A stretch of 64,000 bases of DNA, taken from contig NZ_FZOC01000004.1 of NCBI RefSeq assembly GCF_900188225.1, positions 223,537 to 287,536 on the forward strand. Direction: 5' to 3'. The stretch comes from Humidesulfovibrio mexicanus (GTDB lineage Bacteria; Desulfobacterota; Desulfovibrionia; Desulfovibrionales; Desulfovibrionaceae). The translations under genes and the position numbers were made by a program. The stretch's first letter is position 1; every line of letters starts with the position of its first letter. Below the pieces are notes generated by a model that worked only from the letters and a program-made list of their open reading frames with translations, was not told the origin of the DNA and made no database searches. Below, piece by piece: positions 1 to 64,000 of this stretch.

Positions 1-534
1 CAGTTTGGTGCCGAAATACCGGTGCGCGTTGAGCGCCGCGACGAACCCGGCGAGGTCCGCTGCGCTGCCGTCCGTGTACTCGTCGAAAATTGGGGCCTTC
101 CCGTCGCGCTTGAGGCGCAGGGAGCCGACACGCTCCACGGGATAGCCATTGACCACAGCCAGGTGCTTGTAGGCAGCGAGTTGCGCCCGCCAAAGTGGGC
201 TCTTCGTGGCCGGGGTCTTGAAGTCGATCAGGGCCAGGGTTTCGTCTCCCCGGATGCGGCAAATCAGGTCCGGGTGCCCGCAGAAACCCAGAGCGGCGTC
301 AGACAACTCCCCCTCGGAGAGCACGACCTCCTCCACCACGGGGAACCACCCGCGAAAGCTCTCGATGAACCCGGCGCAGTCGTCGGGTATCTCGGGAAAC
401 CAGAGGCCTTGCGTGATGCAGCCACAGATGCGGTGCACTGCGGTGCCGCGCCGGGCCGCGTTCTCCAGAACATCGGGGGCGATGCCGGAAAAGTCCGCCC
501 AGGGCGAAAGCACGGCCGTCACGCTAGGCAGCAT
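1..534 (-). CDS. PD-(D/E)XK exonuclease, RecB/Cas4-like fold (3' end cut by window)
   Basis: The visible 178 residues carry the ordered motifs of RecB/Cas4-type nucleases: RGTAVH (29-34), acidic residues near 68-69, GHPDLI with Asp89, DFKT with Asp104 and Lys106, and QLAAY (118-122) matching the family QxxxY. It is expected to be a metal-dependent DNA exonuclease for phage recombination or DNA processing. The ATG at 534 has AAAGGA just upstream and overlaps the end of the previous gene by 11 bases. It is the most distal visible gene of a leftward early operon. The C-terminus lies beyond base 1, so its length and any fused domain are unknown. The fold call is firm; the exact phage role is inferred. 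Confidence 0.8.
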   Translation of the reverse strand, partial: MLPSVTAVLSPWADFSGIAPDVLENAARRGTAVHRICGCITQGLWFPEIPDDCAGFIESFRGWFPVVEEVVLSEGELSDAALGFCGHPDLICRIRGDETLALIDFKTPATKSPLWRAQLAAYKHLAVVNGYPVERVGSLRLKRDGKAPIFDEYTDGSAADLAGFVAALNAHRYFGTKL

Positions 535-856
535 CGCGCTTTCCTTTGCGTCCGCAGCGGCCAACGAACCGGCCGCAGAACTCCATCCGGGGCTCGGCCC
601 ACAGTGCATCACCCGCCCAATCCGCCGGGCACCACTCCCAACTGGCGGGAACACACGCGGGGCGCGCAGGCTCGACAACGGCGCGCGGGTCGTCGCAAGG
701 GTGCGTGCCGTAGCCGCCGAACGAGGGCTGCATGTCTTGCGGGCCGAAGGCCCAGCGCTTGCAACCTTCGGGGGTGCAGAACGCGCCGCTCTTGGCCTTG
801 GCGAAAGGGCATGGCGTCTTGCGCGCCTCGGCCACCGTGACGAACATCCCGCTCAT
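524..856 (-). CDS. Cys-rich hypothetical protein, 110 aa
   Basis: No family is recognised. The protein has about ten cysteines spread along its length, including CPFA, CTPEGC, CDDP and CGRF...CGR, which suggests metal binding. It starts at ATG 856 (MSGMFVTV) and its stop overlaps the downstream nuclease gene, so the two are probably translationally coupled. Similar Cys-rich proteins occur beside phage RecB/Cas4-like nucleases, where an iron-sulfur or zinc role is possible; that link is inference. Confidence 0.65.
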   Translation of the reverse strand: MSGMFVTVAEARKTPCPFAKAKSGAFCTPEGCKRWAFGPQDMQPSFGGYGTHPCDDPRAVVEPARPACVPASWEWCPADWAGDALWAEPRMEFCGRFVGRCGRKGKRDAA

Positions 857-858
857 GC

Positions 859-1200
859 CTACAGCCCCCCTGTCCCGTATCCCTTCACAGAGCCAACATC
901 CCACTGGTGCTGTGCTGCGCTGCGCTGCTCGGCCAACTCCAACGCCCGGTCCTGGGCGGTATTGCGCAGGTAGTTGCGGCTCGGCCACATACCGGGGCAT
1001 TGGCTGGCGTTCCGGTCGCCGTCGGGGGTGAAGTCGAACACCGGGATGCTCATGTCGTTGCCCCGGCTGCGCATGGCCTCCAACACGACCACCGCGTTGG
1101 CGCACGTGTGGCCGAAGTATGCGCACTCGCGGCACTCGATGTCCGCGAAATCTTCGTCGCGCCGCCCGTCGTACAGGTCGAGATGGATGAGCTTCTCCAT
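859..1200 (-). CDS. Hypothetical protein with small Cys cluster, 113 aa
   Basis: The product begins MEKLIHLDLYDGRR and contains CRECAYFGHTC near residues 23-33, a compact cluster typical of small zinc-binding folds. It starts two bases after the stop of the upstream 55-aa gene and is followed at two bases by the next gene, so it belongs to the leftward operon. No function is recognised. Confidence 0.65.
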   Translation of the reverse strand: MEKLIHLDLYDGRRDEDFADIECRECAYFGHTCANAVVVLEAMRSRGNDMSIPVFDFTPDGDRNASQCPGMWPSRNYLRNTAQDRALELAEQRSAAQHQWDVGSVKGYGTGGL

Positions 1201-1202
1201 GG

Positions 1203-1370
1203 CTAGGCCGCCTTTTTGGTGTTTTGGGCCTGCGGCTTCGCCTTGCTCGCCGCGCTCCAGGCCAAGTGCTTGATTTCGTCCAGGTACTCGCCGCGCCTGT
1301 AGTCGTCATCGCGCAGCGCCCGGTCGGCTAGACTTTCGATTTTGCGCAGGGTTTCGAGCATCTTGTCCAT
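1203..1370 (-). CDS. Small hypothetical protein, 55 aa
   Basis: An ATG at 1370 with an excellent GGAGGTAGCG ribosome site opens a 55-codon frame beginning MDKMLETLRKIES. The protein is charged and probably helical, with a lysine-rich end. It fits exactly between its neighbours at spacings of two bases. No function is recognised. Confidence 0.6.
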   Translation of the reverse strand: MDKMLETLRKIESLADRALRDDDYRRGEYLDEIKHLAWSAASKAKPQAQNTKKAA

Positions 1371-1372
1371 CG

Positions 1373-1528
1373 CTACCTCCCGAAGATATTGTCGGCGTTG
1401 AGGTCAATGAGCAGGACCACAATGGCCCAGGCCACGGCCAGCCACCCGGCAATGTGCAGGCCCAGCGGCAATTTCTCGTCGGCCTGGTCCAAATTCTCCC
1501 GGCGCACAGTCTTTGTGAGTTCCGTCAT
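1373..1528 (-). CDS. Small single-pass membrane protein, 51 aa
   Basis: The ATG at 1528 (MTELTKTVRRE) has GGGGAGG upstream, so I prefer it to the GTG or ATG further out. A polar N-terminal half precedes one hydrophobic helix (IAGWLAVAWAIVVLLI) and a short polar tail. It is the first gene of the leftward early operon, directly behind the operator-containing promoter. Its role is unknown; exclusion or host-membrane functions are possible for such early phage peptides. Confidence 0.6.
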   Translation of the reverse strand: MTELTKTVRRENLDQADEKLPLGLHIAGWLAVAWAIVVLLIDLNADNIFGR

Positions 1529-1578
1529 GGTTGCCTCCCCTTTTTCAAACTTTCCCAATCCTCAAAATCAACAACTCA

Positions 1579-1632
1579 CAAATAACCAATTGGCAAAACA
1601 TAGTCAACAACTAAATTCCCAATTGGCAACAA
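1579..1632 (-). promoter_or_regulatory. Leftward early promoter with two repressor operators
   Basis: Read on the minus strand, TTGACT (1607-1602), a 17-base spacer and TATTTG (1584-1579) form a promoter for the 1528-to-1 operon. The spacer contains AACCAATTGGCAAAA (1584-1598). A second copy, CCAATTGGCAACAA, lies upstream at 1619-1632. The same element occurs three times between the divergent repressor and Cro-like genes, so both early promoters are probably controlled by the same repressor. Confidence 0.65.
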
Positions 1633-1695
1633 ATGGGTCAAAAAAGTCCATCAGGGGAGGGTGGCATTTTTGTAAGGGGCTGGCCCAGGCTGATG

Positions 1696-1726
1696 AGCAA
1701 AAGAAAAGCCCCCTGGGAGGGGGCTT
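1696..1726 (-). terminator. Rho-independent terminator
   Basis: On the minus strand AAGCCCCC pairs with GGGGGCTT around a five-base loop and is followed by TTTTCTTTT. It ends transcription coming from the repressor-side minus genes. Confidence 0.8.
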
Positions 1727-1755
1727 GAGTTGGTAAGCAATGCTTTACAACTGAT

Positions 1756-2205
1756 TTATGGCAGCTCTCGCCCTTCTTTATCCACGGCCCACACCTCCAG
1801 GGGCAGGCCGTAGGCCTCGCGCACGCGCAGCACGCGCTGGAGGTAGCGCTCATCGCCAGGCTGCTCCAATATCAAGACGACGCCCGGAGCCTTGCCGCTT
1901 TGGGCGCCATAATTGAGGGCCTGGCCTACACTCTCCGCCTACTTGCGCGCAAAATCAAATTCCACGGCGTAAGTCTCGGTCAGGCAATCGCAGCGGCTAC
2001 CGTCGGGCATGACCACTTCCATTTCGCCGCGCGAGTCGCACCAGGCCTCTTGGTACCATGGTTCGGGGTGGGAGTGAGGTGAAGCCGAGAACGCAAGAGA
2101 TGAAAACAGAACAATAGAGGCTACGACCACGGTTGCTGTGAGCGATTTAGCCACAGCATGTGCCGCTAGTGCATAGATATTGAAATGATGAACAATCGAA
2201 GCCAT
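1756..2205 (-). pseudogene. EFDF-type secreted small protein interrupted by an in-frame TAG
   Basis: The first part has a hydrophobic export-like segment (SLTATVVVASIVLFSSLAFSA) and then PDGSRCDCLTETYAVEFDFARK. It stops at TAG (1939-1941). The same frame continues with AESVGQALNYG, KAPGVVLILE and PGDERYLQRVL to a normal TAA at 1756. From memory, intact family members read EFDFAxKWAExIGQAL across this point, so the TAG replaces a conserved tryptophan (TGG to TAG). The start is uncertain: ATG 2205 overlaps the upstream gene by 40 bases and GTG 2154 is an alternative. It may be a recent nonsense mutant or be read through by suppression. Confidence 0.7.
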
Positions 2206-2498
2206 TGTGCTATGCAGGCAGCCAGAATAACGACAATCCCTCTTCCTACCAGCCCCTTCGCCATTACAACGATACCAAGAGCAACCGCGACAAGCGCAAG
2301 TACAACACCTAGCATACCGAGCAATACGGAAAGAAGAGCAAAACCTATTCCTGTCCAAAACATTTTGAAAGCCAAGTGCTCACGGCTTGCTACTACAAAT
2401 GGGTTAGCCCCTTTCACCGCTACATAAAATGAATAGATAATTCCAAGGACAATGAATAGGTAGATCATTTTTAGACTCGGCAACAATTCCGCGACCAC
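2166..2498 (-). CDS. Polytopic membrane protein, 110 aa
   Basis: GTG at 2498 follows a strong GAGGAGGAT ribosome site, so it is preferred over the internal ATG at 2468, which lacks one. The protein is almost entirely hydrophobic, with three to four predicted helices (MIYLFIVLGIIYSFYVA; MFWTGIGFALLSVLLGML; VVLALVAVALGIVVMA; IVVILAACIAQWL). It lies between the repressor and the amber-interrupted gene in DNA that is AT-richer than its surroundings, as expected for a lysogenic accessory gene. Superinfection exclusion is a reasonable guess from this position; no family is recognised. Confidence 0.6.
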   Translation of the reverse strand: MVAELLPSLKMIYLFIVLGIIYSFYVAVKGANPFVVASREHLAFKMFWTGIGFALLSVLLGMLGVVLALVAVALGIVVMAKGLVGRGIVVILAACIAQWLRLFIISISMH

Positions 2499-2636
2499 GA
2501 TTTTATCCTCCTCAATATCAGCCCAATGATGCAAGTACCCACCTACACCTCTGGGAACATCCTGATTACAACCCCTCTCCCTCGAAGTTTCACCTGACGC
2601 GGCGCAAAACCTGGAAGCGGCAGCAGGCAAGCCGCG

Positions 2637-3068
2637 TCATACCGCCGCATCTTTCTCTCGGCCTGCCGTAGCCTCCTCAAGCGACTTTATCTTTGCCTGG
2701 AGCGCAGCGGACAAAGCCTTGAGCGTTTCCAACTCGCTCATGCCGCATGATATATTCACGTCAACCAGCCGGGGAATGAAGCTGTAGCTCTCCGGGAGCT
2801 GTAACTGGCTCTGCACAACTCCGGGGGTATCCTGTCCAACGGCAACCTCTTCCTGCTGCCCTTTCTCTCCGAGGAACACAATCCTACCCCCGATGGCGTC
2901 GAGGATTGCGCTGGCCGTTTCAAATCCGACATTTCTTGTCCCATCGGCCAATCTCTTTACCTGGCTCACGGCAATGCCAGACCGCTCGGCCACACGACTT
3001 TGGCCGCCGCGTCCTAAGTCTTTCAGCAACTTATTTAAGGCCTTTACGGCATCTTCATGGATTCCCAT
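2637..3068 (-). CDS. Prophage repressor-type HTH regulator
   Basis: ATG 3068 (MGIHEDAVKAL) is chosen over upstream starts because it follows AGGGGTTG. Residues about 20-60 form a helix-turn-helix (QSRVAERSGIAVSQVKRL followed by GFETASAILDAIGGR). The C-terminal quarter is a leucine/alanine-rich coiled coil (LETLKALSAALQAKIKSLEE) likely to mediate oligomerisation. There is no LexA-like peptidase domain, so RecA-stimulated self-cleavage is not expected. It diverges from a Cro-like gene across three copies of TTGCCAATTGG-type operators, and two more copies control the leftward operon. It is most likely the lysogeny repressor. Confidence 0.75.
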   Translation of the reverse strand: MGIHEDAVKALNKLLKDLGRGGQSRVAERSGIAVSQVKRLADGTRNVGFETASAILDAIGGRIVFLGEKGQQEEVAVGQDTPGVVQSQLQLPESYSFIPRLVDVNISCGMSELETLKALSAALQAKIKSLEEATAGREKDAAV

Positions 3069-3090
3069 ATCAACCCCTTTGGCACACACG

Positions 3091-3155
3091 TTGCCAATTG
3101 TCTACGCGCAGATTGGCAAAATACTGTTGACATATTTTGCCAATTGGTTAGGTTC
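3091..3155. promoter_or_regulatory. Divergent immunity operator/promoter region
   Basis: Three related operators are visible: TTGCCAATTG (3091-3100), GATTGGCAAAA (3111-3121, opposite orientation) and TTTTGCCAATTGG (3135-3147). A rightward -35 TTGACA lies at 3127-3132, so the third operator falls in the promoter spacer. The best -10 candidate (TAGGTT, 3149-3154) is weak and would start transcription almost at the Cro-like ATG (3161). Confidence 0.65.
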
Positions 3156-3160
3156 TGACC

Positions 3161-3385
3161 ATGGGAATCAAACAAGACATCGAAACATTCCTGGCGGAGT
3201 CCGGCTGGAACTCTTCTCGTCTTGCCAAGACGGCGGAAGTCCCGATCAGCAGCATCACCAGGCTGCTTAACGGGAAACGTCCCGGCCTCAACACAAAAAC
3301 CTACGAACGCATCCAGGCGGTCATCGACGCGTACATCCCCATCCCCCCGCCCGAAAACCCTCCCCAAGACGAGGCTCGTGCGTGA
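3161..3385 (+). CDS. Cro-like small HTH protein, 74 aa
   Basis: The 74 residues contain a helix-turn-helix (SSRLAKTAEVPISSITRLLNG, residues 18-38) followed by a short helix and a proline-rich tail (IPIPPPENPPQ). It diverges from the repressor and is the first rightward gene, the usual place for Cro. There is no strong ribosome site before ATG 3161; the inferred transcription start lies close to the ATG, so translation could be nearly leaderless. Binding to the TTGCCAATTGG operators is inferred from position. Confidence 0.7.
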   Translation: MGIKQDIETFLAESGWNSSRLAKTAEVPISSITRLLNGKRPGLNTKTYERIQAVIDAYIPIPPPENPPQDEARA

Positions 3386-3480
3386 AGCCGTCCACCTCGC
3401 TTGCCCGGCATGGCCCCGCGGCGCGCGGCGAACTGAACCTGTTGGCCCGTCGTAGAGACGGGGTGGAGGTGCCCATGGTT

Positions 3481-3711
3481 TCACCCACCCGAAGGCAAGG
3501 CCAACTGGTACATGACCAGGTTTGCGGCAGGTCCACCGTGCTTCTTCAGGTGGGCGAGCACCTGATTGACGATGTCGTGCTGGACTTTATCCAGCGAGAC
3601 GGACTCTGGCAGCGTGACCCTGAACCACTTCACGTCTTCGGCAGTGAGGATTCTGGCCGTGGCCAAGACGTTTCCGTTCATCGTGCGACGAGTGGTGATT
3701 TGGATGTCCAT
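3481..3711 (-). CDS. Hypothetical protein on the opposite strand, 76 aa
   Basis: This minus-strand frame begins MDIQITTRRTMNG and continues with ARILTAEDVKWFRVTLPES and NQVLAHLKKHGGPA, a believable globular composition. It lies alone between two plus-strand early genes. The ribosome site before ATG 3711 is poor, which lowers confidence. No family is recognised. The plus-strand frames here look less protein-like. Confidence 0.45.
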   Translation of the reverse strand: MDIQITTRRTMNGNVLATARILTAEDVKWFRVTLPESVSLDKVQHDIVNQVLAHLKKHGGPAANLVMYQLALPSGG

Positions 3712-3774
3712 GAGACCAGAAAGCACAGGGCGATGAGTGTGTACACAAGCACTTCGCGTGGGGAGGCTTAAGGT

Positions 3775-4248
3775 ATGGCGCAAATGATGAAATTGGTCGC
3801 GCTACTCCATGAGTCCGTAGAATCCGCCATCAAAGACGGCCGCACGACCAAGGAAGAGCTCTTGGTCCTGCTCGACAAGGCACCCTCGACCCTCAACAAC
3901 GAATTGAACCCTTTCCCCACCCCAAACAAGCTCGGGCTTGAAGACGCCTGGAAGCTCATCCAGAAGATTTCCGACACCTCAGTGCTCGCACACATGGCGA
4001 CCGCCCTCGGGTTCTTGCTGCGCAGCAACGACGAAGCCTGCCCGGACCAACCGACGCTCCCTGAGGAGATGCTGGACGATGTCCCGGCCCTTGCCGCCTA
4101 CCACCAGGCAATGCGCGACGAACTCCCAACCGAGCAGGTCCACGCCAAGCTCCAGGCCCACATCCGCGAATGCGAGCAAGACTTTGTGGCCTATCGCACC
4201 GAACACGAGAGGCGGACGAAGGTCAAGAGAGGGAGGCCTGCGGCATGA
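3775..4248 (+). CDS. CII-like phage regulator, CP76 family
   Basis: The protein resembles the Phage_CP76/CII regulatory family. The N-terminal part (LHESVESAIKDGRTTKEELL) is followed by VLLDKAPSTLNNELNPF, the characteristic strand-separating region with its NELNP motif, and a helical C-terminus ending in a basic KVKRGRPAA tail. Such proteins activate or tune early lysogeny or replication transcription. It leads the rightward replication operon, overlapping the next gene by four bases (ATGA). Confidence 0.7.
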   Translation: MAQMMKLVALLHESVESAIKDGRTTKEELLVLLDKAPSTLNNELNPFPTPNKLGLEDAWKLIQKISDTSVLAHMATALGFLLRSNDEACPDQPTLPEEMLDDVPALAAYHQAMRDELPTEQVHAKLQAHIRECEQDFVAYRTEHERRTKVKRGRPAA

Positions 4249-4472
4249 AAGGCTTCTCCCTTTCCGACTTGCGCCGACCCGCGGACTACAAGGCGCGCTA
4301 CGAGCGCGCAGAGCACCAACGGGCACGCCTGTCCGACCAGGTGAAGCGCCTCGAAATGGAGCGTGACGCCTACAGAATGCGCCTTCAGGATGCCGCCGCC
4401 GAAATCGAGCGGCTGAAGGCTGCGGCGTGCCCGCCAAGAACGGCCCAGGCCCGGCTCGGAACGGGGGCGTAG
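4245..4472 (+). CDS. Small coiled-coil protein, 75 aa
   Basis: ATG 4245 overlaps the upstream stop as ATGA, indicating coupled translation. After MKGFSLSDLRRPADYKARYE the sequence is a charged heptad-rich helix (AEHQRARLSDQVKRLEMERD). It sits between the CII-like regulator and the replication protein. No specific function is recognised. Confidence 0.65.
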   Translation: MKGFSLSDLRRPADYKARYERAEHQRARLSDQVKRLEMERDAYRMRLQDAAAEIERLKAAACPPRTAQARLGTGA

Positions 4473-4475
4473 GAG

Positions 4476-5450
4476 ATGATCTCCGGCGGCTTCATCCTCA
4501 AGGCGCGCAAATCTCTTGAGTCCGAACTTATGGACAAGCCCCCCCTGTACTCGAAACTGTGGGATTGGATGCTGCTGCGCGCCGAGTGGCGCGATGGTGC
4601 AAAGCTCAAACGAGGGCAGTTCCGAACCTCCATCGAGGAGATGCAGGAGGCGATGTCCTGGCTGGTCGGATACCGCCGCGTAACCCCGTCCATCAAAGAA
4701 ATCCGCTGTGCTTACGAGTGGTTCGCTGGGCGTTCCCACGAAAGTCCGCATGAAGGGGACACGAAGGGCACAATGATAGGCATTACGAGGGGCACTCGCG
4801 GGATGCTCATAACCATCACAAATTACGAAGTTTACCAGACAATAGAAAACTACGAAGGGCACAACGAAGGGCACAACGAAAGGTCTACGAAGGGCAGACA
4901 GAGGGCACCCGAAAGAGAAGAAGTTAAAGAAGCTAAGAAAGAAGAAAGACAGATTCCTGAAGACAGGAATCTTTTTGTCGAAGGTGCTCCGCCCCTCCGA
5001 CTCGCCACGTACCTGTACAACTGCATTCGGCGCAACCGGCCGGAGTTCAAGCAGCCGGACCTCCAGGCGTGGGCAAGGCACGTGGACCTCATGCTGCGGA
5101 TCGACAAGCGCGACCCCGAGCATATCCGAGAGGTTATCAAGTGGGCGCAGGCCGACAACATCCCGCAGGAGGGGAGCAAATTCTGCTGGGCGGCGAACAT
5201 TCTCTCGACGGCCAAGCTCCGCGCGCAGTTCGACCAGTTGGCGATGAAGATGGCCGCCGCGCAGGCCCCGCCCGGAGTCCCCAGAAGACCACGTGCCACG
5301 ACGGTCTACCAGCAGAAGCAGCAGGAAGGTGAGCAGAAGGCGAAGATTCTTCAGAAATTGAGACAGGAGAGGGAGAGAAATGGACAAGGCAATAATTCTC
5401 GAAGCGTTGATGAAAGCGGACTTGGTATTCCAATCAAGGCTCTCGGCTGA
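4476..5450 (+). CDS. DnaD/O-type phage replication initiation protein
   Basis: The N-terminal region (KLWDWMLLRAEWRDGAKLKRGQFRTS) is the winged-helix replisome-organiser start seen in DnaD/phage-O-like proteins. The signature ITITNYEVYQTIENYEG follows, then a low-complexity charged linker rich in EGHNE and KEE repeats. A helical C-terminal domain (residues about 170-250; RLATYLYNCIRRNRPEF) resembles the DnaD-like or loader-binding part. It probably recognises the phage origin and recruits helicase. It overlaps the next gene by 71 bases, where the loader-like protein begins. Confidence 0.7.
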   Translation: MISGGFILKARKSLESELMDKPPLYSKLWDWMLLRAEWRDGAKLKRGQFRTSIEEMQEAMSWLVGYRRVTPSIKEIRCAYEWFAGRSHESPHEGDTKGTMIGITRGTRGMLITITNYEVYQTIENYEGHNEGHNERSTKGRQRAPEREEVKEAKKEERQIPEDRNLFVEGAPPLRLATYLYNCIRRNRPEFKQPDLQAWARHVDLMLRIDKRDPEHIREVIKWAQADNIPQEGSKFCWAANILSTAKLRAQFDQLAMKMAAAQAPPGVPRRPRATTVYQQKQQEGEQKAKILQKLRQERERNGQGNNSRSVDESGLGIPIKALG

Positions 5451-5787
5451 TGAGCTGTCGGAACTGTCCGACCTGTGGGCGGATGCCCTTGAGGGCATGG
5501 GTGAGACCGATTTTCTCTTGGGCATGAAGTGGTGGACGAAGGTCGGGGGGTTCTTCCCCAAGCCGTCGCAGATTGTCGAAGCCGTTGGCGAGGCCCATGC
5601 CGAGGCCCACCGCGCCAAGATCGCCGCGCAATCCCAGAGGCCCGCTTTGTCGATCGGGATCCGCACGCCGGCGGATATTGCGCACTTTCAAGCCAAGTGC
5701 CGCGAGCTGCGCGCGTTGGTCGCCCGGAACGGCTCACCGGTTCAACCGTTCAAGCAACGCTGCGCCTCCGAGTCGGCGACGCAATAG
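5380..5787 (+). CDS. Helicase-loader-like protein (G39P-type), 135 aa
   Basis: The segment LWADALEGMGETDFLLGMKWWTKVGGFFPKPSQIVEAV resembles the small all-helical phage helicase loader/inhibitor proteins of the G39P type. ATG 5380 lies inside the upstream replication gene in another frame. Context (DnaD-like protein before it, RusA-like resolvase soon after) supports a role in loading the replicative helicase. The C-terminal 40 residues are poorly conserved-looking. Confidence 0.55.
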   Translation: MDKAIILEALMKADLVFQSRLSADELSELSDLWADALEGMGETDFLLGMKWWTKVGGFFPKPSQIVEAVGEAHAEAHRAKIAAQSQRPALSIGIRTPADIAHFQAKCRELRALVARNGSPVQPFKQRCASESATQ

Positions 5788-5801
5788 CCGGAGGAAGCCC
5801 T

Positions 5802-5882
5802 GGATGTCCGTGGAATGCCCCCCCCCGGCTTGGGCTAGGTCGGGATGCGCCGAAACGAAAAGGAGAGACTATGCCTCAGCTT
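5802..5882 (+). CDS. Possible micro-protein, 26 aa
   Basis: GGAGGAAG stands eight bases before ATG 5802, which opens a 26-codon frame (MSVECPPPAWARSGC...) ending at TGA 5880-5882, inside the next gene. It may be a leader that tunes translation of the kinase-like gene, or chance. Only the good ribosome site supports it. Confidence 0.25.
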
Positions 5883-6383
5883 GAGCGGACATCGTTCGAG
5901 TTCAGCTTCGGGCTCCAGATGGACTTTAATTCATTCATCCTCGGGGACCGGCTAGGTGAAGGCGTTGGGAGAGAGGTGTTCGAGGACCGATTCCACCCCA
6001 CGCGGGTGTTCAAGCTGGAAAATTACGGGGTGCAGAATTTTCACGAGTGGCAACTGTGGGGCGCCGTTCAGGGGACCGAATGGGAGCAGTGGTTCGCCCC
6101 GGTCTACTGGCTTTCCAGCTACGGACGAGTGCTCATTCAGGCGCGCACGCGGCAACCAGTCGTGGGCCGGAACACGCCAGCGTTCCCCACAGAAATCCCA
6201 AGCTTCATGGACGACGTGAAGCCCGCAAATATGGGGATTTACCGGGGTCGGTGGGTGTTCCATGACTACGGCGACACCAAAGCGCTGAAGGTCGGACTGG
6301 CCGGGGCGAAAATGATCCTGTGGGCTGAGGCAGCCGCGGTCTTCACGAGCCCAAAGGCCAAACCCGAATGGGAGTTGCCATGA
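5871..6383 (+). CDS. Minimal protein-kinase-like protein, 170 aa
   Basis: The order of motifs matches the eukaryotic-like kinase fold: glycine loop LGEGVG (28-33), a VFKLE strand with Lys48, a hinge-like region near 77-90, catalytic-loop DDVKPAN (Asp115, Lys117, Asn120) and HDYG (131-134) in place of DFG. A normal kinase domain is about 250 residues; here the C-lobe after DYG is only some 35 residues. ATG 5871 follows AAGGAGAG. It lies in the early replication operon and overlaps the RusA-like gene by four bases. Whether it phosphorylates proteins or small molecules, or is inactive, cannot be seen. Confidence 0.6.
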   Translation: MPQLERTSFEFSFGLQMDFNSFILGDRLGEGVGREVFEDRFHPTRVFKLENYGVQNFHEWQLWGAVQGTEWEQWFAPVYWLSSYGRVLIQARTRQPVVGRNTPAFPTEIPSFMDDVKPANMGIYRGRWVFHDYGDTKALKVGLAGAKMILWAEAAAVFTSPKAKPEWELP

Positions 6384-6838
6384 CCCAGCAAGCGATTCGC
6401 CTCTACATTCCAGGCACGCCCACAGGGCAAAAGCGCGTGCAGGCCGTGCGGCGCGGAGAACACGCGGGTGTTCATAAGGACGAGAAACAGAAGAAGCGCG
6501 AGGATGTCATGCTTGCGCAGATCGCGGCCAAGGCTCCTGGTGAGCCGTTGACCGGGCCGCTTGAGCTTGGGGTCTACGCCTACCTGCCAATTCCGGCCAG
6601 CAAGCCCAAAAAGTGGCAGGCCGCGGCGCGCGCCGGACTCATGCGGCCAACGAAAAAGCCCGACCTGTCAAACGCCATCAAGAACATTGAGGACGTGATG
6701 ACCATGGCCGGGTTTTGGACCGACGACAAGCTCATTGTCGGATATCTTCCGGGGACCGGGAAATACTACAGCGACAACCCCCACTGGCTCATCGTCGTGC
6801 AGCCGTGGGTCCCGAAGCCTTCAGGAGGGGCGATATGA
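6380..6838 (+). CDS. RusA-like Holliday junction resolvase
   Basis: The protein starts IRLYIPGTPTGQKRVQ, like RusA-family nucleases. It carries the hallmark KKPDLSNAIKNIEDVM with FWTDDKLIV (residues about 93-121), whose Asp and Lys residues form the metal-dependent active site. It cuts branched DNA during phage recombination or before packaging. It overlaps both neighbours by four bases, so the three genes are translationally coupled. Confidence 0.8.
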   Translation: MTQQAIRLYIPGTPTGQKRVQAVRRGEHAGVHKDEKQKKREDVMLAQIAAKAPGEPLTGPLELGVYAYLPIPASKPKKWQAAARAGLMRPTKKPDLSNAIKNIEDVMTMAGFWTDDKLIVGYLPGTGKYYSDNPHWLIVVQPWVPKPSGGAI

Positions 6839-7065
6839 GCAGCCAGGCAGTAGCAGCGCGCGTCACGGAGGTCCTCGTGGGCTACGCAGACTTCAAGGTG
6901 GCCTTCCGGGTGCAGGAAAAGCTCGTAAGGCGCTGGGAACGCGAAGGCGCGCCGATCGTGCGCGATGAGATGAGGCGGCCTGTGGCCGACAAATACGAAC
7001 TGTGGCTTTGGCTGAAGGGGCGCAAACTCATAACCCCGTCAAGTCCCCCTCCTGACCCCCTCTAG
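6835..7065 (+). CDS. Small HTH-like protein, 76 aa
   Basis: The core VGYADFKVAFRVQEKLVRRWEREGAPIVRD resembles the winged-helix start of Nu1/excisionase-type DNA-binding proteins, followed by YELWLWLKGRK. The C-terminal TPSSPPPDPL is encoded by a C-rich stretch that recurs at 35,181. It closes the early operon and is followed by a terminator. The DNA-binding assignment is tentative. Confidence 0.5.
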   Translation: MSSQAVAARVTEVLVGYADFKVAFRVQEKLVRRWEREGAPIVRDEMRRPVADKYELWLWLKGRKLITPSSPPPDPL

Positions 7066-7123
7066 GCCCCTGCCTGACCCCGTCTGGCGGGCGCTTACCG
7101 CGGACTGCGGTGTTAGTGCCTCA

Positions 7124-7149
7124 CGCAAGGGCAAACCGCCCTGCGTTTT
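7124..7149 (+). terminator. Terminator after the early operon
   Basis: CGCAAGGGC pairs with GCCCTGCG (one bulged A) around AAACC and is followed by TTTT. It separates early from lysis genes. Confidence 0.55.
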
Positions 7150-7173
7150 CCCCGGGCCACAGGAGGGGTACAG

Positions 7174-7716
7174 GTGAAAAATCTCGACATCTGCATGAAC
7201 TTCACGCTCGGCCCGAGCATCGAGGGCGGGTTTTCGGACAATCCGAACGATCCGGGTGGGGCAACCAACCACGGCGTGAGCATCCGTGCCCACCGCGAGG
7301 ACATCGGCGACAAGGACCACGACGGCGACATCGACGCCGACGACGTGAAGCTGCTCACCCTCGAAGACGCAAAGGCCATTTTTCAGGCCGACTACTTCGC
7401 CCCCTGCAATGCTGGCCAGCTCCCCGCGCCCCTGGCGCTCATGGTCGTGGACTTCGCTTACAACTCGGGCGTGCGCGTCGCCTGCAAGAAGCTCCAGGAG
7501 CGGCTGGGAGTCACTGCGGACGGCAAGGTCGGCCCGCACACCCTGGCCGTGGGCAACGCGCTTTCTCCCAACATCCTGCGTTCGGTCATCAACGCCTACG
7601 CCGCAGCGAGAATCGACTACCTGGAAGGCCTTTCCGGCTGGCCGATTTTCGGCGGCGGCTGGGAAAGCCGCGTCAAGGCCGTGCGCGAAGCGGCTCTCAA
7701 ACTCGTGGAGGGATAG
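7174..7716 (+). CDS. GH108-type endolysin (N-acetylmuramidase)
   Basis: EGGF (17-20) with DNPNDPGGATNHGVS (22-36) is the signature of glycoside hydrolase family 108 phage lysozymes; Glu17 is the expected catalytic acid. The C-terminal half (ALMVVDFAYNSG, then LGVTADGKVGPHTLA) is the peptidoglycan-binding-type region of the family. An insertion DKDHDGDIDADD (46-57) looks like an EF-hand calcium loop, as in some family members. The length of 180 residues is typical. It has no signal peptide, so release should depend on the downstream holins. Confidence 0.85.
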   Translation: MKNLDICMNFTLGPSIEGGFSDNPNDPGGATNHGVSIRAHREDIGDKDHDGDIDADDVKLLTLEDAKAIFQADYFAPCNAGQLPAPLALMVVDFAYNSGVRVACKKLQERLGVTADGKVGPHTLAVGNALSPNILRSVINAYAAARIDYLEGLSGWPIFGGGWESRVKAVREAALKLVEG

Positions 7717-7717
7717 C

Positions 7718-7810
7718 ATGGGCTGGGTCATCGGAGGTCTCATTGTTTTGGTGGTCGCCGTTGAGGTGATGGTGATGGTCTTTGCGATCATACCAACGGC
7801 CGGAGAGTAG
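7718..7810 (+). CDS. Membrane micro-peptide in the lysis cassette, 30 aa
   Basis: One base after the endolysin stop, ATG 7718 opens 30 codons that are essentially one hydrophobic helix (VIGGLIVLVVAVEVMVMVFA). Only four bases separate it from the holin gene. It could modulate holin timing or be a pinholin-like peptide; no family is recognised. Confidence 0.55.
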   Translation: MGWVIGGLIVLVVAVEVMVMVFAIIPTAGE

Positions 7811-7813
7811 TCC

Positions 7814-8353
7814 ATGGATCCCATCACCATCATCGGCGGGCTCATCGGCGTGGCCCCGACCATCGCCAAGTGGATCGGAGGTGACAAGGCCGAGGAGGTC
7901 GCGAACACTGTGGCCAGCGTGGCTCAGGCCGTCACCGGCAAGGCCGACGCGCAGAGCGCCGTGGATGCCATCAAGGCCGACCCCGCCCTGGCCATGGAGT
8001 TCCAGAAGGCATGGCTAGCCACGGAGCTGGCTCTTGAACAGGAAGAAACCAAGCGCCAGTTGGCCGTGAACGAAACCATGCGCGCCGAGGCGCACAGCGA
8101 GCACTGGCCGCAGTGGAGCTGGCGGCCGTTCTGGGGCTTCACAAGCGCCCTGGCCTTTTTGTTCGTGTCCATCCTGTGCTGCTGGCTTGGCTTCGACGCC
8201 GTGAAGTCCAAGAACATGGCCGCGCTGAACATGATCCCGCAGCTCGTGGCCTCCTTTGGCCTGCTCTTCGGCACCCCGTTGGCCATCCTCGGCGTGGCCA
8301 GCTTCAAGCGAGGCCAGGAGAAGATCGAGAAGCTCAAGACGGGGGCGCAGTAG
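7814..8353 (+). CDS. Holin, 3TMs family
   Basis: The layout matches Holin_3TMs proteins: an N-terminal hydrophobic segment (ITIIGGLIGVAPTIAKWIGG), a long charged middle (ALEQEETKRQLAVNETMRAE), then W-rich WPQWSWRPFWGF leading into two helices (ALAFLFVSILCCWLGF; LVASFGLLFGTPLAILGVASF). It should permit endolysin access to the wall. It sits between the endolysin and a second holin-like gene. Confidence 0.75.
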   Translation: MDPITIIGGLIGVAPTIAKWIGGDKAEEVANTVASVAQAVTGKADAQSAVDAIKADPALAMEFQKAWLATELALEQEETKRQLAVNETMRAEAHSEHWPQWSWRPFWGFTSALAFLFVSILCCWLGFDAVKSKNMAALNMIPQLVASFGLLFGTPLAILGVASFKRGQEKIEKLKTGAQ

Positions 8354-8689
8354 ATGCTCCCGGAGGACGCCGTGAGGGCCACGCGAACCATGGGTGAGTA
8401 CGCCTCATTGATCGCAGGGCTCATGCCCGTGGCAATTCTCGCCGCCCTCGGGGCCGTCGTGCGGTCGATCCAAGCCAGGCGCTGCGGTCTCAAGGCCGTT
8501 GGCGTCGCAGCCGCAGGCGGTGGATTCGTCGGGGTTCTCGTCGGACTCCTCCTGGACCAGACAGACCTCCCGATGGGCGTCAAGGCGTTCCTTGTTGGGT
8601 CGGGCGGATACGCCTCCGGCGAGCTGCTGAAGATATTCATGGTGCGGGCCTGCCGCTGGGCTGAACGCGCCGTTCCCGGGGGCAAGTAG
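8354..8689 (+). CDS. Second holin-like membrane protein (LydA/phage_holin_3-like)
   Basis: Three hydrophobic segments are visible (LIAGLMPVAILAALGAVV; AVGVAAAGGGFVGVLVGLLL; VKAFLVGSGGYASGELLKIF). The small arginine-rich loop SIQARRC and the GGYASGELL region resemble LydA-type phage holins. It begins at the codon after the upstream stop; the real start may be the second ATG (MGEYASL). A holin or antiholin role is likely from position. Confidence 0.6.
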   Translation: MLPEDAVRATRTMGEYASLIAGLMPVAILAALGAVVRSIQARRCGLKAVGVAAAGGGFVGVLVGLLLDQTDLPMGVKAFLVGSGGYASGELLKIFMVRACRWAERAVPGGK

Positions 8690-8864
8690 CCCCCCATATT
8701 TTTCGCAAGACGAAACCCTGCGGCCCCATGACCACCGGGGGCCGATTGCCCAGCACCGCTGGGGTAACGGATAAACGAGCGCCGGGATTCAGATCACGCC
8801 AGCCACGTCTGGCCAGAGCGCAAGCCGACCACGGGCAGCGCCGCCCCAAGGGGAGGATCGAACG

Positions 8865-8972
8865 GTGGGAGACACGCGGCAGGCTCGATATATCGCGGGG
8901 CATAAAACGCATGGCGGTTGCCTCATAAATTCAAGGCCTTGGTGGTCGAGTGTGTCGAGGAAACGGGGCTGA
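8865..8972 (+). CDS. Possible micro-protein, 35 aa (GTG start)
   Basis: GGGGAGGAT precedes GTG 8865, which opens MGDTRQARYIAGHKTHGG... to TGA 8970-8972. The next ATG abuts the stop directly. The composition is basic. Support is limited to the ribosome site and spacing. Confidence 0.25.
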   Translation: MGDTRQARYIAGHKTHGGCLINSRPWWSSVSRKRG

Positions 8973-9044
8973 ATGGAAAGGCGCCACCGCACACACTTTG
9001 GACGCCATAAAGGCGAAGAAGACGCTGAAACCTCCAGCCCGTAA
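8973..9044 (+). CDS. Possible micro-protein, 23 aa
   Basis: ATG 8973 immediately follows the TGA of the preceding micro-ORF and encodes MERRHRTHFGRHKGEEDAET... A re-initiating small peptide is possible; it may equally be chance. Confidence 0.2.
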   Translation: MERRHRTHFGRHKGEEDAETSSP

Positions 9045-9093
9045 TCCGTCGTTGCGGCGGGAGAGGGGCTGGAGACAAACCACGGAGGCCAGT

Positions 9094-9243
9094 ATGGCTT
9101 ATCTCCAGGACCGGGCTCACACCGGCATGAAGCAGGGCATCGGGCGCGGCGCTTCCAATTACGGTGGCATCGGGCGTTCGACGAAAAGCGGCAAGGTGCC
9201 CAAGTACCTGATGAATACCCGTGACCACGGCAGCGACTCCTAG
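9094..9243 (+). CDS. Gly-rich small protein, 49 aa
   Basis: GGAGG lies five bases before ATG 9094. The protein (MAYLQDRAHTGMKQGIGRGA, then SNYGGIGRSTKSGK) is glycine- and basic-rich with no recognised family. It is the last gene before the strong terminator at 9264, so it belongs to the late lysis unit. Confidence 0.55.
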   Translation: MAYLQDRAHTGMKQGIGRGASNYGGIGRSTKSGKVPKYLMNTRDHGSDS

Positions 9244-9263
9244 CCGCGAGGCGTGGAGGAGCT

Positions 9264-9306
9264 ACGCGGGGGGAAAGGGGTATGCTTCCCCCCGCGTTTC
9301 ATTTTT
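9264..9306 (+). terminator. Strong terminator closing the lysis unit
   Basis: A 12-base perfect stem (ACGCGGGGGGAA with TTCCCCCCGCGT) is followed by TTCATTTTT. It lies between the convergent lysis unit and the leftward PP-loop cassette. Confidence 0.85.
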
Positions 9307-10102
9307 AGGACTTGGGATACGGGTACTGAACCAGCGCACAGAGCTTTGTGTCTTCCTTGGCCGGCTGCGCACGGTACTTGAATGTGAATGGAGGCAAAGT
9401 GATCCCCAGCCGTGCGGCGAGATCGTCGCCCCACATATACCGCTTCTCGTTGATAGGGACGCCGAGCGTGCGCAGGAATCTGTCGGCGCACTCCTGGCTC
9501 CTGAAGCACACGGAGGACCAGAACCCCATGTCTCCGGTCCACTCGATGTACTTGGCCACATTCTTCTCTTCGGACCTGATATTCTGGAGCGCTTCGCCCA
9601 CTTCCGCCTTGACCTCTTCGACCGCGGCCAGCTTTCCCGCCTTGAAGCCCTTCGCGGCGGCAAACTTCCCGGACGCTCCGGCGGACGGTTCTTTGTGCGC
9701 GGTAAATTTCGGCGGGCTCCATGGTGTATCGCGCTCAAGCTCGATTCCCAAAACCGCCGCGACCACATGGCCATCAAGGTACTTGTCACCATGGGCGGCA
9801 AGCCCCAGGTCGGCGAGTAACTTGTCGCGCCACTCGCGCCCATTGAAGGCGATGACGAATCCGAAGGGGTACAGCACGTCGCGCACGGGAGGAACCCGTG
9901 GGTTCTTTGTCGCATCAAGCAGAACTCGCCGCACGATCTTATGCAGCATGGCGCAGTCGTGTTCTGGTTCGCCGTTGAAGGGATTTTCCTCATCGGCGAT
10001 CACGTCGATGGGGTTGGGCATGGGCTTTTCTCGGCCACGGCTGAACGAACCGCCTCCAGAGACCTTGCCTCGGCTAAACGAAGTTGCCAGTTTCTTTGCC
10101 AT
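9305..10102 (-). CDS. Partner protein of PP-loop cassette, unknown, 265 aa
   Basis: ATG 10102 (MAKKLATSFSRGK) lies inside the end of the upstream PP-loop gene, a 29-base overlap implying coupled expression. The first 25 residues hold two SFSRG-K/R copies separated by glycines. The middle (FGFVIAFNGREWRDKLLADLGL) and the C-terminal half (FWSSVCFRSQECADRFLRTLGV, then MWGDDLAARLGI) look like two compact folded domains joined by an Ala/Lys-rich helix near 150-180. No family or catalytic motif is recognised. It always seems meant to act with the PAPS-reductase-like protein; a DNA-binding or substrate role is a guess. Confidence 0.6.
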   Translation of the reverse strand: MAKKLATSFSRGKVSGGGSFSRGREKPMPNPIDVIADEENPFNGEPEHDCAMLHKIVRRVLLDATKNPRVPPVRDVLYPFGFVIAFNGREWRDKLLADLGLAAHGDKYLDGHVVAAVLGIELERDTPWSPPKFTAHKEPSAGASGKFAAAKGFKAGKLAAVEEVKAEVGEALQNIRSEEKNVAKYIEWTGDMGFWSSVCFRSQECADRFLRTLGVPINEKRYMWGDDLAARLGITLPPFTFKYRAQPAKEDTKLCALVQYPYPKS

Positions 10103-10778
10103 ATCGGAACAACTCCAAGTCGGCCAGGGGGTAGTATTCCAGGACGCGCTGGTAATCCCTGGGAAAGTGTTTTTTGAGGCCAAGCAGGAACAGAAGATAA
10201 ATGCCGTCGAATGTGCGGCCCCAAATTTTGTAATCCACGGGCAAGACGATGTTGTTGCGGGTCAGCTCGGAGACGAGCCGGTCCTTGTTCCAGTCCCACA
10301 CGGGGTAGAACTTGCGCAGATTCTCGGTCACAGGGCCATGGGATTTGAAGGCCAGGGCGCGACGCGCAGAGTCCGCAGCGCGAACGCCAAGCGCCGTATA
10401 GGTGCCCTCATCGATCCCAAAACAGCGCGCTGCGGTTCTTTGGACCTCAGTCCAGTCGAAGGTTTCCAGATTGCAGGCGCACAGCGTCTCAACCCTTTCA
10501 GGCGGTTGGAACACAAGACCCTTGGGGGACAAGCGGGAGTGCGCTGCCGGGGACGGCAGACGGACAATGCGCTTCCCAATGACCCTCTCGCAATACTCCA
10601 GGTACTCGTCCACGAACTCAAGCCCCTCTATCCCGTAGTAATAGAACGGGCAGACGTCGAACTTGTCCCGGATGGCCAGCCATGCTGCCCATGCGTCCTT
10701 CCCGCGCGAGAAGGACAGCAGAACCTTTCCGTCGGGCGATTTTGCCCTGACCCTCTTCACAATTTCGCTGAGTTCCAT
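10074..10778 (-). CDS. PP-loop ATPase, PAPS-reductase-like
   Basis: From ATG 10778 the protein runs MELSEIVKRVRAKSPDGK and then LLSFSRGKDAWAAWLAIRD, a PP-loop (SxGKDx) of the adenylating N-type ATPase/PAPS-reductase superfamily, with Ala in the usual Ser position. Residues about 95-115 hold ETLCACNLETFDWTEVQ with a Cys pair. The C-terminal half (FYPVWDWNKDRLVSELTRNNI, IWGRTFDGIYLLFLLG) matches the WN..DV..Y....LP layout of phage PAPS-reductase-like proteins. True sulfate reduction is unlikely here; adenylation-based modification of a nucleic acid or small molecule is more plausible. It has its own leftward promoter. Confidence 0.7.
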   Translation of the reverse strand: MELSEIVKRVRAKSPDGKVLLSFSRGKDAWAAWLAIRDKFDVCPFYYYGIEGLEFVDEYLEYCERVIGKRIVRLPSPAAHSRLSPKGLVFQPPERVETLCACNLETFDWTEVQRTAARCFGIDEGTYTALGVRAADSARRALAFKSHGPVTENLRKFYPVWDWNKDRLVSELTRNNIVLPVDYKIWGRTFDGIYLLFLLGLKKHFPRDYQRVLEYYPLADLELFRYGKETGNFV

Positions 10779-10793
10779 TTTCTTCCCTCCTTC

Positions 10794-10823
10794 AAACACA
10801 CCAACACACCAACACACCAACAC
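10794..10823. repeat. Short tandem repeat AACACACC, about 3.5 units
   Basis: Eight-base units AACACACC repeat head to tail between the PP-loop gene start and the promoter element at 10821. They would lie downstream of the leftward -35 element, where they could bind a regulator or simply be slippage-prone sequence. Confidence 0.7.
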
Positions 10824-10837
10824 AATAAAGTCAACAA
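10821..10837 (-). promoter_or_regulatory. Conserved promoter-like element, copy A
   Basis: On the minus strand it reads TTGTTGACTTTATTGTG. It aligns with four further copies in front of the cargo sub-operons (21934, 30791, 32948, 35101) and includes a TTGACT-type -35. It should drive the PP-loop cassette leftwards. Confidence 0.55.
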
Positions 10838-10900
10838 AAAGCAACAAACTGGACGTACATTCTACGTCAAGAACAAATAATTGACTATGAGGAATGACAA

Positions 10901-11389
10901 ATGGCAGCAAAGAGCAAAGTAAAGACAGACTCCGGGGAGGCGAAGAAGCCCGCAAAGAAAAAAAGAAAGAATAGACCAGGTGGACCTGGAAGGCCGAAAT
11001 ATACCATCAAGCAAGTGAAGCAGGCGATAAATGGGACAGGCGGGATTAAAGTAGAGATTTGCGAACGTCTCAAATGCAGCAGAACAACACTTGATGCGTA
11101 CATCGCAAAGCACCCAGAGATCGCGGAGTACTACAAGGAGGAGTGCGAGTCTGTTCTGGACATGGCTGAGTCCCGCCTGTTCTCCAACATTGACCGCGGG
11201 GAGCTTGGCGCGCTCATGTACTACCTGAACAACAAAGGCAAGGAGCGCGGCTACAATAGGCCCCAGCGGGGCGATGCCGCAGATGCCCAACAGCGCCCGG
11301 TCGTCCTCTCTCTGAATTTCGGCCCGAAGCCTGGCCAGGATGACCGGCCCGCAGGCCAACCCGTGGGCGGAGGTGCCGATGGCCAGTAG
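10901..11389 (+). CDS. Terminase small subunit
   Basis: A lysine-rich N-terminus with RPGGPGRPK is followed by a helix-turn-helix (IKVEICERLKCSRTTLDAYI, residues about 50-69) and a helical oligomerisation region (CESVLDMAESRLFSNIDRGE, then MYYLNNKGKERGY). This is the layout of TerS proteins that recognise the packaging site. It directly precedes TerL and overlaps it by 11 bases. Confidence 0.8.
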   Translation: MAAKSKVKTDSGEAKKPAKKKRKNRPGGPGRPKYTIKQVKQAINGTGGIKVEICERLKCSRTTLDAYIAKHPEIAEYYKEECESVLDMAESRLFSNIDRGELGALMYYLNNKGKERGYNRPQRGDAADAQQRPVVLSLNFGPKPGQDDRPAGQPVGGGADGQ

Positions 11390-12803
11390 CGAGAGCTACG
11401 AGCTCGAAATGCCCGCCTACCAAGCGGAGCCCACGGCCCAGAAGTTTCATGCAGACCCGGCCTTTTTCCGGGGAATCCGCGGCCCGCTAGGAAGCGGCAA
11501 GTCTGTGGCGTGCTGTGCAGAAGTCATGGGCAAGGCGCTTACAGCCAGGCCATACAAGGGCGTGAGGCGGTCGAAGTGGGCGATCATCCGCAACACTTAC
11601 GGCGAACTGCGCACCACGACCATCAAGACTTGGCTGGACTGGTTCGGTCCCGTGACCCGCATCAACTACGGGCACCCGATCATCGCCACCATCGTGCTCC
11701 CGCCGCTCCCGGACGGAACGCGGGTTGAGTGCCAGATTGTCTTCCTTGCATTGGACCGCGATGCGGACGTGCGCAAGCTCAAGTCCCTGGAGCTGACGGG
11801 CGTCTGGCTGAACGAGGCAAGCGAAATCGGCTTCAGCGTGCTCGAAATGGCTACCGGCCGCGTGAACCGCTATCCGGGCATGATGCTGGGCGGCTTTGAT
11901 TGGTCGGGGATCATCGCCGACACCAACTCCTGCGATGTGTCCAACTGGTGGTATCGCCTGGCTGAGGAAGAGAGGCCTGAGAACTACAGCTTCTATTCGC
12001 AGCCTCCGGCGCTACTCACCGTCAAAGGCCCCGATGGCATCCAGTACGTGCCGAACCCAGCGGCCGAGAACATCGACAACCACGTCACGGGCTTCAACTA
12101 CTACCTGCTCCAGCTCTTCGGAAAGCCCAAGGAATGGGTGAAGGTCTTCATCCTGAACCAGTACGGCAGCGCCGACGCCAGCAACGTCGTGTACGGCGAC
12201 TACGATGAGCGCAACCACTGCGCGGTCGAGGCCGACAAGAACTTGGGGCACCTGATCTGGACCCACGACTTCAACTTCACCCCCCTGTCCAGCATCGTCA
12301 TGCAGCGCGACAGCTCCAACAACGTGTACTGCGTGGATGAGATCGTCCTGGGCAGCGCCGTGGCCAAACAGACGGCAGCGGAATTCTGCGAACGCTACAA
12401 GGACTACAAGGGCTGCCTGGTGAAGGTCTACGGCGATGCCAGCGGCCACGCGGGCGAGAAGCACGGACATGCCTCGGACTTCATCACCATCGAGCGCATC
12501 CTGCGCTCCGAAGGCTTTCGGGTGGAGATGAAGGTGCCGCGCTCCAACCCGTCCATTAAGGACGGCCAGGAGAGCCTGCGCGCCCGCATTTGCGACGCCA
12601 CGGAACACCGGGCCTTTTTCGTGAACCCACGCAGATGCCCCACGCTCGACAAGGGCCTCCAGGCGCTCAAGCTCAAGCAGGGCTCGACCTTCCAGGAAGA
12701 AGACGCCGACTACCAGCACATCACAACCGCGGCGCGCTATTTCACCGCCGTGGAATTCCCGATTCAACATCGCGTTGCCCTCGGCTTCGGCCTCCAGGGC
12801 TAA
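11379..12803 (+). CDS. Terminase large subunit
   Basis: Start 11379 (MASSESYELEMP) is chosen because GGAGGTG lies just upstream; an earlier ATG at 11340 exists. Walker A is GPLGSGKS (35-42) and Walker B is GVWLNEAS (about 141-148). The nuclease half begins near residue 295 with HDFNFTPLS and contains VYGDASGHAG, as in TerL nucleases of the RNase H fold. It is the packaging motor that cuts and translocates DNA through the portal encoded next. Confidence 0.9.
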   Translation: MASSESYELEMPAYQAEPTAQKFHADPAFFRGIRGPLGSGKSVACCAEVMGKALTARPYKGVRRSKWAIIRNTYGELRTTTIKTWLDWFGPVTRINYGHPIIATIVLPPLPDGTRVECQIVFLALDRDADVRKLKSLELTGVWLNEASEIGFSVLEMATGRVNRYPGMMLGGFDWSGIIADTNSCDVSNWWYRLAEEERPENYSFYSQPPALLTVKGPDGIQYVPNPAAENIDNHVTGFNYYLLQLFGKPKEWVKVFILNQYGSADASNVVYGDYDERNHCAVEADKNLGHLIWTHDFNFTPLSSIVMQRDSSNNVYCVDEIVLGSAVAKQTAAEFCERYKDYKGCLVKVYGDASGHAGEKHGHASDFITIERILRSEGFRVEMKVPRSNPSIKDGQESLRARICDATEHRAFFVNPRRCPTLDKGLQALKLKQGSTFQEEDADYQHITTAARYFTAVEFPIQHRVALGFGLQG

Positions 12804-12812
12804 GGAGGGTCC

Positions 12813-14294
12813 ATGGCGAAGAAACTCAAGTCCGTACCGGCCCCGGCAGGCTTCACCCCCAACGAAAACCAGCACCTGGACTTCTTCGGGAGCAGCACGC
12901 GCCGGGTGCTCTGGTCGAACCTGTACGAGGGCGGCGCACGCATCGAGGACAACGGGCAGTACCTGCTGCGCCACCCGTTCGAAACCCAAAAACAATTCGA
13001 CATCCGCAAAGATCGTGCGACGTACAGGAATTTCGCTGCGCCCATCGTGGACACATTCGCGGCCGCGATCTGCGAAGGGCGCCCGCCGCGCGTACTGCCC
13101 AACGCCATTGAGCCCATGCTCACCGACGTTGACCGCCAGGGCAACAGCGCAGACAGCTATTTTCAGGACAACACCCGCATAACAGGAGCGGCCGGCGTCA
13201 ACTTCATCCTGGTGGACATGGAGCCGGGGACCGGCGGGAGCGTTGAGGCCGACAAGCAGGTGGGGCGGCGCATGGTGCCCTACTTTGTCCAAGTCGCGGC
13301 CGAGAACCTGCTTGATTGGAGCATTGGCGCAGACGGAGAGCTTGATTGGGTAGTGGTGCGCGAAGTCGTTGAGGCCCGGCGCGAGCCTTTTCAGGCTTGC
13401 AGCACGAAGGTGCGCCTGACGCTCTGGACGCGCACAGGTTGGCAGCGCTGGGAGCGCGTTGAGGGCGGAAACAAAGGAAACTCCAGCTTCAAGCCCCTCA
13501 ATAGCGGGACTCACAATCTGGGCCGTGTTCCCATCGTGCCTTTCTATTTCGAGTTCGAACGCCCGATGGTCGGCAATTCCGCTCTGGACGACGTGGCCAC
13601 GCTGATCTTGCGCATCTACCGCCGGGATTCTGAGCTGGACAAGCTCCTGTTTGACTGTGCCGTGCCTCTTCTCCATGCCCGGGGTGTGACCCAGGAGGAG
13701 ATCACCGAGTTCGTCCGCGCCAGCAGCAACGCGTTCTGTACCAACGACGAAACGTCGGCTTTGACCTACGTGGAGCCCGCAGGGGGCTCCTTCGAGGCCC
13801 TGTCGGCGGCAATCACCCGCGATGAGGCCAGTGTGCGCGAGATTGCCATGCGCCAAATCAGGCCGGACAGCGGCGTCGCCGTCAGCGCCGATGGCAAGAA
13901 GATCGACAAGAGTCAGCTCGACAGCCAGCTCACGAAGTTCGCTCAGCTCTGCCGGGCGTCGGAAGAGAGCTGCTGGAGGCTGGCGGCGAAATGGCTCGGC
14001 CTGTCGGACAGCGGCATCGAGGCCAAGTACAACGAAGACTTCAGCGTGGACGAAGTGAACGTCGTCCTGATTTCCGCGCTGTCCACCCTGCAAAGCAACC
14101 GCGTCATCAGCCGCAAGACGCTTCTGGAGGTCGAGGCGGTCAAGAAGGCGCTGCCCGAGAATTTCGACCCCGTGGAAGACCGGAGAGAGATTGAGGAGGA
14201 CATGCGCCTGGGCGGCGCTATGAACGCCGGGAGGGGCCTGGGAGGGATTCTGAACCCTGGGCAGAATCCGAAGCCTGGTGGCCAGGCCCAATAG
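12813..14294 (+). CDS. Portal protein (DUF4055 type)
   Basis: At 493 residues, and starting nine bases after TerL, it has the DUF4055 portal pattern: TYRNFAAPIVDTFAAAICEG near 70-90, VAAENLLDWSIG near 160, and the long stem and wing helices (LDDVATLILRIYRRDSELDK; EIAMRQIRPDSGVAVSADGK). The C-terminus is Gly/Pro-rich. It should form the dodecameric DNA gate of the head. Confidence 0.85.
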   Translation: MAKKLKSVPAPAGFTPNENQHLDFFGSSTRRVLWSNLYEGGARIEDNGQYLLRHPFETQKQFDIRKDRATYRNFAAPIVDTFAAAICEGRPPRVLPNAIEPMLTDVDRQGNSADSYFQDNTRITGAAGVNFILVDMEPGTGGSVEADKQVGRRMVPYFVQVAAENLLDWSIGADGELDWVVVREVVEARREPFQACSTKVRLTLWTRTGWQRWERVEGGNKGNSSFKPLNSGTHNLGRVPIVPFYFEFERPMVGNSALDDVATLILRIYRRDSELDKLLFDCAVPLLHARGVTQEEITEFVRASSNAFCTNDETSALTYVEPAGGSFEALSAAITRDEASVREIAMRQIRPDSGVAVSADGKKIDKSQLDSQLTKFAQLCRASEESCWRLAAKWLGLSDSGIEAKYNEDFSVDEVNVVLISALSTLQSNRVISRKTLLEVEAVKKALPENFDPVEDRREIEEDMRLGGAMNAGRGLGGILNPGQNPKPGGQAQ

Positions 14295-14448
14295 GCGTAG
14301 GGTTGGGCAGAAGAGGCACGGCGGATCCGCAGGCCCTGGCCAACTCCTGGGCGATCATGGCCTGGCGGCGCGGTGTCATGGGTATTTCGAGCACGCCGGT
14401 TTCGTTGAACTTGCGCCAGCGGCGTAGCGTGTCCAGACGTTTTGACAT
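14218..14448 (-). CDS. Possible minus-strand gene across the portal/MuF junction, 76 aa
   Basis: The 170-base gap between portal and MuF is open on the minus strand and reads MSKRLDTLRRWRKFNETGVLE, then IPMTPRRQAMIAQELARACG, which is protein-like. Its last 25 codons lie antisense to the portal end. The ribosome site is poor. It may be a tiny accessory gene inserted in the head module. Confidence 0.45.
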   Translation of the reverse strand: MSKRLDTLRRWRKFNETGVLEIPMTPRRQAMIAQELARACGSAVPLLPNPTPIGPGHQASDSAQGSESLPGPSRRS

Positions 14449-14465
14449 CCGAGGACGGTAGCAGC

Positions 14466-15557
14466 ATGAGCAGGAACATTCAAGACACCATGGGGCTCTA
14501 CAGGCTCGCCCGCAATGTCAACTGGCGCTTGCAGCTCGATGCGCTTGAGGACGCTGGTGTCCGGAACATCGAAGCCGCCTTGGCTGTTGCACGCGCTGAC
14601 CTCCAAGCACAGATGGAAGGCGAGGTGGCCCAGGGCATTCTGGAAGGGACCATGGGTGAGGACCAGCTCACGGCCTGGCTGGACGACATGACGCTGGCCG
14701 TGCGGCAAGCCCTGACCGGACAGCTCACGGAGATGACAACCCAGACTGCGCAAGCCTCGCTCGTCGAGCACGCGGCGATCCTTTCCATCGACGGGGCCAT
14801 ACCCGGCGTGAACACCGTGGCCATGACCGAAGCACGGATCAGGACGTTCTTTCAGGAGACGCCGCTGGGAGGCAGGATCATCGGCGAGTGGGTGGACAGG
14901 ACTTTTTCCGGCGCCATGCAGCGCTCCATGCTCACGGAGCTACGCGCCGGGGCGCTTTTGGGAGAGGGCTACCCGGCGCTGAGTGCGCGGCTTGCGGACG
15001 GGATGGGTCTGGCCGAACGCGACGCGATCACTCTGGCCAGGACGTTTGTGCAGACGGCCAACGTCGAGGCCAGCATGGCGACGGCCCAGGCCAACAGCGA
15101 CATCGTGACCACCTGGCGCTGGTGCGCCACGCTTGAGCCGGGCTTCCATGCCACCGGTCGGGGAACCTGCCTGCGCTGCGCGGCCCTGGACGGAAAGGAG
15201 TTCAAGCTCGGGGAGGGGCCGCCGATCCCGTTGCACCCGAGGTGCCGCTGTGTACCCCTGTACGGAACCGTGAGCTGGCGAGAGCTGGGCGTGGACCTGC
15301 CGGAGCTGAAGCGCGCCATGCGGCCGTACACCATGCGCCCGGACGAGAACATCGACGCCGGGCTGCGGCGCACCATCATTGAGAGCGGGTTCCACGACGG
15401 GGACTACGGGACGTGGTTTGAGAAGCAGAACGATGCCTTCAAGCTCAATGTGCTCGGCCCCCAGCGCTTCGACCTGGTGAAGGCCGGGCGGGCGACGCTT
15501 GGCGACATGGTGGACGGCAACGGCGCGCTGCGTACGCTGGCCGAGCTGCAAAAGTAA
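14466..15557 (+). CDS. MuF-type head morphogenesis protein
   Basis: ATG 14466 opens a 363-residue protein. The signature RTFVQTANVEASMATAQANS leads to WRWCATLEPG, TCLRCAALDGKEF and PLHPRCRCVPLY, the Cys-containing MuF (Phage_Mu_F) domain at residues about 190-270. Such proteins are minor head components linked to the portal. After this gene the head module is broken by the 19-kb minus-strand block and resumes with the scaffold at 35,360. Confidence 0.85.
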   Translation: MSRNIQDTMGLYRLARNVNWRLQLDALEDAGVRNIEAALAVARADLQAQMEGEVAQGILEGTMGEDQLTAWLDDMTLAVRQALTGQLTEMTTQTAQASLVEHAAILSIDGAIPGVNTVAMTEARIRTFFQETPLGGRIIGEWVDRTFSGAMQRSMLTELRAGALLGEGYPALSARLADGMGLAERDAITLARTFVQTANVEASMATAQANSDIVTTWRWCATLEPGFHATGRGTCLRCAALDGKEFKLGEGPPIPLHPRCRCVPLYGTVSWRELGVDLPELKRAMRPYTMRPDENIDAGLRRTIIESGFHDGDYGTWFEKQNDAFKLNVLGPQRFDLVKAGRATLGDMVDGNGALRTLAELQK

Positions 15558-15624
15558 GGGCCACCCCCGGAGGAGCGGCCCTTGAGCGGTCAAGCAAAAA
15601 AGGTCAGTTTGCGAAATTTCGCAA
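15556..15624 (-). terminator. Terminator region between MuF and the cargo block
   Basis: A 16-base perfect palindrome TTGCGAAATTTCGCAA (15609-15624) is followed on the minus strand by ACTGACC and seven Ts. Further on, AAGGGCC (15583-15577) and GGCCCTT (15562-15556) form a second stem followed by ACTTTT. Both point to termination of the leftward block. The palindrome could also be a protein-binding site. Confidence 0.55.
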
Positions 15625-15633
15625 GTTGAGGGT

Positions 15634-16194
15634 TTATCTCTTATCCAGGCCAAGGCTGTGAAGCAGTTTGTAGGCATCTGCGGGCTCGTTCAAGAAGGCG
15701 CCGCGCACCGCGTTTTGGGCCAGGTCCGGAAGTCGGCTTTCCCCCATCACGATCTCGTAGGACTCCAACATGCCGTTCAGGCTCTTGGCCAGGGCGGCGA
15801 TGGTGTCGTCCTTGGCCTGGGACGCTTGCTGGCGCGCAATGGCAGCGAGTTCACCAGACAGCCACTCAGCGGAAGAGGGAATATGCCCGTGGCGCTCAAG
15901 GGCTTCAGCGATCTGCTCCAGGTTCTTTCTGCCGACGCCTTTTTGTTTCAGAAGGAAGGGGGCCGGACGAGGAGTCGAAGCGAGCTGTTTGGCGATGCCG
16001 TCGCCGTCGACCGCTTCAGGGAACAATCGTTTGAGCAGGTTGACCGCGCGGGTGTCCAGGTCGCCAAGGAAATCCGTCTTGCTTTGCTCAGTGATCTTCT
16101 TCATGGACCCCCCCTGTTTTTCGGTTTGGCGCTCTTCCCTGGTCAGGCAACCGCGCTCCCGGGCCAGACGCATGATGCATAGGAGGTCGGTCAT
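15634..16194 (-). CDS. Hypothetical protein with HhH-like segment, 186 aa
   Basis: The ATG at 16194 overlaps the upstream stop (TAATG), supporting coupling; an alternative ATG at 16104 (MKKITEQSK) has a stronger GGGGGG ribosome site, giving 156 residues. The middle holds GVGRKNLEQIAEALERHGH, like helix-hairpin-helix or RNA polymerase alpha-CTD segments, and the rest is helical. It is the last gene of the cargo block. Function unknown. Confidence 0.6.
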   Translation of the reverse strand: MTDLLCIMRLARERGCLTREERQTEKQGGSMKKITEQSKTDFLGDLDTRAVNLLKRLFPEAVDGDGIAKQLASTPRPAPFLLKQKGVGRKNLEQIAEALERHGHIPSSAEWLSGELAAIARQQASQAKDDTIAALAKSLNGMLESYEIVMGESRLPDLAQNAVRGAFLNEPADAYKLLHSLGLDKR

Positions 16195-16589
16195 TACGCG
16201 CCGCCCTGGGGCCTAGTCCGACGAAGATATGGTGAGTCCGGGCGGGCCTCGTCGGGGTGGTGCTTGTCAAGCCACCGCTCCAGTTTGTCCTTACATTCCC
16301 GCCATGGGGCCATCTGCTGCTGCTCCTGGCATTCAAAGTCCCCACGGTTCCTGTACGGCGGGCGCATTTCAGGAAGGGCACACTTTTCTTCCAAGTAAGC
16401 CTTCATACACTCATCGTGAAATTTTTCGAACTCCGGGTCATCTTCAAGGTGTCGGCAGATGCGATCATCCAATGCGTCGCTCCGCATTCGTATCGTATCC
16501 GTGTAGGCCTTGCTCGGCCCAGACCTGTCGCGGTCGGCGTTGCAGGCCAGCACAACCAAGCCCATGACGATGAGAAAGAAGAGCTCCAT
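16194..16589 (-). CDS. Putative lipoprotein, 131 aa
   Basis: The N-terminus MELFFLIVMGLVVLAC ends in a lipobox-like VLAC, predicting lipidation of Cys16. The mature part is highly charged with cysteines near CRHLEDDP, CMKAYLEEKC and FECQEQ. ATG 16589 overlaps the upstream TGA by one base. A phage lipoprotein in this position could act in exclusion; that is inference. Confidence 0.55.
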   Translation of the reverse strand: MELFFLIVMGLVVLACNADRDRSGPSKAYTDTIRMRSDALDDRICRHLEDDPEFEKFHDECMKAYLEEKCALPEMRPPYRNRGDFECQEQQQMAPWRECKDKLERWLDKHHPDEARPDSPYLRRTRPQGGA

Positions 16590-16972
16590 CACGGCTTTGC
16601 CCCTCGAACGAGCCCGTATTCGACCCTCAAGACATTCGTAAACTTTGGCAAAAAATGCCCAAGCGTGCTGTCCCAGCGTTCAGCGGTGCCCCAAAGGTCT
16701 TTCACCCCCACCCCGAGTGCGCAAGCCGCCGCGAAGCCAGCGCGCGGGAGGAAGCAATTCAGCATCTTCACGTTGGCGGCATTTACCTCGCCCTGGAGCA
16801 GCATTATGGACATGGACGCTACCGCGTTTTCCACCATAGCGTCGCCGCCCACGAGGAGCGCGATTTCGTTGATGGTGGACCAATACTCCGTGATGCTGTC
16901 CGGCTCGACCCCGACGGTTTTCGCGGCGAGGCAGAGTCCGATCTGTAGCCGTATGGCTCGGTCCTCGTTCAT
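16589..16972 (-). CDS. Hypothetical protein, 127 aa
   Basis: From ATG 16972 (MNEDRAIRLQIGLCLAAK) the sequence is mostly helical with hydrophobic stretches (EIALLVGGDAMVENAVASMS; GFAAACALGVGVKDLWG). It overlaps the upstream gene by four bases (ATGA). No family is recognised. Confidence 0.6.
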   Translation of the reverse strand: MNEDRAIRLQIGLCLAAKTVGVEPDSITEYWSTINEIALLVGGDAMVENAVASMSIMLLQGEVNAANVKMLNCFLPRAGFAAACALGVGVKDLWGTAERWDSTLGHFLPKFTNVLRVEYGLVRGAKP

Positions 16973-17436
16973 CCCACGTCTTCCTTCTCGACCACCGGCA
17001 GGGTCTCGTCCCCGCCAGCGTAGAAGACCTTCTTGCAGTCCACGCAGCGCCAGCGTTGCTTCCCCGCGTAGGCCGTCCATTTCCGGCTCGGCCCAGAACA
17101 CGCCGGACATGTCGGGTACCCTTTGGTCTTGGCCGTGCGGGCGCCCGCAGGCATTCCTGCGGAAGTTCGGCGCGTCTTCAAAAAGTTGGTGATCGTGCGC
17201 GACTTGAAATAGGCGAAACACCCGTCCACGAGGTCGGGCACGAGCAGCCCACTTTTGATGAGAGCATGGACGCGGGTGTCCCATAGGCCAAGCCTCTCCG
17301 CCACCTGCGGCACGTTCAGAAATCCTTTGATCTTCGGCACAGGTCCTCCACGTGGGGCACTGGCAGCCCCACGCTGATCGTAAGCCGACATGGTGGAGTT
17401 CGCAAGGGGGCGCGTGCTCTTGTCCTTCGAGGTCAT
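16969..17436 (-). CDS. HTH plus zinc-ribbon protein, 155 aa
   Basis: ATG 17436 follows AGGAG. Residues about 40-70 form an HTH (NVPQVAERLGLWDTRVHALI), and near 105-135 there is a zinc ribbon CPACSG ... RWRCVDCKKVF, like the ribbon of IS1-type and other transposase-related DNA-binding proteins. The combination suggests a DNA-binding regulator, possibly domesticated from a transposase N-terminal part; no catalytic domain is present. Confidence 0.6.
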   Translation of the reverse strand: MTSKDKSTRPLANSTMSAYDQRGAASAPRGGPVPKIKGFLNVPQVAERLGLWDTRVHALIKSGLLVPDLVDGCFAYFKSRTITNFLKTRRTSAGMPAGARTAKTKGYPTCPACSGPSRKWTAYAGKQRWRCVDCKKVFYAGGDETLPVVEKEDVG

Positions 17437-17516
17437 TCTCTTGCTCCTGTATTTCTTCCTGTACGGCGTTTTACGGCAGTTTGCCCCGTGAGCGACCAAC
17501 GAGCTGCGAACGGTGG

Positions 17517-17858
17517 CTACGGTGCCGTGACGCGCGCCCACAGGTGCAGGCAGTGGGGCATGAGGTTCACGTACTCGCTCTTCTTCGGCAGGCACTGGAT
17601 GGCCTCGACCTCCTCGCCGATGAAAACGTCCTTGACCACTTTGAGGTCGTCCCAGGACGGGAGGCGACTCTTGCGCGAGCACGAGACGTGCAGGTAGCGC
17701 TCGTCGCCCACCAGCGTGTCCACGGACATGATGACCCGCAGGCCCAGGCGGTGGTTCGCCCAAGCCGTGCCGTAGGGGAAGACCCCCACGGGCTTCCATT
17801 CCGGGGCCAGCGTGGCGCCCGGTCGCGCCGGGGTAGTGGCGATGATGCGTTGCAGCAT
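17517..17858 (-). CDS. DUF7694-like phage protein, 113 aa
   Basis: The sequence YLHVSCSRKSRLPSWDDLK, followed by VVKDVFIGEEVEAIQCLPKK and VNLMPHCLHLW, is the conserved pattern of a phage family (DUF7694-like) of unknown role. The length is normal. It lies three bases from the DUF5131 gene. No catalytic function can be assigned. Confidence 0.65.
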   Translation of the reverse strand: MLQRIIATTPARPGATLAPEWKPVGVFPYGTAWANHRLGLRVIMSVDTLVGDERYLHVSCSRKSRLPSWDDLKVVKDVFIGEEVEAIQCLPKKSEYVNLMPHCLHLWARVTAP

Positions 17859-17861
17859 GGG

Positions 17862-18710
17862 TTAGGCCTCCATCCACGCCGGGAACTGGCGGGGCATCCC
17901 CTCCGGGAACTCCCCAGCGGAGTCCTTTTTGAAGAAAAACGGCACGCCGACGCGGGCGCATTGCGAGGCCAGGGAGCCGGGGTACTGGATCGGGACTTCG
18001 CGCTTGCCCGGCCCCTGCTCGTGGCCGCAGACGACCCAGGAGAGGCGTCCCGCGTCTGAATGCACCACGTCACCTGTCCCACGTATGCCCCGCAAGGCGT
18101 CAATCCAGTCTGATTGCTCCCCCTCCGCTGCATCAACGACGATGGTTTTCAGGTTCACCGGCCCAAGCATGGGCTCCACGATGACGCCGGTGTGCCAGCC
18201 CTGCGCGGCCAACTTGAGCAGGTGCGGGACGCGCTCATCGGCCCGCTGCTGGTCCTCGCAGGTCGCCATGAGCATGACGTTGTGCAGGGGCTTGGGCCAG
18301 TATGCGCGACAAAACTCCGCCATGGTCGCCGGGCGTTTGGTGATGATGATGAAGTGGTGCCTGGGCAGGTCTCGCATGAAAACAAACACACCGCCCTGAT
18401 CCAAGGACATGACGCGAGGATGAAACAGATCGCCCATGCTCACCATGAAAATTCGCCGGGGACTCCTGGCCTTCAAGAGCCGGGCCTGGGCCTTCTCCAG
18501 CACGCCCGACACGTAACGGACTTCCCCGGTCCAGGCCGGACCATTCGGCGTCATCGTGGCGAGGCCCTTGTACTGCGGCACGGTCGGGTTGTTTCCGAAG
18601 CGATGTGCCATGCGGACTGCGTAGCAGTTGTCACAGCCGGGCGACACGCGGGAGCACCCCACCAGTGGGTTCAACGTCTCGTGCGCGAATTCGATCTTGG
18701 TTGTGGCCAT
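17862..18710 (-). CDS. DUF5131 (phage Gp37/Gp68) protein
   Basis: LNPLVGCSRVSPGCDNCYA (13-31) with Cys19, Cys26 and Cys29 is the defining start of DUF5131/phage Gp37-Gp68 proteins, which resemble radical-SAM enzymes with an iron-sulfur cluster. Further motifs fit: SMGDLFHPRV, FIIITKRPATM, NVMLMATCEDQQRADERV and the late WVVCGHEQGPGKR. The biochemical reaction is not established; nucleic-acid repair or modification is the common suggestion. It is well preserved at 282 residues. Confidence 0.8.
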   Translation of the reverse strand: MATTKIEFAHETLNPLVGCSRVSPGCDNCYAVRMAHRFGNNPTVPQYKGLATMTPNGPAWTGEVRYVSGVLEKAQARLLKARSPRRIFMVSMGDLFHPRVMSLDQGGVFVFMRDLPRHHFIIITKRPATMAEFCRAYWPKPLHNVMLMATCEDQQRADERVPHLLKLAAQGWHTGVIVEPMLGPVNLKTIVVDAAEGEQSDWIDALRGIRGTGDVVHSDAGRLSWVVCGHEQGPGKREVPIQYPGSLASQCARVGVPFFFKKDSAGEFPEGMPRQFPAWMEA

Positions 18711-18713
18711 GGG

Positions 18714-18896
18714 CTATTTCTCCTTCTGCTTCGAATATGCGGGCGCATTGGCCCACTCCGGGCGTTTCCCGCCAATTGGTTTCGGAATGCAGCGACGGTG
18801 CGCCCACCCGACTAATCCTCCATTGGATGCTTGGCACCGCGCTCCCACCTTCCCGCAGAAGATGCACCGCTGGGGAGGGCTTGTGGTCCAGCTCAT
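18714..18896 (-). CDS. Small zinc-finger-like protein, 60 aa
   Basis: From ATG 18896 the protein contains CIFCGKVGARC ... WAHRRCIP, a plausible Cys/His zinc site, and a basic tail. Its start overlaps the upstream stop by four bases. Function unknown. Confidence 0.55.
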   Translation of the reverse strand: MSWTTSPPQRCIFCGKVGARCQASNGGLVGWAHRRCIPKPIGGKRPEWANAPAYSKQKEK

Positions 18897-19210
18897 ACCC
18901 GCCCCCGACCTTGGCAAGCATCGCACGTCTCGATTGAACGACGGCCAGGAAGATAGACGGTGACGATCTGCCCGGTCCCCTTGCACTCCCCGCACGTCAC
19001 CTTGGCGCGCTCCTTCTGGAGTTCGGCGCGCAGGGCTTTGACCTCGGCATCCTGCGGAAGCCCCGCAGGCTCACTTCCGTGGCTCTCGCCGTAGACCTCG
19101 TGCGCGCCCTGGACGATTCCAGCGACCGTCTTGAGCTGTTCCTCGGTGGCCGAAATCCCGGCCTCGCAAAGTGCCTCACCGACGCATTCCATCCAATAGG
19201 TGTCGCTCAT
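18893..19210 (-). CDS. DnaJ-type zinc-finger small protein, 105 aa
   Basis: ATG 19210 (MSDTYWMECVG) overlaps the previous gene by four bases. The C-terminus carries two DnaJ-like Cys motifs, CGECKGTG and CDACQGRG, after a short coiled coil (VKALRAELQKERAK). The N-terminal half resembles a small helical bundle. Possibly a nucleic-acid or protein-binding adaptor. Confidence 0.6.
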   Translation of the reverse strand: MSDTYWMECVGEALCEAGISATEEQLKTVAGIVQGAHEVYGESHGSEPAGLPQDAEVKALRAELQKERAKVTCGECKGTGQIVTVYLPGRRSIETCDACQGRGRV

Positions 19211-19428
19211 GCGGCACCGCCCGGCGCTTCGCAACGGCCTTTGGTCGTGCGCCCGATCTCCGGGGCGTCGCCAGGAAACCAGCCCCAGGCCATGCACTCG
19301 GAGCCAATGCACTTGGCTGGTTTATATATCGCCGATTCACCCTCTCCGACCTGCTTCGGGTTGTAGCAATAGGTCATGAGGTGACAGGTTTTGGTCTTCG
19401 CCTCTTCCTCGGTCATGTAGGGGCGCAT
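19207..19428 (-). CDS. Cys-rich hypothetical protein, 73 aa
   Basis: Five cysteines (CHLMTYC, CIGSEC, RCEAPGG) in 73 residues with CMAWGWFPG suggest a small metal-binding fold. The pattern C-x5-C ... C-x3-C resembles other phage miniproteins of unknown role. The stop overlaps the next gene start. Confidence 0.6.
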   Translation of the reverse strand: MRPYMTEEEAKTKTCHLMTYCYNPKQVGEGESAIYKPAKCIGSECMAWGWFPGDAPEIGRTTKGRCEAPGGAA

Positions 19429-19682
19429 CAGCGCTTCCTCCTGTTTGGGTTGTGGCTGCGGCGCTTACCGAAGGGCTGCTTCAGGTGGCCATGGCCTTCG
19501 CCGTATCTCTCGCCGTCCCAATTTGTCTGGGCGTCGGGGACGAGTAGGTCGGAAGCCCGGCACTCGTCGGTGGCCAGAACCGCTCCTTCGACATTGCCCA
19601 TGGCCGCGAGGTGGTGCACCAGGATGCGGAGCCCATTCCCTGACGGTGTGCCGATGGTGAGGATTTTCTTGTGGTCGTCCAA
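19428..19682 (-). CDS. Hypothetical protein, 84 aa (TTG start)
   Basis: TTG 19682 lies three bases after the upstream stop, with GGAAGGGGG as ribosome site; no ATG is available near the domain start. The protein begins LDDHKKILTIGTPSGNGL and ends in a basic KRRSHNPNRRKR tail. It may bind nucleic acid. No family recognised. Confidence 0.5.
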   Translation of the reverse strand: MDDHKKILTIGTPSGNGLRILVHHLAAMGNVEGAVLATDECRASDLLVPDAQTNWDGERYGEGHGHLKQPFGKRRSHNPNRRKR

Positions 19683-19685
19683 GAC

Positions 19686-20039
19686 CTACGCCCCCTTCCC
19701 CTCGATCTTGGCGATGACTGCGTCGATGTCGCAGAACGGGCAGCCGCAGGGGTCGTCGAAGCCGTGCACGAAGCCTTCCTTGGCGTTCCTGACACGCTTC
19801 ATTGCCGCCAGGGCCTCCATGACGATGTCGGTGTCGTCGGTGGGCTGCGTGTTGACGTCCGCGACCATCTCGCCGCCTTCTCGGCGGATGCAAGGCGGTT
19901 CGTATTGACGAGCGTCTACGGCCACCAAGATAGGTTTGCCTGCGGTAAGGCCTCGTCCCACGAGCACGTAGAGGTCGTCCCGGTCTTGCTCGTCGCCCGG
20001 TGTGAAGAGGAACGCTTCGCCGAGCACTCTGATCTTCAT
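19686..20039 (-). CDS. Hypothetical protein, 117 aa
   Basis: The N-terminal half (YVLVGRGLTAGKPILVAVDA) looks like a small beta-barrel. The C-terminal half has the CGCPFCD motif near residues 98-104, a likely metal site. It lies four bases from its upstream neighbour. No function recognised. Confidence 0.6.
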   Translation of the reverse strand: MKIRVLGEAFLFTPGDEQDRDDLYVLVGRGLTAGKPILVAVDARQYEPPCIRREGGEMVADVNTQPTDDTDIVMEALAAMKRVRNAKEGFVHGFDDPCGCPFCDIDAVIAKIEGKGA

Positions 20040-20043
20040 GGCT

Positions 20044-20280
20044 CTACGCCTCCTTCTCGCGCAGCCTCACGCCGCAGAACGGGCAGAAGGTGTGAACCAG
20101 CGACGCTGTTTCAACCTTTTTCTGGTCCACCAGCGCGATCTTGACCTCGGTGTATGTGCCAAGGCGGCCGCTATTGAAATCAATATAGGTCTGGAGCTGG
20201 AGGCTCTCGATGGGCTTCTTGAACTTCCCGTCATAGTGCTCGCGCAGCTTCTTGGTCACTTCGGCGATGCAGTTGCACAT
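20044..20280 (-). CDS. Zinc-ribbon-like small protein, 78 aa
   Basis: It begins MCNCIAEVTKKLREHY and ends TFCPFCGVRLREKEA, so paired cysteines at both ends probably form a zinc site. The central sequence (LQTYIDFNSGRLGTYTEVKI) is beta-rich. Proteins of this layout are common in phages of Gram-negative bacteria but are uncharacterised. Confidence 0.65.
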   Translation of the reverse strand: MCNCIAEVTKKLREHYDGKFKKPIESLQLQTYIDFNSGRLGTYTEVKIALVDQKKVETASLVHTFCPFCGVRLREKEA

Positions 20281-20284
20281 GGCC

Positions 20285-20545
20285 CTACGCCCCCGTTCCC
20301 TGCGCCATGCCCTTCGCGTCTTCTCCCTCCAGAATGGCCTGCATCACCTTCTCGGCGTAGGGCTCGTCCTGGTTGCAGATGATGTACTTGTTGGCCTCGA
20401 TGGGCGGCTTTTTCTGGAACTCGCGGAGCGCCTTGATGTGGTCTTCGATCTTTTCCCACGCCTCTTCAAAGTCCGGGTTGTTCTCGGACAGGTAGACCAC
20501 CTCGTCCATCTTGAACACGATGTACTTGTCCTGCTTCTCTGCCAT
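20285..20545 (-). CDS. Hypothetical protein, 86 aa
   Basis: The sequence YIVFKMDEVVYLSENNPDFE then HIKALREFQKKPPIEANKYI is acidic and alpha/beta-like. Many phages carry a similar acidic protein of unknown role. It follows a well-formed ribosome site (GAGGGGC). Confidence 0.6.
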   Translation of the reverse strand: MAEKQDKYIVFKMDEVVYLSENNPDFEEAWEKIEDHIKALREFQKKPPIEANKYIICNQDEPYAEKVMQAILEGEDAKGMAQGTGA

Positions 20546-20581
20546 GATCTGCCCCTCCTCGGGTGTTCGGAAGTTGGTGAG

Positions 20582-20860
20582 CTAAATCGCCCCGTGGCGG
20601 TTCAGGACGCCGGGGGCGGTGTAGTCGTCGGCCATGCGCGTCGTGCCCCAGAACCAGAAGTACGAGCGGCCCTCGGTGGAAAACTCCGTGATGGTCTTGG
20701 CCCGGTCCACGTTGGCCAAGGCCTCGCGGTGCGTCGGGTACGGCCCGGCCACGAGAAAGAAGCGGCCGGCGTCGGTGGCCGAGATGTAGTAGCTGCCGGG
20801 CTCCAGGCTGCACACGGCCTTGGCCTGGGCTTGCACGTGGGATTCGGTGATGGCGGGCAT
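20582..20860 (-). CDS. Hypothetical protein, 92 aa
   Basis: The region SYYISATDAGRFFLVAGPYP then THREALANVDRAKTITEFST is a compact alpha/beta pattern seen in phage proteins that have no assigned role. It starts two bases after the CI-like regulator ends, within the same transcription unit. Confidence 0.6.
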   Translation of the reverse strand: MPAITESHVQAQAKAVCSLEPGSYYISATDAGRFFLVAGPYPTHREALANVDRAKTITEFSTEGRSYFWFWGTTRMADDYTAPGVLNRHGAI

Positions 20861-20862
20861 CC

Positions 20863-21351
20863 CTACGCCCCCATCCCGGCCACATCGCGCGCGCCGTCGA
20901 TCTTCGCGGCCATGGCCAGGACATGCGAGAGGCCGAGCTGGAGCTGCTGTGCCGCCTTTTCCTTGTGCGCGGCGAGTTCGTCGTTGGTCATGCCCGCCAG
21001 AAGGATGGCCTGGCCCAGCGTGGACTTCAGCTCGTGAAGTTCCAACTGGACCTCGGTGACGACGCGGCCAAGCCGGTTGATCTTCTCGGGGAGCATGTCG
21101 CCGAGGAACTGCGCGCCCCGGCCAGTGAGAAGCCAGTCCGGGTTAACCTGATGCAGGCGCATGATCTTCAACTGCCACTCGGGCGGAATGGACGCGCGGC
21201 GCTTGGCGTCGCTGATGCTCGACTGGCGCACGCCCAGCACTTCGGCCAGCTGCACCTGAGTGCGTGCGCCGGTAACGGTACGGATGCGATCCATAGCGGC
21301 TTCGTAGGCGGCGCGGACTTCCGGGGCGACTTCGATGATCTTCTTGGCCAT
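20863..21351 (-). CDS. Second CI-type HTH regulator, no peptidase domain
   Basis: ATG 21351 (MAKKIIEVAPEV) is selected. Residues 15-75 match the phage CI repressor N-terminal domain: TQVQLAEVLGVRQSSISDAK, then IPPEWQLKIMRLHQVNPDWL and LLTGRGAQFLG. The C-terminal half is a coiled coil plus helices instead of a LexA-type peptidase. It is the first gene after a 270-base gap, so it may sense and control the cargo block separately from the main repressor. Confidence 0.7.
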   Translation of the reverse strand: MAKKIIEVAPEVRAAYEAAMDRIRTVTGARTQVQLAEVLGVRQSSISDAKRRASIPPEWQLKIMRLHQVNPDWLLTGRGAQFLGDMLPEKINRLGRVVTEVQLELHELKSTLGQAILLAGMTNDELAAHKEKAAQQLQLGLSHVLAMAAKIDGARDVAGMGA

Positions 21352-21621
21352 GATGTACTCCTTTGCGTTGCATCGCAGCATTTGAAAGGGCGCGGGCCGT
21401 TGCCACATCGGCGTTGCTCACGCATTGCGCTTCCTTCCCGCTAGCCTCACGGGACCGTCAGCGTTGTTGCTGGGGAGGCGGTATCTGCCCCGCCGCGCCC
21501 TGCCAGCAATCCGCCGAGGAATCCCACTGTGGGCGTTACATCCGTCAGACGCGGCCTGCTGGCTCAAATGCTGCGATATTCGGTTGTCAAAGAGGCCAGG
21601 GCGTTTCCCCGGCCTTGGCGG
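21352..21621. other. 270-base intergenic region before the second regulator
   Basis: No coding frame is convincing. At 21592-21612 the minus strand forms an AGGCCGGGG/CCCTGGCCT stem with one G-U pair followed by CTTTG, a weak terminator for the 81-aa gene. The sequence next to the regulator start includes GATGCAACGCAAA, a possible operator half, but nothing firmer can be claimed. Confidence 0.4.
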
Positions 21622-21867
21622 CTATCCTTCCTTCACCTCGATCAACCCAGCGTGCCCGAGGGCGGCAACACAACCGATCAGGCGCATCACCTGGTGCTGC
21701 TCCCCGCAGGCAAAGGTGAGCTTGTAGTCCCCGCTGGCGTTAATCACGACCTCATTTACCTCCACGGAGAAGCTGCCATCACCAGATTCGCGCTCGCAGC
21801 GCGCGGCTTCCCGGAGTGTGACAAGAGGGCATTCGGCAGCGTCGAAAATCGCGGTGATGATCTTCAT
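21622..21867 (-). CDS. Hypothetical protein, 81 aa
   Basis: ATG 21867 (MKIITAIFDAAECPLVTLRE) follows a GGAGAACGCC ribosome site. The protein is a small beta-rich fold (FSVEVNEVVINASGDYKLTF, then ACGEQHQVMRLIGC). It is the first gene behind promoter element B. No family recognised. Confidence 0.6.
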   Translation of the reverse strand: MKIITAIFDAAECPLVTLREAARCERESGDGSFSVEVNEVVINASGDYKLTFACGEQHQVMRLIGCVAALGHAGLIEVKEG

Positions 21868-21920
21868 GGCGTTCTCCTCGCTTCTGGTTCCATCCATCTC
21901 TTCCCTTCCCACAACTCAAC

Positions 21921-21950
21921 CCTACAACATCTACACAATAAACGCAACAA
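21921..21950 (-). promoter_or_regulatory. Conserved promoter-like element, copy B
   Basis: The minus strand reads TTGTTGCGTTTATTGTG (21950-21934), then TGTAGG at the -10 spacing of 18 bases. It stands 54 bases before the 21867 gene in an AT-rich island. Confidence 0.6.
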
Positions 21951-21965
21951 AATAGGCAAAAAATG

Positions 21966-22463
21966 TTAGTCTACGTGAGCTTGCGATGCCGTTTCGCTAG
22001 CACAGTCCGCAGCCCTGGACCGGCCCGGCATGGTCTCCATGTCCTGGACCTGGTGAATGGGCCAGCGCAGGGCGCAGCGGCGCACCACGGACGCCAGAAG
22101 GCGGCGCTCCGCGTCCAGGTTGGCCTCCTGGGGCCTGGCCTTCACCACGACCTTGATCTGCTTCGGGAGGCAGTAGAGCAGGCCCCAGGCTTCGGGCAGC
22201 TCCTCGGGGCGGATCAGGCCCGGCGGGCACAGGTAGTACCGCAGGTTGCCCATGCCCGCCTCGGGCCGACGACGGTAGTATTTCTTGGCGTCGGCCAGGA
22301 AGTCCGAGCGCGTGGCCTTGCACTCCACGAGGATGGAGCCGTCACCGCCGTAGCCCCAGCCGTCCGGAATCTCCATGGCGGCCGTGGCCAGTTCGGAGAA
22401 GGCGATTGTGCAGCGGTTCCCCAGCCACTTGAGGCCGCGGGCGACGAGGTCGGCGTGAGTCAT
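21966..22463 (-). CDS. MmcB-like PD-(D/E)XK nuclease-type protein, 165 aa
   Basis: ATG 22463 overlaps the DUF1643 stop by four bases. IPDGWGYGGDGSILVECKAT then RSDFLADAKK is the D...ECK core of MmcB-like restriction-fold proteins, and MGNLRYYLCPPGLIRPEELP matches phage relatives. A role in DNA repair or degradation is expected from the fold. It reads from the operon started far upstream and lies next to promoter B of the following unit. Confidence 0.65.
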   Translation of the reverse strand: MTHADLVARGLKWLGNRCTIAFSELATAAMEIPDGWGYGGDGSILVECKATRSDFLADAKKYYRRRPEAGMGNLRYYLCPPGLIRPEELPEAWGLLYCLPKQIKVVVKARPQEANLDAERRLLASVVRRCALRWPIHQVQDMETMPGRSRAADCASETASQAHVD

Positions 22464-22999
22464 ACGCCCTCCAGAGGGACGGGCTTCACCCCACGCGGCA
22501 GGTACAGCGGGTGCTTCGGGGAGCCGTCCGCGTTCTGCCCCAGGCAGCGCACGTTCGACCCCAGGAGGCCCGATTCGAGCACCTGGACGGCGCGCTCCCG
22601 CGCAGCCCGGAAGGCCCCCCAGCCCGCAACCACGAGTTCGCTCTCGCGCACGGCGGTATGGATGGTGAAGTCGTTGAGCGGGCCAACAGGGTCGGGGTGC
22701 ACGAGCAGGGCCTTTGGGTCTGGTGACACCAGGGAGAACAGGTTGCACACCAGCAACCGCCCGTAGCCCTCCCAGGACCGGGCGAGGCCGATGAGGCGGC
22801 GCAGAGTCGGGTCGTCGTGCGTGGCGTTGGCCGTGGACGGATTCAGACCCACGAAGAGCACAGTCCAGCCGTAGCCCCACTGCCGGGTGAGCAGGTAGCG
22901 CCGGGTGTCGTTCTCGGCCATGATGGCGGAGCGGTGGACTTCCGGTGCCTTTTCCTTAGGCGTGAAGCAGGCCAGCATGGATGCTTCCTTGTCGCTCAT
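22460..22999 (-). CDS. DUF1643 protein, 179 aa
   Basis: From ATG 22999 the sequence shows the DUF1643 core: RYLLTRQWGYGW, VGLNPSTANATHDDPTLRRL, LLVCNLFSLVSPDPKAL, and late LVVAGWGAF. DUF1643 proteins are widespread on phages and mobile elements without a proven activity. Its stop overlaps the MmcB-like start, and its own start overlaps the ASCH-like gene end. Confidence 0.8.
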   Translation of the reverse strand: MSDKEASMLACFTPKEKAPEVHRSAIMAENDTRRYLLTRQWGYGWTVLFVGLNPSTANATHDDPTLRRLIGLARSWEGYGRLLVCNLFSLVSPDPKALLVHPDPVGPLNDFTIHTAVRESELVVAGWGAFRAARERAVQVLESGLLGSNVRCLGQNADGSPKHPLYLPRGVKPVPLEGV

Positions 23000-24018
23000 A
23001 TCGCCACCATGCTGCCCCATGCGGTGACGCTCACCCACGGGTTGTCCGCCCAGGCGAGGCCGGGGCGCTTGCCGTAGATCATATCCCAAAGGACGCGGTA
23101 TGCCTCGCGGGCGTATCCTTCCTTGAGAGAGAGGCTATGCTCCCCGAAGTTGTAGACCATCGCTATCTCTTCAGCCGTGAGGTACCCGTCGTGCACGCCA
23201 TCGAATGGCAGGTAGTCGGACGGGTCATGAACTGATGTTTCGAGGAGCTTTCCGCAACTGGTGCATTCCTCAAAGACATCCGACTCGATGGACGCCAAGC
23301 TCCACCCGCCGTCAACTTCAACATCTTTGCCTTCACGCCGGAGCTTCCACGCCTCTTTCTCCGCACAGCGGCGGCAGTAGGACTCTCCGTGGTCATGCGA
23401 AAGCCAGCATTGCGGCTCCCACTTTGGCTGGTATTTGAGGAGCCAGGACTTCACGGCCTCCTCTACGCCCTCGGCAATGGCTCCGGCCTCGGTGATCTCC
23501 CAAAGCCGTTCCACGCGCACAGCCAGCACGACCGTCTTGTAGCGCGCCGCCTCGCGGAAGATGCCGTTGGGGATGCCAACGCAGCGCATTGCCCACAAGG
23601 GAAGCATTGTCTTGAGTTCACCGATCATTAGGCGATTCGGGAAAATCAACGTCCGCGATGCCTTATCGGAGGCGTATTGGATGGTAACTTTGCAGCCATC
23701 CCATTCGTCCAGACATTCGCCCACGCGCCCTGGCTCCCGCAACCAGAGTTCCGTGCCGGGCAGGCCGAAGGGGGCGGCGATGTCGCGGATCGCCTGCGGG
23801 ATGTCGCTTGCCGCGCACTGGTAGAGGCACCCGTTGAACGTGTACTGCCAACCCGGTTCCTGCTCTTTGGCGCGGGCCTCCGGGGAGTTGTCCATCGGGT
23901 AGGCGACACGCCCGCACTCATGCAGATGCAGGCGTTTCGGTATGGGCCTGCGCGTCTCCGTCTTCTCCCCCAGGATCGCAGCCAGGGCCATTTCGGCGGT
24001 CAGGGGGAGCGGCTTCAT
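22996..24018 (-). CDS. ASCH-like phage protein, 340 aa
   Basis: The opening LTAEMALAAILGEKTETRRP resembles the start of ASCH-type phage proteins, with LWLREPGRVGEC and the late WDMIYGKRPGLAWADNPWV completing the pattern. Residues about 200-265 form an insertion with Cys/His pairs (CWLSHDHGESYCRRC; CTSCGK), a likely zinc knuckle not usual in shorter relatives. ASCH folds bind RNA or modified nucleotides. Both ends overlap neighbours by four bases. Confidence 0.65.
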   Translation of the reverse strand: MKPLPLTAEMALAAILGEKTETRRPIPKRLHLHECGRVAYPMDNSPEARAKEQEPGWQYTFNGCLYQCAASDIPQAIRDIAAPFGLPGTELWLREPGRVGECLDEWDGCKVTIQYASDKASRTLIFPNRLMIGELKTMLPLWAMRCVGIPNGIFREAARYKTVVLAVRVERLWEITEAGAIAEGVEEAVKSWLLKYQPKWEPQCWLSHDHGESYCRRCAEKEAWKLRREGKDVEVDGGWSLASIESDVFEECTSCGKLLETSVHDPSDYLPFDGVHDGYLTAEEIAMVYNFGEHSLSLKEGYAREAYRVLWDMIYGKRPGLAWADNPWVSVTAWGSMVAI

Positions 24019-24455
24019 TTGTCCTCCGTTGCGGCCAGGGCCACTCTCGCAAGTTCGTGGTGCTCAAACAGATTCCCGCTGTCCAAGATGCCGCGCAACG
24101 CTCTCCCTCTCGCCTCGGCGCGGTCCCGGTGCCCGTCGCGCTCACCCTCGACCTTGCGCAGCTTCTGGCGCGTTTCATGGAGGTGTTGCGCCTGCCGGAC
24201 CAGATGTGCGCCGCGCCGGGCGTAAGACGATTCCAGCGCCCGGAGGCGTTCCGTGGCTTGGCGCCGGAGCTCCACCTGTTCATTGCCATATGCCTGGAGC
24301 TGCGAAACCTGGGCGCGCAGACGGGCCATTTCAGCGTCGAAGGCAAGCCCGGCCTGCGTCGGGACAGCGATGTACGGAGGCAGCGGGGACGTGTCAGGAA
24401 TATCCTCCAGCAGCTTCTCGATGTCCTCAACCGAAACGAACAGTGTTTGGCTCAT
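24015..24455 (-). CDS. Coiled-coil hypothetical protein, 146 aa
   Basis: ATG 24455 (MSQTLFVSVEDIEKLLEDIP) overlaps the previous stop by four bases. Residues about 45-115 form a long coiled coil (MARLRAQVSQLQAYGNEQVE; LRKVEGERDGHRDRAEARGR). No family is recognised. Confidence 0.6.
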   Translation of the reverse strand: MSQTLFVSVEDIEKLLEDIPDTSPLPPYIAVPTQAGLAFDAEMARLRAQVSQLQAYGNEQVELRRQATERLRALESSYARRGAHLVRQAQHLHETRQKLRKVEGERDGHRDRAEARGRALRGILDSGNLFEHHELARVALAATEDK

Positions 24456-24946
24456 GCTGCCAGCTCCTTTGCGATGGCCCACAGGCCCGCGTCGCCTTCC
24501 CTCAGCACCTCAAGCAGCCTGCGTTTCTCCTCCAGGTAGACCGCGGCGAATTTTGGGTCGAAGGCCACGATGCTCTTGGTGTTGTCGATCAGGTCCGCCA
24601 GCTTGATCGTCTTGGCTACGGGACAGGCCTGGGTGGTGTGCCCCAGGTCGATGCGCTTGCGCATTGCCCTGTTTCCATCTTCAGGCCTGGACGGGTCGGT
24701 TAGCATTTCCACGAGGTCCGCCACGAATCGCCCAAATCTGTCGGCCAAGACGATGAAGGGCACACCGCAGTCCTCCACGGTGTCGTGCAGGAACGCTGCT
24801 GCGATTGCCTCCTCGGCTTCAACGACGGAGCGCACGAGCCCCGCCACGGCGAAGGGATGCACGATGTAGGGCTCCCCGGTGTATTTGCGCTTCTGACCCC
24901 GATGCGCCTGCGTGGCGAAGTCCATCGCGTCGGTGATGATGTTCAT
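24452..24946 (-). CDS. Small alarmone hydrolase-like HD protein (RelA/SpoT hydrolase fold)
   Basis: From ATG 24946 the 164 residues reproduce the RSH hydrolase motifs: AHRGQKRKYTGEPYIVHP (14-31), AAFLHDTVED (50-59) with His54-Asp55, and IKLADLIDN (104-112). Single-domain proteins of this length are small alarmone hydrolases (SAH/Mesh1-like), which remove pyrophosphate from (p)ppGpp. All metal-ligand positions recognisable by eye are kept. A phage copy could lower alarmone levels during growth arrest; related HD enzymes can also act on other nucleotides. Confidence 0.7.
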   Translation of the reverse strand: MNIITDAMDFATQAHRGQKRKYTGEPYIVHPFAVAGLVRSVVEAEEAIAAAFLHDTVEDCGVPFIVLADRFGRFVADLVEMLTDPSRPEDGNRAMRKRIDLGHTTQACPVAKTIKLADLIDNTKSIVAFDPKFAAVYLEEKRRLLEVLREGDAGLWAIAKELAA

Positions 24947-25161
24947 CTCAACCCCTTCGCCCGCGCCACGCGCAGGCAGTTTTTGCACGCCTCCCCCAGG
25001 GACAGGTTGCACGTCATGCGGTAGCCCTCCGGTGGGGCTTGGCGTCCGCAAATTGGCGCACTCACATGCCCTGCCTTGACCAAGTGCTGGTCATCCCAGC
25101 CCTCGCCAGCCTCAAAAACGAGATGCAGCTTCTGGCCGCCTTTGATCTGTGCGTAGCGCAT
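24943..25161 (-). CDS. Hypothetical protein with Cys motif, 72 aa
   Basis: ATG 25161 (MRYAQIKGGQKLHLVFEAGE) starts after AAGGAGG. The protein has CGRQAPPEGYRMTCNLSLGE and ACKNCLRVARAKG, two to four cysteines for a metal site, and resembles small phage proteins of unknown role. It overlaps the HD hydrolase start by four bases. Confidence 0.6.
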   Translation of the reverse strand: MRYAQIKGGQKLHLVFEAGEGWDDQHLVKAGHVSAPICGRQAPPEGYRMTCNLSLGEACKNCLRVARAKGLR

Positions 25162-25174
25162 GGTTCCTCCTTGG

Positions 25175-25378
25175 TCAGGCCTTGGGCAGCAGGTACTCAA
25201 GCCCATATGTGGGGTGGTAGGGCCGGGCCTGGAGCTGCCCGTCCAGCTTGATTTCTACGTAGCCGTTCAGGGCGCCGACGATGATGCCTTCCTGCGGGCC
25301 GTCGCTGCCTGTGTAGCGCACGCGGACGTCTTTGTAGGCCGGGACTCCGTAGGTGTTTCGGATGTACTCAAGGCTCAT
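25175..25378 (-). CDS. Hypothetical protein, 67 aa
   Basis: The sequence VRVRYTGSDGPQEGIIVGAL then GYVEIKLDGQ is a small beta-barrel (KOW/SH3-like) pattern found in short phage proteins; the ending YHPTYGLEYL is typical. The start ATG 25378 is followed by MSLEYIRNTYG. Function unknown. Confidence 0.6.
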   Translation of the reverse strand: MSLEYIRNTYGVPAYKDVRVRYTGSDGPQEGIIVGALNGYVEIKLDGQLQARPYHPTYGLEYLLPKA

Positions 25379-25396
25379 TGTTCACTCCTTTGCGGG

Positions 25397-27319
25397 TTAT
25401 CCGTTCTGCCCCATCACCGGGGCTTCCGCCGCCATGAGCCCGGCCACCAGCGGCTGAACCCAGATCGGCGTGTTGCCCATGCTGAAGGTCTCGCCGCTCC
25501 AGGTGAGCAGCAGCACCTGGCCCATGACTCCGGCGATGGCCCGGGCAGCCGGAGGCGGCACGGCGTTTCCGATGCGCTCGCGCCAATGCATGTCCGACAG
25601 TCCGTCCAGCTCCAGCTGCTCATCCACGTCCACCAGCCCCTGCAATGCGGCCAGCTCCAGCGTGGTGAAGGGCCGGTGCCACGTGCCGTCCAATGCCTGG
25701 ATCACGGCCACGAGGTTCTGCCGCGGCTCGGGCATCCGAGGATCGGCGACGGACCAACGGCCATTGTCAGCGCCGGCCGATGCCGAGACGGCCCCGGCGG
25801 TGGCATCCCACGGCAGGACGCCGAAGTGGCCCCCGCCGTTGTAATTCTCGCGGTCTTTGCCGCCCCACATGCGCGGGTCGGCGACGGCATAGGCCCCCTG
25901 GCCCGTCGTGCTGCCGGAGATGACCGTGCCCGCCGGGTCGTCGAAGTCCGTCACGCCGTACTTGCCGAAGCTGTTGCTGGGCATCCTGGGATCGGCCACG
26001 GCCAAGCCTCCGGCACTCGGCCCGCCTCCGCCTGTCACTGCCGGGGAGGTCTCGGCGAAGCGCACCACGCGGAAGATGTTGTTGTGCCGCACGCCGTCAA
26101 AGCGCGGATCAGCAACCGCGTAGGGACCGCCTCCGGGCGCGCTCTGGCCGCTCACGGCCCCCATGCTCTTGTCCCAAGCGCGCACGCCGTACTGGCCGTA
26201 GTCCTGGCCGTGGAAGCGAGGATCAGCCACAGCAAACCGTCCGTTGTGCGGGAAACCGCGCGAGGTGACAGTTCCTGCGGGTTCGTCGAAGGCCATGACG
26301 CCCAGGCAGTCACCGCGCATCATGCGCTCGGCCCTGGGGTCGGCCACGCTGAACCGGCCACACGTGGGGCCAGCGTTGCCGGTGACGACTCCTGCCGGAT
26401 CGGTCCAGGGCAACACGCCCAGCGCGCCGTCCTGCCAGGTGCAGGCGGGCACAATGCCGTAGTCAGCAAGCTGGCCGTCCTCGACCCGCAGGCGGTTGAG
26501 AGTGCGCCAGTCGCCCCCGGCCTCCACGAAGGCCAGACGCAGCCACGTGCGCCATTGCAAAGCGGGCATACGGTGCATGGGGCCTGCGGCCAGATGTCCG
26601 GGCATGGGCATGTTGCCCAACACGTCGCCCACGGCGCGGAGAGTGCGCTTGCGGGGCTCGTAGAGGTAAGGCGGAACCTTGGCCGTGTGCCGGGCCACCA
26701 GGAGGAAGCGCTTGCGGCTCTGGGCCAGCCCGCCCAGCTCACCGCAGTCGTGGGTGGTTTCGGCCACGGCGTAGCCGTAGGAGCGCAGAAGACCCGTGAT
26801 CTGGTCCAACAGATGGCGCCCGCGCGTGGCGATCCTGGGCACGTTCTCGAACACGATCAGCTCCGGCGGGCCGTCGTCGTGGTCGGCCCAGGCCTCAAGC
26901 ATGAGCCACACGCCGCGCAACGTGAGGCGGTTGAGCGCCTGGTACTTGCCGGTCTTGCTCCGCGTCTCGGACAGCAGGCCCGAGAAGCCCTTGCAGGGCG
27001 CGGAGAGGAACACGATGTGCGGGCGCTCTCCGCCCGCCGCGCGCCGGATCGCATCCGGCCCGGCCTCGCGCCAGTCCGCCGGGGGCTCATGGCCGTGGAA
27101 GGCCCGATACTGCTCGCGGTCGAACATATCCAGGCACGTGCCCGGGACTCCGGCCATGCGGCCAAAGTCGGCGATTGCTGCCCGGTCCACGTCCACGCCG
27201 CCGATACAGCGGAAGCGGGCTTGCAGGTTGCCCACCCGGGCCTCGCCCTGGTTGAAGCCGCGCGCGCCGCCGCCCAGGCCGCAGAACAGGTGGAAGTGCT
27301 TGATCTCGACGATACTCAT
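25397..27319 (-). CDS. C5-cytosine DNA methyltransferase with six VADPR repeats, 640 aa
   Basis: Motif I is HLFCGLGGGARGF (10-22). SAPCKGFSG (106-114) holds the catalytic Cys109, with APC in place of the usual PPC. ENV is at 158-160, QSRKRF at 200-205 and motif X is RIGNAVPP near the end. Between VIII and X a long region contains six copies of VADPR, each preceded by a GTV-type segment, roughly every 35-45 residues. This is far longer than a standard 300-400 residue enzyme. No restriction gene is adjacent, so it is probably an orphan methylase protecting phage DNA. Target sequence cannot be read from the protein. Confidence 0.85.
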   Translation of the reverse strand: MSIVEIKHFHLFCGLGGGARGFNQGEARVGNLQARFRCIGGVDVDRAAIADFGRMAGVPGTCLDMFDREQYRAFHGHEPPADWREAGPDAIRRAAGGERPHIVFLSAPCKGFSGLLSETRSKTGKYQALNRLTLRGVWLMLEAWADHDDGPPELIVFENVPRIATRGRHLLDQITGLLRSYGYAVAETTHDCGELGGLAQSRKRFLLVARHTAKVPPYLYEPRKRTLRAVGDVLGNMPMPGHLAAGPMHRMPALQWRTWLRLAFVEAGGDWRTLNRLRVEDGQLADYGIVPACTWQDGALGVLPWTDPAGVVTGNAGPTCGRFSVADPRAERMMRGDCLGVMAFDEPAGTVTSRGFPHNGRFAVADPRFHGQDYGQYGVRAWDKSMGAVSGQSAPGGGPYAVADPRFDGVRHNNIFRVVRFAETSPAVTGGGGPSAGGLAVADPRMPSNSFGKYGVTDFDDPAGTVISGSTTGQGAYAVADPRMWGGKDRENYNGGGHFGVLPWDATAGAVSASAGADNGRWSVADPRMPEPRQNLVAVIQALDGTWHRPFTTLELAALQGLVDVDEQLELDGLSDMHWRERIGNAVPPPAARAIAGVMGQVLLLTWSGETFSMGNTPIWVQPLVAGLMAAEAPVMGQNG

Positions 27320-27540
27320 TGGTTCTCCTGTGTGTTGAAGCTGGCGACGAGCGCGCGCAGTTTCGGTCCCTCGGTGTGGGCCACGCGCCATTGGCGCTCC
27401 CCATATGACAGCCACGTCTTGAACAGCGCGCGGTCCTGGCCCTGGCCACAGAGCACAAGACCCTGGTAATCTGGAACGGGCTGGCCGCTGTGCCAGTCGT
27501 AAAAAGTGTCGGGCTCCTGCGGGAGCATGAAGGCCGGCAT
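27316..27540 (-). CDS. Hypothetical protein, 74 aa
   Basis: It begins MPAFMLPQEPDTFYDWHSGQ and continues PDYQGLVLCGQGQDRALFKT, with a C-terminal alpha/beta segment. It ends four bases inside the methyltransferase start and begins two bases after the DUF4942 gene, so it is sandwiched between two methylases and may act with them. No family recognised. Confidence 0.6.
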   Translation of the reverse strand: MPAFMLPQEPDTFYDWHSGQPVPDYQGLVLCGQGQDRALFKTWLSYGERQWRVAHTEGPKLRALVASFNTQENQ

Positions 27541-27542
27541 AG

Positions 27543-29162
27543 CTAGGCCGCCGCCAGTGCCGGAACGCTTGCCATGTCGAGCGCAAACGATGACCGCCAC
27601 GCACCCTTGGCCGCGTGGTCGCCCATCTCTTCCTCGGCTTGCCGCTGCGACGTGACCCAGCCGAGCAACCGCCCGGCTTCGACGTTCAGCCGCCCCATGA
27701 ACTCCCGGTGAAACTTGAGGTGCATGTTGCCGTTCAAGTAGACCTTGGCTGCCAGCAGCACGCCTCCATCGAAGTAGGCTTCGCGCCACACTCCGGGGGT
27801 CCACTCTCTGCCCCGCAGGTTCCGGTCGGAAACGCCTTCAAAGCCGAGGTTGCGGGCGATGGTGCAGATGTCTTGCAGCGTCTCCGCGCGGTAGTCGTCC
27901 CTGCTCCAGGAGTATTCTTTTGAGAAGTAATGGCCCTCAAGAATGAAGCGGTAGTCGAGCGCGTACTGGCCCAGCTTCCCCTCACGCAAATCCCAGCCGT
28001 TCCTGGATCGCCACGAACCGTCCAGGAAGTGCTGATTGCTCTTGTACGGGATCGTCGAGTTTTGGCAGGACAGGTGCTTGAACACCTCGACAAGCTGCTG
28101 GTCGAAGTATTGGTTGGCGTTTTTGACCACCCAAATGAGCACGGTGTAGACGTTGCTGGCGTCGAAATCGACATTCGCCGCGTGCATCAGCCTTTCGAGC
28201 AGCGCCTTGCGGGACTTGCTGGTGAGGCGCGTCGTCACCTTGTCCAGGTTGTTGAAGACCTCTTGCCAGTATTTGTTCTTGAGGTTCTTGATCTTTTCGC
28301 GCAGCGCGCCGCGGATGGCCTCTTTCTCAACGCCGATATCCTTCAAAGTCTGCACGTCGAGCGCGGTGATGGCCTTGTAGGAGGCGTAAAGTCGGGCCAG
28401 TTCGTCATGGTACAGCGCCTCAAGGGCTTCCACGAGGTTTCGGCCAGACACCAGCGCCTTGTCGCGCAGAGACTCGCCTTCGACCTCTTGGAACTCCGGG
28501 GCGGCGTGGAACTCAAACTGGCCGTCGAACCAGGCCCCGAACGGGTCGCACTCGCTGCCACCGTAGCGGTCTCCGCTGTAGGCGATGCGCACGATATCCA
28601 CCGTGGCGCGCGCCGCGCGCTCCGCGTTGAGGAAGTCGCCAGACCAAAGCACCTCTGTCTTGAGTTCGCGCTTCTCGATGGCGTCCTGAATCTCGCGATT
28701 CTCTTTCCACCGGCGCGGGATGATGAGGTAGGCGGCGAAGAAGAAGCCCTCGCGGATAATCTTGCAGGCCCACTCGGCGTACTCGCTGTAAGGCGGGTTG
28801 CAGAAGATCGTCTCCACCGGCTTGTCGATCAGGCTCTGGGCCATGAAGTCACAGCCGACCGGGAAGACATACTCCGGCCACTGCTGGGCGAGGATGCTCG
28901 ATTTCTCGATGGCCATGAGCTTGTGGGCCTCGCAGTGCTCTTTGAAATAGCGGAGCGCGCGCCCGTCGCCAGCCCCGATGTCGAGGATTCCCGTCAGCTT
29001 GTCGCGGTAGCGGTGCGGGACGCTCCAGGCCTTGGCCTTGATGTCTGCGGCGACGACGGAAAGCATGGCCTCCGTGGTCGGATACCACTCGAAGTCCTGG
29101 TCGGCGTCGATGATGGATTGGAGGATGTTCTGCCGGGGCCTGGAGTTGGTCGCCTGGTCCAT
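27543..29162 (-). CDS. Adenine methyltransferase-like protein with DUF4942, 539 aa
   Basis: ATG 29162 overlaps the upstream TGA. The N-terminal third is a Rossmann methyltransferase: ILDIGAGDGRALRYFKEH (motif I, 59-76) and FCNPPYSEY (motif IV NPPY, 122-125) typical of N6-adenine or N4-cytosine enzymes. The C-terminal half (residues about 240-450; LERLMHAANVDFDASNVYTV, GHYFSKEYSWSRDD) matches the DUF4942 part of such fused phage proteins. It likely modifies phage DNA or blocks restriction. Confidence 0.8.
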   Translation of the reverse strand: MDQATNSRPRQNILQSIIDADQDFEWYPTTEAMLSVVAADIKAKAWSVPHRYRDKLTGILDIGAGDGRALRYFKEHCEAHKLMAIEKSSILAQQWPEYVFPVGCDFMAQSLIDKPVETIFCNPPYSEYAEWACKIIREGFFFAAYLIIPRRWKENREIQDAIEKRELKTEVLWSGDFLNAERAARATVDIVRIAYSGDRYGGSECDPFGAWFDGQFEFHAAPEFQEVEGESLRDKALVSGRNLVEALEALYHDELARLYASYKAITALDVQTLKDIGVEKEAIRGALREKIKNLKNKYWQEVFNNLDKVTTRLTSKSRKALLERLMHAANVDFDASNVYTVLIWVVKNANQYFDQQLVEVFKHLSCQNSTIPYKSNQHFLDGSWRSRNGWDLREGKLGQYALDYRFILEGHYFSKEYSWSRDDYRAETLQDICTIARNLGFEGVSDRNLRGREWTPGVWREAYFDGGVLLAAKVYLNGNMHLKFHREFMGRLNVEAGRLLGWVTSQRQAEEEMGDHAAKGAWRSSFALDMASVPALAAA

Positions 29163-29497
29163 CACAGCACCTCATCCAAGATGCGCCAGGACTTGAGCAG
29201 GTTGCCCTCGAATTCGATTTCGACAGGCACACCAGCAAGGGCCGACACTTCCGACTTCTTGGCCCTTACCAGCAGGTCGGCGATCCGCCTCATTGTGCTC
29301 GCAAGCTCCTTGTCGCGGTCTTCCTCCGTCCACTTTGTGCGTTCGTTGACCTCGATGAGCCCGGGGCAGTATGGGCCGAAGAAGTCGGCGACGCCGCTCC
29401 CCCCGCTTGCCAAGTGGACCGTCAAGCCGATGCATTGGTCTTGATAGCCACCGAGGCCGAATCTGACGCTCTCGATCTTTCCAAGATGCTTGTGCAT
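29162..29497 (-). CDS. Hypothetical protein, 111 aa
   Basis: The product starts MHKHLGKIESVRFGLGGYQD and has beta-rich GLTVHLASGGSGVADFFG followed by a helical region (TEEDRDKELASTMRRIADLL). Similar proteins occur in phage small-gene blocks without assigned role. It overlaps the DUF4942 gene by one base. Confidence 0.65.
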   Translation of the reverse strand: MHKHLGKIESVRFGLGGYQDQCIGLTVHLASGGSGVADFFGPYCPGLIEVNERTKWTEEDRDKELASTMRRIADLLVRAKKSEVSALAGVPVEIEFEGNLLKSWRILDEVL

Positions 29498-29499
29498 GG

Positions 29500-29805
29500 C
29501 TATTCCCCCTTCGCCAGCGCCAGGGCGGCGTGCGCGAGTTCAAGTGCGGCCTCTTCGCTCGGGTCAGCCGACATGCCATCCAGGCGACTTTCAAGCTCGC
29601 TTGTAACGGCCTCCAGCGCCTCGACCAGCGAGTTGTGCGCGTTGGCGGCGCGGACGATGAACTCTGCGTCTTGGCTGTCATCATCCTCCTCATCGACCCG
29701 AGCCACGTGGACGCAGGAGTGGCTTTCCTCTGTCCAATTCGGCCCCTTGGCGTGGATGACGCCAGATTCGTTCCACTAAGGCGTCGGTGTGTGTTTCGCG
29801 CTCAT
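29500..29805 (-). pseudogene. Small phage protein of the KHTPTPW type with in-frame TAG at codon 10
   Basis: ATG 29805 has an ideal AGGGGGG ribosome site and reads MSAKHTPTP, then TAG (29778-29776). The frame then continues WNESGVIHAKGPNWTEESHS to AEFIVRAANAHNSLVEALEA and a normal stop at 29500. Members of this common phage family have tryptophan directly after HTPxP, so the TAG replaces a conserved Trp. A remaining GTG start at 29706 would give only the C-terminal 68 residues. This is the second Trp-to-amber change in the prophage. Confidence 0.7.
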
Positions 29806-29816
29806 GTTTTGCCCCC

Positions 29817-30014
29817 CTACTCCGCGCTGGCGCGCGGTTTGATGTCCGAAACGTCCACACACACGTCGCCAACATGGCGAAGGCCATCCCAGAGACGCAC
29901 CTCGTACATTCGGCAAGAGTATTCCCCGAGGACGACAGCCTCGCGGTTGCCGTTGACCTCCACCCTGTCGCCCCGCTTGAACTTGTGCGGGGGGCAATCT
30001 GTGCGAGTGCTCAT
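29817..30014 (-). CDS. Small beta-barrel-like protein, 65 aa
   Basis: ATG 30014 (MSTRTDCPPHKFKRGDRVEV) overlaps its upstream neighbour by four bases. FKRGDRVEVNGNREAVVLGE resembles KOW/SH3-like small barrels. Function unknown. Confidence 0.6.
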   Translation of the reverse strand: MSTRTDCPPHKFKRGDRVEVNGNREAVVLGEYSCRMYEVRLWDGLRHVGDVCVDVSDIKPRASAE

Positions 30015-30307
30015 GCGTGCTCCGGCCTCGCGCAACGGGGCAGGAAGCAGTCTTCGAGCTGGCCCGTCTCGCGGTTGAGGTGTCGTCCAATGCCCAAGAC
30101 ATCGTGCATGAAGTCAAAGTCGGGGGCCTTCAGCAGCTTCTGGAGGTCCAGCGGGCAGGCGTGGTTGTGGCAGGCCGTCAGGTCCATGTGCAGGTTGATC
30201 TTCTCGCCCGTGGGGATGTCATGCTTGATGGCCAAGTCCCACATACGGTTTACGATCTGCTCTACGGCCAAGAGGTCGTTCGGGTTCAGGTGCCAGTTGA
30301 ATTCCAT
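30011..30307 (-). CDS. DUF6874-like phage protein, 98 aa
   Basis: MDLTACHNHACPLDLQKLLK followed by APDFDFMHDVLGIGRHLNRE is a conserved phage pattern (DUF6874-like) also seen on plasmids. The length is normal. The conserved His/Cys residues could bind a metal. No activity is known. Confidence 0.65.
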   Translation of the reverse strand: MEFNWHLNPNDLLAVEQIVNRMWDLAIKHDIPTGEKINLHMDLTACHNHACPLDLQKLLKAPDFDFMHDVLGIGRHLNRETGQLEDCFLPRCARPEHA

Positions 30308-30308
30308 C

Positions 30309-30716
30309 TTATGCCCCCTTCACTTCGCGCACCCTGCGCGGCTCAAAGTGCAGGTCCAGCTCCACGTTGCAGGCGGCCAACTCCGCGATGCTGATGTAGC
30401 CCAGCTCCGGCTCGCCACCGTTCAGGCTGGACAGGCCGAACGCCTGGTTCTGGTCCAGCTCCGTGTCCTTCTCGGTGATGTAGAAGTCGGAGCCGCCCCG
30501 GAAGTAGTGCAGGGACACCAGGGCATCGTCGCCCTTGCCGTCCTGCTCGTAGGTCTTGGGCATGGCCTGGATGCGCTCCGCGTATTCCTGGAGCTTGGCG
30601 AAGAAGAAGTCCTTCTCCGGGCTCCGGCAGCCGTCGACCAGGGCCGACAACTGCGATTGCGGAACGAACGGGCGAATGATTTTGACGTGCTCTACGGCTT
30701 GCATCATGCGGCTCAT
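30309..30716 (-). CDS. DUF2958-like protein, 135 aa
   Basis: ATG 30716 follows GGAGAGAAGAA. The segment SLHYFRGGSDFYITEKD then QAFGLSSLNGGEPELGYISI resembles DUF2958-type proteins found beside anti-restriction genes on plasmids and phages, ending with an EL..CNVELDLHF strand. It is the first gene behind promoter element C. Function unknown. Confidence 0.65.
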   Translation of the reverse strand: MSRMMQAVEHVKIIRPFVPQSQLSALVDGCRSPEKDFFFAKLQEYAERIQAMPKTYEQDGKGDDALVSLHYFRGGSDFYITEKDTELDQNQAFGLSSLNGGEPELGYISIAELAACNVELDLHFEPRRVREVKGA

Positions 30717-30777
30717 TTCTTCTCTCCACCCTTGCGGTTTAAGGTGCTTCCCTTCTCCATTCCCTCAACACCTAAAC

Positions 30778-30807
30778 CATATACCATCTACACAATTAAT
30801 GCAACAA
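30778..30807 (-). promoter_or_regulatory. Conserved promoter-like element, copy C
   Basis: The minus strand reads TTGTTGCATTAATTGTG (30807-30791) and TATATG at 30783-30778 with an 18-base spacer, the best -10 among the copies. It stands 62 bases before the DUF2958-like gene. Confidence 0.65.
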
Positions 30808-30838
30808 TTCGTACAAAAAAATGTTCCTCTACCGCTAG

Positions 30839-31138
30839 TTAGCCAGCACAAGTCCCCATCGACGCAGTCACAACGGGAACACCCCTGGCCATGTACTGGA
30901 TCAGCAGGTCGGCGTTGTCGATGTGGAAAGCCTTCACCCCACGGCCACGGAATTGTCCTCTCAAAAACTCCTCAAAAGTGAGAGGATAGGGGATGCGGAT
31001 GCCCCACGCTGCGGCCTTGTCCGCGATGTCCTTGGCCTCCCGCCGCCCAGGGCAGACGATATACCCGCCGTGCTTCCGGCACTCCTCGATGACCTTGGCT
31101 GTTTTGCCAGCGCCGCGCTCAAGCATGATGATCTGCAT
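30839..31138 (-). CDS. Mini P-loop protein, 99 aa
   Basis: LERGAGKTAKVIEECRKHGG (6-25) contains a Walker A motif (ERGAGKT), and VKAFHIDNADLLIQYM near 68-83 looks like Walker B. Such 100-residue P-loop proteins occur in phages and resemble the first half of a helicase-type ATPase. They may bind nucleotide without coupled hydrolysis. Function unknown. Confidence 0.6.
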   Translation of the reverse strand: MQIIMLERGAGKTAKVIEECRKHGGYIVCPGRREAKDIADKAAAWGIRIPYPLTFEEFLRGQFRGRGVKAFHIDNADLLIQYMARGVPVVTASMGTCAG

Positions 31139-31341
31139 TACAGACCTTCCTTCTCGGCGAACCAGGTGTCTACCTCCAGGGTGACGCCGTCGCCGCGGTC
31201 AAGCCCTTTCCAGGCGTCGTCACACACGCTCTTGGGAATCCACACGTCCTCGCCATCGACCTTGACGCAGACGGCCTTGCCGCTCTCACACTGGAAAACG
31301 CCATCAACTCTCGTGGTGTCGTCATCGTCGAAGAAACCCAT
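31138..31341 (-). CDS. Small acidic hypothetical protein, 67 aa
   Basis: From ATG 31341 (MGFFDDDDTTRVDGVFQCES) the protein is acidic and beta-rich (KAVCVKVDGEDVWIPKSVC). It overlaps the next gene by one base. No family recognised. Confidence 0.6.
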   Translation of the reverse strand: MGFFDDDDTTRVDGVFQCESGKAVCVKVDGEDVWIPKSVCDDAWKGLDRGDGVTLEVDTWFAEKEGL

Positions 31342-31342
31342 G

Positions 31343-31594
31343 TTAGCCCCCCGGGTAGGTGAAGATTTCGTGCATAACGCGAGAGTGCAGATAGGACACG
31401 GCCCCAGCCGCCGCGTAGATGTTGTCGGGGAATGTCCCGGCCCAGCCGATTCCCGTGTAGTCCTGGGCGCCGCATGTGGCGTAGGCAATGCCGGTGATCC
31501 GGCCAGCCTTCGCTTCTTCGAGAAGCTGTTCCAGCAGCTCAACTGTGTCCGGATTCGGCTGGCCCGTTTGTGGAAGCAAGAAAAGCTCGGCCAT
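31343..31594 (-). CDS. Hypothetical protein, 83 aa
   Basis: It reads MAELFLLPQTGQPNPDTVEL, then LLEEAKAGRITGIAYATCGA and GWAGTFPDNIYAAAGAVSYL. The pattern (helix, ITGIAYA strand, D.Y.A.GA) is a frequent small phage family of unknown role. It begins two bases after its upstream neighbour stops. Confidence 0.65.
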   Translation of the reverse strand: MAELFLLPQTGQPNPDTVELLEQLLEEAKAGRITGIAYATCGAQDYTGIGWAGTFPDNIYAAAGAVSYLHSRVMHEIFTYPGG

Positions 31595-31596
31595 GG

Positions 31597-31956
31597 CTAG
31601 GAGTCTGCCTTGGCCGCTTCGCGCTCGGCCTTCTTGGCCAGGTACTTCTTGCAGATCGGACAGGTCTTGGGGTTCTTCTCGTCTGCGCAATGGAATGGAA
31701 AGCCGGTGCTCCATCTTGCACAGTGCCCGCGCGGGCAGAAATGGCCGTCCAAAAGCTTGATGCAGGTCCAAATAGCATCGCGCAGAGCGGCCTTGTCGCC
31801 TCGAGTGCGGCATTTGTCGCCTAGGTGTTGAAACAACCACTTCACCGTCACGTTTGGCTCCGCAGGGTTCAACCGCTTTGGGCGTTGCCTGTTCTGGCTC
31901 GCGGCGTACGATCGAACGATGTGCGGGATATCAATGGCGTAATAGGGATCGGACAT
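31597..31956 (-). CDS. Zinc-binding hypothetical protein, 119 aa
   Basis: From ATG 31956 (MSDPYYAIDIPHIVRSYAAS) the N-terminal half is helical; the C-terminal third has HFCPRGHCARW, FHCADEKNPKTCPICKKYL, a probable double zinc site. It follows GGAGGCACC. Function unknown. Confidence 0.6.
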   Translation of the reverse strand: MSDPYYAIDIPHIVRSYAASQNRQRPKRLNPAEPNVTVKWLFQHLGDKCRTRGDKAALRDAIWTCIKLLDGHFCPRGHCARWSTGFPFHCADEKNPKTCPICKKYLAKKAEREAAKADS

Positions 31957-31964
31957 GGTGCCTC

Positions 31965-32504
31965 CTACCGGCCCAGCGCGGCCAGGGCTTCGGACTCCTT
32001 GCAGGGCACCAGCCAGGGCGGCGGGGTCGGCATGTCCCCGTTCTGGGGGTCGCCGTTGCCCGTGGGCACCTTGACGACGATGACGCCGTCGCGGAAGCCC
32101 GCCACGGTGCGCCCAATCACCCTCCCGCAGTAGACCTCGTGCCGCATGTCGAGCTTCTTTACGACGAACTGTCCCCGGTCGATGGAGCTCTTGCTCAACT
32201 CGTCTAGGGCCGTGTTCAGTTCCGTCCCCAGCTTGGTCCCTAGGTGCGGGGCGTAGCCGTATCCCTCGGTGACGTAGCAATCCATCTTGAGCCCCTTGGA
32301 CTTTGCGTCCTTGCCGCTCAACTTCTCCTTGAACACCGGGCCGCCGACGCTGGTCCCGCGCATCCAGATGTTTTCGTAGCCACGCGCCTGTTTGAAGGCA
32401 TTCGCCGCCTCAATGAACGCGTCGTATTTGGCGTTGGCCTCCGCGATGATGGCCTCGGCCTCCGGCCCCCTGCCGATGAAATGCTGGTAGATGATCTCGC
32501 TCAC
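31965..32504 (-). CDS. Hypothetical protein, 179 aa
   Basis: The first 45 residues form a charged helix (RGPEAEAIIAEANAKYDAFI). The middle contains GYGYAPHLGTKLGTELNTAL and a beta-rich C-terminal part (FVVKKLDMRHEVYCGRVIGR, VIVVKVPTGNG). No family is recognised with confidence. It lies eight bases after the next upstream gene. Confidence 0.6.
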   Translation of the reverse strand: MSEIIYQHFIGRGPEAEAIIAEANAKYDAFIEAANAFKQARGYENIWMRGTSVGGPVFKEKLSGKDAKSKGLKMDCYVTEGYGYAPHLGTKLGTELNTALDELSKSSIDRGQFVVKKLDMRHEVYCGRVIGRTVAGFRDGVIVVKVPTGNGDPQNGDMPTPPPWLVPCKESEALAALGR

Positions 32505-32512
32505 ATTGCCTC

Positions 32513-32872
32513 CTAGATGCGAAATTCGCGGTTGATGGCGGTGAGGGCTTCCAGGTAGCCGTTGACCTTTTCGAGCACGATGGAGGCGGCGTAGACACGG
32601 TTCACCGTGATGAACTTGATCTGGTCGCCACCCCTTCGCGTCGCCAACGCGGCCATCTGCGGCGCGTCCTTCACGCCCCAGCTCACGGCCTGAGCGAAGC
32701 TGCCAACGACATAGGCGTCGCCGCTCACGACCAAGAACATCCCGTGATTCTCGTCGCAGACCATGATGTTCTGACCGACCAGGGCCCGGCTCTCAAGGAT
32801 GTCCTCGGCGCGCTCAACGTCCTTCCAGAATCCGGCGACGATGCGCTCCAAAATCTCTTGCCTCGTTTTCAT
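32513..32872 (-). CDS. Hypothetical protein, 119 aa
   Basis: ATG 32872 follows GGGGGTGGAG and encodes MKTRQEILERIVAGFWKDVE. The centre (GMFLVVSGDAYVVGSFAQAV) is beta-rich and the end helical. It is the first gene behind promoter element D. No family recognised. Confidence 0.6.
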   Translation of the reverse strand: MKTRQEILERIVAGFWKDVERAEDILESRALVGQNIMVCDENHGMFLVVSGDAYVVGSFAQAVSWGVKDAPQMAALATRRGGDQIKFITVNRVYAASIVLEKVNGYLEALTAINREFRI

Positions 32873-32947
32873 CTCCACCCCCGCTTGTTGATGTTCAACC
32901 TCTACTCAACCAACGGCTAAAACATACCACAAACGCTAAAAAAGGTC

Positions 32948-32964
32948 CACAATAAATACAACAA
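32948..32964 (-). promoter_or_regulatory. Conserved promoter-like element, copy D
   Basis: The minus strand reads TTGTTGTATTTATTGTG, identical over 17 bases to copy E. It stands 76 bases before the 32872 gene in an AT-rich gap of 118 bases; TTTAGC lies at the -10 distance. Confidence 0.6.
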
Positions 32965-32990
32965 TCACGACACAAAAAAGACCTGGCGAA

Positions 32991-33311
32991 CTACCCTTCT
33001 TCATCCGCGAGTCTCCGACCTTCGTTCGCCCGTTCGATCGTGTAGTTGTCCAGAGCGCAACGCAGGGTCATCGCAACCCCTCTGGGGATGGTGAAGTCCC
33101 AGCCGTCCATGCTGACGCGCACCTCCTCAACCAAGCGGCTTCCCCGCTGGTCCTGAAGCTCGGTCAAGTGAAAACAGTCGGTCAGGGTGTCGTTGATTTC
33201 CTCTTCGGTGATTCCCTCGGGAACAGCCACGCTGGGGTCCGCCGGGCGGTCCGGGTAGCCGTCGATGATCTTGGCGATGCGCTCGGCGCGCTCGATGTTC
33301 TCATGGCGCAT
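32991..33311 (-). CDS. Hypothetical protein, 106 aa
   Basis: The product (MRHENIERAERIAKIIDGYP, later GITEEEINDTLTDCFHLTEL, then MDGWDFTIPRGVAMTLRCAL) is an acidic alpha/beta protein. It ends just left of promoter D and starts three bases from the next gene. No family recognised. Confidence 0.6.
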   Translation of the reverse strand: MRHENIERAERIAKIIDGYPDRPADPSVAVPEGITEEEINDTLTDCFHLTELQDQRGSRLVEEVRVSMDGWDFTIPRGVAMTLRCALDNYTIERANEGRRLADEEG

Positions 33312-33313
33312 GG

Positions 33314-33565
33314 CTAGGCCTCCTCGTCGGGTTCTTTAGCAGTTTCGCGCGGCACCCAAACCCAGGCGCTCACCCAGCAGCCGTCCTCGCCGTCTGAGAA
33401 GCATGGCCCGTCGTCGATCTCCAGTTCATCGGTGCAAAGCGCGCGGGCGCTCTCCTCGATGGCGTCGGCGTATTCCGGGCGCTCGGTCATCTGGCGCAGA
33501 ATCGCTGCGGCTTCTTCCGGCTTGCCCGCGTCCAGCAGGGCCAGGGCGTTGTGTACGGCATTCAT
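33314..33565 (-). CDS. Acidic hypothetical protein, 83 aa
   Basis: ATG 33565 (MNAVHNALALLDAGKPEEAA) begins a helical repeat-like first half, followed by an acidic region (TDELEIDDGPCFSDGEDGCW) and VSAWVWVPRET. Similar short proteins recur in phages. It overlaps the upstream gene by four bases. Confidence 0.6.
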   Translation of the reverse strand: MNAVHNALALLDAGKPEEAAAILRQMTERPEYADAIEESARALCTDELEIDDGPCFSDGEDGCWVSAWVWVPRETAKEPDEEA

Positions 33566-33780
33566 GATTTGCTCTCGCTGTCGCTGGTGAATGCTCCCAC
33601 GATGCCCATATGGCCGCACTCGACGCACGTGCATTGGCTGTCGTCGTCCCACTCCGCGTGCTCCATGTCCCCGCTCCCGTTGTCGTAAACAGTCACGGTG
33701 GTCTTGACCTCGATGTCGAAGGGCTCATAGCTGCCGCATTCCGGGCAGCGGAAGCCTTCCAAGCAATTACTGTTGCTCAT
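33562..33780 (-). CDS. Zinc-ribbon protein, 72 aa
   Basis: From ATG 33780 the pairs FRCPECGSYEPF (residues 10-21) and CTCVECGHMG near 50-57 form a classical zinc ribbon with an acidic linker. It may bind nucleic acid or a host protein. Coupled to the following gene by a four-base overlap. Confidence 0.65.
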   Translation of the reverse strand: MSNSNCLEGFRCPECGSYEPFDIEVKTTVTVYDNGSGDMEHAEWDDDSQCTCVECGHMGIVGAFTSDSESKS

Positions 33781-33800
33781 TCTGGCGCTCCTCTGCTGAC

Positions 33801-34214
33801 TTACCACCAGCTATCGTAATAGACTTCCAGGCCCTCATCCAGAGCCGCCTTGGCCTTGGCGACGAACTCCAGGTGCATCGGCTTGTCCGCCTCGGTGTCG
33901 CTGGCCCCGAAGAAGAAGCCCCCGGTCTTGGGCAGACTGTCGGACAAGATGTCCGCCTCCAGGCGCTCAATGTCCTCCATGGTGAGCTGCACCGGAGCGC
34001 AGTTGAAGTCTTGGTCCCGCCCTCCCTTCTCCCGGTAAAGCTTCTCCATCCAGCCGTGCAGGTCCGGGCACTTACGCCAGTAGAACAACCCTTGAACGCA
34101 CTCTCTTGATTCGCGGCACTCGTCCTTGTCCATGACCGTGATGTCATCCACGAAGTCCACAGGCTTTGAAATGGTCCCAGCCGGAACGGTGCAGGCATAC
34201 ATATCGAGTCCCAT
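33801..34214 (-). CDS. MGLDMY-type conserved phage protein, 137 aa
   Basis: The start MGLDMYACTVP, the middle FYWRKCPDLHGWMEKLYREK and DFNCAPVQLTMEDIERLEAD, and the end GFFFGASD and YYDSWW are the full signature of a very widespread phage protein family sometimes mis-labelled phosphoglycerate kinase. Its role is not established. A GGGGGCC/GGCCCCC hairpin with a GCGA loop lies just before its ribosome site. Confidence 0.75.
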   Translation of the reverse strand: MGLDMYACTVPAGTISKPVDFVDDITVMDKDECRESRECVQGLFYWRKCPDLHGWMEKLYREKGGRDQDFNCAPVQLTMEDIERLEADILSDSLPKTGGFFFGASDTEADKPMHLEFVAKAKAALDEGLEVYYDSWW

Positions 34215-34226
34215 AGCATTTCCTCC

Positions 34227-34246
34227 TGGGGGCCTCGCGGCCCCCG
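34227..34246 (-). promoter_or_regulatory. Hairpin immediately upstream of a ribosome site
   Basis: On the minus strand GGGGGCC-GCGA-GGCCCCC is followed directly by AGGAGGAAATGCT and the ATG at 34214. There is no T-run, so it is not a normal terminator. It may protect the transcript or adjust translation. Confidence 0.5.
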
Positions 34247-34260
34247 GCTGTTGTTGGTTC

Positions 34261-35031
34261 CTAGTGAATTTCCGCGTTGGACATGGTCCCGCTGGATTCC
34301 AAGTACTGCTTGGCCAACGCGCTGTGCAGGCGGGGCAGAAAGGGCTTGTCCAGGCTCATGTCGATGCTGTTGCGCTCGTCCATCATCGGCATGACGATGC
34401 CCAAAAATTCAGGATGGGAGCTGACGGTGACGAACACCGGGGATCCGAGACCGGTCGGGTGGAAGGAGACAACGCGGGAGCTACCGTCCCCGAAATCATA
34501 CTGCCCGACATGGTCCACCGGGAGCATGATGTCCTCCAGTGTGGTTTCCGACGCCATGGCCGACTCGCGCTTTGCCCAAAAGCCCTCAGAGTTCGGCCAC
34601 TGGAATGATTTCAAGCAATCCTCCGGCCTGGGGTCGATGTAGAGCACCACATTGTGCCCGTTCTCGACGCGCACCGCATGAGAAACATGCTCGACCAGGG
34701 GTTCCCAACCTTCGCCGCGCTCCATGATCTTCTCGGCGTGTTCAATGACCAGCTCCGGCTCAACCGTAACCGTCGTGCGCCCGACTTTCATCTTGCTGGG
34801 CTTGAAGGCCTTGAGAAGTCCCGGCGTGGGCTTGAACACCGCGCTGGGGATGTCGCACACGCCGTCCTTGTCGTGGAACACCCCGTACTGGTGGCCGTTT
34901 AGGGCCTCGATGAGCACCCCCTCGGTGCCTTCGCAGGGGCGGATGTGGAAGCACGCGATGGCGTCCATCGCGTCCTCGTTGGACCGGAAGCGGTTGAGCA
35001 ACCAAAGGTACTTCGCCTTCACCCGAACCAT
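34261..35031 (-). CDS. Sliding-clamp-like phage protein, 256 aa
   Basis: ATG 35031 (MVRVKAKYLWLLNRFRSNED) is used. The segment GVLIEALNGHQYGVFHDKDG then VCDIPSAVF resembles the first domain of DnaN-like clamps (..L.ATDGH.L......). Later VSFHPTGLGSPVFVTVSSHP and FLGIVMPMMDER could be the final domain strands. A full beta clamp is about 370 residues, so this would be a shortened, diverged form. It is the first gene of the cargo block behind promoter element E. The assignment is tentative. Confidence 0.4.
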   Translation of the reverse strand: MVRVKAKYLWLLNRFRSNEDAMDAIACFHIRPCEGTEGVLIEALNGHQYGVFHDKDGVCDIPSAVFKPTPGLLKAFKPSKMKVGRTTVTVEPELVIEHAEKIMERGEGWEPLVEHVSHAVRVENGHNVVLYIDPRPEDCLKSFQWPNSEGFWAKRESAMASETTLEDIMLPVDHVGQYDFGDGSSRVVSFHPTGLGSPVFVTVSSHPEFLGIVMPMMDERNSIDMSLDKPFLPRLHSALAKQYLESSGTMSNAEIH

Positions 35032-35084
35032 ATTCGTCTCCTTGCTGTTATAATTGACTTTATCCACACCAAAACCAACAAACA

Positions 35085-35117
35085 AACACTACAATACATA
35101 CACAATAAATACAACAA
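35085..35117 (-). promoter_or_regulatory. Conserved promoter-like element, copy E
   Basis: The minus strand reads TTGTTGTATTTATTGTG (35117-35101), with TGTAGT at the 18-base -10 position. It stands 70 bases before the clamp-like gene and should start the whole block leftwards. Confidence 0.65.
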
Positions 35118-35299
35118 TTATCTTCAAATTGTTGCCCCCTCCGCTTGCCTGGGCGTTCTTTTCCTGAGCCCAAGACAAATCCCGTCAAGTCCCCCGCTGG
35201 CCCCCCACCTGACCCCCTCCTGACCCCGCTTTGACCCGGCGTGCGCGCAGGACCGCTGATACCTTGCGCGCAACTCTGGGGGGACTCCCCCAGGTCGTC

Positions 35300-35337
35300 G
35301 GCGAGAAGCCAAGGCAATGAACCTGGCGAGAAGCCAA
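35300..35337 (+). repeat. Direct repeat GGCGAGAAGCCAA, two copies 25 bases apart
   Basis: The 13-base unit is repeated exactly at 35300-35312 and 35325-35337 in the leader of the scaffold gene, downstream of a strong small hairpin. It could be a recognition site or an RNA element. Confidence 0.6.
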
Positions 35338-35359
35338 AACCTCGAACGGGAGAACCGTG

Positions 35360-36130
35360 ATGAAGCTCAAGCTCGATGAAAAAGGCGCGGTGGTCTTGCA
35401 GGACGGGAAACCCGTCTATGTGGCCGCCGATGGCAAGGAAGTGGCCTACGATGTGCCCAAACTCGTGAGCGACCTGGAGCGCGTAAACGGCGAGAGCGCC
35501 GGGCGGCGCAAGGAGCTTGAGTCCCTTGAGACCAAGCTCAAGGTGTTTGATGGCCTGGACCCGGAAGAGGCGCGCAAGGCGCTGGAACTGGCCAAGAACC
35601 TGAAGGACGGCGACCTCATCAAGGCCGACAAGGCGAAGGAGCTTGAGGCCCAGCTCAAGCGGAGCATCGAGGACGCCTACTCCGCGAAGGAAAAGGGCTA
35701 TGCGGAGAAAATCTCCGGCCTTGAGCAGTCCCTGGCCGACAAGGACGCCAGCTTCCGCCGCCTGCTCATCAAGAGCGACTTCGGCACCAGCAAATTCCTC
35801 GCGGAGAAGACCTTCCTGACGCCGGACATCGCCTACGATTTCCTCGGGAAGTCCTTCGACATCGAGGAGCAGGGCGGAGAGCCGCGCGTCGTCGCCAAGC
35901 TCAACGGGCAGCCCATCTTCAGTCGGGCGAACCCTAGCCAGTACGCCACGACCGACGAGGCCATCGAAGTCCTCATCGAGCATTACCCGCTCAAAGACCG
36001 CATCCTGAAGTCCGCCCCCGGCGGCGCTGGCTCCCCGCCCAACAACAGCGGTGGTGGCGGCGCTCAGGGCTCCGAGGGCCTTTCCTCCACCCAGAAAATC
36101 GCGGCCGGCTTGAAGGCTATGCAGCGGTAA
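35360..36130 (+). CDS. Scaffolding protein
   Basis: ATG 35360 follows GGGAGAACC. The protein is charged and mostly helical (VPKLVSDLERVNGESAGRRK; ELEAQLKRSIEDAYSAKEKG; KISGLEQSLADKDASFRRLL), then a folded part near 140-210 and a Gly/Pro/Ser tail (SPPNNSGGGG). This matches phage head scaffolds placed directly before the major capsid gene. It would organise the procapsid and be absent from virions. Confidence 0.75.
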   Translation: MKLKLDEKGAVVLQDGKPVYVAADGKEVAYDVPKLVSDLERVNGESAGRRKELESLETKLKVFDGLDPEEARKALELAKNLKDGDLIKADKAKELEAQLKRSIEDAYSAKEKGYAEKISGLEQSLADKDASFRRLLIKSDFGTSKFLAEKTFLTPDIAYDFLGKSFDIEEQGGEPRVVAKLNGQPIFSRANPSQYATTDEAIEVLIEHYPLKDRILKSAPGGAGSPPNNSGGGGAQGSEGLSSTQKIAAGLKAMQR

Positions 36131-36154
36131 AGCCAACCGCAGAAGGAGTTGCCC

Positions 36155-37087
36155 ATGGCTTCCCAGACTCTCGCTGAAGCGAAAAAGCTCATCAACAACC
36201 AGATCGTGGTAGGGATCGTTGAGGACATCATCTCCGTCAACCCCTGGTACGACGTGCTGCCGTTCACGGGCTACGACGGCCAGGGCCTCGTCGTGAACCG
36301 CGAGAATGCCCTGGGCGACGCAGGCTTCTACGGCGTGGATGCCACCATTACCCACAAAGCCGCTGCGACCTTCACCCAGGCGACTTTCACCGCGACCAAG
36401 ATCATCGGCGACGCCGAGATGGACGGCCTGGTCAAGGTGCAGTCGACTTCTGCTGGCGTGGACCAGGTCGCCGTCGAGATCAGCTCCAAGGCCAAGAGCA
36501 TCGGCCGCCTGTTCCAGACCGGCATGGCCATTGGCGACGGCATCAGCCCCAACATGTACTCCCTGCACTCCCTGTGCGACTCCGGCCAGTACACCGCGGC
36601 CAGCGCCGGGCAGGCCATCTCCTTCGCCCTGCTGGATGAGCTTCTGGACCTCGTGAAAGCCAAGGACGGCCAGGTGGACTTTATCCTGATGCCGGAGCGC
36701 ACCGTCCGCAGTTACAAAACGCTCCTTCGCGCCTTGGGCGGCACCCCCGCGGAGTGGGTGGTCGATTTGCCCGGCGGGCGCAAAACCATCGGCTACGAGA
36801 GCATCCCCATCTTCAAGAACGAGTTCCTGTCCACGACCGAGACCGCCAACGGCGCCGCCCTCACCGGCGGCGCGCTGACCTCCGTGTGGGCTGGCTGCTT
36901 CGACGACGGCAGCCAGAAAATCGGCGTGTCCGGCATCCACCCGTCCGGCGCTCCGGCTGGCATTGATGTCCGGTTCATCGGCGAGCAGGAGGCCAAGGAC
37001 TCCGAAATCTGGCGCGTGAAGCAGTACGCGAACTTCGTGAGCTTCAACCGCCGCGGCCTGGCCCGCCTCACCAGCATCAACAACTAA
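36155..37087 (+). CDS. Major capsid protein
   Basis: ATG 36155 has AAGGAG seven bases upstream. The 310 residues (MASQTLAEAKKLINNQIVVG; GIVEDIISVNPWYDVLPFTG; LVVNRENALGDAGFYGVDAT) and the long backbone helix region (VDQVAVEISSKAKSIGRLFQ) match HK97-fold major capsid proteins of siphoviruses with this gene order. The C-terminal IWRVKQYANFVSFNRRGLAR is typical. It follows the scaffold and precedes the connector genes. Confidence 0.8.
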   Translation: MASQTLAEAKKLINNQIVVGIVEDIISVNPWYDVLPFTGYDGQGLVVNRENALGDAGFYGVDATITHKAAATFTQATFTATKIIGDAEMDGLVKVQSTSAGVDQVAVEISSKAKSIGRLFQTGMAIGDGISPNMYSLHSLCDSGQYTAASAGQAISFALLDELLDLVKAKDGQVDFILMPERTVRSYKTLLRALGGTPAEWVVDLPGGRKTIGYESIPIFKNEFLSTTETANGAALTGGALTSVWAGCFDDGSQKIGVSGIHPSGAPAGIDVRFIGEQEAKDSEIWRVKQYANFVSFNRRGLARLTSINN

Positions 37088-37146
37088 CCGCCGCGCAAGA
37101 TCAGAGGGGGAGTCGACTCCCCCTCTCAGCGCGCAGGAGAAGCCCC

Positions 37147-37464
37147 ATGGCAAAAGTCCGTTTCATCAGCAGCGCCACCGTTCCTGTGGGACAGATCGAG
37201 CGCCACTTCGGCCACGACTTCGTGGCTCAGGAGGACGGTACTCTGATCGCCGACATCCTTGACGAACTGTTCGACACCGAGGTCGCTGCTGGCCGCGTCG
37301 TGCCCATCGAAGACACGCCGAAGACCCTGGAGGAAATGACCAAGGCGGAACTGCTCAAGTACGCCGAGGTCAAGGCCATTCCCGTGCCCGCTGGCCCGGT
37401 TAACAAGCCGGAACTCCTCGCGGTCATCAAGGCCGCTGAGGAAGGCAAGCGCCTGGGCGAATAG
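37147..37464 (+). CDS. Small head protein with LEM/HeH-like end, 105 aa
   Basis: The N-terminal half is beta-rich (VRFISSATVPVGQIERHFGH). The C-terminal part (EMTKAELLKYAEVKAIPVPA, then NKPELLAVIKAAEEG) is a HeH/LEM-like helical motif common in small proteins coded after phage capsid genes. It may decorate or complete the head. Confidence 0.6.
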   Translation: MAKVRFISSATVPVGQIERHFGHDFVAQEDGTLIADILDELFDTEVAAGRVVPIEDTPKTLEEMTKAELLKYAEVKAIPVPAGPVNKPELLAVIKAAEEGKRLGE

Positions 37465-37476
37465 GGCGACGCGGCG

Positions 37477-37974
37477 ATGGCACTCACAATCGAAAACGGG
37501 GTCGTTGTGCCCAACGCGAACACATACGCGGACCTCGCGACCGTGACGGCCTACCACGCCGCGCGCGGCAATTCCGGCTGGCTGGCCTCAAGCGAGGACG
37601 CCGAACCCGCGATCCTGCGCGCCATGAATTACATCGAGTCACGCCCCTGGAAGGGCCAGAAGACGGCCTACAGCAACCCGCTGTGCTGGCCCAGGACCGG
37701 AGTTGTGGACCGGGAGCAGTTCGATGTCCCGGCGGACACGGTACCCGCCGGGGTCATCTCCGCCCTGTGCGAGGCCGCGCTGCGCGAGCTGGTCAAGCCC
37801 GGCTGCCTTGCCCCGGACCTGGAGCGCGGTGGGCGCATCCTGTCCGACTCCATCGCGGGCGTGAGCACCAGCTACGAGCAAGGCGCTCCGGCCGGAACCA
37901 CGTTTGCCTCAATCACCAATGCGCTGGCCGGGCTCGTAAAGGGTTCCGCGTGCGTTGAAATCGGGAGGGGGTAG
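37477..37974 (+). CDS. Head-tail adaptor (DnaT-like family), 165 aa
   Basis: ANTYADLATVTAYHAARGNS, AILRAMNYIESRPWKGQKTA and CWPRTGVVDREQFDVPADTV are the signature of the putative DnaT-like/ head-tail adaptor family coded after capsid genes in siphoviruses. Despite the family name the position argues for a connector role. Confidence 0.75.
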   Translation: MALTIENGVVVPNANTYADLATVTAYHAARGNSGWLASSEDAEPAILRAMNYIESRPWKGQKTAYSNPLCWPRTGVVDREQFDVPADTVPAGVISALCEAALRELVKPGCLAPDLERGGRILSDSIAGVSTSYEQGAPAGTTFASITNALAGLVKGSACVEIGRG

Positions 37975-37977
37975 CCC

Positions 37978-38178
37978 ATGGGTGGAGGATACGAACCAAC
38001 GCTGACCACACTGACGGGCATGTGCCCGAAGGCCACGGAGAAGCTGCTGAATCTGGGCTACATCATGCCCCTGTATCTCCCCGAGGGCGGTGCGGTCATA
38101 GGCAGCTACGTGCTCACCAGTGAGGGCCGCACGGCTCTTGGTGGCATGATCTCCAGCATCCCGGCCCGGCAGGAGTAG
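37978..38178 (+). CDS. Hypothetical connector-region protein, 66 aa
   Basis: MGGGYEPTLTTLTGMCPKAT, then NLGYIMPLYLPEGGAVIGSY form a short beta-rich protein. It sits four bases after the adaptor and before the next connector protein. No family recognised. Confidence 0.6.
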   Translation: MGGGYEPTLTTLTGMCPKATEKLLNLGYIMPLYLPEGGAVIGSYVLTSEGRTALGGMISSIPARQE

Positions 38179-38183
38179 CCCGC

Positions 38184-38546
38184 GTGGACTACGCCGCGAA
38201 AGCAGCCAGCGCCGAGGCCACGCTGAAGGCCAAAGGCCGCAGCATGACGCTCAAGGTCGTGACTGCCGGGGCCTACGACCCGGAGACGGGAACGGACCCC
38301 GGTAGCTCGACGGCCAGCTACCCCTGCTGGGGCATCAAGGGCAGCTTTGCACTCGCGCAGATCGACGGCACGAACATCATCGCCGGGGACTGCCGGGCCA
38401 CCATCGGCGCGCACAGCCTCCCCGTTGCCCCGCAGCCCGGAAACGGCCTGATGATCGGGGAGGACGAGTGGTCAGTGGTGAACGTCGACACCGTTTCGCC
38501 CGCCGACGTGGCCATCCTGCACAACCTGCATCTGCGGAGGGCGTGA
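38184..38546 (+). CDS. Head-closure/stopper-like protein, 120 aa (GTG start)
   Basis: The frame opens at GTG 38184. The sequence SMTLKVVTAGAYDPETGTDP, YPCWGIKGSFALAQIDGTNI and GNGLMIGEDEWSVVNVDTVS is the small beta-barrel pattern of head-closure proteins. Its TGA overlaps the next ATG (TGATG). Confidence 0.65.
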   Translation: MDYAAKAASAEATLKAKGRSMTLKVVTAGAYDPETGTDPGSSTASYPCWGIKGSFALAQIDGTNIIAGDCRATIGAHSLPVAPQPGNGLMIGEDEWSVVNVDTVSPADVAILHNLHLRRA

Positions 38547-38965
38547 TGAGCGGGGGCTTCGTCATCGACCTCCGGCGCTTCAAGGCCAAGACGGAAGAGC
38601 GCGCGCAATTGATCGTGAAAAAGATCGCCTTCGAGCTGTTCACGCTGGTGGTCCTGCGCTCCCCCGTCGATACTGGCCGCTTCCGGGCGAACAACCAGAT
38701 TTCCATCAACGAGTTGACGCCAAGCTCCATCATCGAGTTTTCCAGCAGGGGGGGCACAGGCGCCACCGTGGGCATTCCCGGCCGCGAGCGGGGGAAGCTC
38801 GAAAGCTATCGTCTGGGCGACATCATCTTCGTCCACAACAACGTGAAATATGGGCTGGAGCTCGAAATGGGCAGCTCTGGGCAGGCCCCGCAGGGCATCT
38901 ACCGGCTGTCGGTGCAAGACCTCGTCACCCACCTGGATTCGCTCGTCGCCGGGGTGAAGTCGTGA
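38546..38965 (+). CDS. HK97 gp10-like neck/tail protein, 139 aa
   Basis: ATG 38546 overlaps the previous stop. VVLRSPVDTGRFRANNQISI near residue 34-53 and VHNNVKYGLELEMGSSGQAP near 95-114 are the core of HK97 gp10-type neck proteins (SPVDTGRLR and NNxxYAxxxExG). It links head completion to tail attachment. Confidence 0.75.
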   Translation: MSGGFVIDLRRFKAKTEERAQLIVKKIAFELFTLVVLRSPVDTGRFRANNQISINELTPSSIIEFSSRGGTGATVGIPGRERGKLESYRLGDIIFVHNNVKYGLELEMGSSGQAPQGIYRLSVQDLVTHLDSLVAGVKS

Positions 38966-39384
38966 GCCAGCACCTCATCTACCCCTTGCTGGCTGGCCGC
39001 CTGAAGGCCTTTGCGGCGGCGCAGTCCCCGGCCCTGCCTGTGGCCTGGACGAACACGCCGTTCAGGCCCCCCTGCGGCGGCACTTATCTGCGCGAGCATC
39101 TGATGTTGAGCACGCCGCGTGCGGCCGCAGTTGGCGACGATGCCAAAGACTACCAGCCGGGCATCTACCAGATCGACATCATGAGCGAGGCCGGGAAGGG
39201 CCTGAAGCCGACTTCGGACGTTTCCAAAGCGCTCAAGGCGCTGTTCCCTCGCGGGCTCCGGCTGGTCGCCACCGACGTGGCCCTCACGGTCAAGAGCGTG
39301 AGCGTCATGCCCGGCGCGACCGACGACACCCGCTACAAAGTCCCCGTCTCCATCAACTTCTACGCCTACGTGAGCCCGGCCTAG
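38962..39384 (+). CDS. Tail terminator-like protein (DUF4128 type), 140 aa
   Basis: GTG 38962 overlaps the upstream stop by four bases. YLREHLMLSTPRAAAVGDDA followed by YQPGIYQIDIMSEAGKGLKP fits the DUF4128 tail terminator proteins, which cap the tail tube. Position before the tail tube gene agrees. Confidence 0.7.
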   Translation: MSQHLIYPLLAGRLKAFAAAQSPALPVAWTNTPFRPPCGGTYLREHLMLSTPRAAAVGDDAKDYQPGIYQIDIMSEAGKGLKPTSDVSKALKALFPRGLRLVATDVALTVKSVSVMPGATDDTRYKVPVSINFYAYVSPA

Positions 39385-39405
39385 CGGCGGGCAAAGGAGA
39401 ACGCC

Positions 39406-40542
39406 ATGTCGCTTTACGGTTCGGGCAGCAAGAAAGGGTACTCCTACTGCGAGGAGACCTCGTTCGGGGTCACTCCGGCCAGCCCCAGCATGAAGAAGGC
39501 CCGCCTTGTCGAGGGCGTGAGTTTCGACTTCAAGCGGGACACCATCGTGAGCAAGGAGCGCTCGGACACCGCGCAGGTCATGGGCATCGGCTACGGCAAC
39601 GGCAACGGCACCTGCGCGCTCCCCTTCGAGTTCTCCTACGGGAGTTTCGACGACTTCATGGAGGCTGTCCTACGCAGCACGTGGAACTCCCACGCTCTGA
39701 AGCTCGGAATCACCGACCGCAGCTTCACTTTCGAGAGCGCTTCGCCGGACGTGCATGTCTACGAGCACAACAAGGGCGTGGTCCTGACCAGCTTTGCGCT
39801 GGACATCAAGCCCAACGCGAACATCACCGGCTCGTTCGGCGGTATGTTCCAGGACCAGCGCGTGGCGCAGACCACCGGGGCCACCCTGGCTTTCGACTCT
39901 GTGGCCAAGACCATCACGCGCAGCGCCGGTTCCTTCATCGACGACGGCTTCAGGGTCGGCGACCCGGTGCTCATCACCGGGGCCGCTGACGCCGGGAACA
40001 ACCTTTCCGACATCATCAGCGCCCTGACCGCCACGGTCATCACCGTCGAGGACGGCACGGGCATGGTCACGGAGCCCGCCACAGTCGGGGCCACGGTTGG
40101 CCTGGGCTCGTTCGGCACTGCCGCCGTGATTTCCAGCGCGGAAGTCTTCGACGCCTTCACCGGAGAAATTCTCATCGACGGGGCACCGTTCGGAGACCTC
40201 TTGGCCCTGAACCTGACGGCGTCCACCACGGGAACCCCGGCCTTTGCGGTCTTTAACCCCCGGATGAAAAACATCACGACCAGCACCCTTGAGATCAAGG
40301 GCAGCATGTCCGTCTACTTCGTGAACCAGAACCTGAAGAAGAAGTTCCTGAACGGCATCGGCTCCAGTATCCAGTTCACGCTCGGCGAAGGCTCCGGCAG
40401 CTACACGTTCAAGATGGGCTCTCTCAAGTTTTTGAGCAACGGGCGCGACGACGCGGCCACCAGCATCACCGAGAGCATCGAATTCCAGGCGACCTACGAC
40501 ACCACGGACGCCTCCACCCTGAAGATCACCCGCATTCCCTAA
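39406..40542 (+). CDS. Major tail (tube) protein with inserted domain, 378 aa
   Basis: MSLYGSGSKKGYSYCEETSF, GVTPASPSMKKARLVEGVSF, SKERSDTAQVMGIGYGNGNG and FDDFMEAVLRSTW match phage tail tube proteins (Phage_tube type). Residues about 160-230 (SVAKTITRSAGSFIDDGFRV; PVLITGAADAGNNLSDIISA) look like an inserted bacterial Ig-like or decoration domain. The C-terminus returns to the tube fold (FLNGIGSSIQFTLGEGSGSY). Confidence 0.8.
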   Translation: MSLYGSGSKKGYSYCEETSFGVTPASPSMKKARLVEGVSFDFKRDTIVSKERSDTAQVMGIGYGNGNGTCALPFEFSYGSFDDFMEAVLRSTWNSHALKLGITDRSFTFESASPDVHVYEHNKGVVLTSFALDIKPNANITGSFGGMFQDQRVAQTTGATLAFDSVAKTITRSAGSFIDDGFRVGDPVLITGAADAGNNLSDIISALTATVITVEDGTGMVTEPATVGATVGLGSFGTAAVISSAEVFDAFTGEILIDGAPFGDLLALNLTASTTGTPAFAVFNPRMKNITTSTLEIKGSMSVYFVNQNLKKKFLNGIGSSIQFTLGEGSGSYTFKMGSLKFLSNGRDDAATSITESIEFQATYDTTDASTLKITRIP

Positions 40543-40554
40543 GGAGCGAGCAGC

Positions 40555-40962
40555 ATGAGCGAGAAAGAGAAGAAATTCCTGGACCTTTCCGCGCTGGACA
40601 CCAAGACCATGGCCGACCAGGGCGTGGAAATGGAAATCCTCACCGTTGACAGCGGCAAGCCCACCGGCGTGTTCCTCACCTTGGCCGGGTATGATTCCGA
40701 CATCTACCGCAACCAAGAACGCGCGACGCTCAACAGGCGCTTGGCGAAGAAGGTGCGGAAGACCCCCACGGCTGAAGACTTCGACGACGATAGCATGGTG
40801 ACTCTCGTCCGCTGCACCCTTGGCTGGCGCAATGTCGAGGTCGGCGGCAAACCGCTGGAGTTCACCCCGGCGAATGTCCGCATGGTCTACGAGCAGTATC
40901 CGGAGATAAAGCGCCAGGCCAACGCCTTCATCCTGGACGGTGCGAACTTCCTCCGGGACTGA
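40555..40962 (+). CDS. Tail assembly chaperone, short form, 135 aa
   Basis: Located between tube and tape-measure genes, the protein (FLDLSALDTKTMADQGVEME; IYRNQERATLNRRLAKKVRK; TLVRCTLGWRNVEVGGKPLE) fits gpG-type chaperones. After its TGA the -1 frame is open without a break into the next coding segment, so a minority longer product by ribosomal frameshift is likely. A canonical XXXYYYZ slip site is not obvious. Confidence 0.75.
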   Translation: MSEKEKKFLDLSALDTKTMADQGVEMEILTVDSGKPTGVFLTLAGYDSDIYRNQERATLNRRLAKKVRKTPTAEDFDDDSMVTLVRCTLGWRNVEVGGKPLEFTPANVRMVYEQYPEIKRQANAFILDGANFLRD

Positions 40963-41024
40963 CCATCGCCCTTTGCGCGGCCGTTGAGCGCTTCATAGAG
41001 TTCGACACGCCGAACAAGGACGGA

Positions 41025-41315
41025 GTGACCAAGCGGGCGCTGGTGGAGAAGGCCGAGGAGCGCTCAGGGCAGCTCATTGAAGAAGACGAAGTGCCGGTCG
41101 CGGGGGAACACCTCTGGGCCTGGTTTTGGACGCTGGACGGGGGGCGCGGCTACGGAATCGCGGGGCCGCTCCCGCTCACCTACAGCGACCTTGCCGCATG
41201 GGCCAGCCTGCACGGGATAGATATCCAGCCGTCGGAAGTCGAGATCATCAAGGCCATGGACGCTGCGCGCATTCGGGCAACGCACAAGCTGCTGAACAAG
41301 CTGAACAAGAAGTGA
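41025..41315 (+). CDS. Tail assembly chaperone extension (gpT-like), probably made by -1 frameshift
   Basis: From GTG 41025 the frame gives MTKRALVEKAEERSGQLIEE, DEVPVAGEHLWAWFWTLDGG and TYSDLAAWASLHGI. Coding-like sequence continues upstream in the same frame through the end of the chaperone gene (TIALCAAVERFIEFDTPNKD). This frame is -1 to the upstream gene. In many siphoviruses this part is made only as a fusion, so an independent GTG start is the weaker explanation. Confidence 0.7.
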   Translation: MTKRALVEKAEERSGQLIEEDEVPVAGEHLWAWFWTLDGGRGYGIAGPLPLTYSDLAAWASLHGIDIQPSEVEIIKAMDAARIRATHKLLNKLNKK

Positions 41316-41322
41316 GGGAACC

Positions 41323-44061
41323 ATGCCCGATCTCGCAACTCTCGACATCGCCATCAAGACCAAGGCCGTCGAAGACGGTGTGAAGCAGCTTGATGGGCTG
41401 ACAGCGGCTGGCGGGCGAGCCGAAAAGTCTACGCAGGGCCTTGCGTCCAGCATGTCCAACCTCACTGGGATCGCGCAACGCCTCGCGGCCGCCTTCGCCC
41501 TGTATAAGCTCGCTGACTTCACTCGTGAGGCCGTGCAAGCCGCAGCCCGCTACGACACGCTGGGCGTGGTGATGAACGTCGTTGGCCGCAACGCCGGATA
41601 CACCGCGGCCGAAATGCAGAAGTACGCCGACGGAGTTCGGAAGCAGGGCATCACCATGACGGAGTCGCGTGACGCCGTCATCAAACTCGCCCAGGCGAAA
41701 ATCGACCTATCCAAGGCCGAGGGCTTGGCCCGCATTGCACAGGATGCCGCAGTCATCGGCAACACCAACTCCAGTGACGCCTTCATGCGCCTCATTTACG
41801 GCGTGCAGACCGCGCAGACCGAGGTGCTCCGCAGCATCGGCATCAACGTCAGCTTCGAGCAGAGCTACGCCAAACTCGCTCAACAGCTCCACAAGAGCAC
41901 GAGCGCGCTCTCCGAGCAGGAGAAGATGCAGGCCCGGCTCAACGCCGTCATGGCATCTGGCGACGGCATTGCTGGCACCTACGCGGCCTCCATGGGCACC
42001 GTGGGCAAGCTGATGACTTCGCTGCAACGGTTCTGGGACAACCTCAAGGTCCACATCGGCCATGGCGCCCAAGGGCCGCTCGCGGACTTTATCGACGGGC
42101 TCATCAAGAAAATCGAGGAGCTTGACCAGGCGTCGCAGGCCCCAGGCTTCCGAGATAGCATGACGAACATCGCTGGCGCCGTGTCCAGCATCGCCAGCAT
42201 GAGCATGGACGCCGCCGTTGGCGGGGCAAAGACTCTCGTCGGGCTGCTTGGGGAGATTTCCAGTTGGTTCAACAGCATATCTTCGGAAGACAAAGCGATA
42301 CTGCTCGGCTTAGCCGCGGGAGGGAAGTTTGGGGGGCTCTACGGCGCTGCGGCTGGCGGGCTAGCGGGCTGGGCCGCAGGCAGCACTTCGACTCGCGCCA
42401 TCATCGGGAATGCGTGGTTTGACCGTCAACCACAGACCTCGGAGGAGGCCCGCGCACTTGCAGACGACGCCAAGAGCTACCTCGACGCCTTCGGCTCCGA
42501 CCCGGCGTCGGCGTCAATTTTGCGAGTCATGGACTCCTCGTATGCCCGGCAAGAGGAAGCCTACCAAAAATGGAGCGCCCTCGCAGACATCCTGTTGAAG
42601 CAGGAGAATGAAGCTGGGCAGAAGGCAAAAGAGTCGGCCCGCGACGCCGACCGCCGCGCCTGGGGCGCGCAGTACCTCGACGAGTCCGGCTACCACAAGC
42701 GCAAAGCCGACGAAGAGAAGGCCAGACAGGAAGCGGAAAGCAAACGCCAGCAAGCCGTCAAGGACCGCCCGCAAATTCTCGCCGCGCAGTCCGCCCTGGC
42801 TGGTGCGCGCGCGGACAATCGCATTTACGATCTGGAGCGGGCTGGCGAGACCATCGCGGTGGCCCTGGCCCAACTCGACAAGGCATACATGGCATCGGTG
42901 GCAAGCCACCAGGCAAAGTTGGCCAACCCCAGCATCTCCGGTGGCGTCGCAAGCGCAGTCCGCCAGCAGATGGCCGAGGAAGAGAAGCTGTACCAGAAGA
43001 AGCGGGAGTGGACTCTCCAGAGCGGAAAGCTGGAACAGGCGGTTGAGCAAGACGCCGTCAACCTGAAGATCGCAAACCTCAAGGGTCTCGAAACCTACGA
43101 CCTTGAGATGAAACAGGCCAGATCACAGCGCGACAAGTCGTTAAGCAGCGATAATTACGTCGAGCGCTCCAACGCCTTGCAGGTCTACGCGGCCACGCTC
43201 CAATCCATCAATGAGAAGCAGGAGCAGGCCAACCGACAGGCGCGCGGCGAACTCGCCACGCTCAATCACGACCTGAACGCGAACCTCCAGACCCAGATCG
43301 AAGAGCTCCAGGTGCTCCGGGAGAAGACCAAGGAATTCGACAAACAAGCACTCTACGACAAGAAGATCGAGGGCCTTCAGGCTCACCAGAAAGGCGACCT
43401 GTGGTACGCGGCGAAGAACTCCCTCGCGGAGTACGCCTCGTCCGCCCAGGATAAGTTTGCGAACATGACCACGTTCGCCACCAACTTTGCTTCCAAGACG
43501 GAGGACGCGCTTGTTGGGGCCTTCATGGGCGCTGAAACGGCCTTCAGCGACTTTGCCGAAGGCGTTTTGTCTGACCTCATCCGAATGCAGGTCCGGGCGA
43601 GCGTCACCGGCCCGTTGTTCAACATGCTCAGCGGCGGGAGCAACGGCGGGTTGTTCTCCACCATCGGAAGCTGGTTCGGCTTTAACCACGGCGGCGGCAT
43701 GGTCGGCGAACCGACATTCTACGGCCAAGTGTCCCCGCTGGCCTTCGCTGGCGCCCCGCGCTTCCACGGCGGCGGATGGCCGGGCTTGGCTTCAGACGAA
43801 GTCCCAATCATAGCCCAGAGGGGCGAGCGCGTCCTGTCCCGCGAGGAAGTCGCGGCCGGGGTAGGCAGCGGCGGCTCTTCCGTACAGATCGTCATTCAGA
43901 ATTACACCGGAGCGCAGGTCCAGACCAAGGAAACGGCGGGTTCCGGAGGCCAGCGCCAGCTTCAGGTTGTCATTGGAGAGGTAGTCAAGGGCGCGTTCGA
44001 CAGCGGGCAGATGGACAACACCATGTCCAAAAACTACGGCCTTCGCCGCAAGGGGTACTAG
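41323..44061 (+). CDS. Tape measure protein, 912 aa
   Basis: The start LDIAIKTKAVEDGVKQLDGL, the N-terminal FTREAVQAAARYDTLGVVMN region and the long helical middle with Gln/Lys-rich coiled coils (residues about 400-680) are typical of tape measure proteins. A small hydrophobic Gly/Ala segment (GGKFGGLYGAAAGGLAGWAA) near 330-345 may be the membrane-active part. The C-terminus has GGSSVQIVIQNYTGAQVQTK. At roughly 0.15 nm per residue a tail near 135-140 nm is suggested. Confidence 0.9.
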   Translation: MPDLATLDIAIKTKAVEDGVKQLDGLTAAGGRAEKSTQGLASSMSNLTGIAQRLAAAFALYKLADFTREAVQAAARYDTLGVVMNVVGRNAGYTAAEMQKYADGVRKQGITMTESRDAVIKLAQAKIDLSKAEGLARIAQDAAVIGNTNSSDAFMRLIYGVQTAQTEVLRSIGINVSFEQSYAKLAQQLHKSTSALSEQEKMQARLNAVMASGDGIAGTYAASMGTVGKLMTSLQRFWDNLKVHIGHGAQGPLADFIDGLIKKIEELDQASQAPGFRDSMTNIAGAVSSIASMSMDAAVGGAKTLVGLLGEISSWFNSISSEDKAILLGLAAGGKFGGLYGAAAGGLAGWAAGSTSTRAIIGNAWFDRQPQTSEEARALADDAKSYLDAFGSDPASASILRVMDSSYARQEEAYQKWSALADILLKQENEAGQKAKESARDADRRAWGAQYLDESGYHKRKADEEKARQEAESKRQQAVKDRPQILAAQSALAGARADNRIYDLERAGETIAVALAQLDKAYMASVASHQAKLANPSISGGVASAVRQQMAEEEKLYQKKREWTLQSGKLEQAVEQDAVNLKIANLKGLETYDLEMKQARSQRDKSLSSDNYVERSNALQVYAATLQSINEKQEQANRQARGELATLNHDLNANLQTQIEELQVLREKTKEFDKQALYDKKIEGLQAHQKGDLWYAAKNSLAEYASSAQDKFANMTTFATNFASKTEDALVGAFMGAETAFSDFAEGVLSDLIRMQVRASVTGPLFNMLSGGSNGGLFSTIGSWFGFNHGGGMVGEPTFYGQVSPLAFAGAPRFHGGGWPGLASDEVPIIAQRGERVLSREEVAAGVGSGGSSVQIVIQNYTGAQVQTKETAGSGGQRQLQVVIGEVVKGAFDSGQMDNTMSKNYGLRRKGY

Positions 44062-44064
44062 CCT

Positions 44065-44421
44065 ATGGCGCTCGCTCTTTGGCCGCTTGGCCTGCCCCAG
44101 ACGCTTCAGCAGGACGGCTTCTCCTTGCAGCCGCCGCAGAACTTCATCGCAACCCCTATGGAAGTAGGGCCGCGCAAAACGCGACGGCGCGATGTCGTCG
44201 CCACCTACCCCGTGCAGGGCCAAATTGTCGTCACCTCGGCCCAGCTCGACATCCTCTGGGCGTTCTTCCGCGTGACCATCGCCGATGGGTCGCTCCCGTT
44301 CGAGTGGGTCGAGCCCAGAACCGGCGACGCCGCGGAGTTCACGTTCAAAGAGCCCTTCACGGTCTCGGACCTTGGCGGCGGGAACAGCCGCATCAGCCTG
44401 TCCTTTGAGGTGACGGCATGA
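44065..44421 (+). CDS. Minor tail protein, 118 aa
   Basis: WPLGLPQTLQQDGFSLQPPQ and FIATPMEVGPRKTRRRDVVA, ending in LGGGNSRISLSFEVTA, form the small beta-rich tail protein that follows the tape measure gene in this phage type. It overlaps the DUF1833 gene by four bases. Confidence 0.7.
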   Translation: MALALWPLGLPQTLQQDGFSLQPPQNFIATPMEVGPRKTRRRDVVATYPVQGQIVVTSAQLDILWAFFRVTIADGSLPFEWVEPRTGDAAEFTFKEPFTVSDLGGGNSRISLSFEVTA

Positions 44422-44891
44422 GCCTGAGCCCCGAAGGCATCAAGGCTGTCCTGGCCCAGCATACGGACGAGGTGTTCCTCAACTGCCTGCGCATCTCCCA
44501 TCCGAACCTCACGGATGACATTCGCCTGGTGTGCAGCAAGCGGAACCTGACACACGCTGGCAAGGAATACATCGCCTACGCTTTCACCGTGCGTCTGCCC
44601 AACGACTCTGAAGAGGGCGTGGCGCAGTTTGCTGTGGAGTTAGACAACACGGATCGACGCATCGTGGAAGCCGCACGCAGCATGGCAGGGGGGCAGCCCG
44701 CGACGGCGGTGTTTTTCGCGGTTCTGGCCAGCGACCCGGAAAGTGTTGAGGTCGGCCCTTATGAGGCCACAATGCGCGAAATTTCCTACGACTTCCAGAA
44801 AGTCACGGCCGCGTGCAACTTCGAGGACCACCTCAACCAGGCCTACCCGGCACACTCTTTCACCCCCAACCGCTTTCCGGGGCTTTTCTGA
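44418..44891 (+). CDS. DUF1833 tail protein, 157 aa
   Basis: EVFLNCLRISHPNLTDDIRL, FTVRLPNDSEEGVAQFAVEL and IVEAARSMAGGQPATAVFFA are the DUF1833 pattern of baseplate/tail-tip proteins. Its TGA overlaps the next ATG. Confidence 0.75.
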   Translation: MSLSPEGIKAVLAQHTDEVFLNCLRISHPNLTDDIRLVCSKRNLTHAGKEYIAYAFTVRLPNDSEEGVAQFAVELDNTDRRIVEAARSMAGGQPATAVFFAVLASDPESVEVGPYEATMREISYDFQKVTAACNFEDHLNQAYPAHSFTPNRFPGLF

Positions 44892-45313
44892 TGCCGCCCG
44901 CCTGGGTCAACGGGTACGTCGGCGTGCCCTACCTGGAAGAAGGCCGCACAGCTTCCGGATGCGACTGCTACGGCCTAGTGCGCCTGGTGCAATGGCAAGA
45001 GCGGGGCATCGCCATGCCCGAACTTTCGCACTTGGCCTACCGTAAGCGGGCAACGCCAGAAGAGCGCATCGCGCTCGGCGAGAGCATCAAGGCCTACGAT
45101 GCGGCGGCCGTCGGGTGGACGCTGCTCCAACCCGGCGAACCCATGCGCGAGTTCGATGTGATCTGGCTTCGGCACGGTGGGCCGATCCACTTCGGCGTCG
45201 CCATCGACCGCAGAACGATGCTGCACGTTGAAGAAGGCGCGGACGCCGTGCTTGAGCGCCTCGACACCGTGCAGTGGAAGAACCGCATCCTGGGGGTCTA
45301 CCGACATGCGTAA
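44891..45313 (+). CDS. NlpC/P60 tail peptidase, 140 aa
   Basis: ASGCDCYGLVRLVQWQERGI (21-40) contains the catalytic Cys26 in DCYG, and GGPIHFGVAIDRRTMLHVEE near 91-110 holds the His. This is the gpK-like tail peptidase that opens peptidoglycan or processes the tip during infection. It overlaps the gpJ-like gene by eight bases. Confidence 0.85.
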   Translation: MPPAWVNGYVGVPYLEEGRTASGCDCYGLVRLVQWQERGIAMPELSHLAYRKRATPEERIALGESIKAYDAAAVGWTLLQPGEPMREFDVIWLRHGGPIHFGVAIDRRTMLHVEEGADAVLERLDTVQWKNRILGVYRHA

Positions 45314-48300
45314 GCCCCATGAGGCGGAAGCCGAATACCTGCCCCCGGCCCCGGTGCTTTCGATTTGCCCACATCCGCTCAAGGCGGCGGCGACAACGGA
45401 AGTGGCCCCAGCGGGCATGACCGTGGCCGAGATGCTGTACCACTTTGGCTACGGCTACGTGCTGCTCCCCTCGTGCCGCGTGAACCTCGTCATCGAGCGG
45501 CTTGATGGAAGCTCCGTGGAGCTGTCCAAGGCGCAGGCCTTCGAATTCGCCCCCCTGCCGGGCGATGTCATCGGCGTGCGCGTGCTGCCCGGCAAAGGCG
45601 GTGGAAAGAACCCGCTGTCGACGATCATTTCCATCGCTACAATCGCCGCGTCATTCTATATTCCTCCTTCCTGGGGAATGACTGTCGGGGCAGGGATATT
45701 CAATACGTTCGGCGGGATGAGCATGGGGACGGCTCTCCTGCTTGGGAATGTCGTTGTTTCCGGCGGCATCATGCTGGCCGGAACCCTGATCAACAGCTTC
45801 CTCGTGTCCCCGCCCACCTCGGACATCGCCAGCGCCGGTGGCACAACGACAGAATCCACGAGCACGACGTACTCCATAGCAGGCTCGCAGAACAAGATGA
45901 ACCGCTGGGGGGTCGTCCCACAGCTTCTGGGCGGCACTTTCCGCATCTACCCGTGCCACGGCGCGGAACCATACACGGAAGTCCGTGGCGAAGACACCTA
46001 TCTACGCCAATTGTTTGTCATGTACGGCCCGGTCAAGGTCGAAGACATGCGCATCGGCGAGACGCCGCTGACCGACTACACGGACTACAAAATCGAGGTG
46101 CGCGAAGGGTGGATGGACGACGCCCCCGTGACGCTCTACAGCGACGGCAAGGACGTGCATCAGGAATCACTTTCTCTGGCCCTGCCCGCATCAGCCGGAT
46201 GGGTCTCGCGACGCTCCAACCCTGATGCGGACGAACTGATTTTTGATGTAGCCTTCGCCCGTTTCTATCGGGTGAACCAAAGCACCGGAAAGTACGAAGA
46301 GCTCACCGTAGACTTTGAGGTCGAAATCAGTCTGGCCGGGGCCGCCGACTGGAAGCCCTGGAACGACGCCGCTACCAACGCCCTATCCATCAGCGGGAAA
46401 TTCACCAGCGCTTACACCAAGAGCTTCCACATGGCCGTGAAACACGGCCAGTATGATGTACGCTGGCGCCGCATCACCGCTGACGACACGACGAACTATA
46501 CCTTCGACACCATGACGATCGCGACTCTGCGCACCATCACCTCGCGTGACCCGATTTCCACCACGAGCGACCTCCCGCCGCTGTGCAAGATTGCGCTGGT
46601 CATCAAGGGTAGTGGGCAGCTCAACGGAATCATCAACCAATTCAATTTTCTCGGAACGGCCTACCTGCCGGTTTGGAACGAGGCCACGGCCGCCTTTGAG
46701 ATGAAGACCAGCAACGTGCCCGCCTGGGCCTACGTGAACGTCCTGCGCGGCCCAGCCAACAAGAAGCCCACGCCTGACGCGCTTATCGACACCCAGGCCA
46801 TGCTGGATTGGGCAGCATGGACGGAAGCCAAGGGGCTACACATCAATGCCATGGTGGACACCGAGACCACCGTGCGGGAAATCCTGCTCAAGATTGCCCG
46901 CGTCGGTCGGGCCAGCTCTGGCAAGCGGGACAACCTCTACGCCGTGGTCGTAGATAACGAAAAGACCACCTACGATCAGGTTCTCTCCCCTCGGAACTCC
47001 TGGGGCTTTGAAGGCAAGGTGCAGCTCCCGGACATCACGCACGGCGTGCGCTGCGTATTCAACAATAAGGAAAAAAACTACGTCCAGGACGAGAGGTTGG
47101 TCTACGCGCCCGGCTACGACGAATCCACGGCCAGCGAGTTCGAGGAATTGCAACTTTGGGGTGTGGACAACGCCGCCGAAGCGTGGATGTCCGGCCAGTT
47201 CCACATGGCCAACGTGCGGCTGCGCCCTGAGCAATTCAATGCCTGGATGGATTGGGAATCCCTGCGGTGCAGGCGTGGCAGCCTCATCAAGTGTGTGCAC
47301 GACGTGCCGATGCTCGGCAACGGGCAGGGGCGCATCAAGGCCCTGGAATACAAAGATGCGGAGGCCAATCCCCCGGACATGCGTGTTACGGCCATCACCA
47401 TCGACAGCAAGGTGACGATGGAGGCCGGGAAGGTCTATGCCGCAGCCGTGCGCCTGTATACCGGTGCGCTGATGACAACCGCCGTGGTCACGGAGCCCGG
47501 CGACGTTTCGCGCTTAGTCATGCCGGGCACCGAGCCCATCCTCGCCAGCGCAGCCCCGGCCGTGGGCGACCTGCTCATCTTCTCCGAGGCCGAACGCCTG
47601 GGCGAGGATTTTGTCGTCACCAATATCGAGCGTGGCGACGACTACACCGCGCGGCTCACCTTGCGGCACTATGCTCCGGGCGTCCAGACCGCGGATAGTG
47701 GGACGATTCCGGCCTTCAACTCGAACATCACGCGCACTGTGCCCACTGCGCAGGCCGCGCCGGGTGTACCCGTCATAGATGCCGCTGCCTCAGATGAGTC
47801 GGCTATGCTGCGCCTGGCCGATGGAACCTACGTGCCGGGCATCGCCGTGAGCGTTCATCCCGGGGACGGGCTGGCCCAGACATCAGCGTACCAAGTCCGA
47901 GCCCGCGAGGTCGGAGGGGCATGGGGGCAGCCGTTCTCAATCGGGGGGGACGCCAGGACCATCCACGTCGATAACGTGGCGGAAGGCAACGCCTACGATG
48001 TGCATATTCGAGCCGTTTCTGCCGAAGGCATCGCAAGCGCCTGGGCAGAACTCGCGGGGCTCGATGTCGTGGGCAACACCACGCCGCCGCCCGCGCCGCG
48101 AGACCTCGCTGTCCAGACGACCCAAACCGGGCTTTCCGCAACCTGGACGGCGGCCCCGGCGCCCTGGGTCAGTGGCTACGACATTGAACTCGACGGGGCG
48201 ATAATCGAATCCGGCTACGCCGGAGACTCAAAGCCCCTGCCCGCGCAAACCGAAGGGGTTCACGCGGTACGAGTTCGCAGCCGTGATGCGAGCGGGCTTC

Positions 48301-49592
48301 TGAGCCCCTGGGTGGGCGCGGAAGTAGTTGTCGTTGCCCCCTCGGCCCCGTTGGTGACGGCCAGCATCTCCGGCGGGAACATCCGTCTCGCATGGGAACA
48401 TCGCTTGGGGAGTTTCGCGTTGGCCAGCTCTGAAATCCTGCACGGCGACTCGCTGGAAACCTCCACCCCGCTGGGTTCCGGGCTTTCGGACACGTCAATT
48501 CAGGTGCCCGGCGCGGCTGGCGCGCATAAGTTCTGGGTTCGCGATACCGACACAGCCGGAAACACCGGCCCGGCAGGAATGGTGGAATTGGTCATCAGAG
48601 CGCCCGGTGCGGTCGCAATCACGCCCCAGGTCATCGACAACAATGTGCTCTTGGCCTGGACAGAAAACGCGGGCACATTGCCTGTTGTGGACTGTGAACT
48701 CCGGCGCGGAGGAACCTATCCGGCCTCGACCCCCATCGGCCGCATCAGCGGTCAGTTCACTACCATCTTCGAAAGCGCTGGCGGCAACTACACCTACTGG
48801 ATCACCCAGCGGGACAAGGCGGGGAATGACGGCACCCCGGCCAGCATCACCGTGCAGGTGAGCCAGCCGCCGGACTACGTGCTGCACGCGGATACGGCCA
48901 GCACTTTCGGCGGAACCCTGGCGAATGCGCTGCTCGACGGCGGCGCGCTGCTCCTGCCGGTGGACACCACATCCACCGTAGCGGCGAAAATGACCGTCGG
49001 AGGCTGGGCCAGCAGGCAGGCCAAGGCCGACGCGGGCTTCCCGTACCGCCTGGAGCCGACCCCGGCCGTGGCCAGCTACCAGGAGGTCATCGACTACGGC
49101 ACCATCCTGGCCGGGACAAAAATCACCGTCACACAGACCTCGCAGGCCATCCACGGCAGCGTGGCTCTTTCGTGCAACCTCAAGGTGCGCGCGAGCGAGG
49201 CTGACGCCTGGACGGACCTGGGCGACGTATGGGGCGCCTACGGAACGGCCTTCCGCTATCTCCAGGTGACGATTACGGCCACACCGGACGGCGGTAGCAA
49301 CGACCTACTCCGACTCACCGAGCTGCGCGTGCGGCTGGACGTGAAGCTCAAAAGCGATGCAGGCTCGGCCATATGCGACGCCAGCGACAGCGGCGGAACG
49401 CAGGTCGATTTCAACGTAAGCTTCGTGGACGTGCAGAGCATCACGCTCACGCCGGCTGCGGGGGGGGCTGCGCGCTATGCGCTCTACAACTTCTCCGACG
49501 TTGTGAACCCGACCGGGTTCAAGATTTTGCTGTATGACGCCAGCGGCAACCGCGTCTCCGGCACCTGTAGTTGGAGCTCCAAGGGGGTTTAA
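45306..49592 (+). CDS. gpJ-like tail tip/host-specificity protein, 1428 aa
   Basis: The N-terminal part includes a ubiquitin-like segment (GMTVAEMLYHFGYGYVLLPS), followed by two hydrophobic stretches near 115-165 (TIISIATIAASFYIPPSWGM; TALLLGNVVVSGGIMLAGTL). The central region from about 215 to 700 carries gpJ-like tail-hub sequence (NRWGVVPQLLGGTFRIYPCH; VDTETTVREILLKIARVGRA). From about 850 on there are fibronectin III-type repeats (NAYDVHIRAVSAEGIASAWA; AHKFWVRDTDTAGNTGPAGM). It should form the tip that contacts the receptor. Confidence 0.85.
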   Translation: MRKPHEAEAEYLPPAPVLSICPHPLKAAATTEVAPAGMTVAEMLYHFGYGYVLLPSCRVNLVIERLDGSSVELSKAQAFEFAPLPGDVIGVRVLPGKGGGKNPLSTIISIATIAASFYIPPSWGMTVGAGIFNTFGGMSMGTALLLGNVVVSGGIMLAGTLINSFLVSPPTSDIASAGGTTTESTSTTYSIAGSQNKMNRWGVVPQLLGGTFRIYPCHGAEPYTEVRGEDTYLRQLFVMYGPVKVEDMRIGETPLTDYTDYKIEVREGWMDDAPVTLYSDGKDVHQESLSLALPASAGWVSRRSNPDADELIFDVAFARFYRVNQSTGKYEELTVDFEVEISLAGAADWKPWNDAATNALSISGKFTSAYTKSFHMAVKHGQYDVRWRRITADDTTNYTFDTMTIATLRTITSRDPISTTSDLPPLCKIALVIKGSGQLNGIINQFNFLGTAYLPVWNEATAAFEMKTSNVPAWAYVNVLRGPANKKPTPDALIDTQAMLDWAAWTEAKGLHINAMVDTETTVREILLKIARVGRASSGKRDNLYAVVVDNEKTTYDQVLSPRNSWGFEGKVQLPDITHGVRCVFNNKEKNYVQDERLVYAPGYDESTASEFEELQLWGVDNAAEAWMSGQFHMANVRLRPEQFNAWMDWESLRCRRGSLIKCVHDVPMLGNGQGRIKALEYKDAEANPPDMRVTAITIDSKVTMEAGKVYAAAVRLYTGALMTTAVVTEPGDVSRLVMPGTEPILASAAPAVGDLLIFSEAERLGEDFVVTNIERGDDYTARLTLRHYAPGVQTADSGTIPAFNSNITRTVPTAQAAPGVPVIDAAASDESAMLRLADGTYVPGIAVSVHPGDGLAQTSAYQVRAREVGGAWGQPFSIGGDARTIHVDNVAEGNAYDVHIRAVSAEGIASAWAELAGLDVVGNTTPPPAPRDLAVQTTQTGLSATWTAAPAPWVSGYDIELDGAIIESGYAGDSKPLPAQTEGVHAVRVRSRDASGLLSPWVGAEVVVVAPSAPLVTASISGGNIRLAWEHRLGSFALASSEILHGDSLETSTPLGSGLSDTSIQVPGAAGAHKFWVRDTDTAGNTGPAGMVELVIRAPGAVAITPQVIDNNVLLAWTENAGTLPVVDCELRRGGTYPASTPIGRISGQFTTIFESAGGNYTYWITQRDKAGNDGTPASITVQVSQPPDYVLHADTASTFGGTLANALLDGGALLLPVDTTSTVAAKMTVGGWASRQAKADAGFPYRLEPTPAVASYQEVIDYGTILAGTKITVTQTSQAIHGSVALSCNLKVRASEADAWTDLGDVWGAYGTAFRYLQVTITATPDGGSNDLLRLTELRVRLDVKLKSDAGSAICDASDSGGTQVDFNVSFVDVQSITLTPAAGGAARYALYNFSDVVNPTGFKILLYDASGNRVSGTCSWSSKGV

Positions 49593-51260
49593 ATGGGCAC
49601 GCCCGACTTTAATGTTCCACTGTTGACCGCCACGGAGGCAGGTTACGCCGCCGCGCTGTTGGATTTGTTCCGGGGTCTGGCGCTTGGGCTGGACACCTCC
49701 GCGAACAACCCGCCCACCGGGGCCATCCGTTGGAACAGCGCCAACGGTAGGTGGGAAAAATTCGACGGAACGAGTTGGGGAGCACTGGCCAGCCGGTACT
49801 TCATCGACGTGGATACCTTGGACGGCCTGCACGCCAACGACCTGGCGCTTGCAGGGCACAACCACAGCGGCACTTACCAGCCGCTAGCTTCCGTGCTGAC
49901 TCTGTTGGGGGGACTCACGCCTGCCGCCGACACCATCGGGTATTTTGCCGGGCCGAGTGCAGCTGCTCGCACGGCGTTCACCGCCCTCGCGCGCACGCTG
50001 CTCGGCTGCACGGACACGGCGAACATGCGCGCGACGCTGGGCTTGGTCATCGGGACCAACGTGCAGGCCCAGGATGCGACTCTGGCCGCTCTGGCCGCGC
50101 TGACCACGGCGGCGGACAAGCTCATCTACGCGACGGGCTCGGACGCCTTCGCTACCTGCGACTTCCCGGCGGCGGCGCGCACGCTGCTGGCCGCGACTAC
50201 CGTTGCCTTGCAGCGCAGTGCGCTGGGCTTAGGGGGCGCGGCCTTGCTGACAGCCGGGGCTGCGGCGGGGAACGTGCCCGTCCTTGATGCCAGCGGCAAG
50301 TTGTCCAGCGCCCTCATCCCTGGCGGCGTTGGCGGCGTGGACACCCTCGCGCGCGACACAGCCATCCGCAATGCAATACGTCTTGGTGTGCAAATCGCTG
50401 ATGCGTCCAGCTCTATTCCCTGGGGGTATCTGTTCCTTTTCGCCACTGACGAACTGGCGACCAAAACTGGTGCAACCTATCAAGGCACCAACAAACTTTA
50501 TGATTACCAAACCACGGCCAACGTAGATAACCCCACGACCCCGACTACCGGTACTCCTTCTCTGAACGGCTATACCTTCGCAGACAGACAAGTTGCGGTG
50601 GAGAATGGCGCATACATCACGCATATTCGCATTCGTTCGAGCAGCTCATTCAGCGGAACGGCCTATATATTCAGCCGTTCTGGCACAACGTATACTGTGG
50701 TTGCATCTGTGGCGGTCAGCCATACTGGCGGCGGGTGGCAATCATTTGCGCTTGCTAGCGCATACACTGTGCCGACCACTGGGACGTATTTCTTGGGTGC
50801 CTATTCCGCGAATTTTGGCAGTGCTCCCGGCTACACGGGCGGCTACCGCTCGTACGTAGGCGGGCAAATCAGTGGATCGGCGACCATGACGGAGGACAGC
50901 AATAACGTCATCCCCATGGGCTATACAAAGGGGGCGGCAACCGCAGGCATGACACTCATCTCCGCAGCCATCAGCGTGGGCTCTGCTCCGTCCAGCGTGG
51001 ACGCCTATTTCCTCCATAGGGCCATTGATTCGGTGACGCTGAATACCGACATCAAGGCGCGCGTGAGCCGCGATGGTGGGTCCACTTGGAGCGGCTATGT
51101 CACCCTGGCCGAGGTTTGCGCGGTGGGCGACTACAAGCTCCTCAAGGGTACTGCGGACCTCTCGCCCACAAACAGCGGGGCGTCTCTTACGTGGGAGGCA
51201 ACAACGCACAATTTCAAGTCGCAACAACTCCGCGCTGCCGCGCTGCAAATCGCCGCCTAG
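49593..51260 (+). CDS. Tail fibre protein, 555 aa
   Basis: The N-terminus (PLLTATEAGYAAALLDLFRG; YFIDVDTLDGLHANDLALAG) with HNHSGTYQPLASVL is a common fibre start containing an HxH trimerisation loop. Alanine-rich repeats follow to about 260. The C-terminal half is beta-rich and coded by DNA noticeably richer in A and T (about 50350-51050), suggesting an exchanged receptor-binding region. It starts one base after gpJ. Confidence 0.8.
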   Translation: MGTPDFNVPLLTATEAGYAAALLDLFRGLALGLDTSANNPPTGAIRWNSANGRWEKFDGTSWGALASRYFIDVDTLDGLHANDLALAGHNHSGTYQPLASVLTLLGGLTPAADTIGYFAGPSAAARTAFTALARTLLGCTDTANMRATLGLVIGTNVQAQDATLAALAALTTAADKLIYATGSDAFATCDFPAAARTLLAATTVALQRSALGLGGAALLTAGAAAGNVPVLDASGKLSSALIPGGVGGVDTLARDTAIRNAIRLGVQIADASSSIPWGYLFLFATDELATKTGATYQGTNKLYDYQTTANVDNPTTPTTGTPSLNGYTFADRQVAVENGAYITHIRIRSSSSFSGTAYIFSRSGTTYTVVASVAVSHTGGGWQSFALASAYTVPTTGTYFLGAYSANFGSAPGYTGGYRSYVGGQISGSATMTEDSNNVIPMGYTKGAATAGMTLISAAISVGSAPSSVDAYFLHRAIDSVTLNTDIKARVSRDGGSTWSGYVTLAEVCAVGDYKLLKGTADLSPTNSGASLTWEATTHNFKSQQLRAAALQIAA

Positions 51261-51268
51261 GAGGCACG

Positions 51269-51586
51269 ATGTACGCGAGAATCATTGATGGTCGCGTGGC
51301 CGAACGGACTGAGAAAATGCCCGCCCTGGGCGAAACTGAGTGCGCGCTCATCGTGGAGGTGGACGCGGATGTGCAAGTGGGCTGGCTGTGGACACCGGAG
51401 GGCTGCGTCGCGCCGACAGCGCCGCCCGCGCCGGATCCCAACGCCGCCATTGACGCTGAAATCCTGGCTCTTGAGGCCACCGTGACACAGCGCCGCCTGC
51501 GCGAGGCGCTCCTTACAGACGAAGGCAAGACGTGGTTGGCGGAGGTGGAGGCGCGGATAGCGGCCCTGCGGACTGCGAGGGCGTAG
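51269..51586 (+). CDS. Tail fibre assembly-like protein, 105 aa
   Basis: ATG 51269 follows GGAGG. The sequence MYARIIDGRVAERTEKMPAL, VGWLWTPEGCVAPTAPPAPD and then a helical end (AILALEA-type, TVTQRRLREALLTDEG) is the usual pattern of short proteins coded after tail fibres and thought to assist assembly. It is the last prophage structural gene. Confidence 0.65.
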   Translation: MYARIIDGRVAERTEKMPALGETECALIVEVDADVQVGWLWTPEGCVAPTAPPAPDPNAAIDAEILALEATVTQRRLREALLTDEGKTWLAEVEARIAALRTARA

Positions 51587-51635
51587 AGAATCTGTAGGCA
51601 ACTGCCCGGGCGCTGGTCACGCGCGTGGGCCACAG

Positions 51636-51659
51636 GGGGCGGCATGGGCCGCCCCTTTT
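51636..51659 (+). terminator. Terminator ending the late operon
   Basis: GGGGCGGC and GCCGCCCC form a perfect eight-base stem around ATGG, followed by TTTT. Confidence 0.85.
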
Positions 51660-51690
51660 CCGTTGTTTCACGGAACCAGAAAAACGACTA

Positions 51691-51713
51691 TGCGCCTACA
51701 AATGCGCCTACAA
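51691..51713. repeat. Tandem repeat TGCGCCTACAA, possible integrase arm sites
   Basis: Two exact 11-base copies (51691-51701 and 51703-51713) lie between the last phage gene and the tRNA terminator, the place expected for attR. They may be integrase arm-type sites; the core cannot be defined without attL. Confidence 0.5.
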
Positions 51714-51719
51714 GAAAAA

Positions 51720-51749
51720 ACGGCTTGCAGTTTTTATACTGCAAGCCGT
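51720..51749 (-). terminator. tRNA-Pro terminator
   Basis: A perfect 12-base stem (ACGGCTTGCAGT with ACTGCAAGCCGT, six-base loop) is followed on the minus strand by TTTTTTC. It lies just past the tRNA 3' end. Confidence 0.85.
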
Positions 51750-51758
51750 TGTATTTTC

Positions 51759-51835
51759 TGGTCGGGGCGACTGGATTTGAACCAGCGACATCCTGCTCCC
51801 AAAGCAGGCGCGCTACCGAGCTGCGCTACGCCCCG
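51759..51835 (-). tRNA. tRNA-Pro (anticodon UGG), likely attachment site
   Basis: The minus strand folds into a full cloverleaf: acceptor CGGGGCG/CGCCCCG, D-arm GCGCAGCTCGGTAGCGC, anticodon stem CCTGC/GCAGG with loop TTTGGGA (anticodon TGG), T-arm CTGGTTCAAATCCAG, discriminator A and encoded CCA (51761-51759). The prophage ends at the 3' side and chromosomal genes continue on the 5' side, so the tRNA 3' end is the likely integration site. Confidence 0.95.
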
Positions 51836-51882
51836 AAAAGGAGGTTCCTTCCCTACGGCAAACCGAGGCCACAGGCAAGCCT

Positions 51883-52083
51883 TCAGCTCCGGTCCGGCGC
51901 GCTCCCCTTCCAGGACGCCACAGGAACGGCCTCCTCGACAAGCATGACGGGGATCTCGTCACGGATGGGATACACGAGCAAACAGGCCGCACAGAGCAGG
52001 CCGTCCTGCCCGGTCAGCAGCTCAAGCCCGCCGTGGCATTTGGGACAGGCAAGCAGATCAAGCAATTCCGCATTCAACGCCAT
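51883..52083 (-). CDS. Trm112/UPF0434-like zinc-ribbon protein, 66 aa
   Basis: From ATG 52083 the sequence is MALNAELLDLLACPKCHGGL, LLCAACLLVYPIRDEIPVML. The CPKC and CAAC pairs and the VYPIRDEIPVML ending define the Trm112/YcaR family, small activators of methyltransferases in other organisms. A chromosomal gene next to the tRNA. Confidence 0.85.
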   Translation of the reverse strand: MALNAELLDLLACPKCHGGLELLTGQDGLLCAACLLVYPIRDEIPVMLVEEAVPVASWKGSAPDRS

Positions 52084-52221
52084 GGGCACCTCCGCTCTGT
52101 TGGCAGGCACAGCTATACCCGACAGCACGCCGCGGCACAAGGGCCGCCCCCCTTGACGCCGCCATGCCTTTGACGGATAGGTGGAGGTCGATACACACGA
52201 ATCTCAAGTCCGAGGCCCCCC

Positions 52222-53073
52222 ATGCGCCAACGCATTGACCTGCATACCCATTCCACTGCTTCGGACGGCACCTACACGCCCAAGGAGCTCATGCGCGCGG
52301 CCGCAGACATTGGCCTTGCCGCCATCGCCCTCACGGACCACGACACCTTTGACGGATTGCCGGAAGCACGGTGCGAGGCGGAACAACTGGGCCTGGAACT
52401 GGTGCCGGGCTGCGAGCTCTCGCTGGATTATGGCGGAATGCCCACGCATTTGCTGGCGCTCTTTGTGGACGAGCGGCCCGGCAATGTGAACGCCGAACTG
52501 GAGCGGGTGCGCAGCGCCCGCACCCTGCGCAACGAGCTGATGCTGCAGAAGCTCAAAACCGTGGGCGTGCATCTGCGCATGGAGGACGTGAAACGCCGCG
52601 CCGCGGGCGTCGTGGGCCGTCCGCACATGGCCCAGGCCATGTTGGAGGGCGGCGTTGTCCGAAGCTTCGAGGAAGCCTTTGCGCGCTTTCTGGGCGCGGG
52701 CGGTCTCGCCTACGTGCCCAAGGCCAAGCTCACCCCGCGCGAGGCCATAGAGGCCATCCACGCGGACAAGGGCCTGGCCGTCCTGGCGCACCCGTACGTG
52801 CTCTCGCAGCAACCCGCCCGCATACGCGCCATTCTGGCCGATCTTGCGTCCATGGGCCTGGACGGAGTCGAAGTGTACTACACCGAGCATTCCGACAAAT
52901 ACACGGGGTTGGTGGCTGCGCTGGCGCGGGAGCTGGGCCTGCTCATGAGCGGCGGGTCCGATTTCCACGGGGCTGTGAAGCCCGGCGTGGCCCTTGGGCG
53001 CGGGCGCGGCGGACTCTTCGTGGACGGGGAGCTTCTGGACCGCATGAAGGAAACCCTGGCCGCGCGCGCCTGA
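52222..53073 (+). CDS. PHP-domain phosphoesterase (YciV/RNase AM-like)
   Basis: IDLHTHSTASDGTYTPKELM (5-24) has the HxH motif, LTDHDTFDG (37-45) the next metal ligands, VPGCELSLDY and LAVLAHPYV later ones and GGSDFHG the last. This full PHP set at 283 residues fits YciV/TrpH-type enzymes that hydrolyse 3',5'-nucleoside bisphosphates or trim RNA 5' ends. It is likely monocistronic or followed by the PilZ gene 106 bases on. Confidence 0.85.
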   Translation: MRQRIDLHTHSTASDGTYTPKELMRAAADIGLAAIALTDHDTFDGLPEARCEAEQLGLELVPGCELSLDYGGMPTHLLALFVDERPGNVNAELERVRSARTLRNELMLQKLKTVGVHLRMEDVKRRAAGVVGRPHMAQAMLEGGVVRSFEEAFARFLGAGGLAYVPKAKLTPREAIEAIHADKGLAVLAHPYVLSQQPARIRAILADLASMGLDGVEVYYTEHSDKYTGLVAALARELGLLMSGGSDFHGAVKPGVALGRGRGGLFVDGELLDRMKETLAARA

Positions 53074-53179
53074 TCCCCATTTTTCCCTTGCCAAGCCTTC
53101 GTGCACGTGGCAAACTACGTATCGTAGTGCGTGGTGTCTTTTCCGCACGCGCCAGTCACAAGCACAGGAGCAACTCGGC

Positions 53180-53932
53180 ATGAATGTCCAGGAAGAACCG
53201 GTCCAGCCCGCCATGACCGCCGGAGAAGCGGAACACGCGCAGGAGACGGCGGCTGCCGCGGAGGCTCCGCCGGAATCGGCGCGCAGGGTGGAGCGCCTCC
53301 CCGGCGTGCATCTCAAGCTCAAGCTGGGCAATCAGCTCATCCTGCGCTTCTTGTGCGTTGACAAGCGCTACGAGGCCAAGGTCGTTGGGTACGAGCCCTA
53401 CGCCTACAGCATCGCGCAGGTGCGGCTTCCCCAGGAAGTGCTGGCCAAGCTCGGACAAAATCCGGGAGTCGTGGCGCAGTTGAACGCCGGGGGAACCCTG
53501 TACGGCTTCAAGACCGAAGTGGTGAACAAGGTGAACGTGCCCGCGCCGCTGGTGTTCCTTTCCCACCCTGCAAGCGTGGAGCGCCTGGTGCTGCGCCGAA
53601 CCGAACGCCTGGACGTGACGCTTCCGGCAAAAATCCATGGCGCGTACGGCGAGCACGATGTGCTCCTGCTCGACATTGCCCCGAGCGGATGCAGCTTCAC
53701 GGCGCGCTGCACCCTCAAAAGCCCCCTGCGCGAGGCCAAGCCCGGAGACCGCGTGGTGCTGCACTGCGACCTGGCCTGCGGCCAGCCCCTCATGGCGCCG
53801 ATACACCTGCGCCGCGTGGCCGAGCACAACGGACGCGTCACCATGGGCGGCCAGTTCGTGGACCTGACCGACGACGCCGCGCAAGTGCTTGCGGAATATC
53901 TGGAGCGCCTGCAGCCTCTGATGGGCGAATAG
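53180..53932 (+). CDS. YcgR-like PilZ protein (c-di-GMP sensor)
   Basis: After a low-complexity Ala/Glu N-terminus, residues about 45-130 form a YcgR-type N-terminal domain (LGNQLILRFLCVDKRYEAKV; YAYSIAQVRLPQEVL). The PilZ domain follows with RRTER (RxxxR) and DIAPSG, where Ala replaces the usual Ser of DxSxxG. It probably links c-di-GMP to flagellar or surface behaviour. It converges on alr. Confidence 0.75.
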   Translation: MNVQEEPVQPAMTAGEAEHAQETAAAAEAPPESARRVERLPGVHLKLKLGNQLILRFLCVDKRYEAKVVGYEPYAYSIAQVRLPQEVLAKLGQNPGVVAQLNAGGTLYGFKTEVVNKVNVPAPLVFLSHPASVERLVLRRTERLDVTLPAKIHGAYGEHDVLLLDIAPSGCSFTARCTLKSPLREAKPGDRVVLHCDLACGQPLMAPIHLRRVAEHNGRVTMGGQFVDLTDDAAQVLAEYLERLQPLMGE

Positions 53933-53941
53933 GCCGCCCGG

Positions 53942-55078
53942 CTAGACAAACACCCGGCGGTTCATGCCCAGCAGGCAGAACACCTCGTAGGAAATGGTCC
54001 CCCACCAGCCGGCCAGCTCCTCGGCGGAGATGGCCAACGAGCCGCCACCGCCCAGCAGCACGGCCCAGTCGCCGGGGCGCACGTCGGGAATGCCGGTAAC
54101 GTCTGCGGCGCACAGCTGCATACACACGCGGCCCACCTGCGGCGCACGACGCCCGGCGATGAGCATCTGCGCGCCCTTGCCGGAAAGCCCCCGGCTGTAC
54201 GCGTCGGCATAGCCCGCGGCCACGATAGCCACGCGCATGTCGCGCTCCGCGGTGTAGGTTCCGCCGTAGCTGATGCTCTGGCCTTTTTTCAGGGCGTGCA
54301 CGGCCACGATCTTCGTGCGCACCTCCATGGCCGGGGAAAGCCCGCGGCCCAGATGCTCCCAGGCTGTGCCCGCAAAGGGGTTGGCCCCGTACAGGGCGAT
54401 GCCGCCGCGCTGGCTCTGGTGGCGCAGTTTCTGATGGGCGAGGATTCCGGCTGAATTGGCCAGGTTGGCCTCCACCTGGAACCCGGCCTCGGCCAAGGCG
54501 GCCAGGGCCGCCTCGAAACGTTCGGCCTGGGCCAGCACCTTGTCCACGGAAGCGGGGTCGTCGGCCGTGGCCAGGTGCGAGCTGGCCATGACCGGGCGCA
54601 CGAGAGGGGCCTCGCGCAGGCGTTCCACAAGGCGGGGCAAATCGTCCTGGGTGAAGCCCAGGCGCGCCATGCCGGTGTCGAACTTCACGGAAACGGGCAG
54701 GCCCTTGCCCATGCGCGCAGCGTGCCCGGCCAGGGTCTCCAGCTGGCGAAAACTGCCCACAAACGGAATGATCTCGTACTCCCACAGCAGGGGGTAGTCC
54801 TCGCTGTCCACGGGGCCGAGCAGGGACACGATGCGGGCCTTGATCCCCTCCGCGCGCAAAAAACCGCGCAGGGCGGCACCCTCCTCCACCGAGCCGATGG
54901 CGAAGGTCTCGCAGCCTTCCTGGGACAAGGCGCGGGCCACTTCGCACAGCCCATGGCCGTAAGCGTCGGCTTTGACAACGCCGATGACGCGGCCGCCGTG
55001 GCCGGACAGCAGGCGATAGTTGGCCCGGATGGCCGCAAGATTGACGCGGACTTCCAACTTGTTGTGCACAATGCTCAT
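53942..55078 (-). CDS. alr: Alanine racemase
   Basis: VRVNLAAIRANYRLLSGHGG then VIGVVKADAYGHG (33-43) holds the pyridoxal-phosphate Lys36. Further on, GMARLGF, ISYGGTYTAERDMRVAIVAA and GYADAYSRGL fit the family, and VCMQLCAADVTG stands where VCMDQ is usual. The length of 378 is normal. It makes D-alanine for peptidoglycan and is the last gene of the minus-strand group, 128 bases after mutL. Confidence 0.92.
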   Translation of the reverse strand: MSIVHNKLEVRVNLAAIRANYRLLSGHGGRVIGVVKADAYGHGLCEVARALSQEGCETFAIGSVEEGAALRGFLRAEGIKARIVSLLGPVDSEDYPLLWEYEIIPFVGSFRQLETLAGHAARMGKGLPVSVKFDTGMARLGFTQDDLPRLVERLREAPLVRPVMASSHLATADDPASVDKVLAQAERFEAALAALAEAGFQVEANLANSAGILAHQKLRHQSQRGGIALYGANPFAGTAWEHLGRGLSPAMEVRTKIVAVHALKKGQSISYGGTYTAERDMRVAIVAAGYADAYSRGLSGKGAQMLIAGRRAPQVGRVCMQLCAADVTGIPDVRPGDWAVLLGGGGSLAISAEELAGWWGTISYEVFCLLGMNRRVFV

Positions 55079-55206
55079 GGAACTGAATGCTCCTCCATGC
55101 TGCCCGCTATAGGGATGGGGCGGCGCGGGGGGAATTTGGCAGACAATGCGCCGCTACGCAAGCTAAGTAATCCCGGCGCGCCCAAATTACGTACCTCGGC
55201 CACCCC

Positions 55207-57057
55207 TTACGTGCGCTTGAACAGCCGCTCCAATTCGCTCTCGCCAAAGCTCGCCACCACAGGGCGTCCGTGGGGGCAATGCTCACGCTCCGGGGCGTCG
55301 AGCCAGGCCTCCAGAAGCGCCAACGCCTCGTCCGTCGCCAAGGGCTGCCCGGCCTTGATGGCCGACTTGCACGACAGCAACGTCCACAACGAGGTGAGCC
55401 CGTCGGACTGTTCGGCCAGAATCTCGCGCAGGTGCTGCACCGCGCGGCCCGTGGCCAGGGTGGGCGGCACCCCGCTCAGCAGCAGGACATCGCCGTCGCG
55501 CTCCAGCAGGTAGCCCACCTCGCGCAGTTCGCCCGCAAGCTCCTCCAGACGCAGGGCCTCCGACGGGTGCAGGGAGAGCGGCAGCGGCACGGCCAGCGGC
55601 TGGGTGTGGCCTGCTGCGCGCGCCCGGCGCATCCCCTCCAGAATCACCCGCTCGTGCGCGGCGTGCTGGTCCACGATGACCAGCCGACCATGCGCCCCGC
55701 CCTGGCGCAGCACCAGGTAGGTGTCGGCAACCTGCCCCAGGTACTCCAGGTTCTCCCGTTGCAGGGCGCGGGGCGCGGCTGCTCCCAGCGAAGCCGCGGC
55801 CTGGTCTGCGGCAGCGCCGGACCGGTCGCTCGGAAAGCGCTCGACAGAAGGCGCGGGCGGGGTCAGGGGCAGGGGCACCTCGCGCTCGGCCTCCGGCGAA
55901 AGAAAGCTGGCGTAGGCGCGCAAGCGCGCAGGCGCGGATTCGTCCCCCCGGCCAAGCCAGGGAGACGTTCCGCCCGGTGCGGCGGAAGGCCTGGAAGCGC
56001 CTGCCCCTCCCCAGGCCGGGGAAGCCCCTGCGGCCGCATAGCCTCCGCCGGGCTCGGCCAGGGCCGCGGAACCGGCCACGGGCTCCAGCGCCCAGCGCAC
56101 CAGGGAGAACACCGCGCTCTCGTCGCGGAAGCGCACCTCGGTCTTGGCCGGATGCACGTTCACGTCCACCTCTTCCGGCGGCAATTCCAGAAACAGCGCC
56201 AACTGCGGGTATTCGCCGGAGAGCAGGCGGCCTTTGTAGGCCTCGCGCGCGGCGCGCATGAGCAGCCGGTCCTGCACGGGCCGGGAGTTGACATAGAAGA
56301 ACATGCGGTCGGCGCGGTTCTGGGCGTGGCAGGGACTGCCCGCAAGCCCGTGGGCGGTCATGCCGTCCTTTTCGCGGCGAAACTTCACCAGGCCTTCGGT
56401 CACCTGGGGCGGCCAGAAGCGGGCCAGGCGACCGGCAAGGTCCTGCCCGCCGGGCAGGCGGAACAGCTCGCGCCCGCCGCTGACCAGGGAGAAGGCCACG
56501 TCCGGACGGGCCAGGGCCATGCGCATGAGGGCTTCCTGGCAGCGCTTGGCCTCGGTGGCCTCGCTGCGCAAGAACTTCAGGCGCGCGGGCGTGCCCGAAA
56601 AAAGGCGGCGCATCTCCACGCGGGTGCCGCAGGCCAGGGCCGCAGGGCCTTCGGCCTTCAGCACGCCCTGGTCCACCTCAAGGCTCGCGGCCTCGGCCGC
56701 TTCCCGCGCGCGGGAGGTGAGCAGCAGGTGCGACACCGAGGCGATGCTCGGCAACGCCTCACCCCGGAAGCCGAAGCTGGTGACGGTGAAAAGGTCCGCT
56801 GCGGTCTTGAGCTTGCTGGTGGCGTGCCGGGTCACGGCAAGGGCCAGCTCCCCGGCCGGGATGCCCTGGCCGTCGTCGGTGACTTGCAGCACGCTCGCCC
56901 CGCCGCCCTCGATGACCACGTCGATGCGCGTGGCCCCGGCGTCGAGGCTGTTTTCCACGAGTTCCTTGAGCACGCTGGCCGGGCGCTCCACAACCTCGCC
57001 GGCGGCGATCTGGTTGCGCAGGGTATCGGGCAGCAGGGTGATGGGCTGGCGCGTCAT
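55207..57057 (-). CDS. mutL: DNA mismatch repair protein MutL
   Basis: ATG 57057 (MTRQPITLLPDTLRNQIAAG) is preferred. The GHKL ATPase motifs are intact: IAAGEVVERPASVLKELVEN, SLDAGATRIDV, DDGQGI and TSFGFRGEALPSIASVSHL. The dimerisation half contains IVDQHAAHERVILEGM and the late CPHGRPVVASF. The linker (about 330-430) is Pro/Ala-rich. It starts 16 bases after lptD ends. Confidence 0.95.
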   Translation of the reverse strand: MTRQPITLLPDTLRNQIAAGEVVERPASVLKELVENSLDAGATRIDVVIEGGGASVLQVTDDGQGIPAGELALAVTRHATSKLKTAADLFTVTSFGFRGEALPSIASVSHLLLTSRAREAAEAASLEVDQGVLKAEGPAALACGTRVEMRRLFSGTPARLKFLRSEATEAKRCQEALMRMALARPDVAFSLVSGGRELFRLPGGQDLAGRLARFWPPQVTEGLVKFRREKDGMTAHGLAGSPCHAQNRADRMFFYVNSRPVQDRLLMRAAREAYKGRLLSGEYPQLALFLELPPEEVDVNVHPAKTEVRFRDESAVFSLVRWALEPVAGSAALAEPGGGYAAAGASPAWGGAGASRPSAAPGGTSPWLGRGDESAPARLRAYASFLSPEAEREVPLPLTPPAPSVERFPSDRSGAAADQAAASLGAAAPRALQRENLEYLGQVADTYLVLRQGGAHGRLVIVDQHAAHERVILEGMRRARAAGHTQPLAVPLPLSLHPSEALRLEELAGELREVGYLLERDGDVLLLSGVPPTLATGRAVQHLREILAEQSDGLTSLWTLLSCKSAIKAGQPLATDEALALLEAWLDAPEREHCPHGRPVVASFGESELERLFKRT

Positions 57058-57073
57058 GCGCGCAAGGATGCCC

Positions 57074-59716
57074 CTAGGGCTTGCCGAAATCAAGCAGGTT
57101 GAAGCGCAGTTCGATGCTCTGGTCGCTGGGCTTGCGGGAGTACTTGAGCTGGACCTCGTAGCACTGGTCGGTCCACACCAGCCCTGCGCTCTTCTCCAGG
57201 TCGGAGTGGGCGGCGATGTCCAGCCGGTAGTCGCTGGTGACCTTGAGCTTGTCGGTGATCTTGTAGTCCGCGCCGATGCGCAGCACCTGCACGTCGCTGG
57301 TGCGCGTCCTGGTGTACTCGCTGATGGGGTACAGGTAGTCGTGGCCGAAGCGCAGTTCGCCCAGGTCGTCCTTGTGGAGGGTGAGCAGGTGCTCGTGCTC
57401 GGTGGGGCGCTTGAGGTAGGGCGAATAATAAGTGCGCGAGGAGAGGGTCACGAACTTTTCCGGCCGCACGTCGGCTTGCAGCATGATGTCCGAGAAGGGG
57501 CGCTTGGGGTACCTGGCCAAATCCTCGGTGCGGGCGGCCTCGTCGCGGTCGAAGGACTGTTCCAGGCGCAGGCTGAGGAAGTCCAGATAATCGGTGCTGA
57601 CCACGGGCACGGCGGTGTTGCTCCCGGCCGGGCCCGGGGCCGCCACCACGCTGGTGCGCTTGCGGTCCAGGACGTTGGTCACGGAGTAGGTGATCTTGTT
57701 CTGCCGGGTGATGCGGTCCAGGGAGTCGAAATACGGCAGGCGCTCCTGCGACTTGGGCGCGGGCACGTAGGCGAACTCCAGCCGGGGCATGACGCTGTGG
57801 CGCAGGGCGCCCCACTGGGTCTTGCCGATGTTCTCGGCCGAGGCGGAGAGGGGCGCGGCGTCGAGCTTGAACACGCGGGAGAATTCCGTAAACCCGGTGA
57901 AGCCCAGCTCGTACATGGTGCGGGCAGGGGTCTTGTTCGTGGTGGTGCTGCTGGGCTCGTTGGTGTAGCCGCCCACGGTGTAGGCGGTGTTGCGCAGGCC
58001 CGCGCTGGGCACCAGGGTCACCGGCCCCCAGTTGAGCGGCAGGCTCACCGTGGGGTGAATGTCCGTCCGTATGCCGCGGGTGCCGAATTCGCGCCAGAAG
58101 TAGTTGAAGCGGCCCGCGGCCTCGAAATCCAGGGGGGTGCCGGGGATGGCGTTCTTGAAGGCGAAGGCGTTGATCTCCGGCAAACTTTGGGTGGTTGGGT
58201 TCCTGGACGAGGAATTGTTGCCGTTCATGTAAGCCAGGTTCTGCACCCAGGCCACCTTGGCCGTAACGCCGAACGCGTCCCAGCTGCGGGAAAGAAAGGC
58301 CGTGCTGGTGCGGGTCAGGGAGTCCGACACCTCGATATCGCGGCCGAAGTCCTTGAGGAAATTCTTGCGGCTGCTCTCGTAGCCCGAAGCGCCGGGGTTG
58401 AACTCGCGCAGATAGTTCTGGTCGCTCACCATGTCCAGGTCGATTTTGAGGGCCCATTCGGGCTCGGCAACGAAGCCGTCGTACTTGCTGCGCAACCACC
58501 AGCGGTTGCGGTTGGGCCGCAGGAGCCCGTCGCTCTGCTGGTACAGTTCTTCCTGGTGCTGGTTCGCGGCCACCTTGCTGTCGTGCAGGTAGTCGATGCG
58601 CCAGTCGCCCTTGGTGCGGCTGTTCTCCGAGTGGCGGTACTCCAGCCCCTGCATGAGCCCGTGCTTGGTCATGTAGTATTCGTAGAAGGTGAGGTCGCGT
58701 TCCTCGTCGATGACGTGGTAGTAGGGCTGGTTGATGGTGTAGCCGCGCTGGCTGCTGCGCGAGATGTCCGGAATGAGCAGGCCGCTCTGCCGCTTGCCGC
58801 TGCCGGGCAGCAGCAGATAGGGCGAATACAGCACGGGCTGGTCCAACACGTTGAAACGCGTGCCCCACAGCCGGGTGCGGCCGGTAAGGTCCAGGTCGCC
58901 TTCCTCGGCGGTGAAGGACCAGGCGGGCTTTTCGCCGTCGCAGGCGGTGAACTTGGCGTTCTGGAACCGGTAGCTGGAGGTCGCGTACTTCTTGGCGTAG
59001 GCGGTCTCCACGTGCACATTGCTCTTGGCCACAAAGATCTTGCCGTGCTTGAGCCAGCCCTGCATGTTGGAGAGGTCGAACTCGGCTTCCTGGGCCTCCA
59101 GCACGTCGCCCTCCCAGAGCACGCGCACATTGCCGCGCAGCACCACCCAGCGGCTGGCGTTGTAGTAGCGTATGGAGTCGGCGCGCAGGCTGTTGAAGCC
59201 GCGCACCAGGGTGGCGGACCCCAGGGCCTCCAGATACTCGCTGCCGTGCTGCCCGATGATGCGGTCCGCGGCCAGGCTCCAGGGCTGCTCGCCGCCCACC
59301 GCCGCAGCGCCGCGCGCAGGGGCCGCGCCGCCTGCTCCTGCGGCCTGGGGCGGGGTGACGCCCAGGCGCAACTCGGGCCCGTTGGAGTTCACGCCCGGAA
59401 AACTGGGCGGCTGCGGCGGCGCGGCGATCTGCTGCAGCAGCTGCTTTTCGTCGAACACGGGCAGGGCGGGCTGGTTCGCTGTCGGAATCTCGACGGCCTT
59501 GAGCGGAGCCGGGGCCGCTGGGCTGGCCGTGACGGGCAGTTCCAGGCGCACCTGCCGCGTCGTTCCGGACGCCTTGGGCGGAGGCGGCGCGGTCACGGGC
59601 AGACGCACCTCGTTGCCTCCGCTGGCGGAGTCCTCCGAGGGGGTCTGCGCAAGTCCCGCCAGGGGGCAAAAGAACAGCCCCAAGGCCAGGAACGTGACGA
59701 GCCGTTTGCGCTTCAA
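57074..59716 (-). CDS. lptD: LPS-assembly outer membrane protein LptD
   Basis: A signal peptide (MKRKRLVTFLALGLFFCPLAGLAQ; 24 residues) is followed by a Pro-rich spacer. The OstA jellyroll comes next (WSLAADRIIGQHGSEYLEAL, SIRYYNASRWVVLRGNVRVL, LEAQEAEFDLSNMQGWL), then a long beta-barrel (LLPGSGKRQSGLLIPDI; YYHVIDEERDLTFYEYYMTK; LRIGADYKITDKLKVTSDYR). The length of 880 residues suits LptD. It inserts LPS into the outer membrane. It lies between hldD, an LPS-core gene, and mutL. Confidence 0.93.
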   Translation of the reverse strand: MKRKRLVTFLALGLFFCPLAGLAQTPSEDSASGGNEVRLPVTAPPPPKASGTTRQVRLELPVTASPAAPAPLKAVEIPTANQPALPVFDEKQLLQQIAAPPQPPSFPGVNSNGPELRLGVTPPQAAGAGGAAPARGAAAVGGEQPWSLAADRIIGQHGSEYLEALGSATLVRGFNSLRADSIRYYNASRWVVLRGNVRVLWEGDVLEAQEAEFDLSNMQGWLKHGKIFVAKSNVHVETAYAKKYATSSYRFQNAKFTACDGEKPAWSFTAEEGDLDLTGRTRLWGTRFNVLDQPVLYSPYLLLPGSGKRQSGLLIPDISRSSQRGYTINQPYYHVIDEERDLTFYEYYMTKHGLMQGLEYRHSENSRTKGDWRIDYLHDSKVAANQHQEELYQQSDGLLRPNRNRWWLRSKYDGFVAEPEWALKIDLDMVSDQNYLREFNPGASGYESSRKNFLKDFGRDIEVSDSLTRTSTAFLSRSWDAFGVTAKVAWVQNLAYMNGNNSSSRNPTTQSLPEINAFAFKNAIPGTPLDFEAAGRFNYFWREFGTRGIRTDIHPTVSLPLNWGPVTLVPSAGLRNTAYTVGGYTNEPSSTTTNKTPARTMYELGFTGFTEFSRVFKLDAAPLSASAENIGKTQWGALRHSVMPRLEFAYVPAPKSQERLPYFDSLDRITRQNKITYSVTNVLDRKRTSVVAAPGPAGSNTAVPVVSTDYLDFLSLRLEQSFDRDEAARTEDLARYPKRPFSDIMLQADVRPEKFVTLSSRTYYSPYLKRPTEHEHLLTLHKDDLGELRFGHDYLYPISEYTRTRTSDVQVLRIGADYKITDKLKVTSDYRLDIAAHSDLEKSAGLVWTDQCYEVQLKYSRKPSDQSIELRFNLLDFGKP

Positions 59717-59739
59717 GCGTTTCTCTTTGTTTACGTTTT

Positions 59740-60726
59740 CTAGCCGTGCCGCGCGTCGAGGTAGAGGTCGTCCGCAGCCAGGTACCCGGTCACGTAGTCG
59801 CGCACGGCGTCCTCCAGGGTGCTGAAGGGGGCCGTGTAGCCAAGGGCCCGGAGCTTGCCCATGTCCGCGCGGGTAAGGTACTGGTACTTGTCGCGGATGC
59901 TCTCGGGCATGTCGATGTACTCGATCTCCGGCCGTCTTCCCATCGCCAGGAACACCGCCCTGGCCAAATCATTCCATGTCCGAGCAATTCCGGTGCCAAC
60001 ATTGATGACGCCCCCGGCCTCCGGGTGTTCAAGCAGCCACCACATGATGTCCACGCAGTCCTTCACGTACACGAAATCGCGCATCTGGCCGCCATCGGGA
60101 AACTCCGACCGGTAGGAGCGGAACAGGCGCATCCGGCCCTGCTCCGAAATCTGCGCATGGGCCTTGCAGATGACGCTCTTCATGTCGCCCTTGTGGTACT
60201 CGTTTGGGCCGAAGACGTTGAAGAACTTGATGCTGGCGATGGAGTCCAGCAGACCGGCGCGCTGGGCCCACAGGTCAAAGAGGTGCTTGGAGTAGCCGTA
60301 CATGTTGAGCGGCCTGAGCCGCCCCAGCCCGGCATGGTCGTCGCCGAAGCCGAATTCGCCCCCGCCGTAGGTCGCCGCGCTGGAGGCGTTCAGAAAACGG
60401 GCCTTGCGTTCAAGGGCGTACCGGCACACCACCTGGGTGTAACGGGTGTTGTTCTCCATCAAGAAGTCGGCATCGCGCTCCGTGGTGCTGGAGCAGGCGC
60501 CCATATGCACCACGGCCGTCACCCCGAAGGGATCCTCCCCCCCCGCGATCATCTTGATGAACCGGTCGCGGTGCAGGTAGTCTGTGTAGCGCAGGTTGAC
60601 GAGATTCTTCCACTTCTCGGTGCTGGCCAGATTGTCCACCACAAGGATGTCGTCGATGCCCATCCGGTTCAGCTTCCAGATCATGGCGCTGCCGATGAAA
60701 CCCGCGCCGCCTGTGACGATGTACAT
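59740..60726 (-). CDS. hldD: ADP-L-glycero-D-manno-heptose 6-epimerase
   Basis: ATG 60726 begins MYIVTGGAGFIGSAMIWKLN with the GGAGFIG NAD(P) motif. ACSSTTERDADFLMENNTRY, SSAATYGGG and PLNMYGYSKHLFDLWA hold the Ser/Tyr-x3-Lys active site, and SIKFFNVFGPNEYHKGDMKS is the HldD hallmark. At 328 residues it is complete. It makes the heptose precursor of the LPS inner core and is the first gene of the hldD-lptD-mutL-alr group. Confidence 0.93.
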   Translation of the reverse strand: MYIVTGGAGFIGSAMIWKLNRMGIDDILVVDNLASTEKWKNLVNLRYTDYLHRDRFIKMIAGGEDPFGVTAVVHMGACSSTTERDADFLMENNTRYTQVVCRYALERKARFLNASSAATYGGGEFGFGDDHAGLGRLRPLNMYGYSKHLFDLWAQRAGLLDSIASIKFFNVFGPNEYHKGDMKSVICKAHAQISEQGRMRLFRSYRSEFPDGGQMRDFVYVKDCVDIMWWLLEHPEAGGVINVGTGIARTWNDLARAVFLAMGRRPEIEYIDMPESIRDKYQYLTRADMGKLRALGYTAPFSTLEDAVRDYVTGYLAADDLYLDARHG

Positions 60727-60995
60727 GAGTCGGCTCCTTGACGGTTGTGCCCGTGGGCTGGCGCGCATCCGCACCCCGGAGATCGGAGGCGGGATGCGCC
60801 GTGGAAACTCTAAACAGTATCCAGAGAATGCGCGCTTGGCAACAGCCCGCAAGCCTCCCCGGCAGATTGAAACAAACACGGCGGAATCGGTTGCCAATGC
60901 CAGGATATTTTCATACATAGACTGAAAAACACAGTACGATACGCAAAACGGCAGTGTTTCCTTTTCAAATGGTCGAAATCAAAGGAGATCTACAG

Positions 60996-62048
60996 ATGAG
61001 CATACGCAAACGCCTTCTGACCGGAACCCTGCTCGCCGCCATGATGGCCCTTGTGCTGGCCGTTGGCGCCCAGGCCGAAACCTTAAGGCCCAAGGTCGAC
61101 AACTTTATTCTGTTCGTCGACTATTCCGGCTCCATGGCCATGACCAGCGACTCGCTCAACTCTGTGAAAATCAAGCACGCCAAAGAGCTTATCGAGCGCA
61201 TGAACGCCGAGATTCCCGCCCTTGGCTACAAGAGCAGCGTGGCCACCTTCGCCCCCTACAGCCAGCTCTCGGCTCCGGCCACCTACAACAAGGCCGCCGT
61301 GTCCAAGGCCGCCAGCGCCATCAAGACCGACTACGACATCTACGGCCGCAACACCCCCATGGGCATCGGCCTCAAGGATCTGGACCCGACCCTCGCCCAG
61401 TTCTCCGGCAAGACCGCGCTGATCATCTTCACCGACGGCGACTCCAACTACGGCGCCGACCCCGTGGCCGAGGCCAAGGCCCTGTACGCCAAGTATCCCA
61501 ACGTCTGCATCCACGTCGTGTCCTACGCCGACAACGCCCGCGGCCGCGCGGTGGTGGACGAGATTCGCGCCATCAGCAGTTGCACCGTGGTGGGCGACCC
61601 CAAGGCCCTTGGCGACGCCGCCGCCCTCAAGAAGTACGTCAAGGACGTGTTCTATGAGGTGGTTCCCGACGCCCCCGTCGCCCGCTCCGTCGAGCCCGTG
61701 AAGGACGAATGCGAGACCATCACCTTCGGCAACCTGAACTTCGGCTTCGACAAGTACCAGATCACCAAGGAGATGGAGCCCGCCCTGGAGCAGGCCCTCG
61801 TCATCCTCAAGGACTCCAAGTGCAAGCGCTTCACGGTTGAGGGCCACACCGACTCCGTGGGCACCGTGCCTTACAACCAGAAGCTCTCCGAGCGCCGCGC
61901 CAACTCCGTGGCCAGCTGGCTGTCCAGCCACGGCTTCAACGCCTCCAAGCTCAACGTGGTCGGCAAGGGCAAGCTTGAGCCCAAGTACGACAACAAGACC
62001 GAGGAAGGACGCCACCTGAACCGCCGCGTGGAAATCCGCAGCAACTAG
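60996..62048 (+). CDS. Secreted VWA plus OmpA-domain protein, 350 aa
   Basis: ATG 60996 follows AAAGGAG. A signal peptide (RLLTGTLLAAMMALVLAVGAQA) precedes a von Willebrand A domain: FILFVDYSGSMAMTSDS (MIDAS DxSxS, about 37-53) and ALIIFTDGDSNYG near 140. The C-terminal OmpA domain (ITFGNLNFGFDKYQI; FTVEGHTDSVGTVPYNQKLS; RRANSVASWL) should bind peptidoglycan. It probably acts in the periplasm anchored to the wall. Confidence 0.85.
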   Translation: MSIRKRLLTGTLLAAMMALVLAVGAQAETLRPKVDNFILFVDYSGSMAMTSDSLNSVKIKHAKELIERMNAEIPALGYKSSVATFAPYSQLSAPATYNKAAVSKAASAIKTDYDIYGRNTPMGIGLKDLDPTLAQFSGKTALIIFTDGDSNYGADPVAEAKALYAKYPNVCIHVVSYADNARGRAVVDEIRAISSCTVVGDPKALGDAAALKKYVKDVFYEVVPDAPVARSVEPVKDECETITFGNLNFGFDKYQITKEMEPALEQALVILKDSKCKRFTVEGHTDSVGTVPYNQKLSERRANSVASWLSSHGFNASKLNVVGKGKLEPKYDNKTEEGRHLNRRVEIRSN

Positions 62049-62063
62049 CCACTTGACCCTGGC

Positions 62064-62094
62064 GGGGCTGCGGGGCACAATGCTCCGCAGCCCC
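62064..62094 (+). other. Hairpin after the VWA-OmpA gene
   Basis: GGGGCTGCGG and CCGCAGCCCC form a ten-base stem with an 11-base loop, without a T-run. It may attenuate transcription into the downstream gene or stabilise the transcript. Confidence 0.55.
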
Positions 62095-62126
62095 GTATCC
62101 CCAGACCCGTCACGCGGAGAATCGCC

Positions 62127-62645
62127 ATGTTCAGCAAAAAAAACCTGTGCTCCCTGGCCCTGGCCTGCCTTTTGCCGCTTTCCCTGGGGGCCACCGGCGC
62201 GCAGGCCGAGCACGGAACACAACTCGCCGCCCCGGAAGTGCCCCAGCCCACCCTGGCCGTGGCCCCGGCCCAGGAGCCCACGCCCGTCTACCTGGACCCC
62301 GAGGTTATCCGCGAGCACGAAAGCTTTTCCCACTTCGCCCACCGCCGCGTGCGGAGCATGAACGAGGTCATGATCGGCGGCAGGCACAGCATGCAGGTGC
62401 ACAAGGGGGCCGACGGCCTCTACCGCGCCAGTTTCCGCGCTATCGATCTGGACGGCGTGGTCTGCCAGGTGCGCCGCTCCGAGAGCAACCCGCACTTCTT
62501 CGTGGGCAACCTCATCTACAAGGAGCAGGTGCTGCAGAGCGTAGCCAAAAGCGCCGAGGCCTGCCGCCAGGGCCCCTTCGAACCCGTGAGCGAAAAGCCC
62601 AACCGCCTGATCTTCACCTCTGGCCGCGGCGGCGGCTGGCGCTAG
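62127..62645 (+). CDS. Secreted hypothetical protein, 172 aa
   Basis: A clear signal peptide (LCSLALACLLPLSLGATGAQA) is followed by a Pro-rich segment and a mature domain starting near IREHESFSHFAHRRVRSMNE, with MIGGRHSMQVHKGADGLYRA and FRAIDLDGVVCQVRRSESNP. Two cysteines could form a disulfide. It lies 78 bases after the VWA-OmpA gene. No family recognised. Confidence 0.65.
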   Translation: MFSKKNLCSLALACLLPLSLGATGAQAEHGTQLAAPEVPQPTLAVAPAQEPTPVYLDPEVIREHESFSHFAHRRVRSMNEVMIGGRHSMQVHKGADGLYRASFRAIDLDGVVCQVRRSESNPHFFVGNLIYKEQVLQSVAKSAEACRQGPFEPVSEKPNRLIFTSGRGGGWR

Positions 62646-62652
62646 CCCGGCT

Positions 62653-63495
62653 GTGTCCGGCGCCCCTCTGCACGACGAGGTGCGCTTCTGGCGCGACAAA
62701 GCCCTCCCCGGAGTGGAGGCGCGCAGTTCCACCTACACAAGCAACGCCTTCCGCACCCACACCCACCGCGCCTGCCTCGTTTCCCTGGTGGACAACGGCC
62801 GCACCCGCTTCACCCTTGAGGGCCAAACGCGCATCGTACAGGCGGGGCAGATGGCCGTCATCGAGGCCGGACGCCCACACTCCTGCAATCCTGTGTCCGG
62901 GTCCGGCTTCTCCTACCGCGTGCTGGCCGTAAGCCCAGGCTGGCTGGCCGGGGCCGCGCAGGAGGCCCAACGCCCCCCCCGCTTCGCCAGCCCGGTGCTG
63001 GACGACCCCGAACTCTTCGCCGCCTGGGCGGAGCTGCACGCGGCCTTTGTGCAGTGCGCGCCCGCCACGGACAAAGAGGCCCTGCTCATGGCCTGCCTGC
63101 GGGAACTTCTGGCCCGCCACGCCGCGCCGTGCGCCGCCGCCGAGCGGACTGCAAGCCCCGCGGTGGAGGCCGCCCGCCGCCACATGACGGACAACGCCGG
63201 AGCCAGGGCGCCTCTGGACGAACTGGCGCGCGCGGCCGGGCTTTCGCCGCATCATTTCCTGCGGGTGTTCAAGGCCGAAACCGGGCTGCCGCCCCATGCC
63301 TTCCAGATCCAGCAGGCCATAGAGCACGCCAAGACCCTGCTGGCGGAAGGCGCGCCCATCAGCCAGGCCGCCCTGGACGCGGGCTTCGCCGACCAGAGCC
63401 ATTTTTCGCGATTGTTCCGCGCGTTCACAGGGGCCACCCCCGGCCAGTACCTCTCCGGCGGCGCGCAAGGCCGCGAGCCGGCCTCCCGCACCTGA
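62653..63495 (+). CDS. AraC-family transcriptional regulator, 280 aa (GTG start)
   Basis: The N-terminal cupin (RTHTHRACLVSLVDNGRTRF; AVIEAGRPHSCNPVSGSGFS) matches the AraC-binding domain that senses a ligand. The C-terminal AraC HTH pair is complete: LDELARAAGLSPHHFLRVFK, HAFQIQQAIEHAKTLLAEG and ISQAALDAGFADQSHFSRLF. The gene begins at GTG 62653, seven bases after the previous stop. The downstream EamA transporter is a likely target by proximity. Confidence 0.85.
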   Translation: MSGAPLHDEVRFWRDKALPGVEARSSTYTSNAFRTHTHRACLVSLVDNGRTRFTLEGQTRIVQAGQMAVIEAGRPHSCNPVSGSGFSYRVLAVSPGWLAGAAQEAQRPPRFASPVLDDPELFAAWAELHAAFVQCAPATDKEALLMACLRELLARHAAPCAAAERTASPAVEAARRHMTDNAGARAPLDELARAAGLSPHHFLRVFKAETGLPPHAFQIQQAIEHAKTLLAEGAPISQAALDAGFADQSHFSRLFRAFTGATPGQYLSGGAQGREPASRT

Positions 63496-63578
63496 CACCC
63501 CAGCGCCAGCCCCCCGCCAGGCCGCGCAACGGCAATTTCATTCCATACGCGCGCCAGGCGTTGGGGCATTCTGCCGCC

Positions 63579-64000
63579 ATGGACACGCCACGCCTTTCCC
63601 TTGCTCCGTATCTGTGCCTGGCCGGAGCCGTGCTCCTCTGGGGCACCAGCTTCACGGCCATGAAGTACGCCCTCATGGGCTTTGCGCCCATGGTGGTGGT
63701 CTTTCTGCGCATGGCCCTGGCCTCCCTGCTGCTGCTTCCCGCCTGGGGCCATGTGCCCAAGGCCGGACGCCGCCCCGGAGACCTCAAATGGCTGGCGCTC
63801 ATGTGCCTGCTGCAGCCCTGCCTGTACTTCCTGCTGGAGGGCTTCGCCATGAGCCTGACCACCTCGGCCCAGGCGGGCATGATCTCCTCCCTGGTGCCGC
63901 TGCTGGTGGCGGCCGGGGCGTACGCCTTCCTTGGCGAGCCGCTGGGGCCGCGCATGGTTCTCGGCGTGTGCCTGTCGCTGGGGGGCGTGGTCTGGCTGTC
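63579..64000 (+). CDS. EamA/DMT-family transporter (3' end cut by window)
   Basis: From ATG 63579 the first 140 residues contain four to five hydrophobic helices and the EamA start YLCLAGAVLLWGTSFTAMKY, PMVVVFLRMALASLLLLPAW, then LTTSAQAGMISSLVPLLVAA and LGEPLGPRMVLGVCLSLGGV. Such proteins export or import small metabolites. The gene continues past the window. It follows the AraC-type regulator by 83 bases. Confidence 0.85.
   Translation, partial: MDTPRLSLAPYLCLAGAVLLWGTSFTAMKYALMGFAPMVVVFLRMALASLLLLPAWGHVPKAGRRPGDLKWLALMCLLQPCLYFLLEGFAMSLTTSAQAGMISSLVPLLVAAGAYAFLGEPLGPRMVLGVCLSLGGVVWL

Follow-up and report, generated by a model that had tools for sequence, protein, structure and literature searches.

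In siphophages of the Desulfovibrionaceae type, the junction between MuF and scaffold is an insertion hotspot. In the prophage described here, the minus-strand block at this MuF/scaffold-MCP hotspot is probably a moron-type accessory region of unusual size, run as a putative regulon through a shared element. This 17-bp element, common to the gene runs of the block and to a separate cassette ahead of TerS, is a discovery of the present analysis. The window, by which we mean the whole stretch of 64,000 nucleotides analysed from Humidesulfovibrio mexicanus, carries a temperate siphovirus of this sulfate-reducing bacterium as a prophage of ~58.8 kb integrated in tRNA-Pro. Its landmarks are as follows.

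14466-15557, plus strand: MuF-like head protein, left anchor (Phage_Mu_F, 1.7e-9)
15604-15629, no strand assigned: inverted repeat, candidate terminator, inside the 76-nt gap between the convergent MuF and block ends
15634-35031, minus strand: cargo block of 41 genes
35360-36130, plus strand: scaffold protein, right anchor (DUF6651, 7.2e-16)
36155-37087, plus strand: major capsid protein, with 163 matching phage records, annotated as major capsid or head protein in most among the 40 matches listed
51758-51804, no strand assigned: attR, 47 bp identical to the attL stretch at window position -7014, at the tRNA-Pro 3' end

An HMM built from the window scaffold also labels the head scaffolding protein annotated in PaMx28. 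Neither TerS nor TerL had a match in the Pfam search; TerL is identified by its naming in the initial annotation, by position and by an HMM that labels the annotated terL of JG012. The packaging cassette from TerS to MuF spans 4.7 kb. Elsewhere in the prophage, the left arm holds an integrase, a RecT-like protein and Cro (by eye), a CII-like protein at 3775-4248 (Pfam) and a CI-like HTH protein just below the cut-off.

As the initial annotation had noted, the block sits inside the head region, on the minus strand, between the end of MuF at 15557 and the start of the scaffold at 35360, a gap of 19.8 kb. The block itself measures 19.4 kb, and the phage thus devotes one third of its genome to cargo at this junction. 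The earlier count of about 39 small genes becomes 41 with our own simple gene caller; a plus-strand ORF inside the block (17390-17491) was discarded as spurious. The block is 94% coding with a median protein of 113 aa, and the four-base overlaps described before occur at 10 of its 40 gene-gene junctions, alongside 1-base overlaps at 5 and spacings of 5 nt or less at 26. The genes fall into four runs, each led by the 17-bp element. GC3 is 0.817 in the block and 0.811 and 0.807 in the flanking phage genes, and GC is likewise as in the flanks. This match argues against recent acquisition; a composition unlike the phage, which we deem an optional feature of morons, is absent. Block DNA gave a single match to plasmids, ~173 nt at 80%. 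The inverted repeat scored terminator-like on the plus strand, the MuF side, where alone its stem is perfect. On the minus strand it has, by our own reading, two stem mismatches followed by six T, and those mismatches weaken it as a terminator of the block. The terminator-like scan found 22 sites against 16.1 ± 4.0 in shuffles.

To compare the junction among relatives, 145 sources were called, the window plus 144 loci; L052 proved too short. MuF followed by scaffold, both on the plus strand, appears in 63 of the 145, and the remaining sources were dropped. A search of viral_contigs with the single MuF sequence confirmed no locus, whereas the search with MuF alignment A1 worked. The MuF profile matched 13 of 297 genomes of the phylum, few at full length, and genome_contigs yielded 6 loci, 5 of them apparently among the family genomes used before, and none of the 6 entered the count. 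The survey considered minus genes of at least 50 aa. Loci were trimmed to 10 kb (viral) or 20 kb (genomes), which censors long blocks and probably lowers their count. We rely on the stricter de-duplication, in which identity of at least 90% in either flanking protein leaves 44 clusters, the window included. Minus genes lie between MuF and scaffold in 13 of these 44 clusters (two or more in 11) and are absent in 31. At neighbouring head junctions they occur in 0/37, 4/51 and 2/37, pooled 6/125 (Fisher, p = 4.4e-5; 1.2e-4 without the window), the pooled control taking its three junctions as independent although they come from shared loci. With de-duplication by MuF alone the figures were 14/47 against 6/147 (p = 5.6e-6), and 33 of 47 records were free of minus genes there; this looser filter hardly collapsed control-junction loci lacking MuF, and the stricter version lowers the significance. 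The window gap, at 19.8 kb, is the largest observed; elsewhere, in loci whose flanks were cut at 10 or 20 kb, none exceeds 7.6 kb.

What fills the junction differs among relatives and includes DUF932, DUF4942, XRE-IrrE and toxin-antitoxin genes and, in one, a TIGR-TasA-like locus. L048/L282, L279 and L280 form one MuF cluster (90%, single linkage), and L280, which has the TIGR-TasA-like locus, has neither the DUF932 nor the DUF4942 gene seen in L282. As at moron hotspots, the junction lies between two conserved phage genes and is either free of minus genes or differently filled in relatives. Relatives free of minus genes here and variable contents, both in line with the checks proposed in the initial annotation, speak in its favour, and the site, a recurrent one, can be mined for accessory and defence-type genes, TIGR-TasA-like locus included. 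BLAST against the other junction blocks found a relative for only one of the 41 genes, and we therefore make no claim that the block descends from those of the relatives.

Reverse-strand accessory genes amid virion genes have precedents. Stenotrophomonas phage DLP4 is reported to carry a reverse-strand YbiA operon in its virion-morphogenesis region with its own predicted promoter, and to express ybiA in the lysogen (PMC6469090). That moron operon and its counterparts in PaMx28, AAT-1 and Xoo-sp2 resemble the present block, and the 6 minus genes of PaMx28, whose MCP is ~46% identical to that of the window, were seen directly. The DLP4-type operon lies one junction later, at scaffold|MCP, with six genes in ~2.75 kb and one promoter, whereas the block has 41 genes in 19.4 kb and four element-headed runs. 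The block is an oversized, multi-operon form of these published operons. The P2/P4 antiviral hotspots are likewise high-turnover loci flanked by two conserved phage genes; they are reported to be ~1-5 kb, beside cos or between the replication gene and the portal, and to hold tested defence systems (Rousset et al. 2022, PMC9122126). The block differs from them in being larger, in its place at MuF-scaffold and in its mostly uncharacterised genes.

The genes of the block that could be characterised are listed below, all on the minus strand.

34261-35031: first block gene, 256 aa; the sole one matched by BLAST in the junction block of a relative (L086/L254; 24%, 229 aa)
27543-29162: DUF4942 protein, 539 aa, N-terminal part methyltransferase-like (PF13708, 4.5e-14; phrog_6263 DNA methyltransferase, 3.1e-5)
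25397-27319: C5 cytosine methyltransferase with six VADPR segments (PF00145, 9e-14)
24452-24946: HD phosphohydrolase (HD_4, 1.1e-14)
22996-24018: phrog_874 protein, adjoining the DUF1643 gene like its LKA5 relative
22460-22999: DUF1643 protein (PF07799, 1.1e-34; 43% to LKA5)
21966-22463: phrog_631 or DNA-repair-protein-like (phrog_5429, 2.3e-10)
20863-21381: second CI-like HTH regulator (Phage_CI_repr, 6e-9)
17862-18710: DUF5131 protein (PF07505, 1.2e-51)

Pfam cut-offs were reached for DUF5131, DUF1643, HD, Phage_CI_repr, the C5 methylase and DUF4942, which bears out the gene kinds named in the initial annotation. Its description of the block as rich in zinc ribbons holds less well: two or more CxxC motifs occur in 4 of 41 proteins and one in 5, and Pfam zinc-ribbon matches stay below the cut-off. 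The 256-aa first gene had no Pfam match. It and its L086 relative looked sliding-clamp-like by eye, an idea dropped as a PDB sequence search gave nothing useful; structure prediction from the two-sequence alignment gave no usable model (pLDDT 35). DUF4942 also occurs in the junction blocks of L048 and L089, with a pairwise BLAST between the window protein and that of L048 at only E 0.003. The C5 methyltransferase shares 60% identity with its counterparts in phages Dobby and LKA5, which sit in non-structural regions, and phage relatives of the HD protein are annotated as phosphohydrolase or (p)ppGpp synthetase/hydrolase. In LKA5 (Hollowayvirus), as in the block, the C5 methylase, the phrog_874 protein (27%) and DUF1643 cluster on one strand; the LKA5 cluster, however, is near recombination genes, two opposite-strand genes lying between, and not amid head genes. 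Because the relatives of these three cluster near recombination genes there, the block probably recruited cassettes from a non-structural region.

A nested mobile element or phage satellite would suit a large, discrete, single-strand block with its own HTH regulator, but the composition equals that of the phage, and integrase, primase and capsid-hijack families were not found (Pfam, 41 proteins; PHROGs, 40 of 41, without the first gene). We regard this origin as very improbable. Replication genes were not recognised by the same searches either. An invariable core replication block in most relatives, against which the initial annotation had set its own reading, is not what the junctions hold. 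A core replication module, like a nested element, is disfavoured; both the lack of recognised replication genes and the varying contents speak against it. PADLOC returned mainly methylases and unnamed candidate families, which leaves the case for a defence role weak.

The 17-bp element TTGTTGYATTWATTGTG precedes each of the block's four runs, as well as a two-gene minus-strand cassette that lies apart from them, as follows.

35101-35117, minus strand: copy 1, 86 nt before gene 34261-35031
32948-32964, minus strand: copy 2, 86 nt before gene 32513-32878
30791-30807, minus strand: copy 3, 91 nt before gene 30309-30716
21934-21950, minus strand: copy 4, 53 nt before gene 21622-21897; one mismatch
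10821-10837, minus strand: copy 5, outside the block, 59 nt before gene 10074-10778; two mismatches
9305-10778, minus strand: two-gene cassette ahead of TerS, led by copy 5
10074-10778, minus strand: PAPS-reductase-like gene of the cassette
9305-10021, minus strand: unassigned protein gene of the cassette (single-sequence structure prediction, pLDDT 41, no usable model)

These 5 sites compare with 0.07 expected in the window. All are intergenic, on the minus strand and 53-91 nt ahead of a minus gene, while only 1.3% of strand-positions would qualify for placement 40-100 nt before a gene. Neither the window nor the adjoining 20 kb holds a further match with up to 3 mismatches. Four copies belong to a 53-nt repeat family, 60-75% alike, with a nearly invariant 17-bp core. 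In-block paralogs were absent at E<0.01 (BLAST), so BLAST-detectable gene duplication does not account for three of the elements being spaced at 2.15 kb. The shared promoter elements of the initial annotation are therefore real as repeats; their promoter part is a prediction. No sigma-70-like site coincided with any copy in the window scans. A 9-of-12 site lies just upstream of copy 5 (10887-10859, minus strand), such sites being no commoner than in shuffles, and no clear -10 was found by eye at copy 5. Cargo, which that annotation had confined to the block, extends through the same element to the pair at 9305-10778.

Among 287 other family genomes the element gave 18 matches, each with one mismatch and never more than two in a genome; the backward control gave 13. 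The 144 junction loci (1.87 Mb) hold two single matches, each with 2 mismatches. In viral_contigs the pattern hit at least 120 stretches, with one match each among the 80 stretches listed. A comparable shared element was not found in the cargo of L048, L086, L089, L091, L268, L269, L273 and L274, near-identical phages included; in L280 the same check found a TIGR-like array instead. Were the five elements recombination boundaries that aid cassette swaps, their place at the starts of gene runs, the ~53 nt of likeness and the lack of coinciding sigma-70-like sites would fit. Against this, they always lie on one strand at 53-91 nt from a start codon, none marks the MuF-side end of the block, and the relatives' loci hold just those two matches; we think such a role improbable. 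The start-associated sequences of Cluster K mycobacteriophages offer a partial parallel: they are reported to be short asymmetric repeats before genes outside the structural region, mostly facing the same way and seldom found in the host, but to lie 3-7 bp before starts, at the RBS (PMC3203893). The present element is 53-91 nt upstream and confined to opposite-strand cargo.

Since the element links minus genes on either side of the packaging cassette, the whole minus region from 9.3 to 35 kb might instead be an older non-structural arm into which the 4.7-kb TerS-MuF cassette moved, the head never having been split by cargo. The packaging cassette is indeed rearranged in relatives, with a minus-strand portal beside the scaffold, divergent from scaffold-MCP, in three loci (L056, L066 and L068), and the methylase relatives of LKA5 and Dobby are non-structural. 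The prophage, however, has its left arm elsewhere, without the element; in 31 of 44 clusters the interval from MuF to scaffold is free of minus genes; and replication genes were not recognised in the block. We consider this history unlikely. The same portals, with the recurrent invasion of the junction, make the contiguous head module assumed in the initial annotation an unsafe norm in this group.

Returning to an accessory region at a hotspot, the element shared by the block runs and the pre-TerS cassette makes the cargo look like one regulon threaded among late genes, with the element as a putative promoter/operator. It would be read by one regulator, host or phage, candidates being the second CI-like protein (20863-21381) and the CII-like protein (3775-4248). 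The ~43 cargo genes would then be transcribed leftward and separately from the late genes, which run rightward, during lysogeny and/or soon after infection. Only tentatively do we go further and propose that these genes, on the opposite strand at two late-region sites, are co-controlled by five operator copies through a regulator independent of the lytic switch, with late and cargo programmes oppositely directed and differently timed. The kinds of gene present (cytosine methyltransferase, DUF4942 methyltransferase-like, HD hydrolase, DUF5131, DUF1643, DNA-repair-like and HTH regulator) may point to DNA self-modification, nucleotide or alarmone handling and host control. A host-takeover or counter-defence function, as first suggested, is still something we infer, with indirect support from the two methyltransferase-like proteins, the HD hydrolase and the accessory or defence-type genes at relatives' junctions. 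The element makes it directly testable how temperate phages might manage many cargo genes separately from late genes. A different repeat, TTGGCAAAAT, picked by eye at CI/Cro, has exact copies there only, which would favour cargo control independent of CI. That argument is weakened by the 4 matches with up to one mismatch, no more than chance would give (2.7 expected), one of them inside a block gene at 16645.

The window carries most of a prophage of about 58.8 kb in a host genome of 3.5 Mb. The prophage begins with a 47-bp repeat (window position -7014) that sits within a wider match of 112 bp at 91%, and it reaches 51758, at the 3' end of tRNA-Pro. The left arm comes first, followed by TerS, TerL, portal and MuF, the minus-strand block, then scaffold, MCP and the tail genes. 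Genes assigned by name are:

Left arm: an integrase-like gene and a RecT-like gene, both named by eye
CI-like HTH gene, Pfam match slightly under the cut-off
CII (CP76) gene, Pfam match

Between the end of MuF at 15557 and the start of scaffold at 35360 lie 41 minus-strand genes, 94% coding, with four-base overlaps at 10 of the 40 gene junctions. The GC3 of the block, 0.817 with one spurious ORF counted in, equals that of the phage, suggesting that its acquisition was not recent or that it has been ameliorated.

The MuF–scaffold junction is an insertion hotspot for cargo. We surveyed 44 viral loci found by MCP, 79 further viral loci found by a MuF profile (80 matches, one already in the MCP set), 18 genome stretches (L085, a related locus, was left out) and four reference phages. 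Genes were called per source, and TerL, portal, MuF, scaffold and MCP were labelled by iterated HMMs. MuF followed by scaffold, both on the plus strand, was seen in 63 records including the window, and merging records with flanking proteins at least 90% identical left 44 clusters. Counting minus-strand genes of at least 50 aa, 13 of the 44 clusters are occupied at MuF–scaffold, 11 of them by two or more genes, versus 0/37 at TerL–portal, 4/51 at portal–MuF and 2/37 at scaffold–MCP (Fisher test against the pooled controls, 6/125, p = 4.4e-5; 1.2e-4 without the window). De-duplication by MuF only gave 14/47 versus 0/46, 4/54 and 2/47, respectively (p = 5.6e-6). Where gaps are free of minus-strand genes, MuF–scaffold is still the widest of the four junctions, with a median of 394 nt versus 8, 156 and 86 nt. 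The window's own gap measures 19,802 nt and is followed in size, among the gaps seen, by that of locus L274 with 7,590 nt, the viral flanks being covered to 10 kb only. At one genomic locus of a relative (L092; genome G285, contig C8) the MuF gene is itself split in two, the parts being separated by an ORF of 295 aa on the opposite strand, and the MuF–scaffold junction is otherwise free of minus-strand genes.

In three MCP relatives, L056, L066 and L068, the portal gene lies on the minus strand adjoining scaffold, so the junction marks a boundary between modules in addition to housing cargo. The packaging genes of these loci, and by eye those of L054 and L060, run on the minus strand, divergent from scaffold–MCP; the packaging module is thus inverted in some relatives. 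The large minus-strand proteins beside scaffold in L054 and L060 are terminase-like by eye only.

To describe the cargo of relatives, we took the proteins encoded on the minus strand at the junction in 16 of 20 occupied loci, 84 in all; the other four loci were left out as duplicates, and some of the 16 are still close relatives of one another. Pfam families among them include DUF932 (5), DUF4942 (4), IrrE-type peptidase (4), HigB (3), HicB-like antitoxin (3) and BrnT (1), with others. One viral locus, L280, carries the following inside its MuF–scaffold junction:

L280:11562-13097 (IMGVR_UViG_3300027800_000347), 17 repeats in two TIGR-like arrays, with a TasA-like protein of 279 aa between them

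The two arrays have a period of exactly 36 nt, with 5 and 12 repeats on either side of the protein, whose matches include TasH (2.9e-8) and an IS110-C-terminal-domain protein of solved structure (6e-30). Arrays and protein fit the TIGR-Tas architecture set out in PMC12045711. L282 has a MuF of the same cluster as L280, yet the two differ in this part of the cargo. Five of the TIGR-like repeats are present in L279. In L091, a cargo gene of 573 aa has a tandem GCCA repeat (7756-7858) close to its end.

Regions of this kind are already known, since earlier reports describe a reverse-strand YbiA operon within the virion genes of phage DLP4 (PMC6469090) and the hotspots of P2/P4 (PMC9122126). What is new is the size of the block, its several element-headed runs and a second site with the same element. 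No description of the MuF–scaffold junction was found in the literature searched, which covers part of the field only.

DUF4942 is common to the block, L048 and L089 at family level, with a weak direct BLAST match to L048, and the product of 34261-35031 has a 24% match with L086; BLAST against the other junction blocks found no relative for any further gene of the block. The window methylase shares 60% identity with its counterparts in phages Dobby and LKA5. In LKA5 the methylase is followed on the same strand by phrog_874-like and DUF1643 genes; recombination genes lie upstream of this group, separated from it by two genes on the opposite strand. In Dobby, the methylase is followed by a gene annotated as PAPS reductase, without a BLAST match among the window proteins, and then by excisionase and integrase. 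DNA modification and host control would be the most likely functions of the block. The window methylase, a cytosine methyltransferase at 25397-27319, contains six VADPR segments, 38-45 residues apart, which are possibly several target-recognition repeats.

A 53-nt family has four copies upstream of the minus-strand genes starting at 35031, 32878, 30716 and 21897. Its core, TTGTTGYATTWATTGTG, has 5 matches in the window at up to 3 mismatches, all on the minus strand, whereas 100 shuffles averaged 0.07. Copy 5 precedes a gene of the second site by 59 nt:

10074-10778, minus strand, PAPS-reductase-like, paired with 9305-10021 before TerS

The distance from element to start codon is 53-91 nt, and the C content in between is low (2-10%); only 1.3% of the window's strand-positions are both intergenic and 40-100 nt upstream of a same-strand start. 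The element had no match in the 20 kb adjoining the window. The 287 other Desulfovibrionaceae genomes gave 18 matches in 16 genomes, each with one mismatch, against 13 for a backward-pattern control, and the 144 relatives' loci (1.87 Mb) gave two single matches at 2 mismatches. This rarity indicates that the element, as far as searched, is specific to the cargo of the window's phage.

The element may act as promoter, operator or both. Sigma-70 scans called none of its copies as a site, and a 9-of-12 sigma-70-like site directly upstream of copy 5 belongs to a class whose frequency is at chance level. Exact copies of the CI/Cro repeat, TTGGCAAAAT, occur only at CI/Cro; with up to one mismatch there are four matches, not above chance, one of them inside a block gene. 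Control of the block independent of CI is plausible. In our view the block is probably an accessory region that has control of its own and is expressed either in the lysogen or at an early stage. That the cargo at the two sites forms one regulon, with five operator copies and a regulator independent of the lytic switch, is a more tentative suggestion that we rather doubt. The arguments from the terminator and the CI repeat proved weaker on checking, which slightly lowers our confidence in both readings.

Three of the element copies fall in 30768-35130, spaced 2157 and 2153 nt; despite this regular spacing of about 2.15 kb, no paralogs were found among the block genes. At 10795-10824, a tandem repeat of AACACACC (8-nt period, 3.8 copies) abuts and slightly overlaps copy 5.
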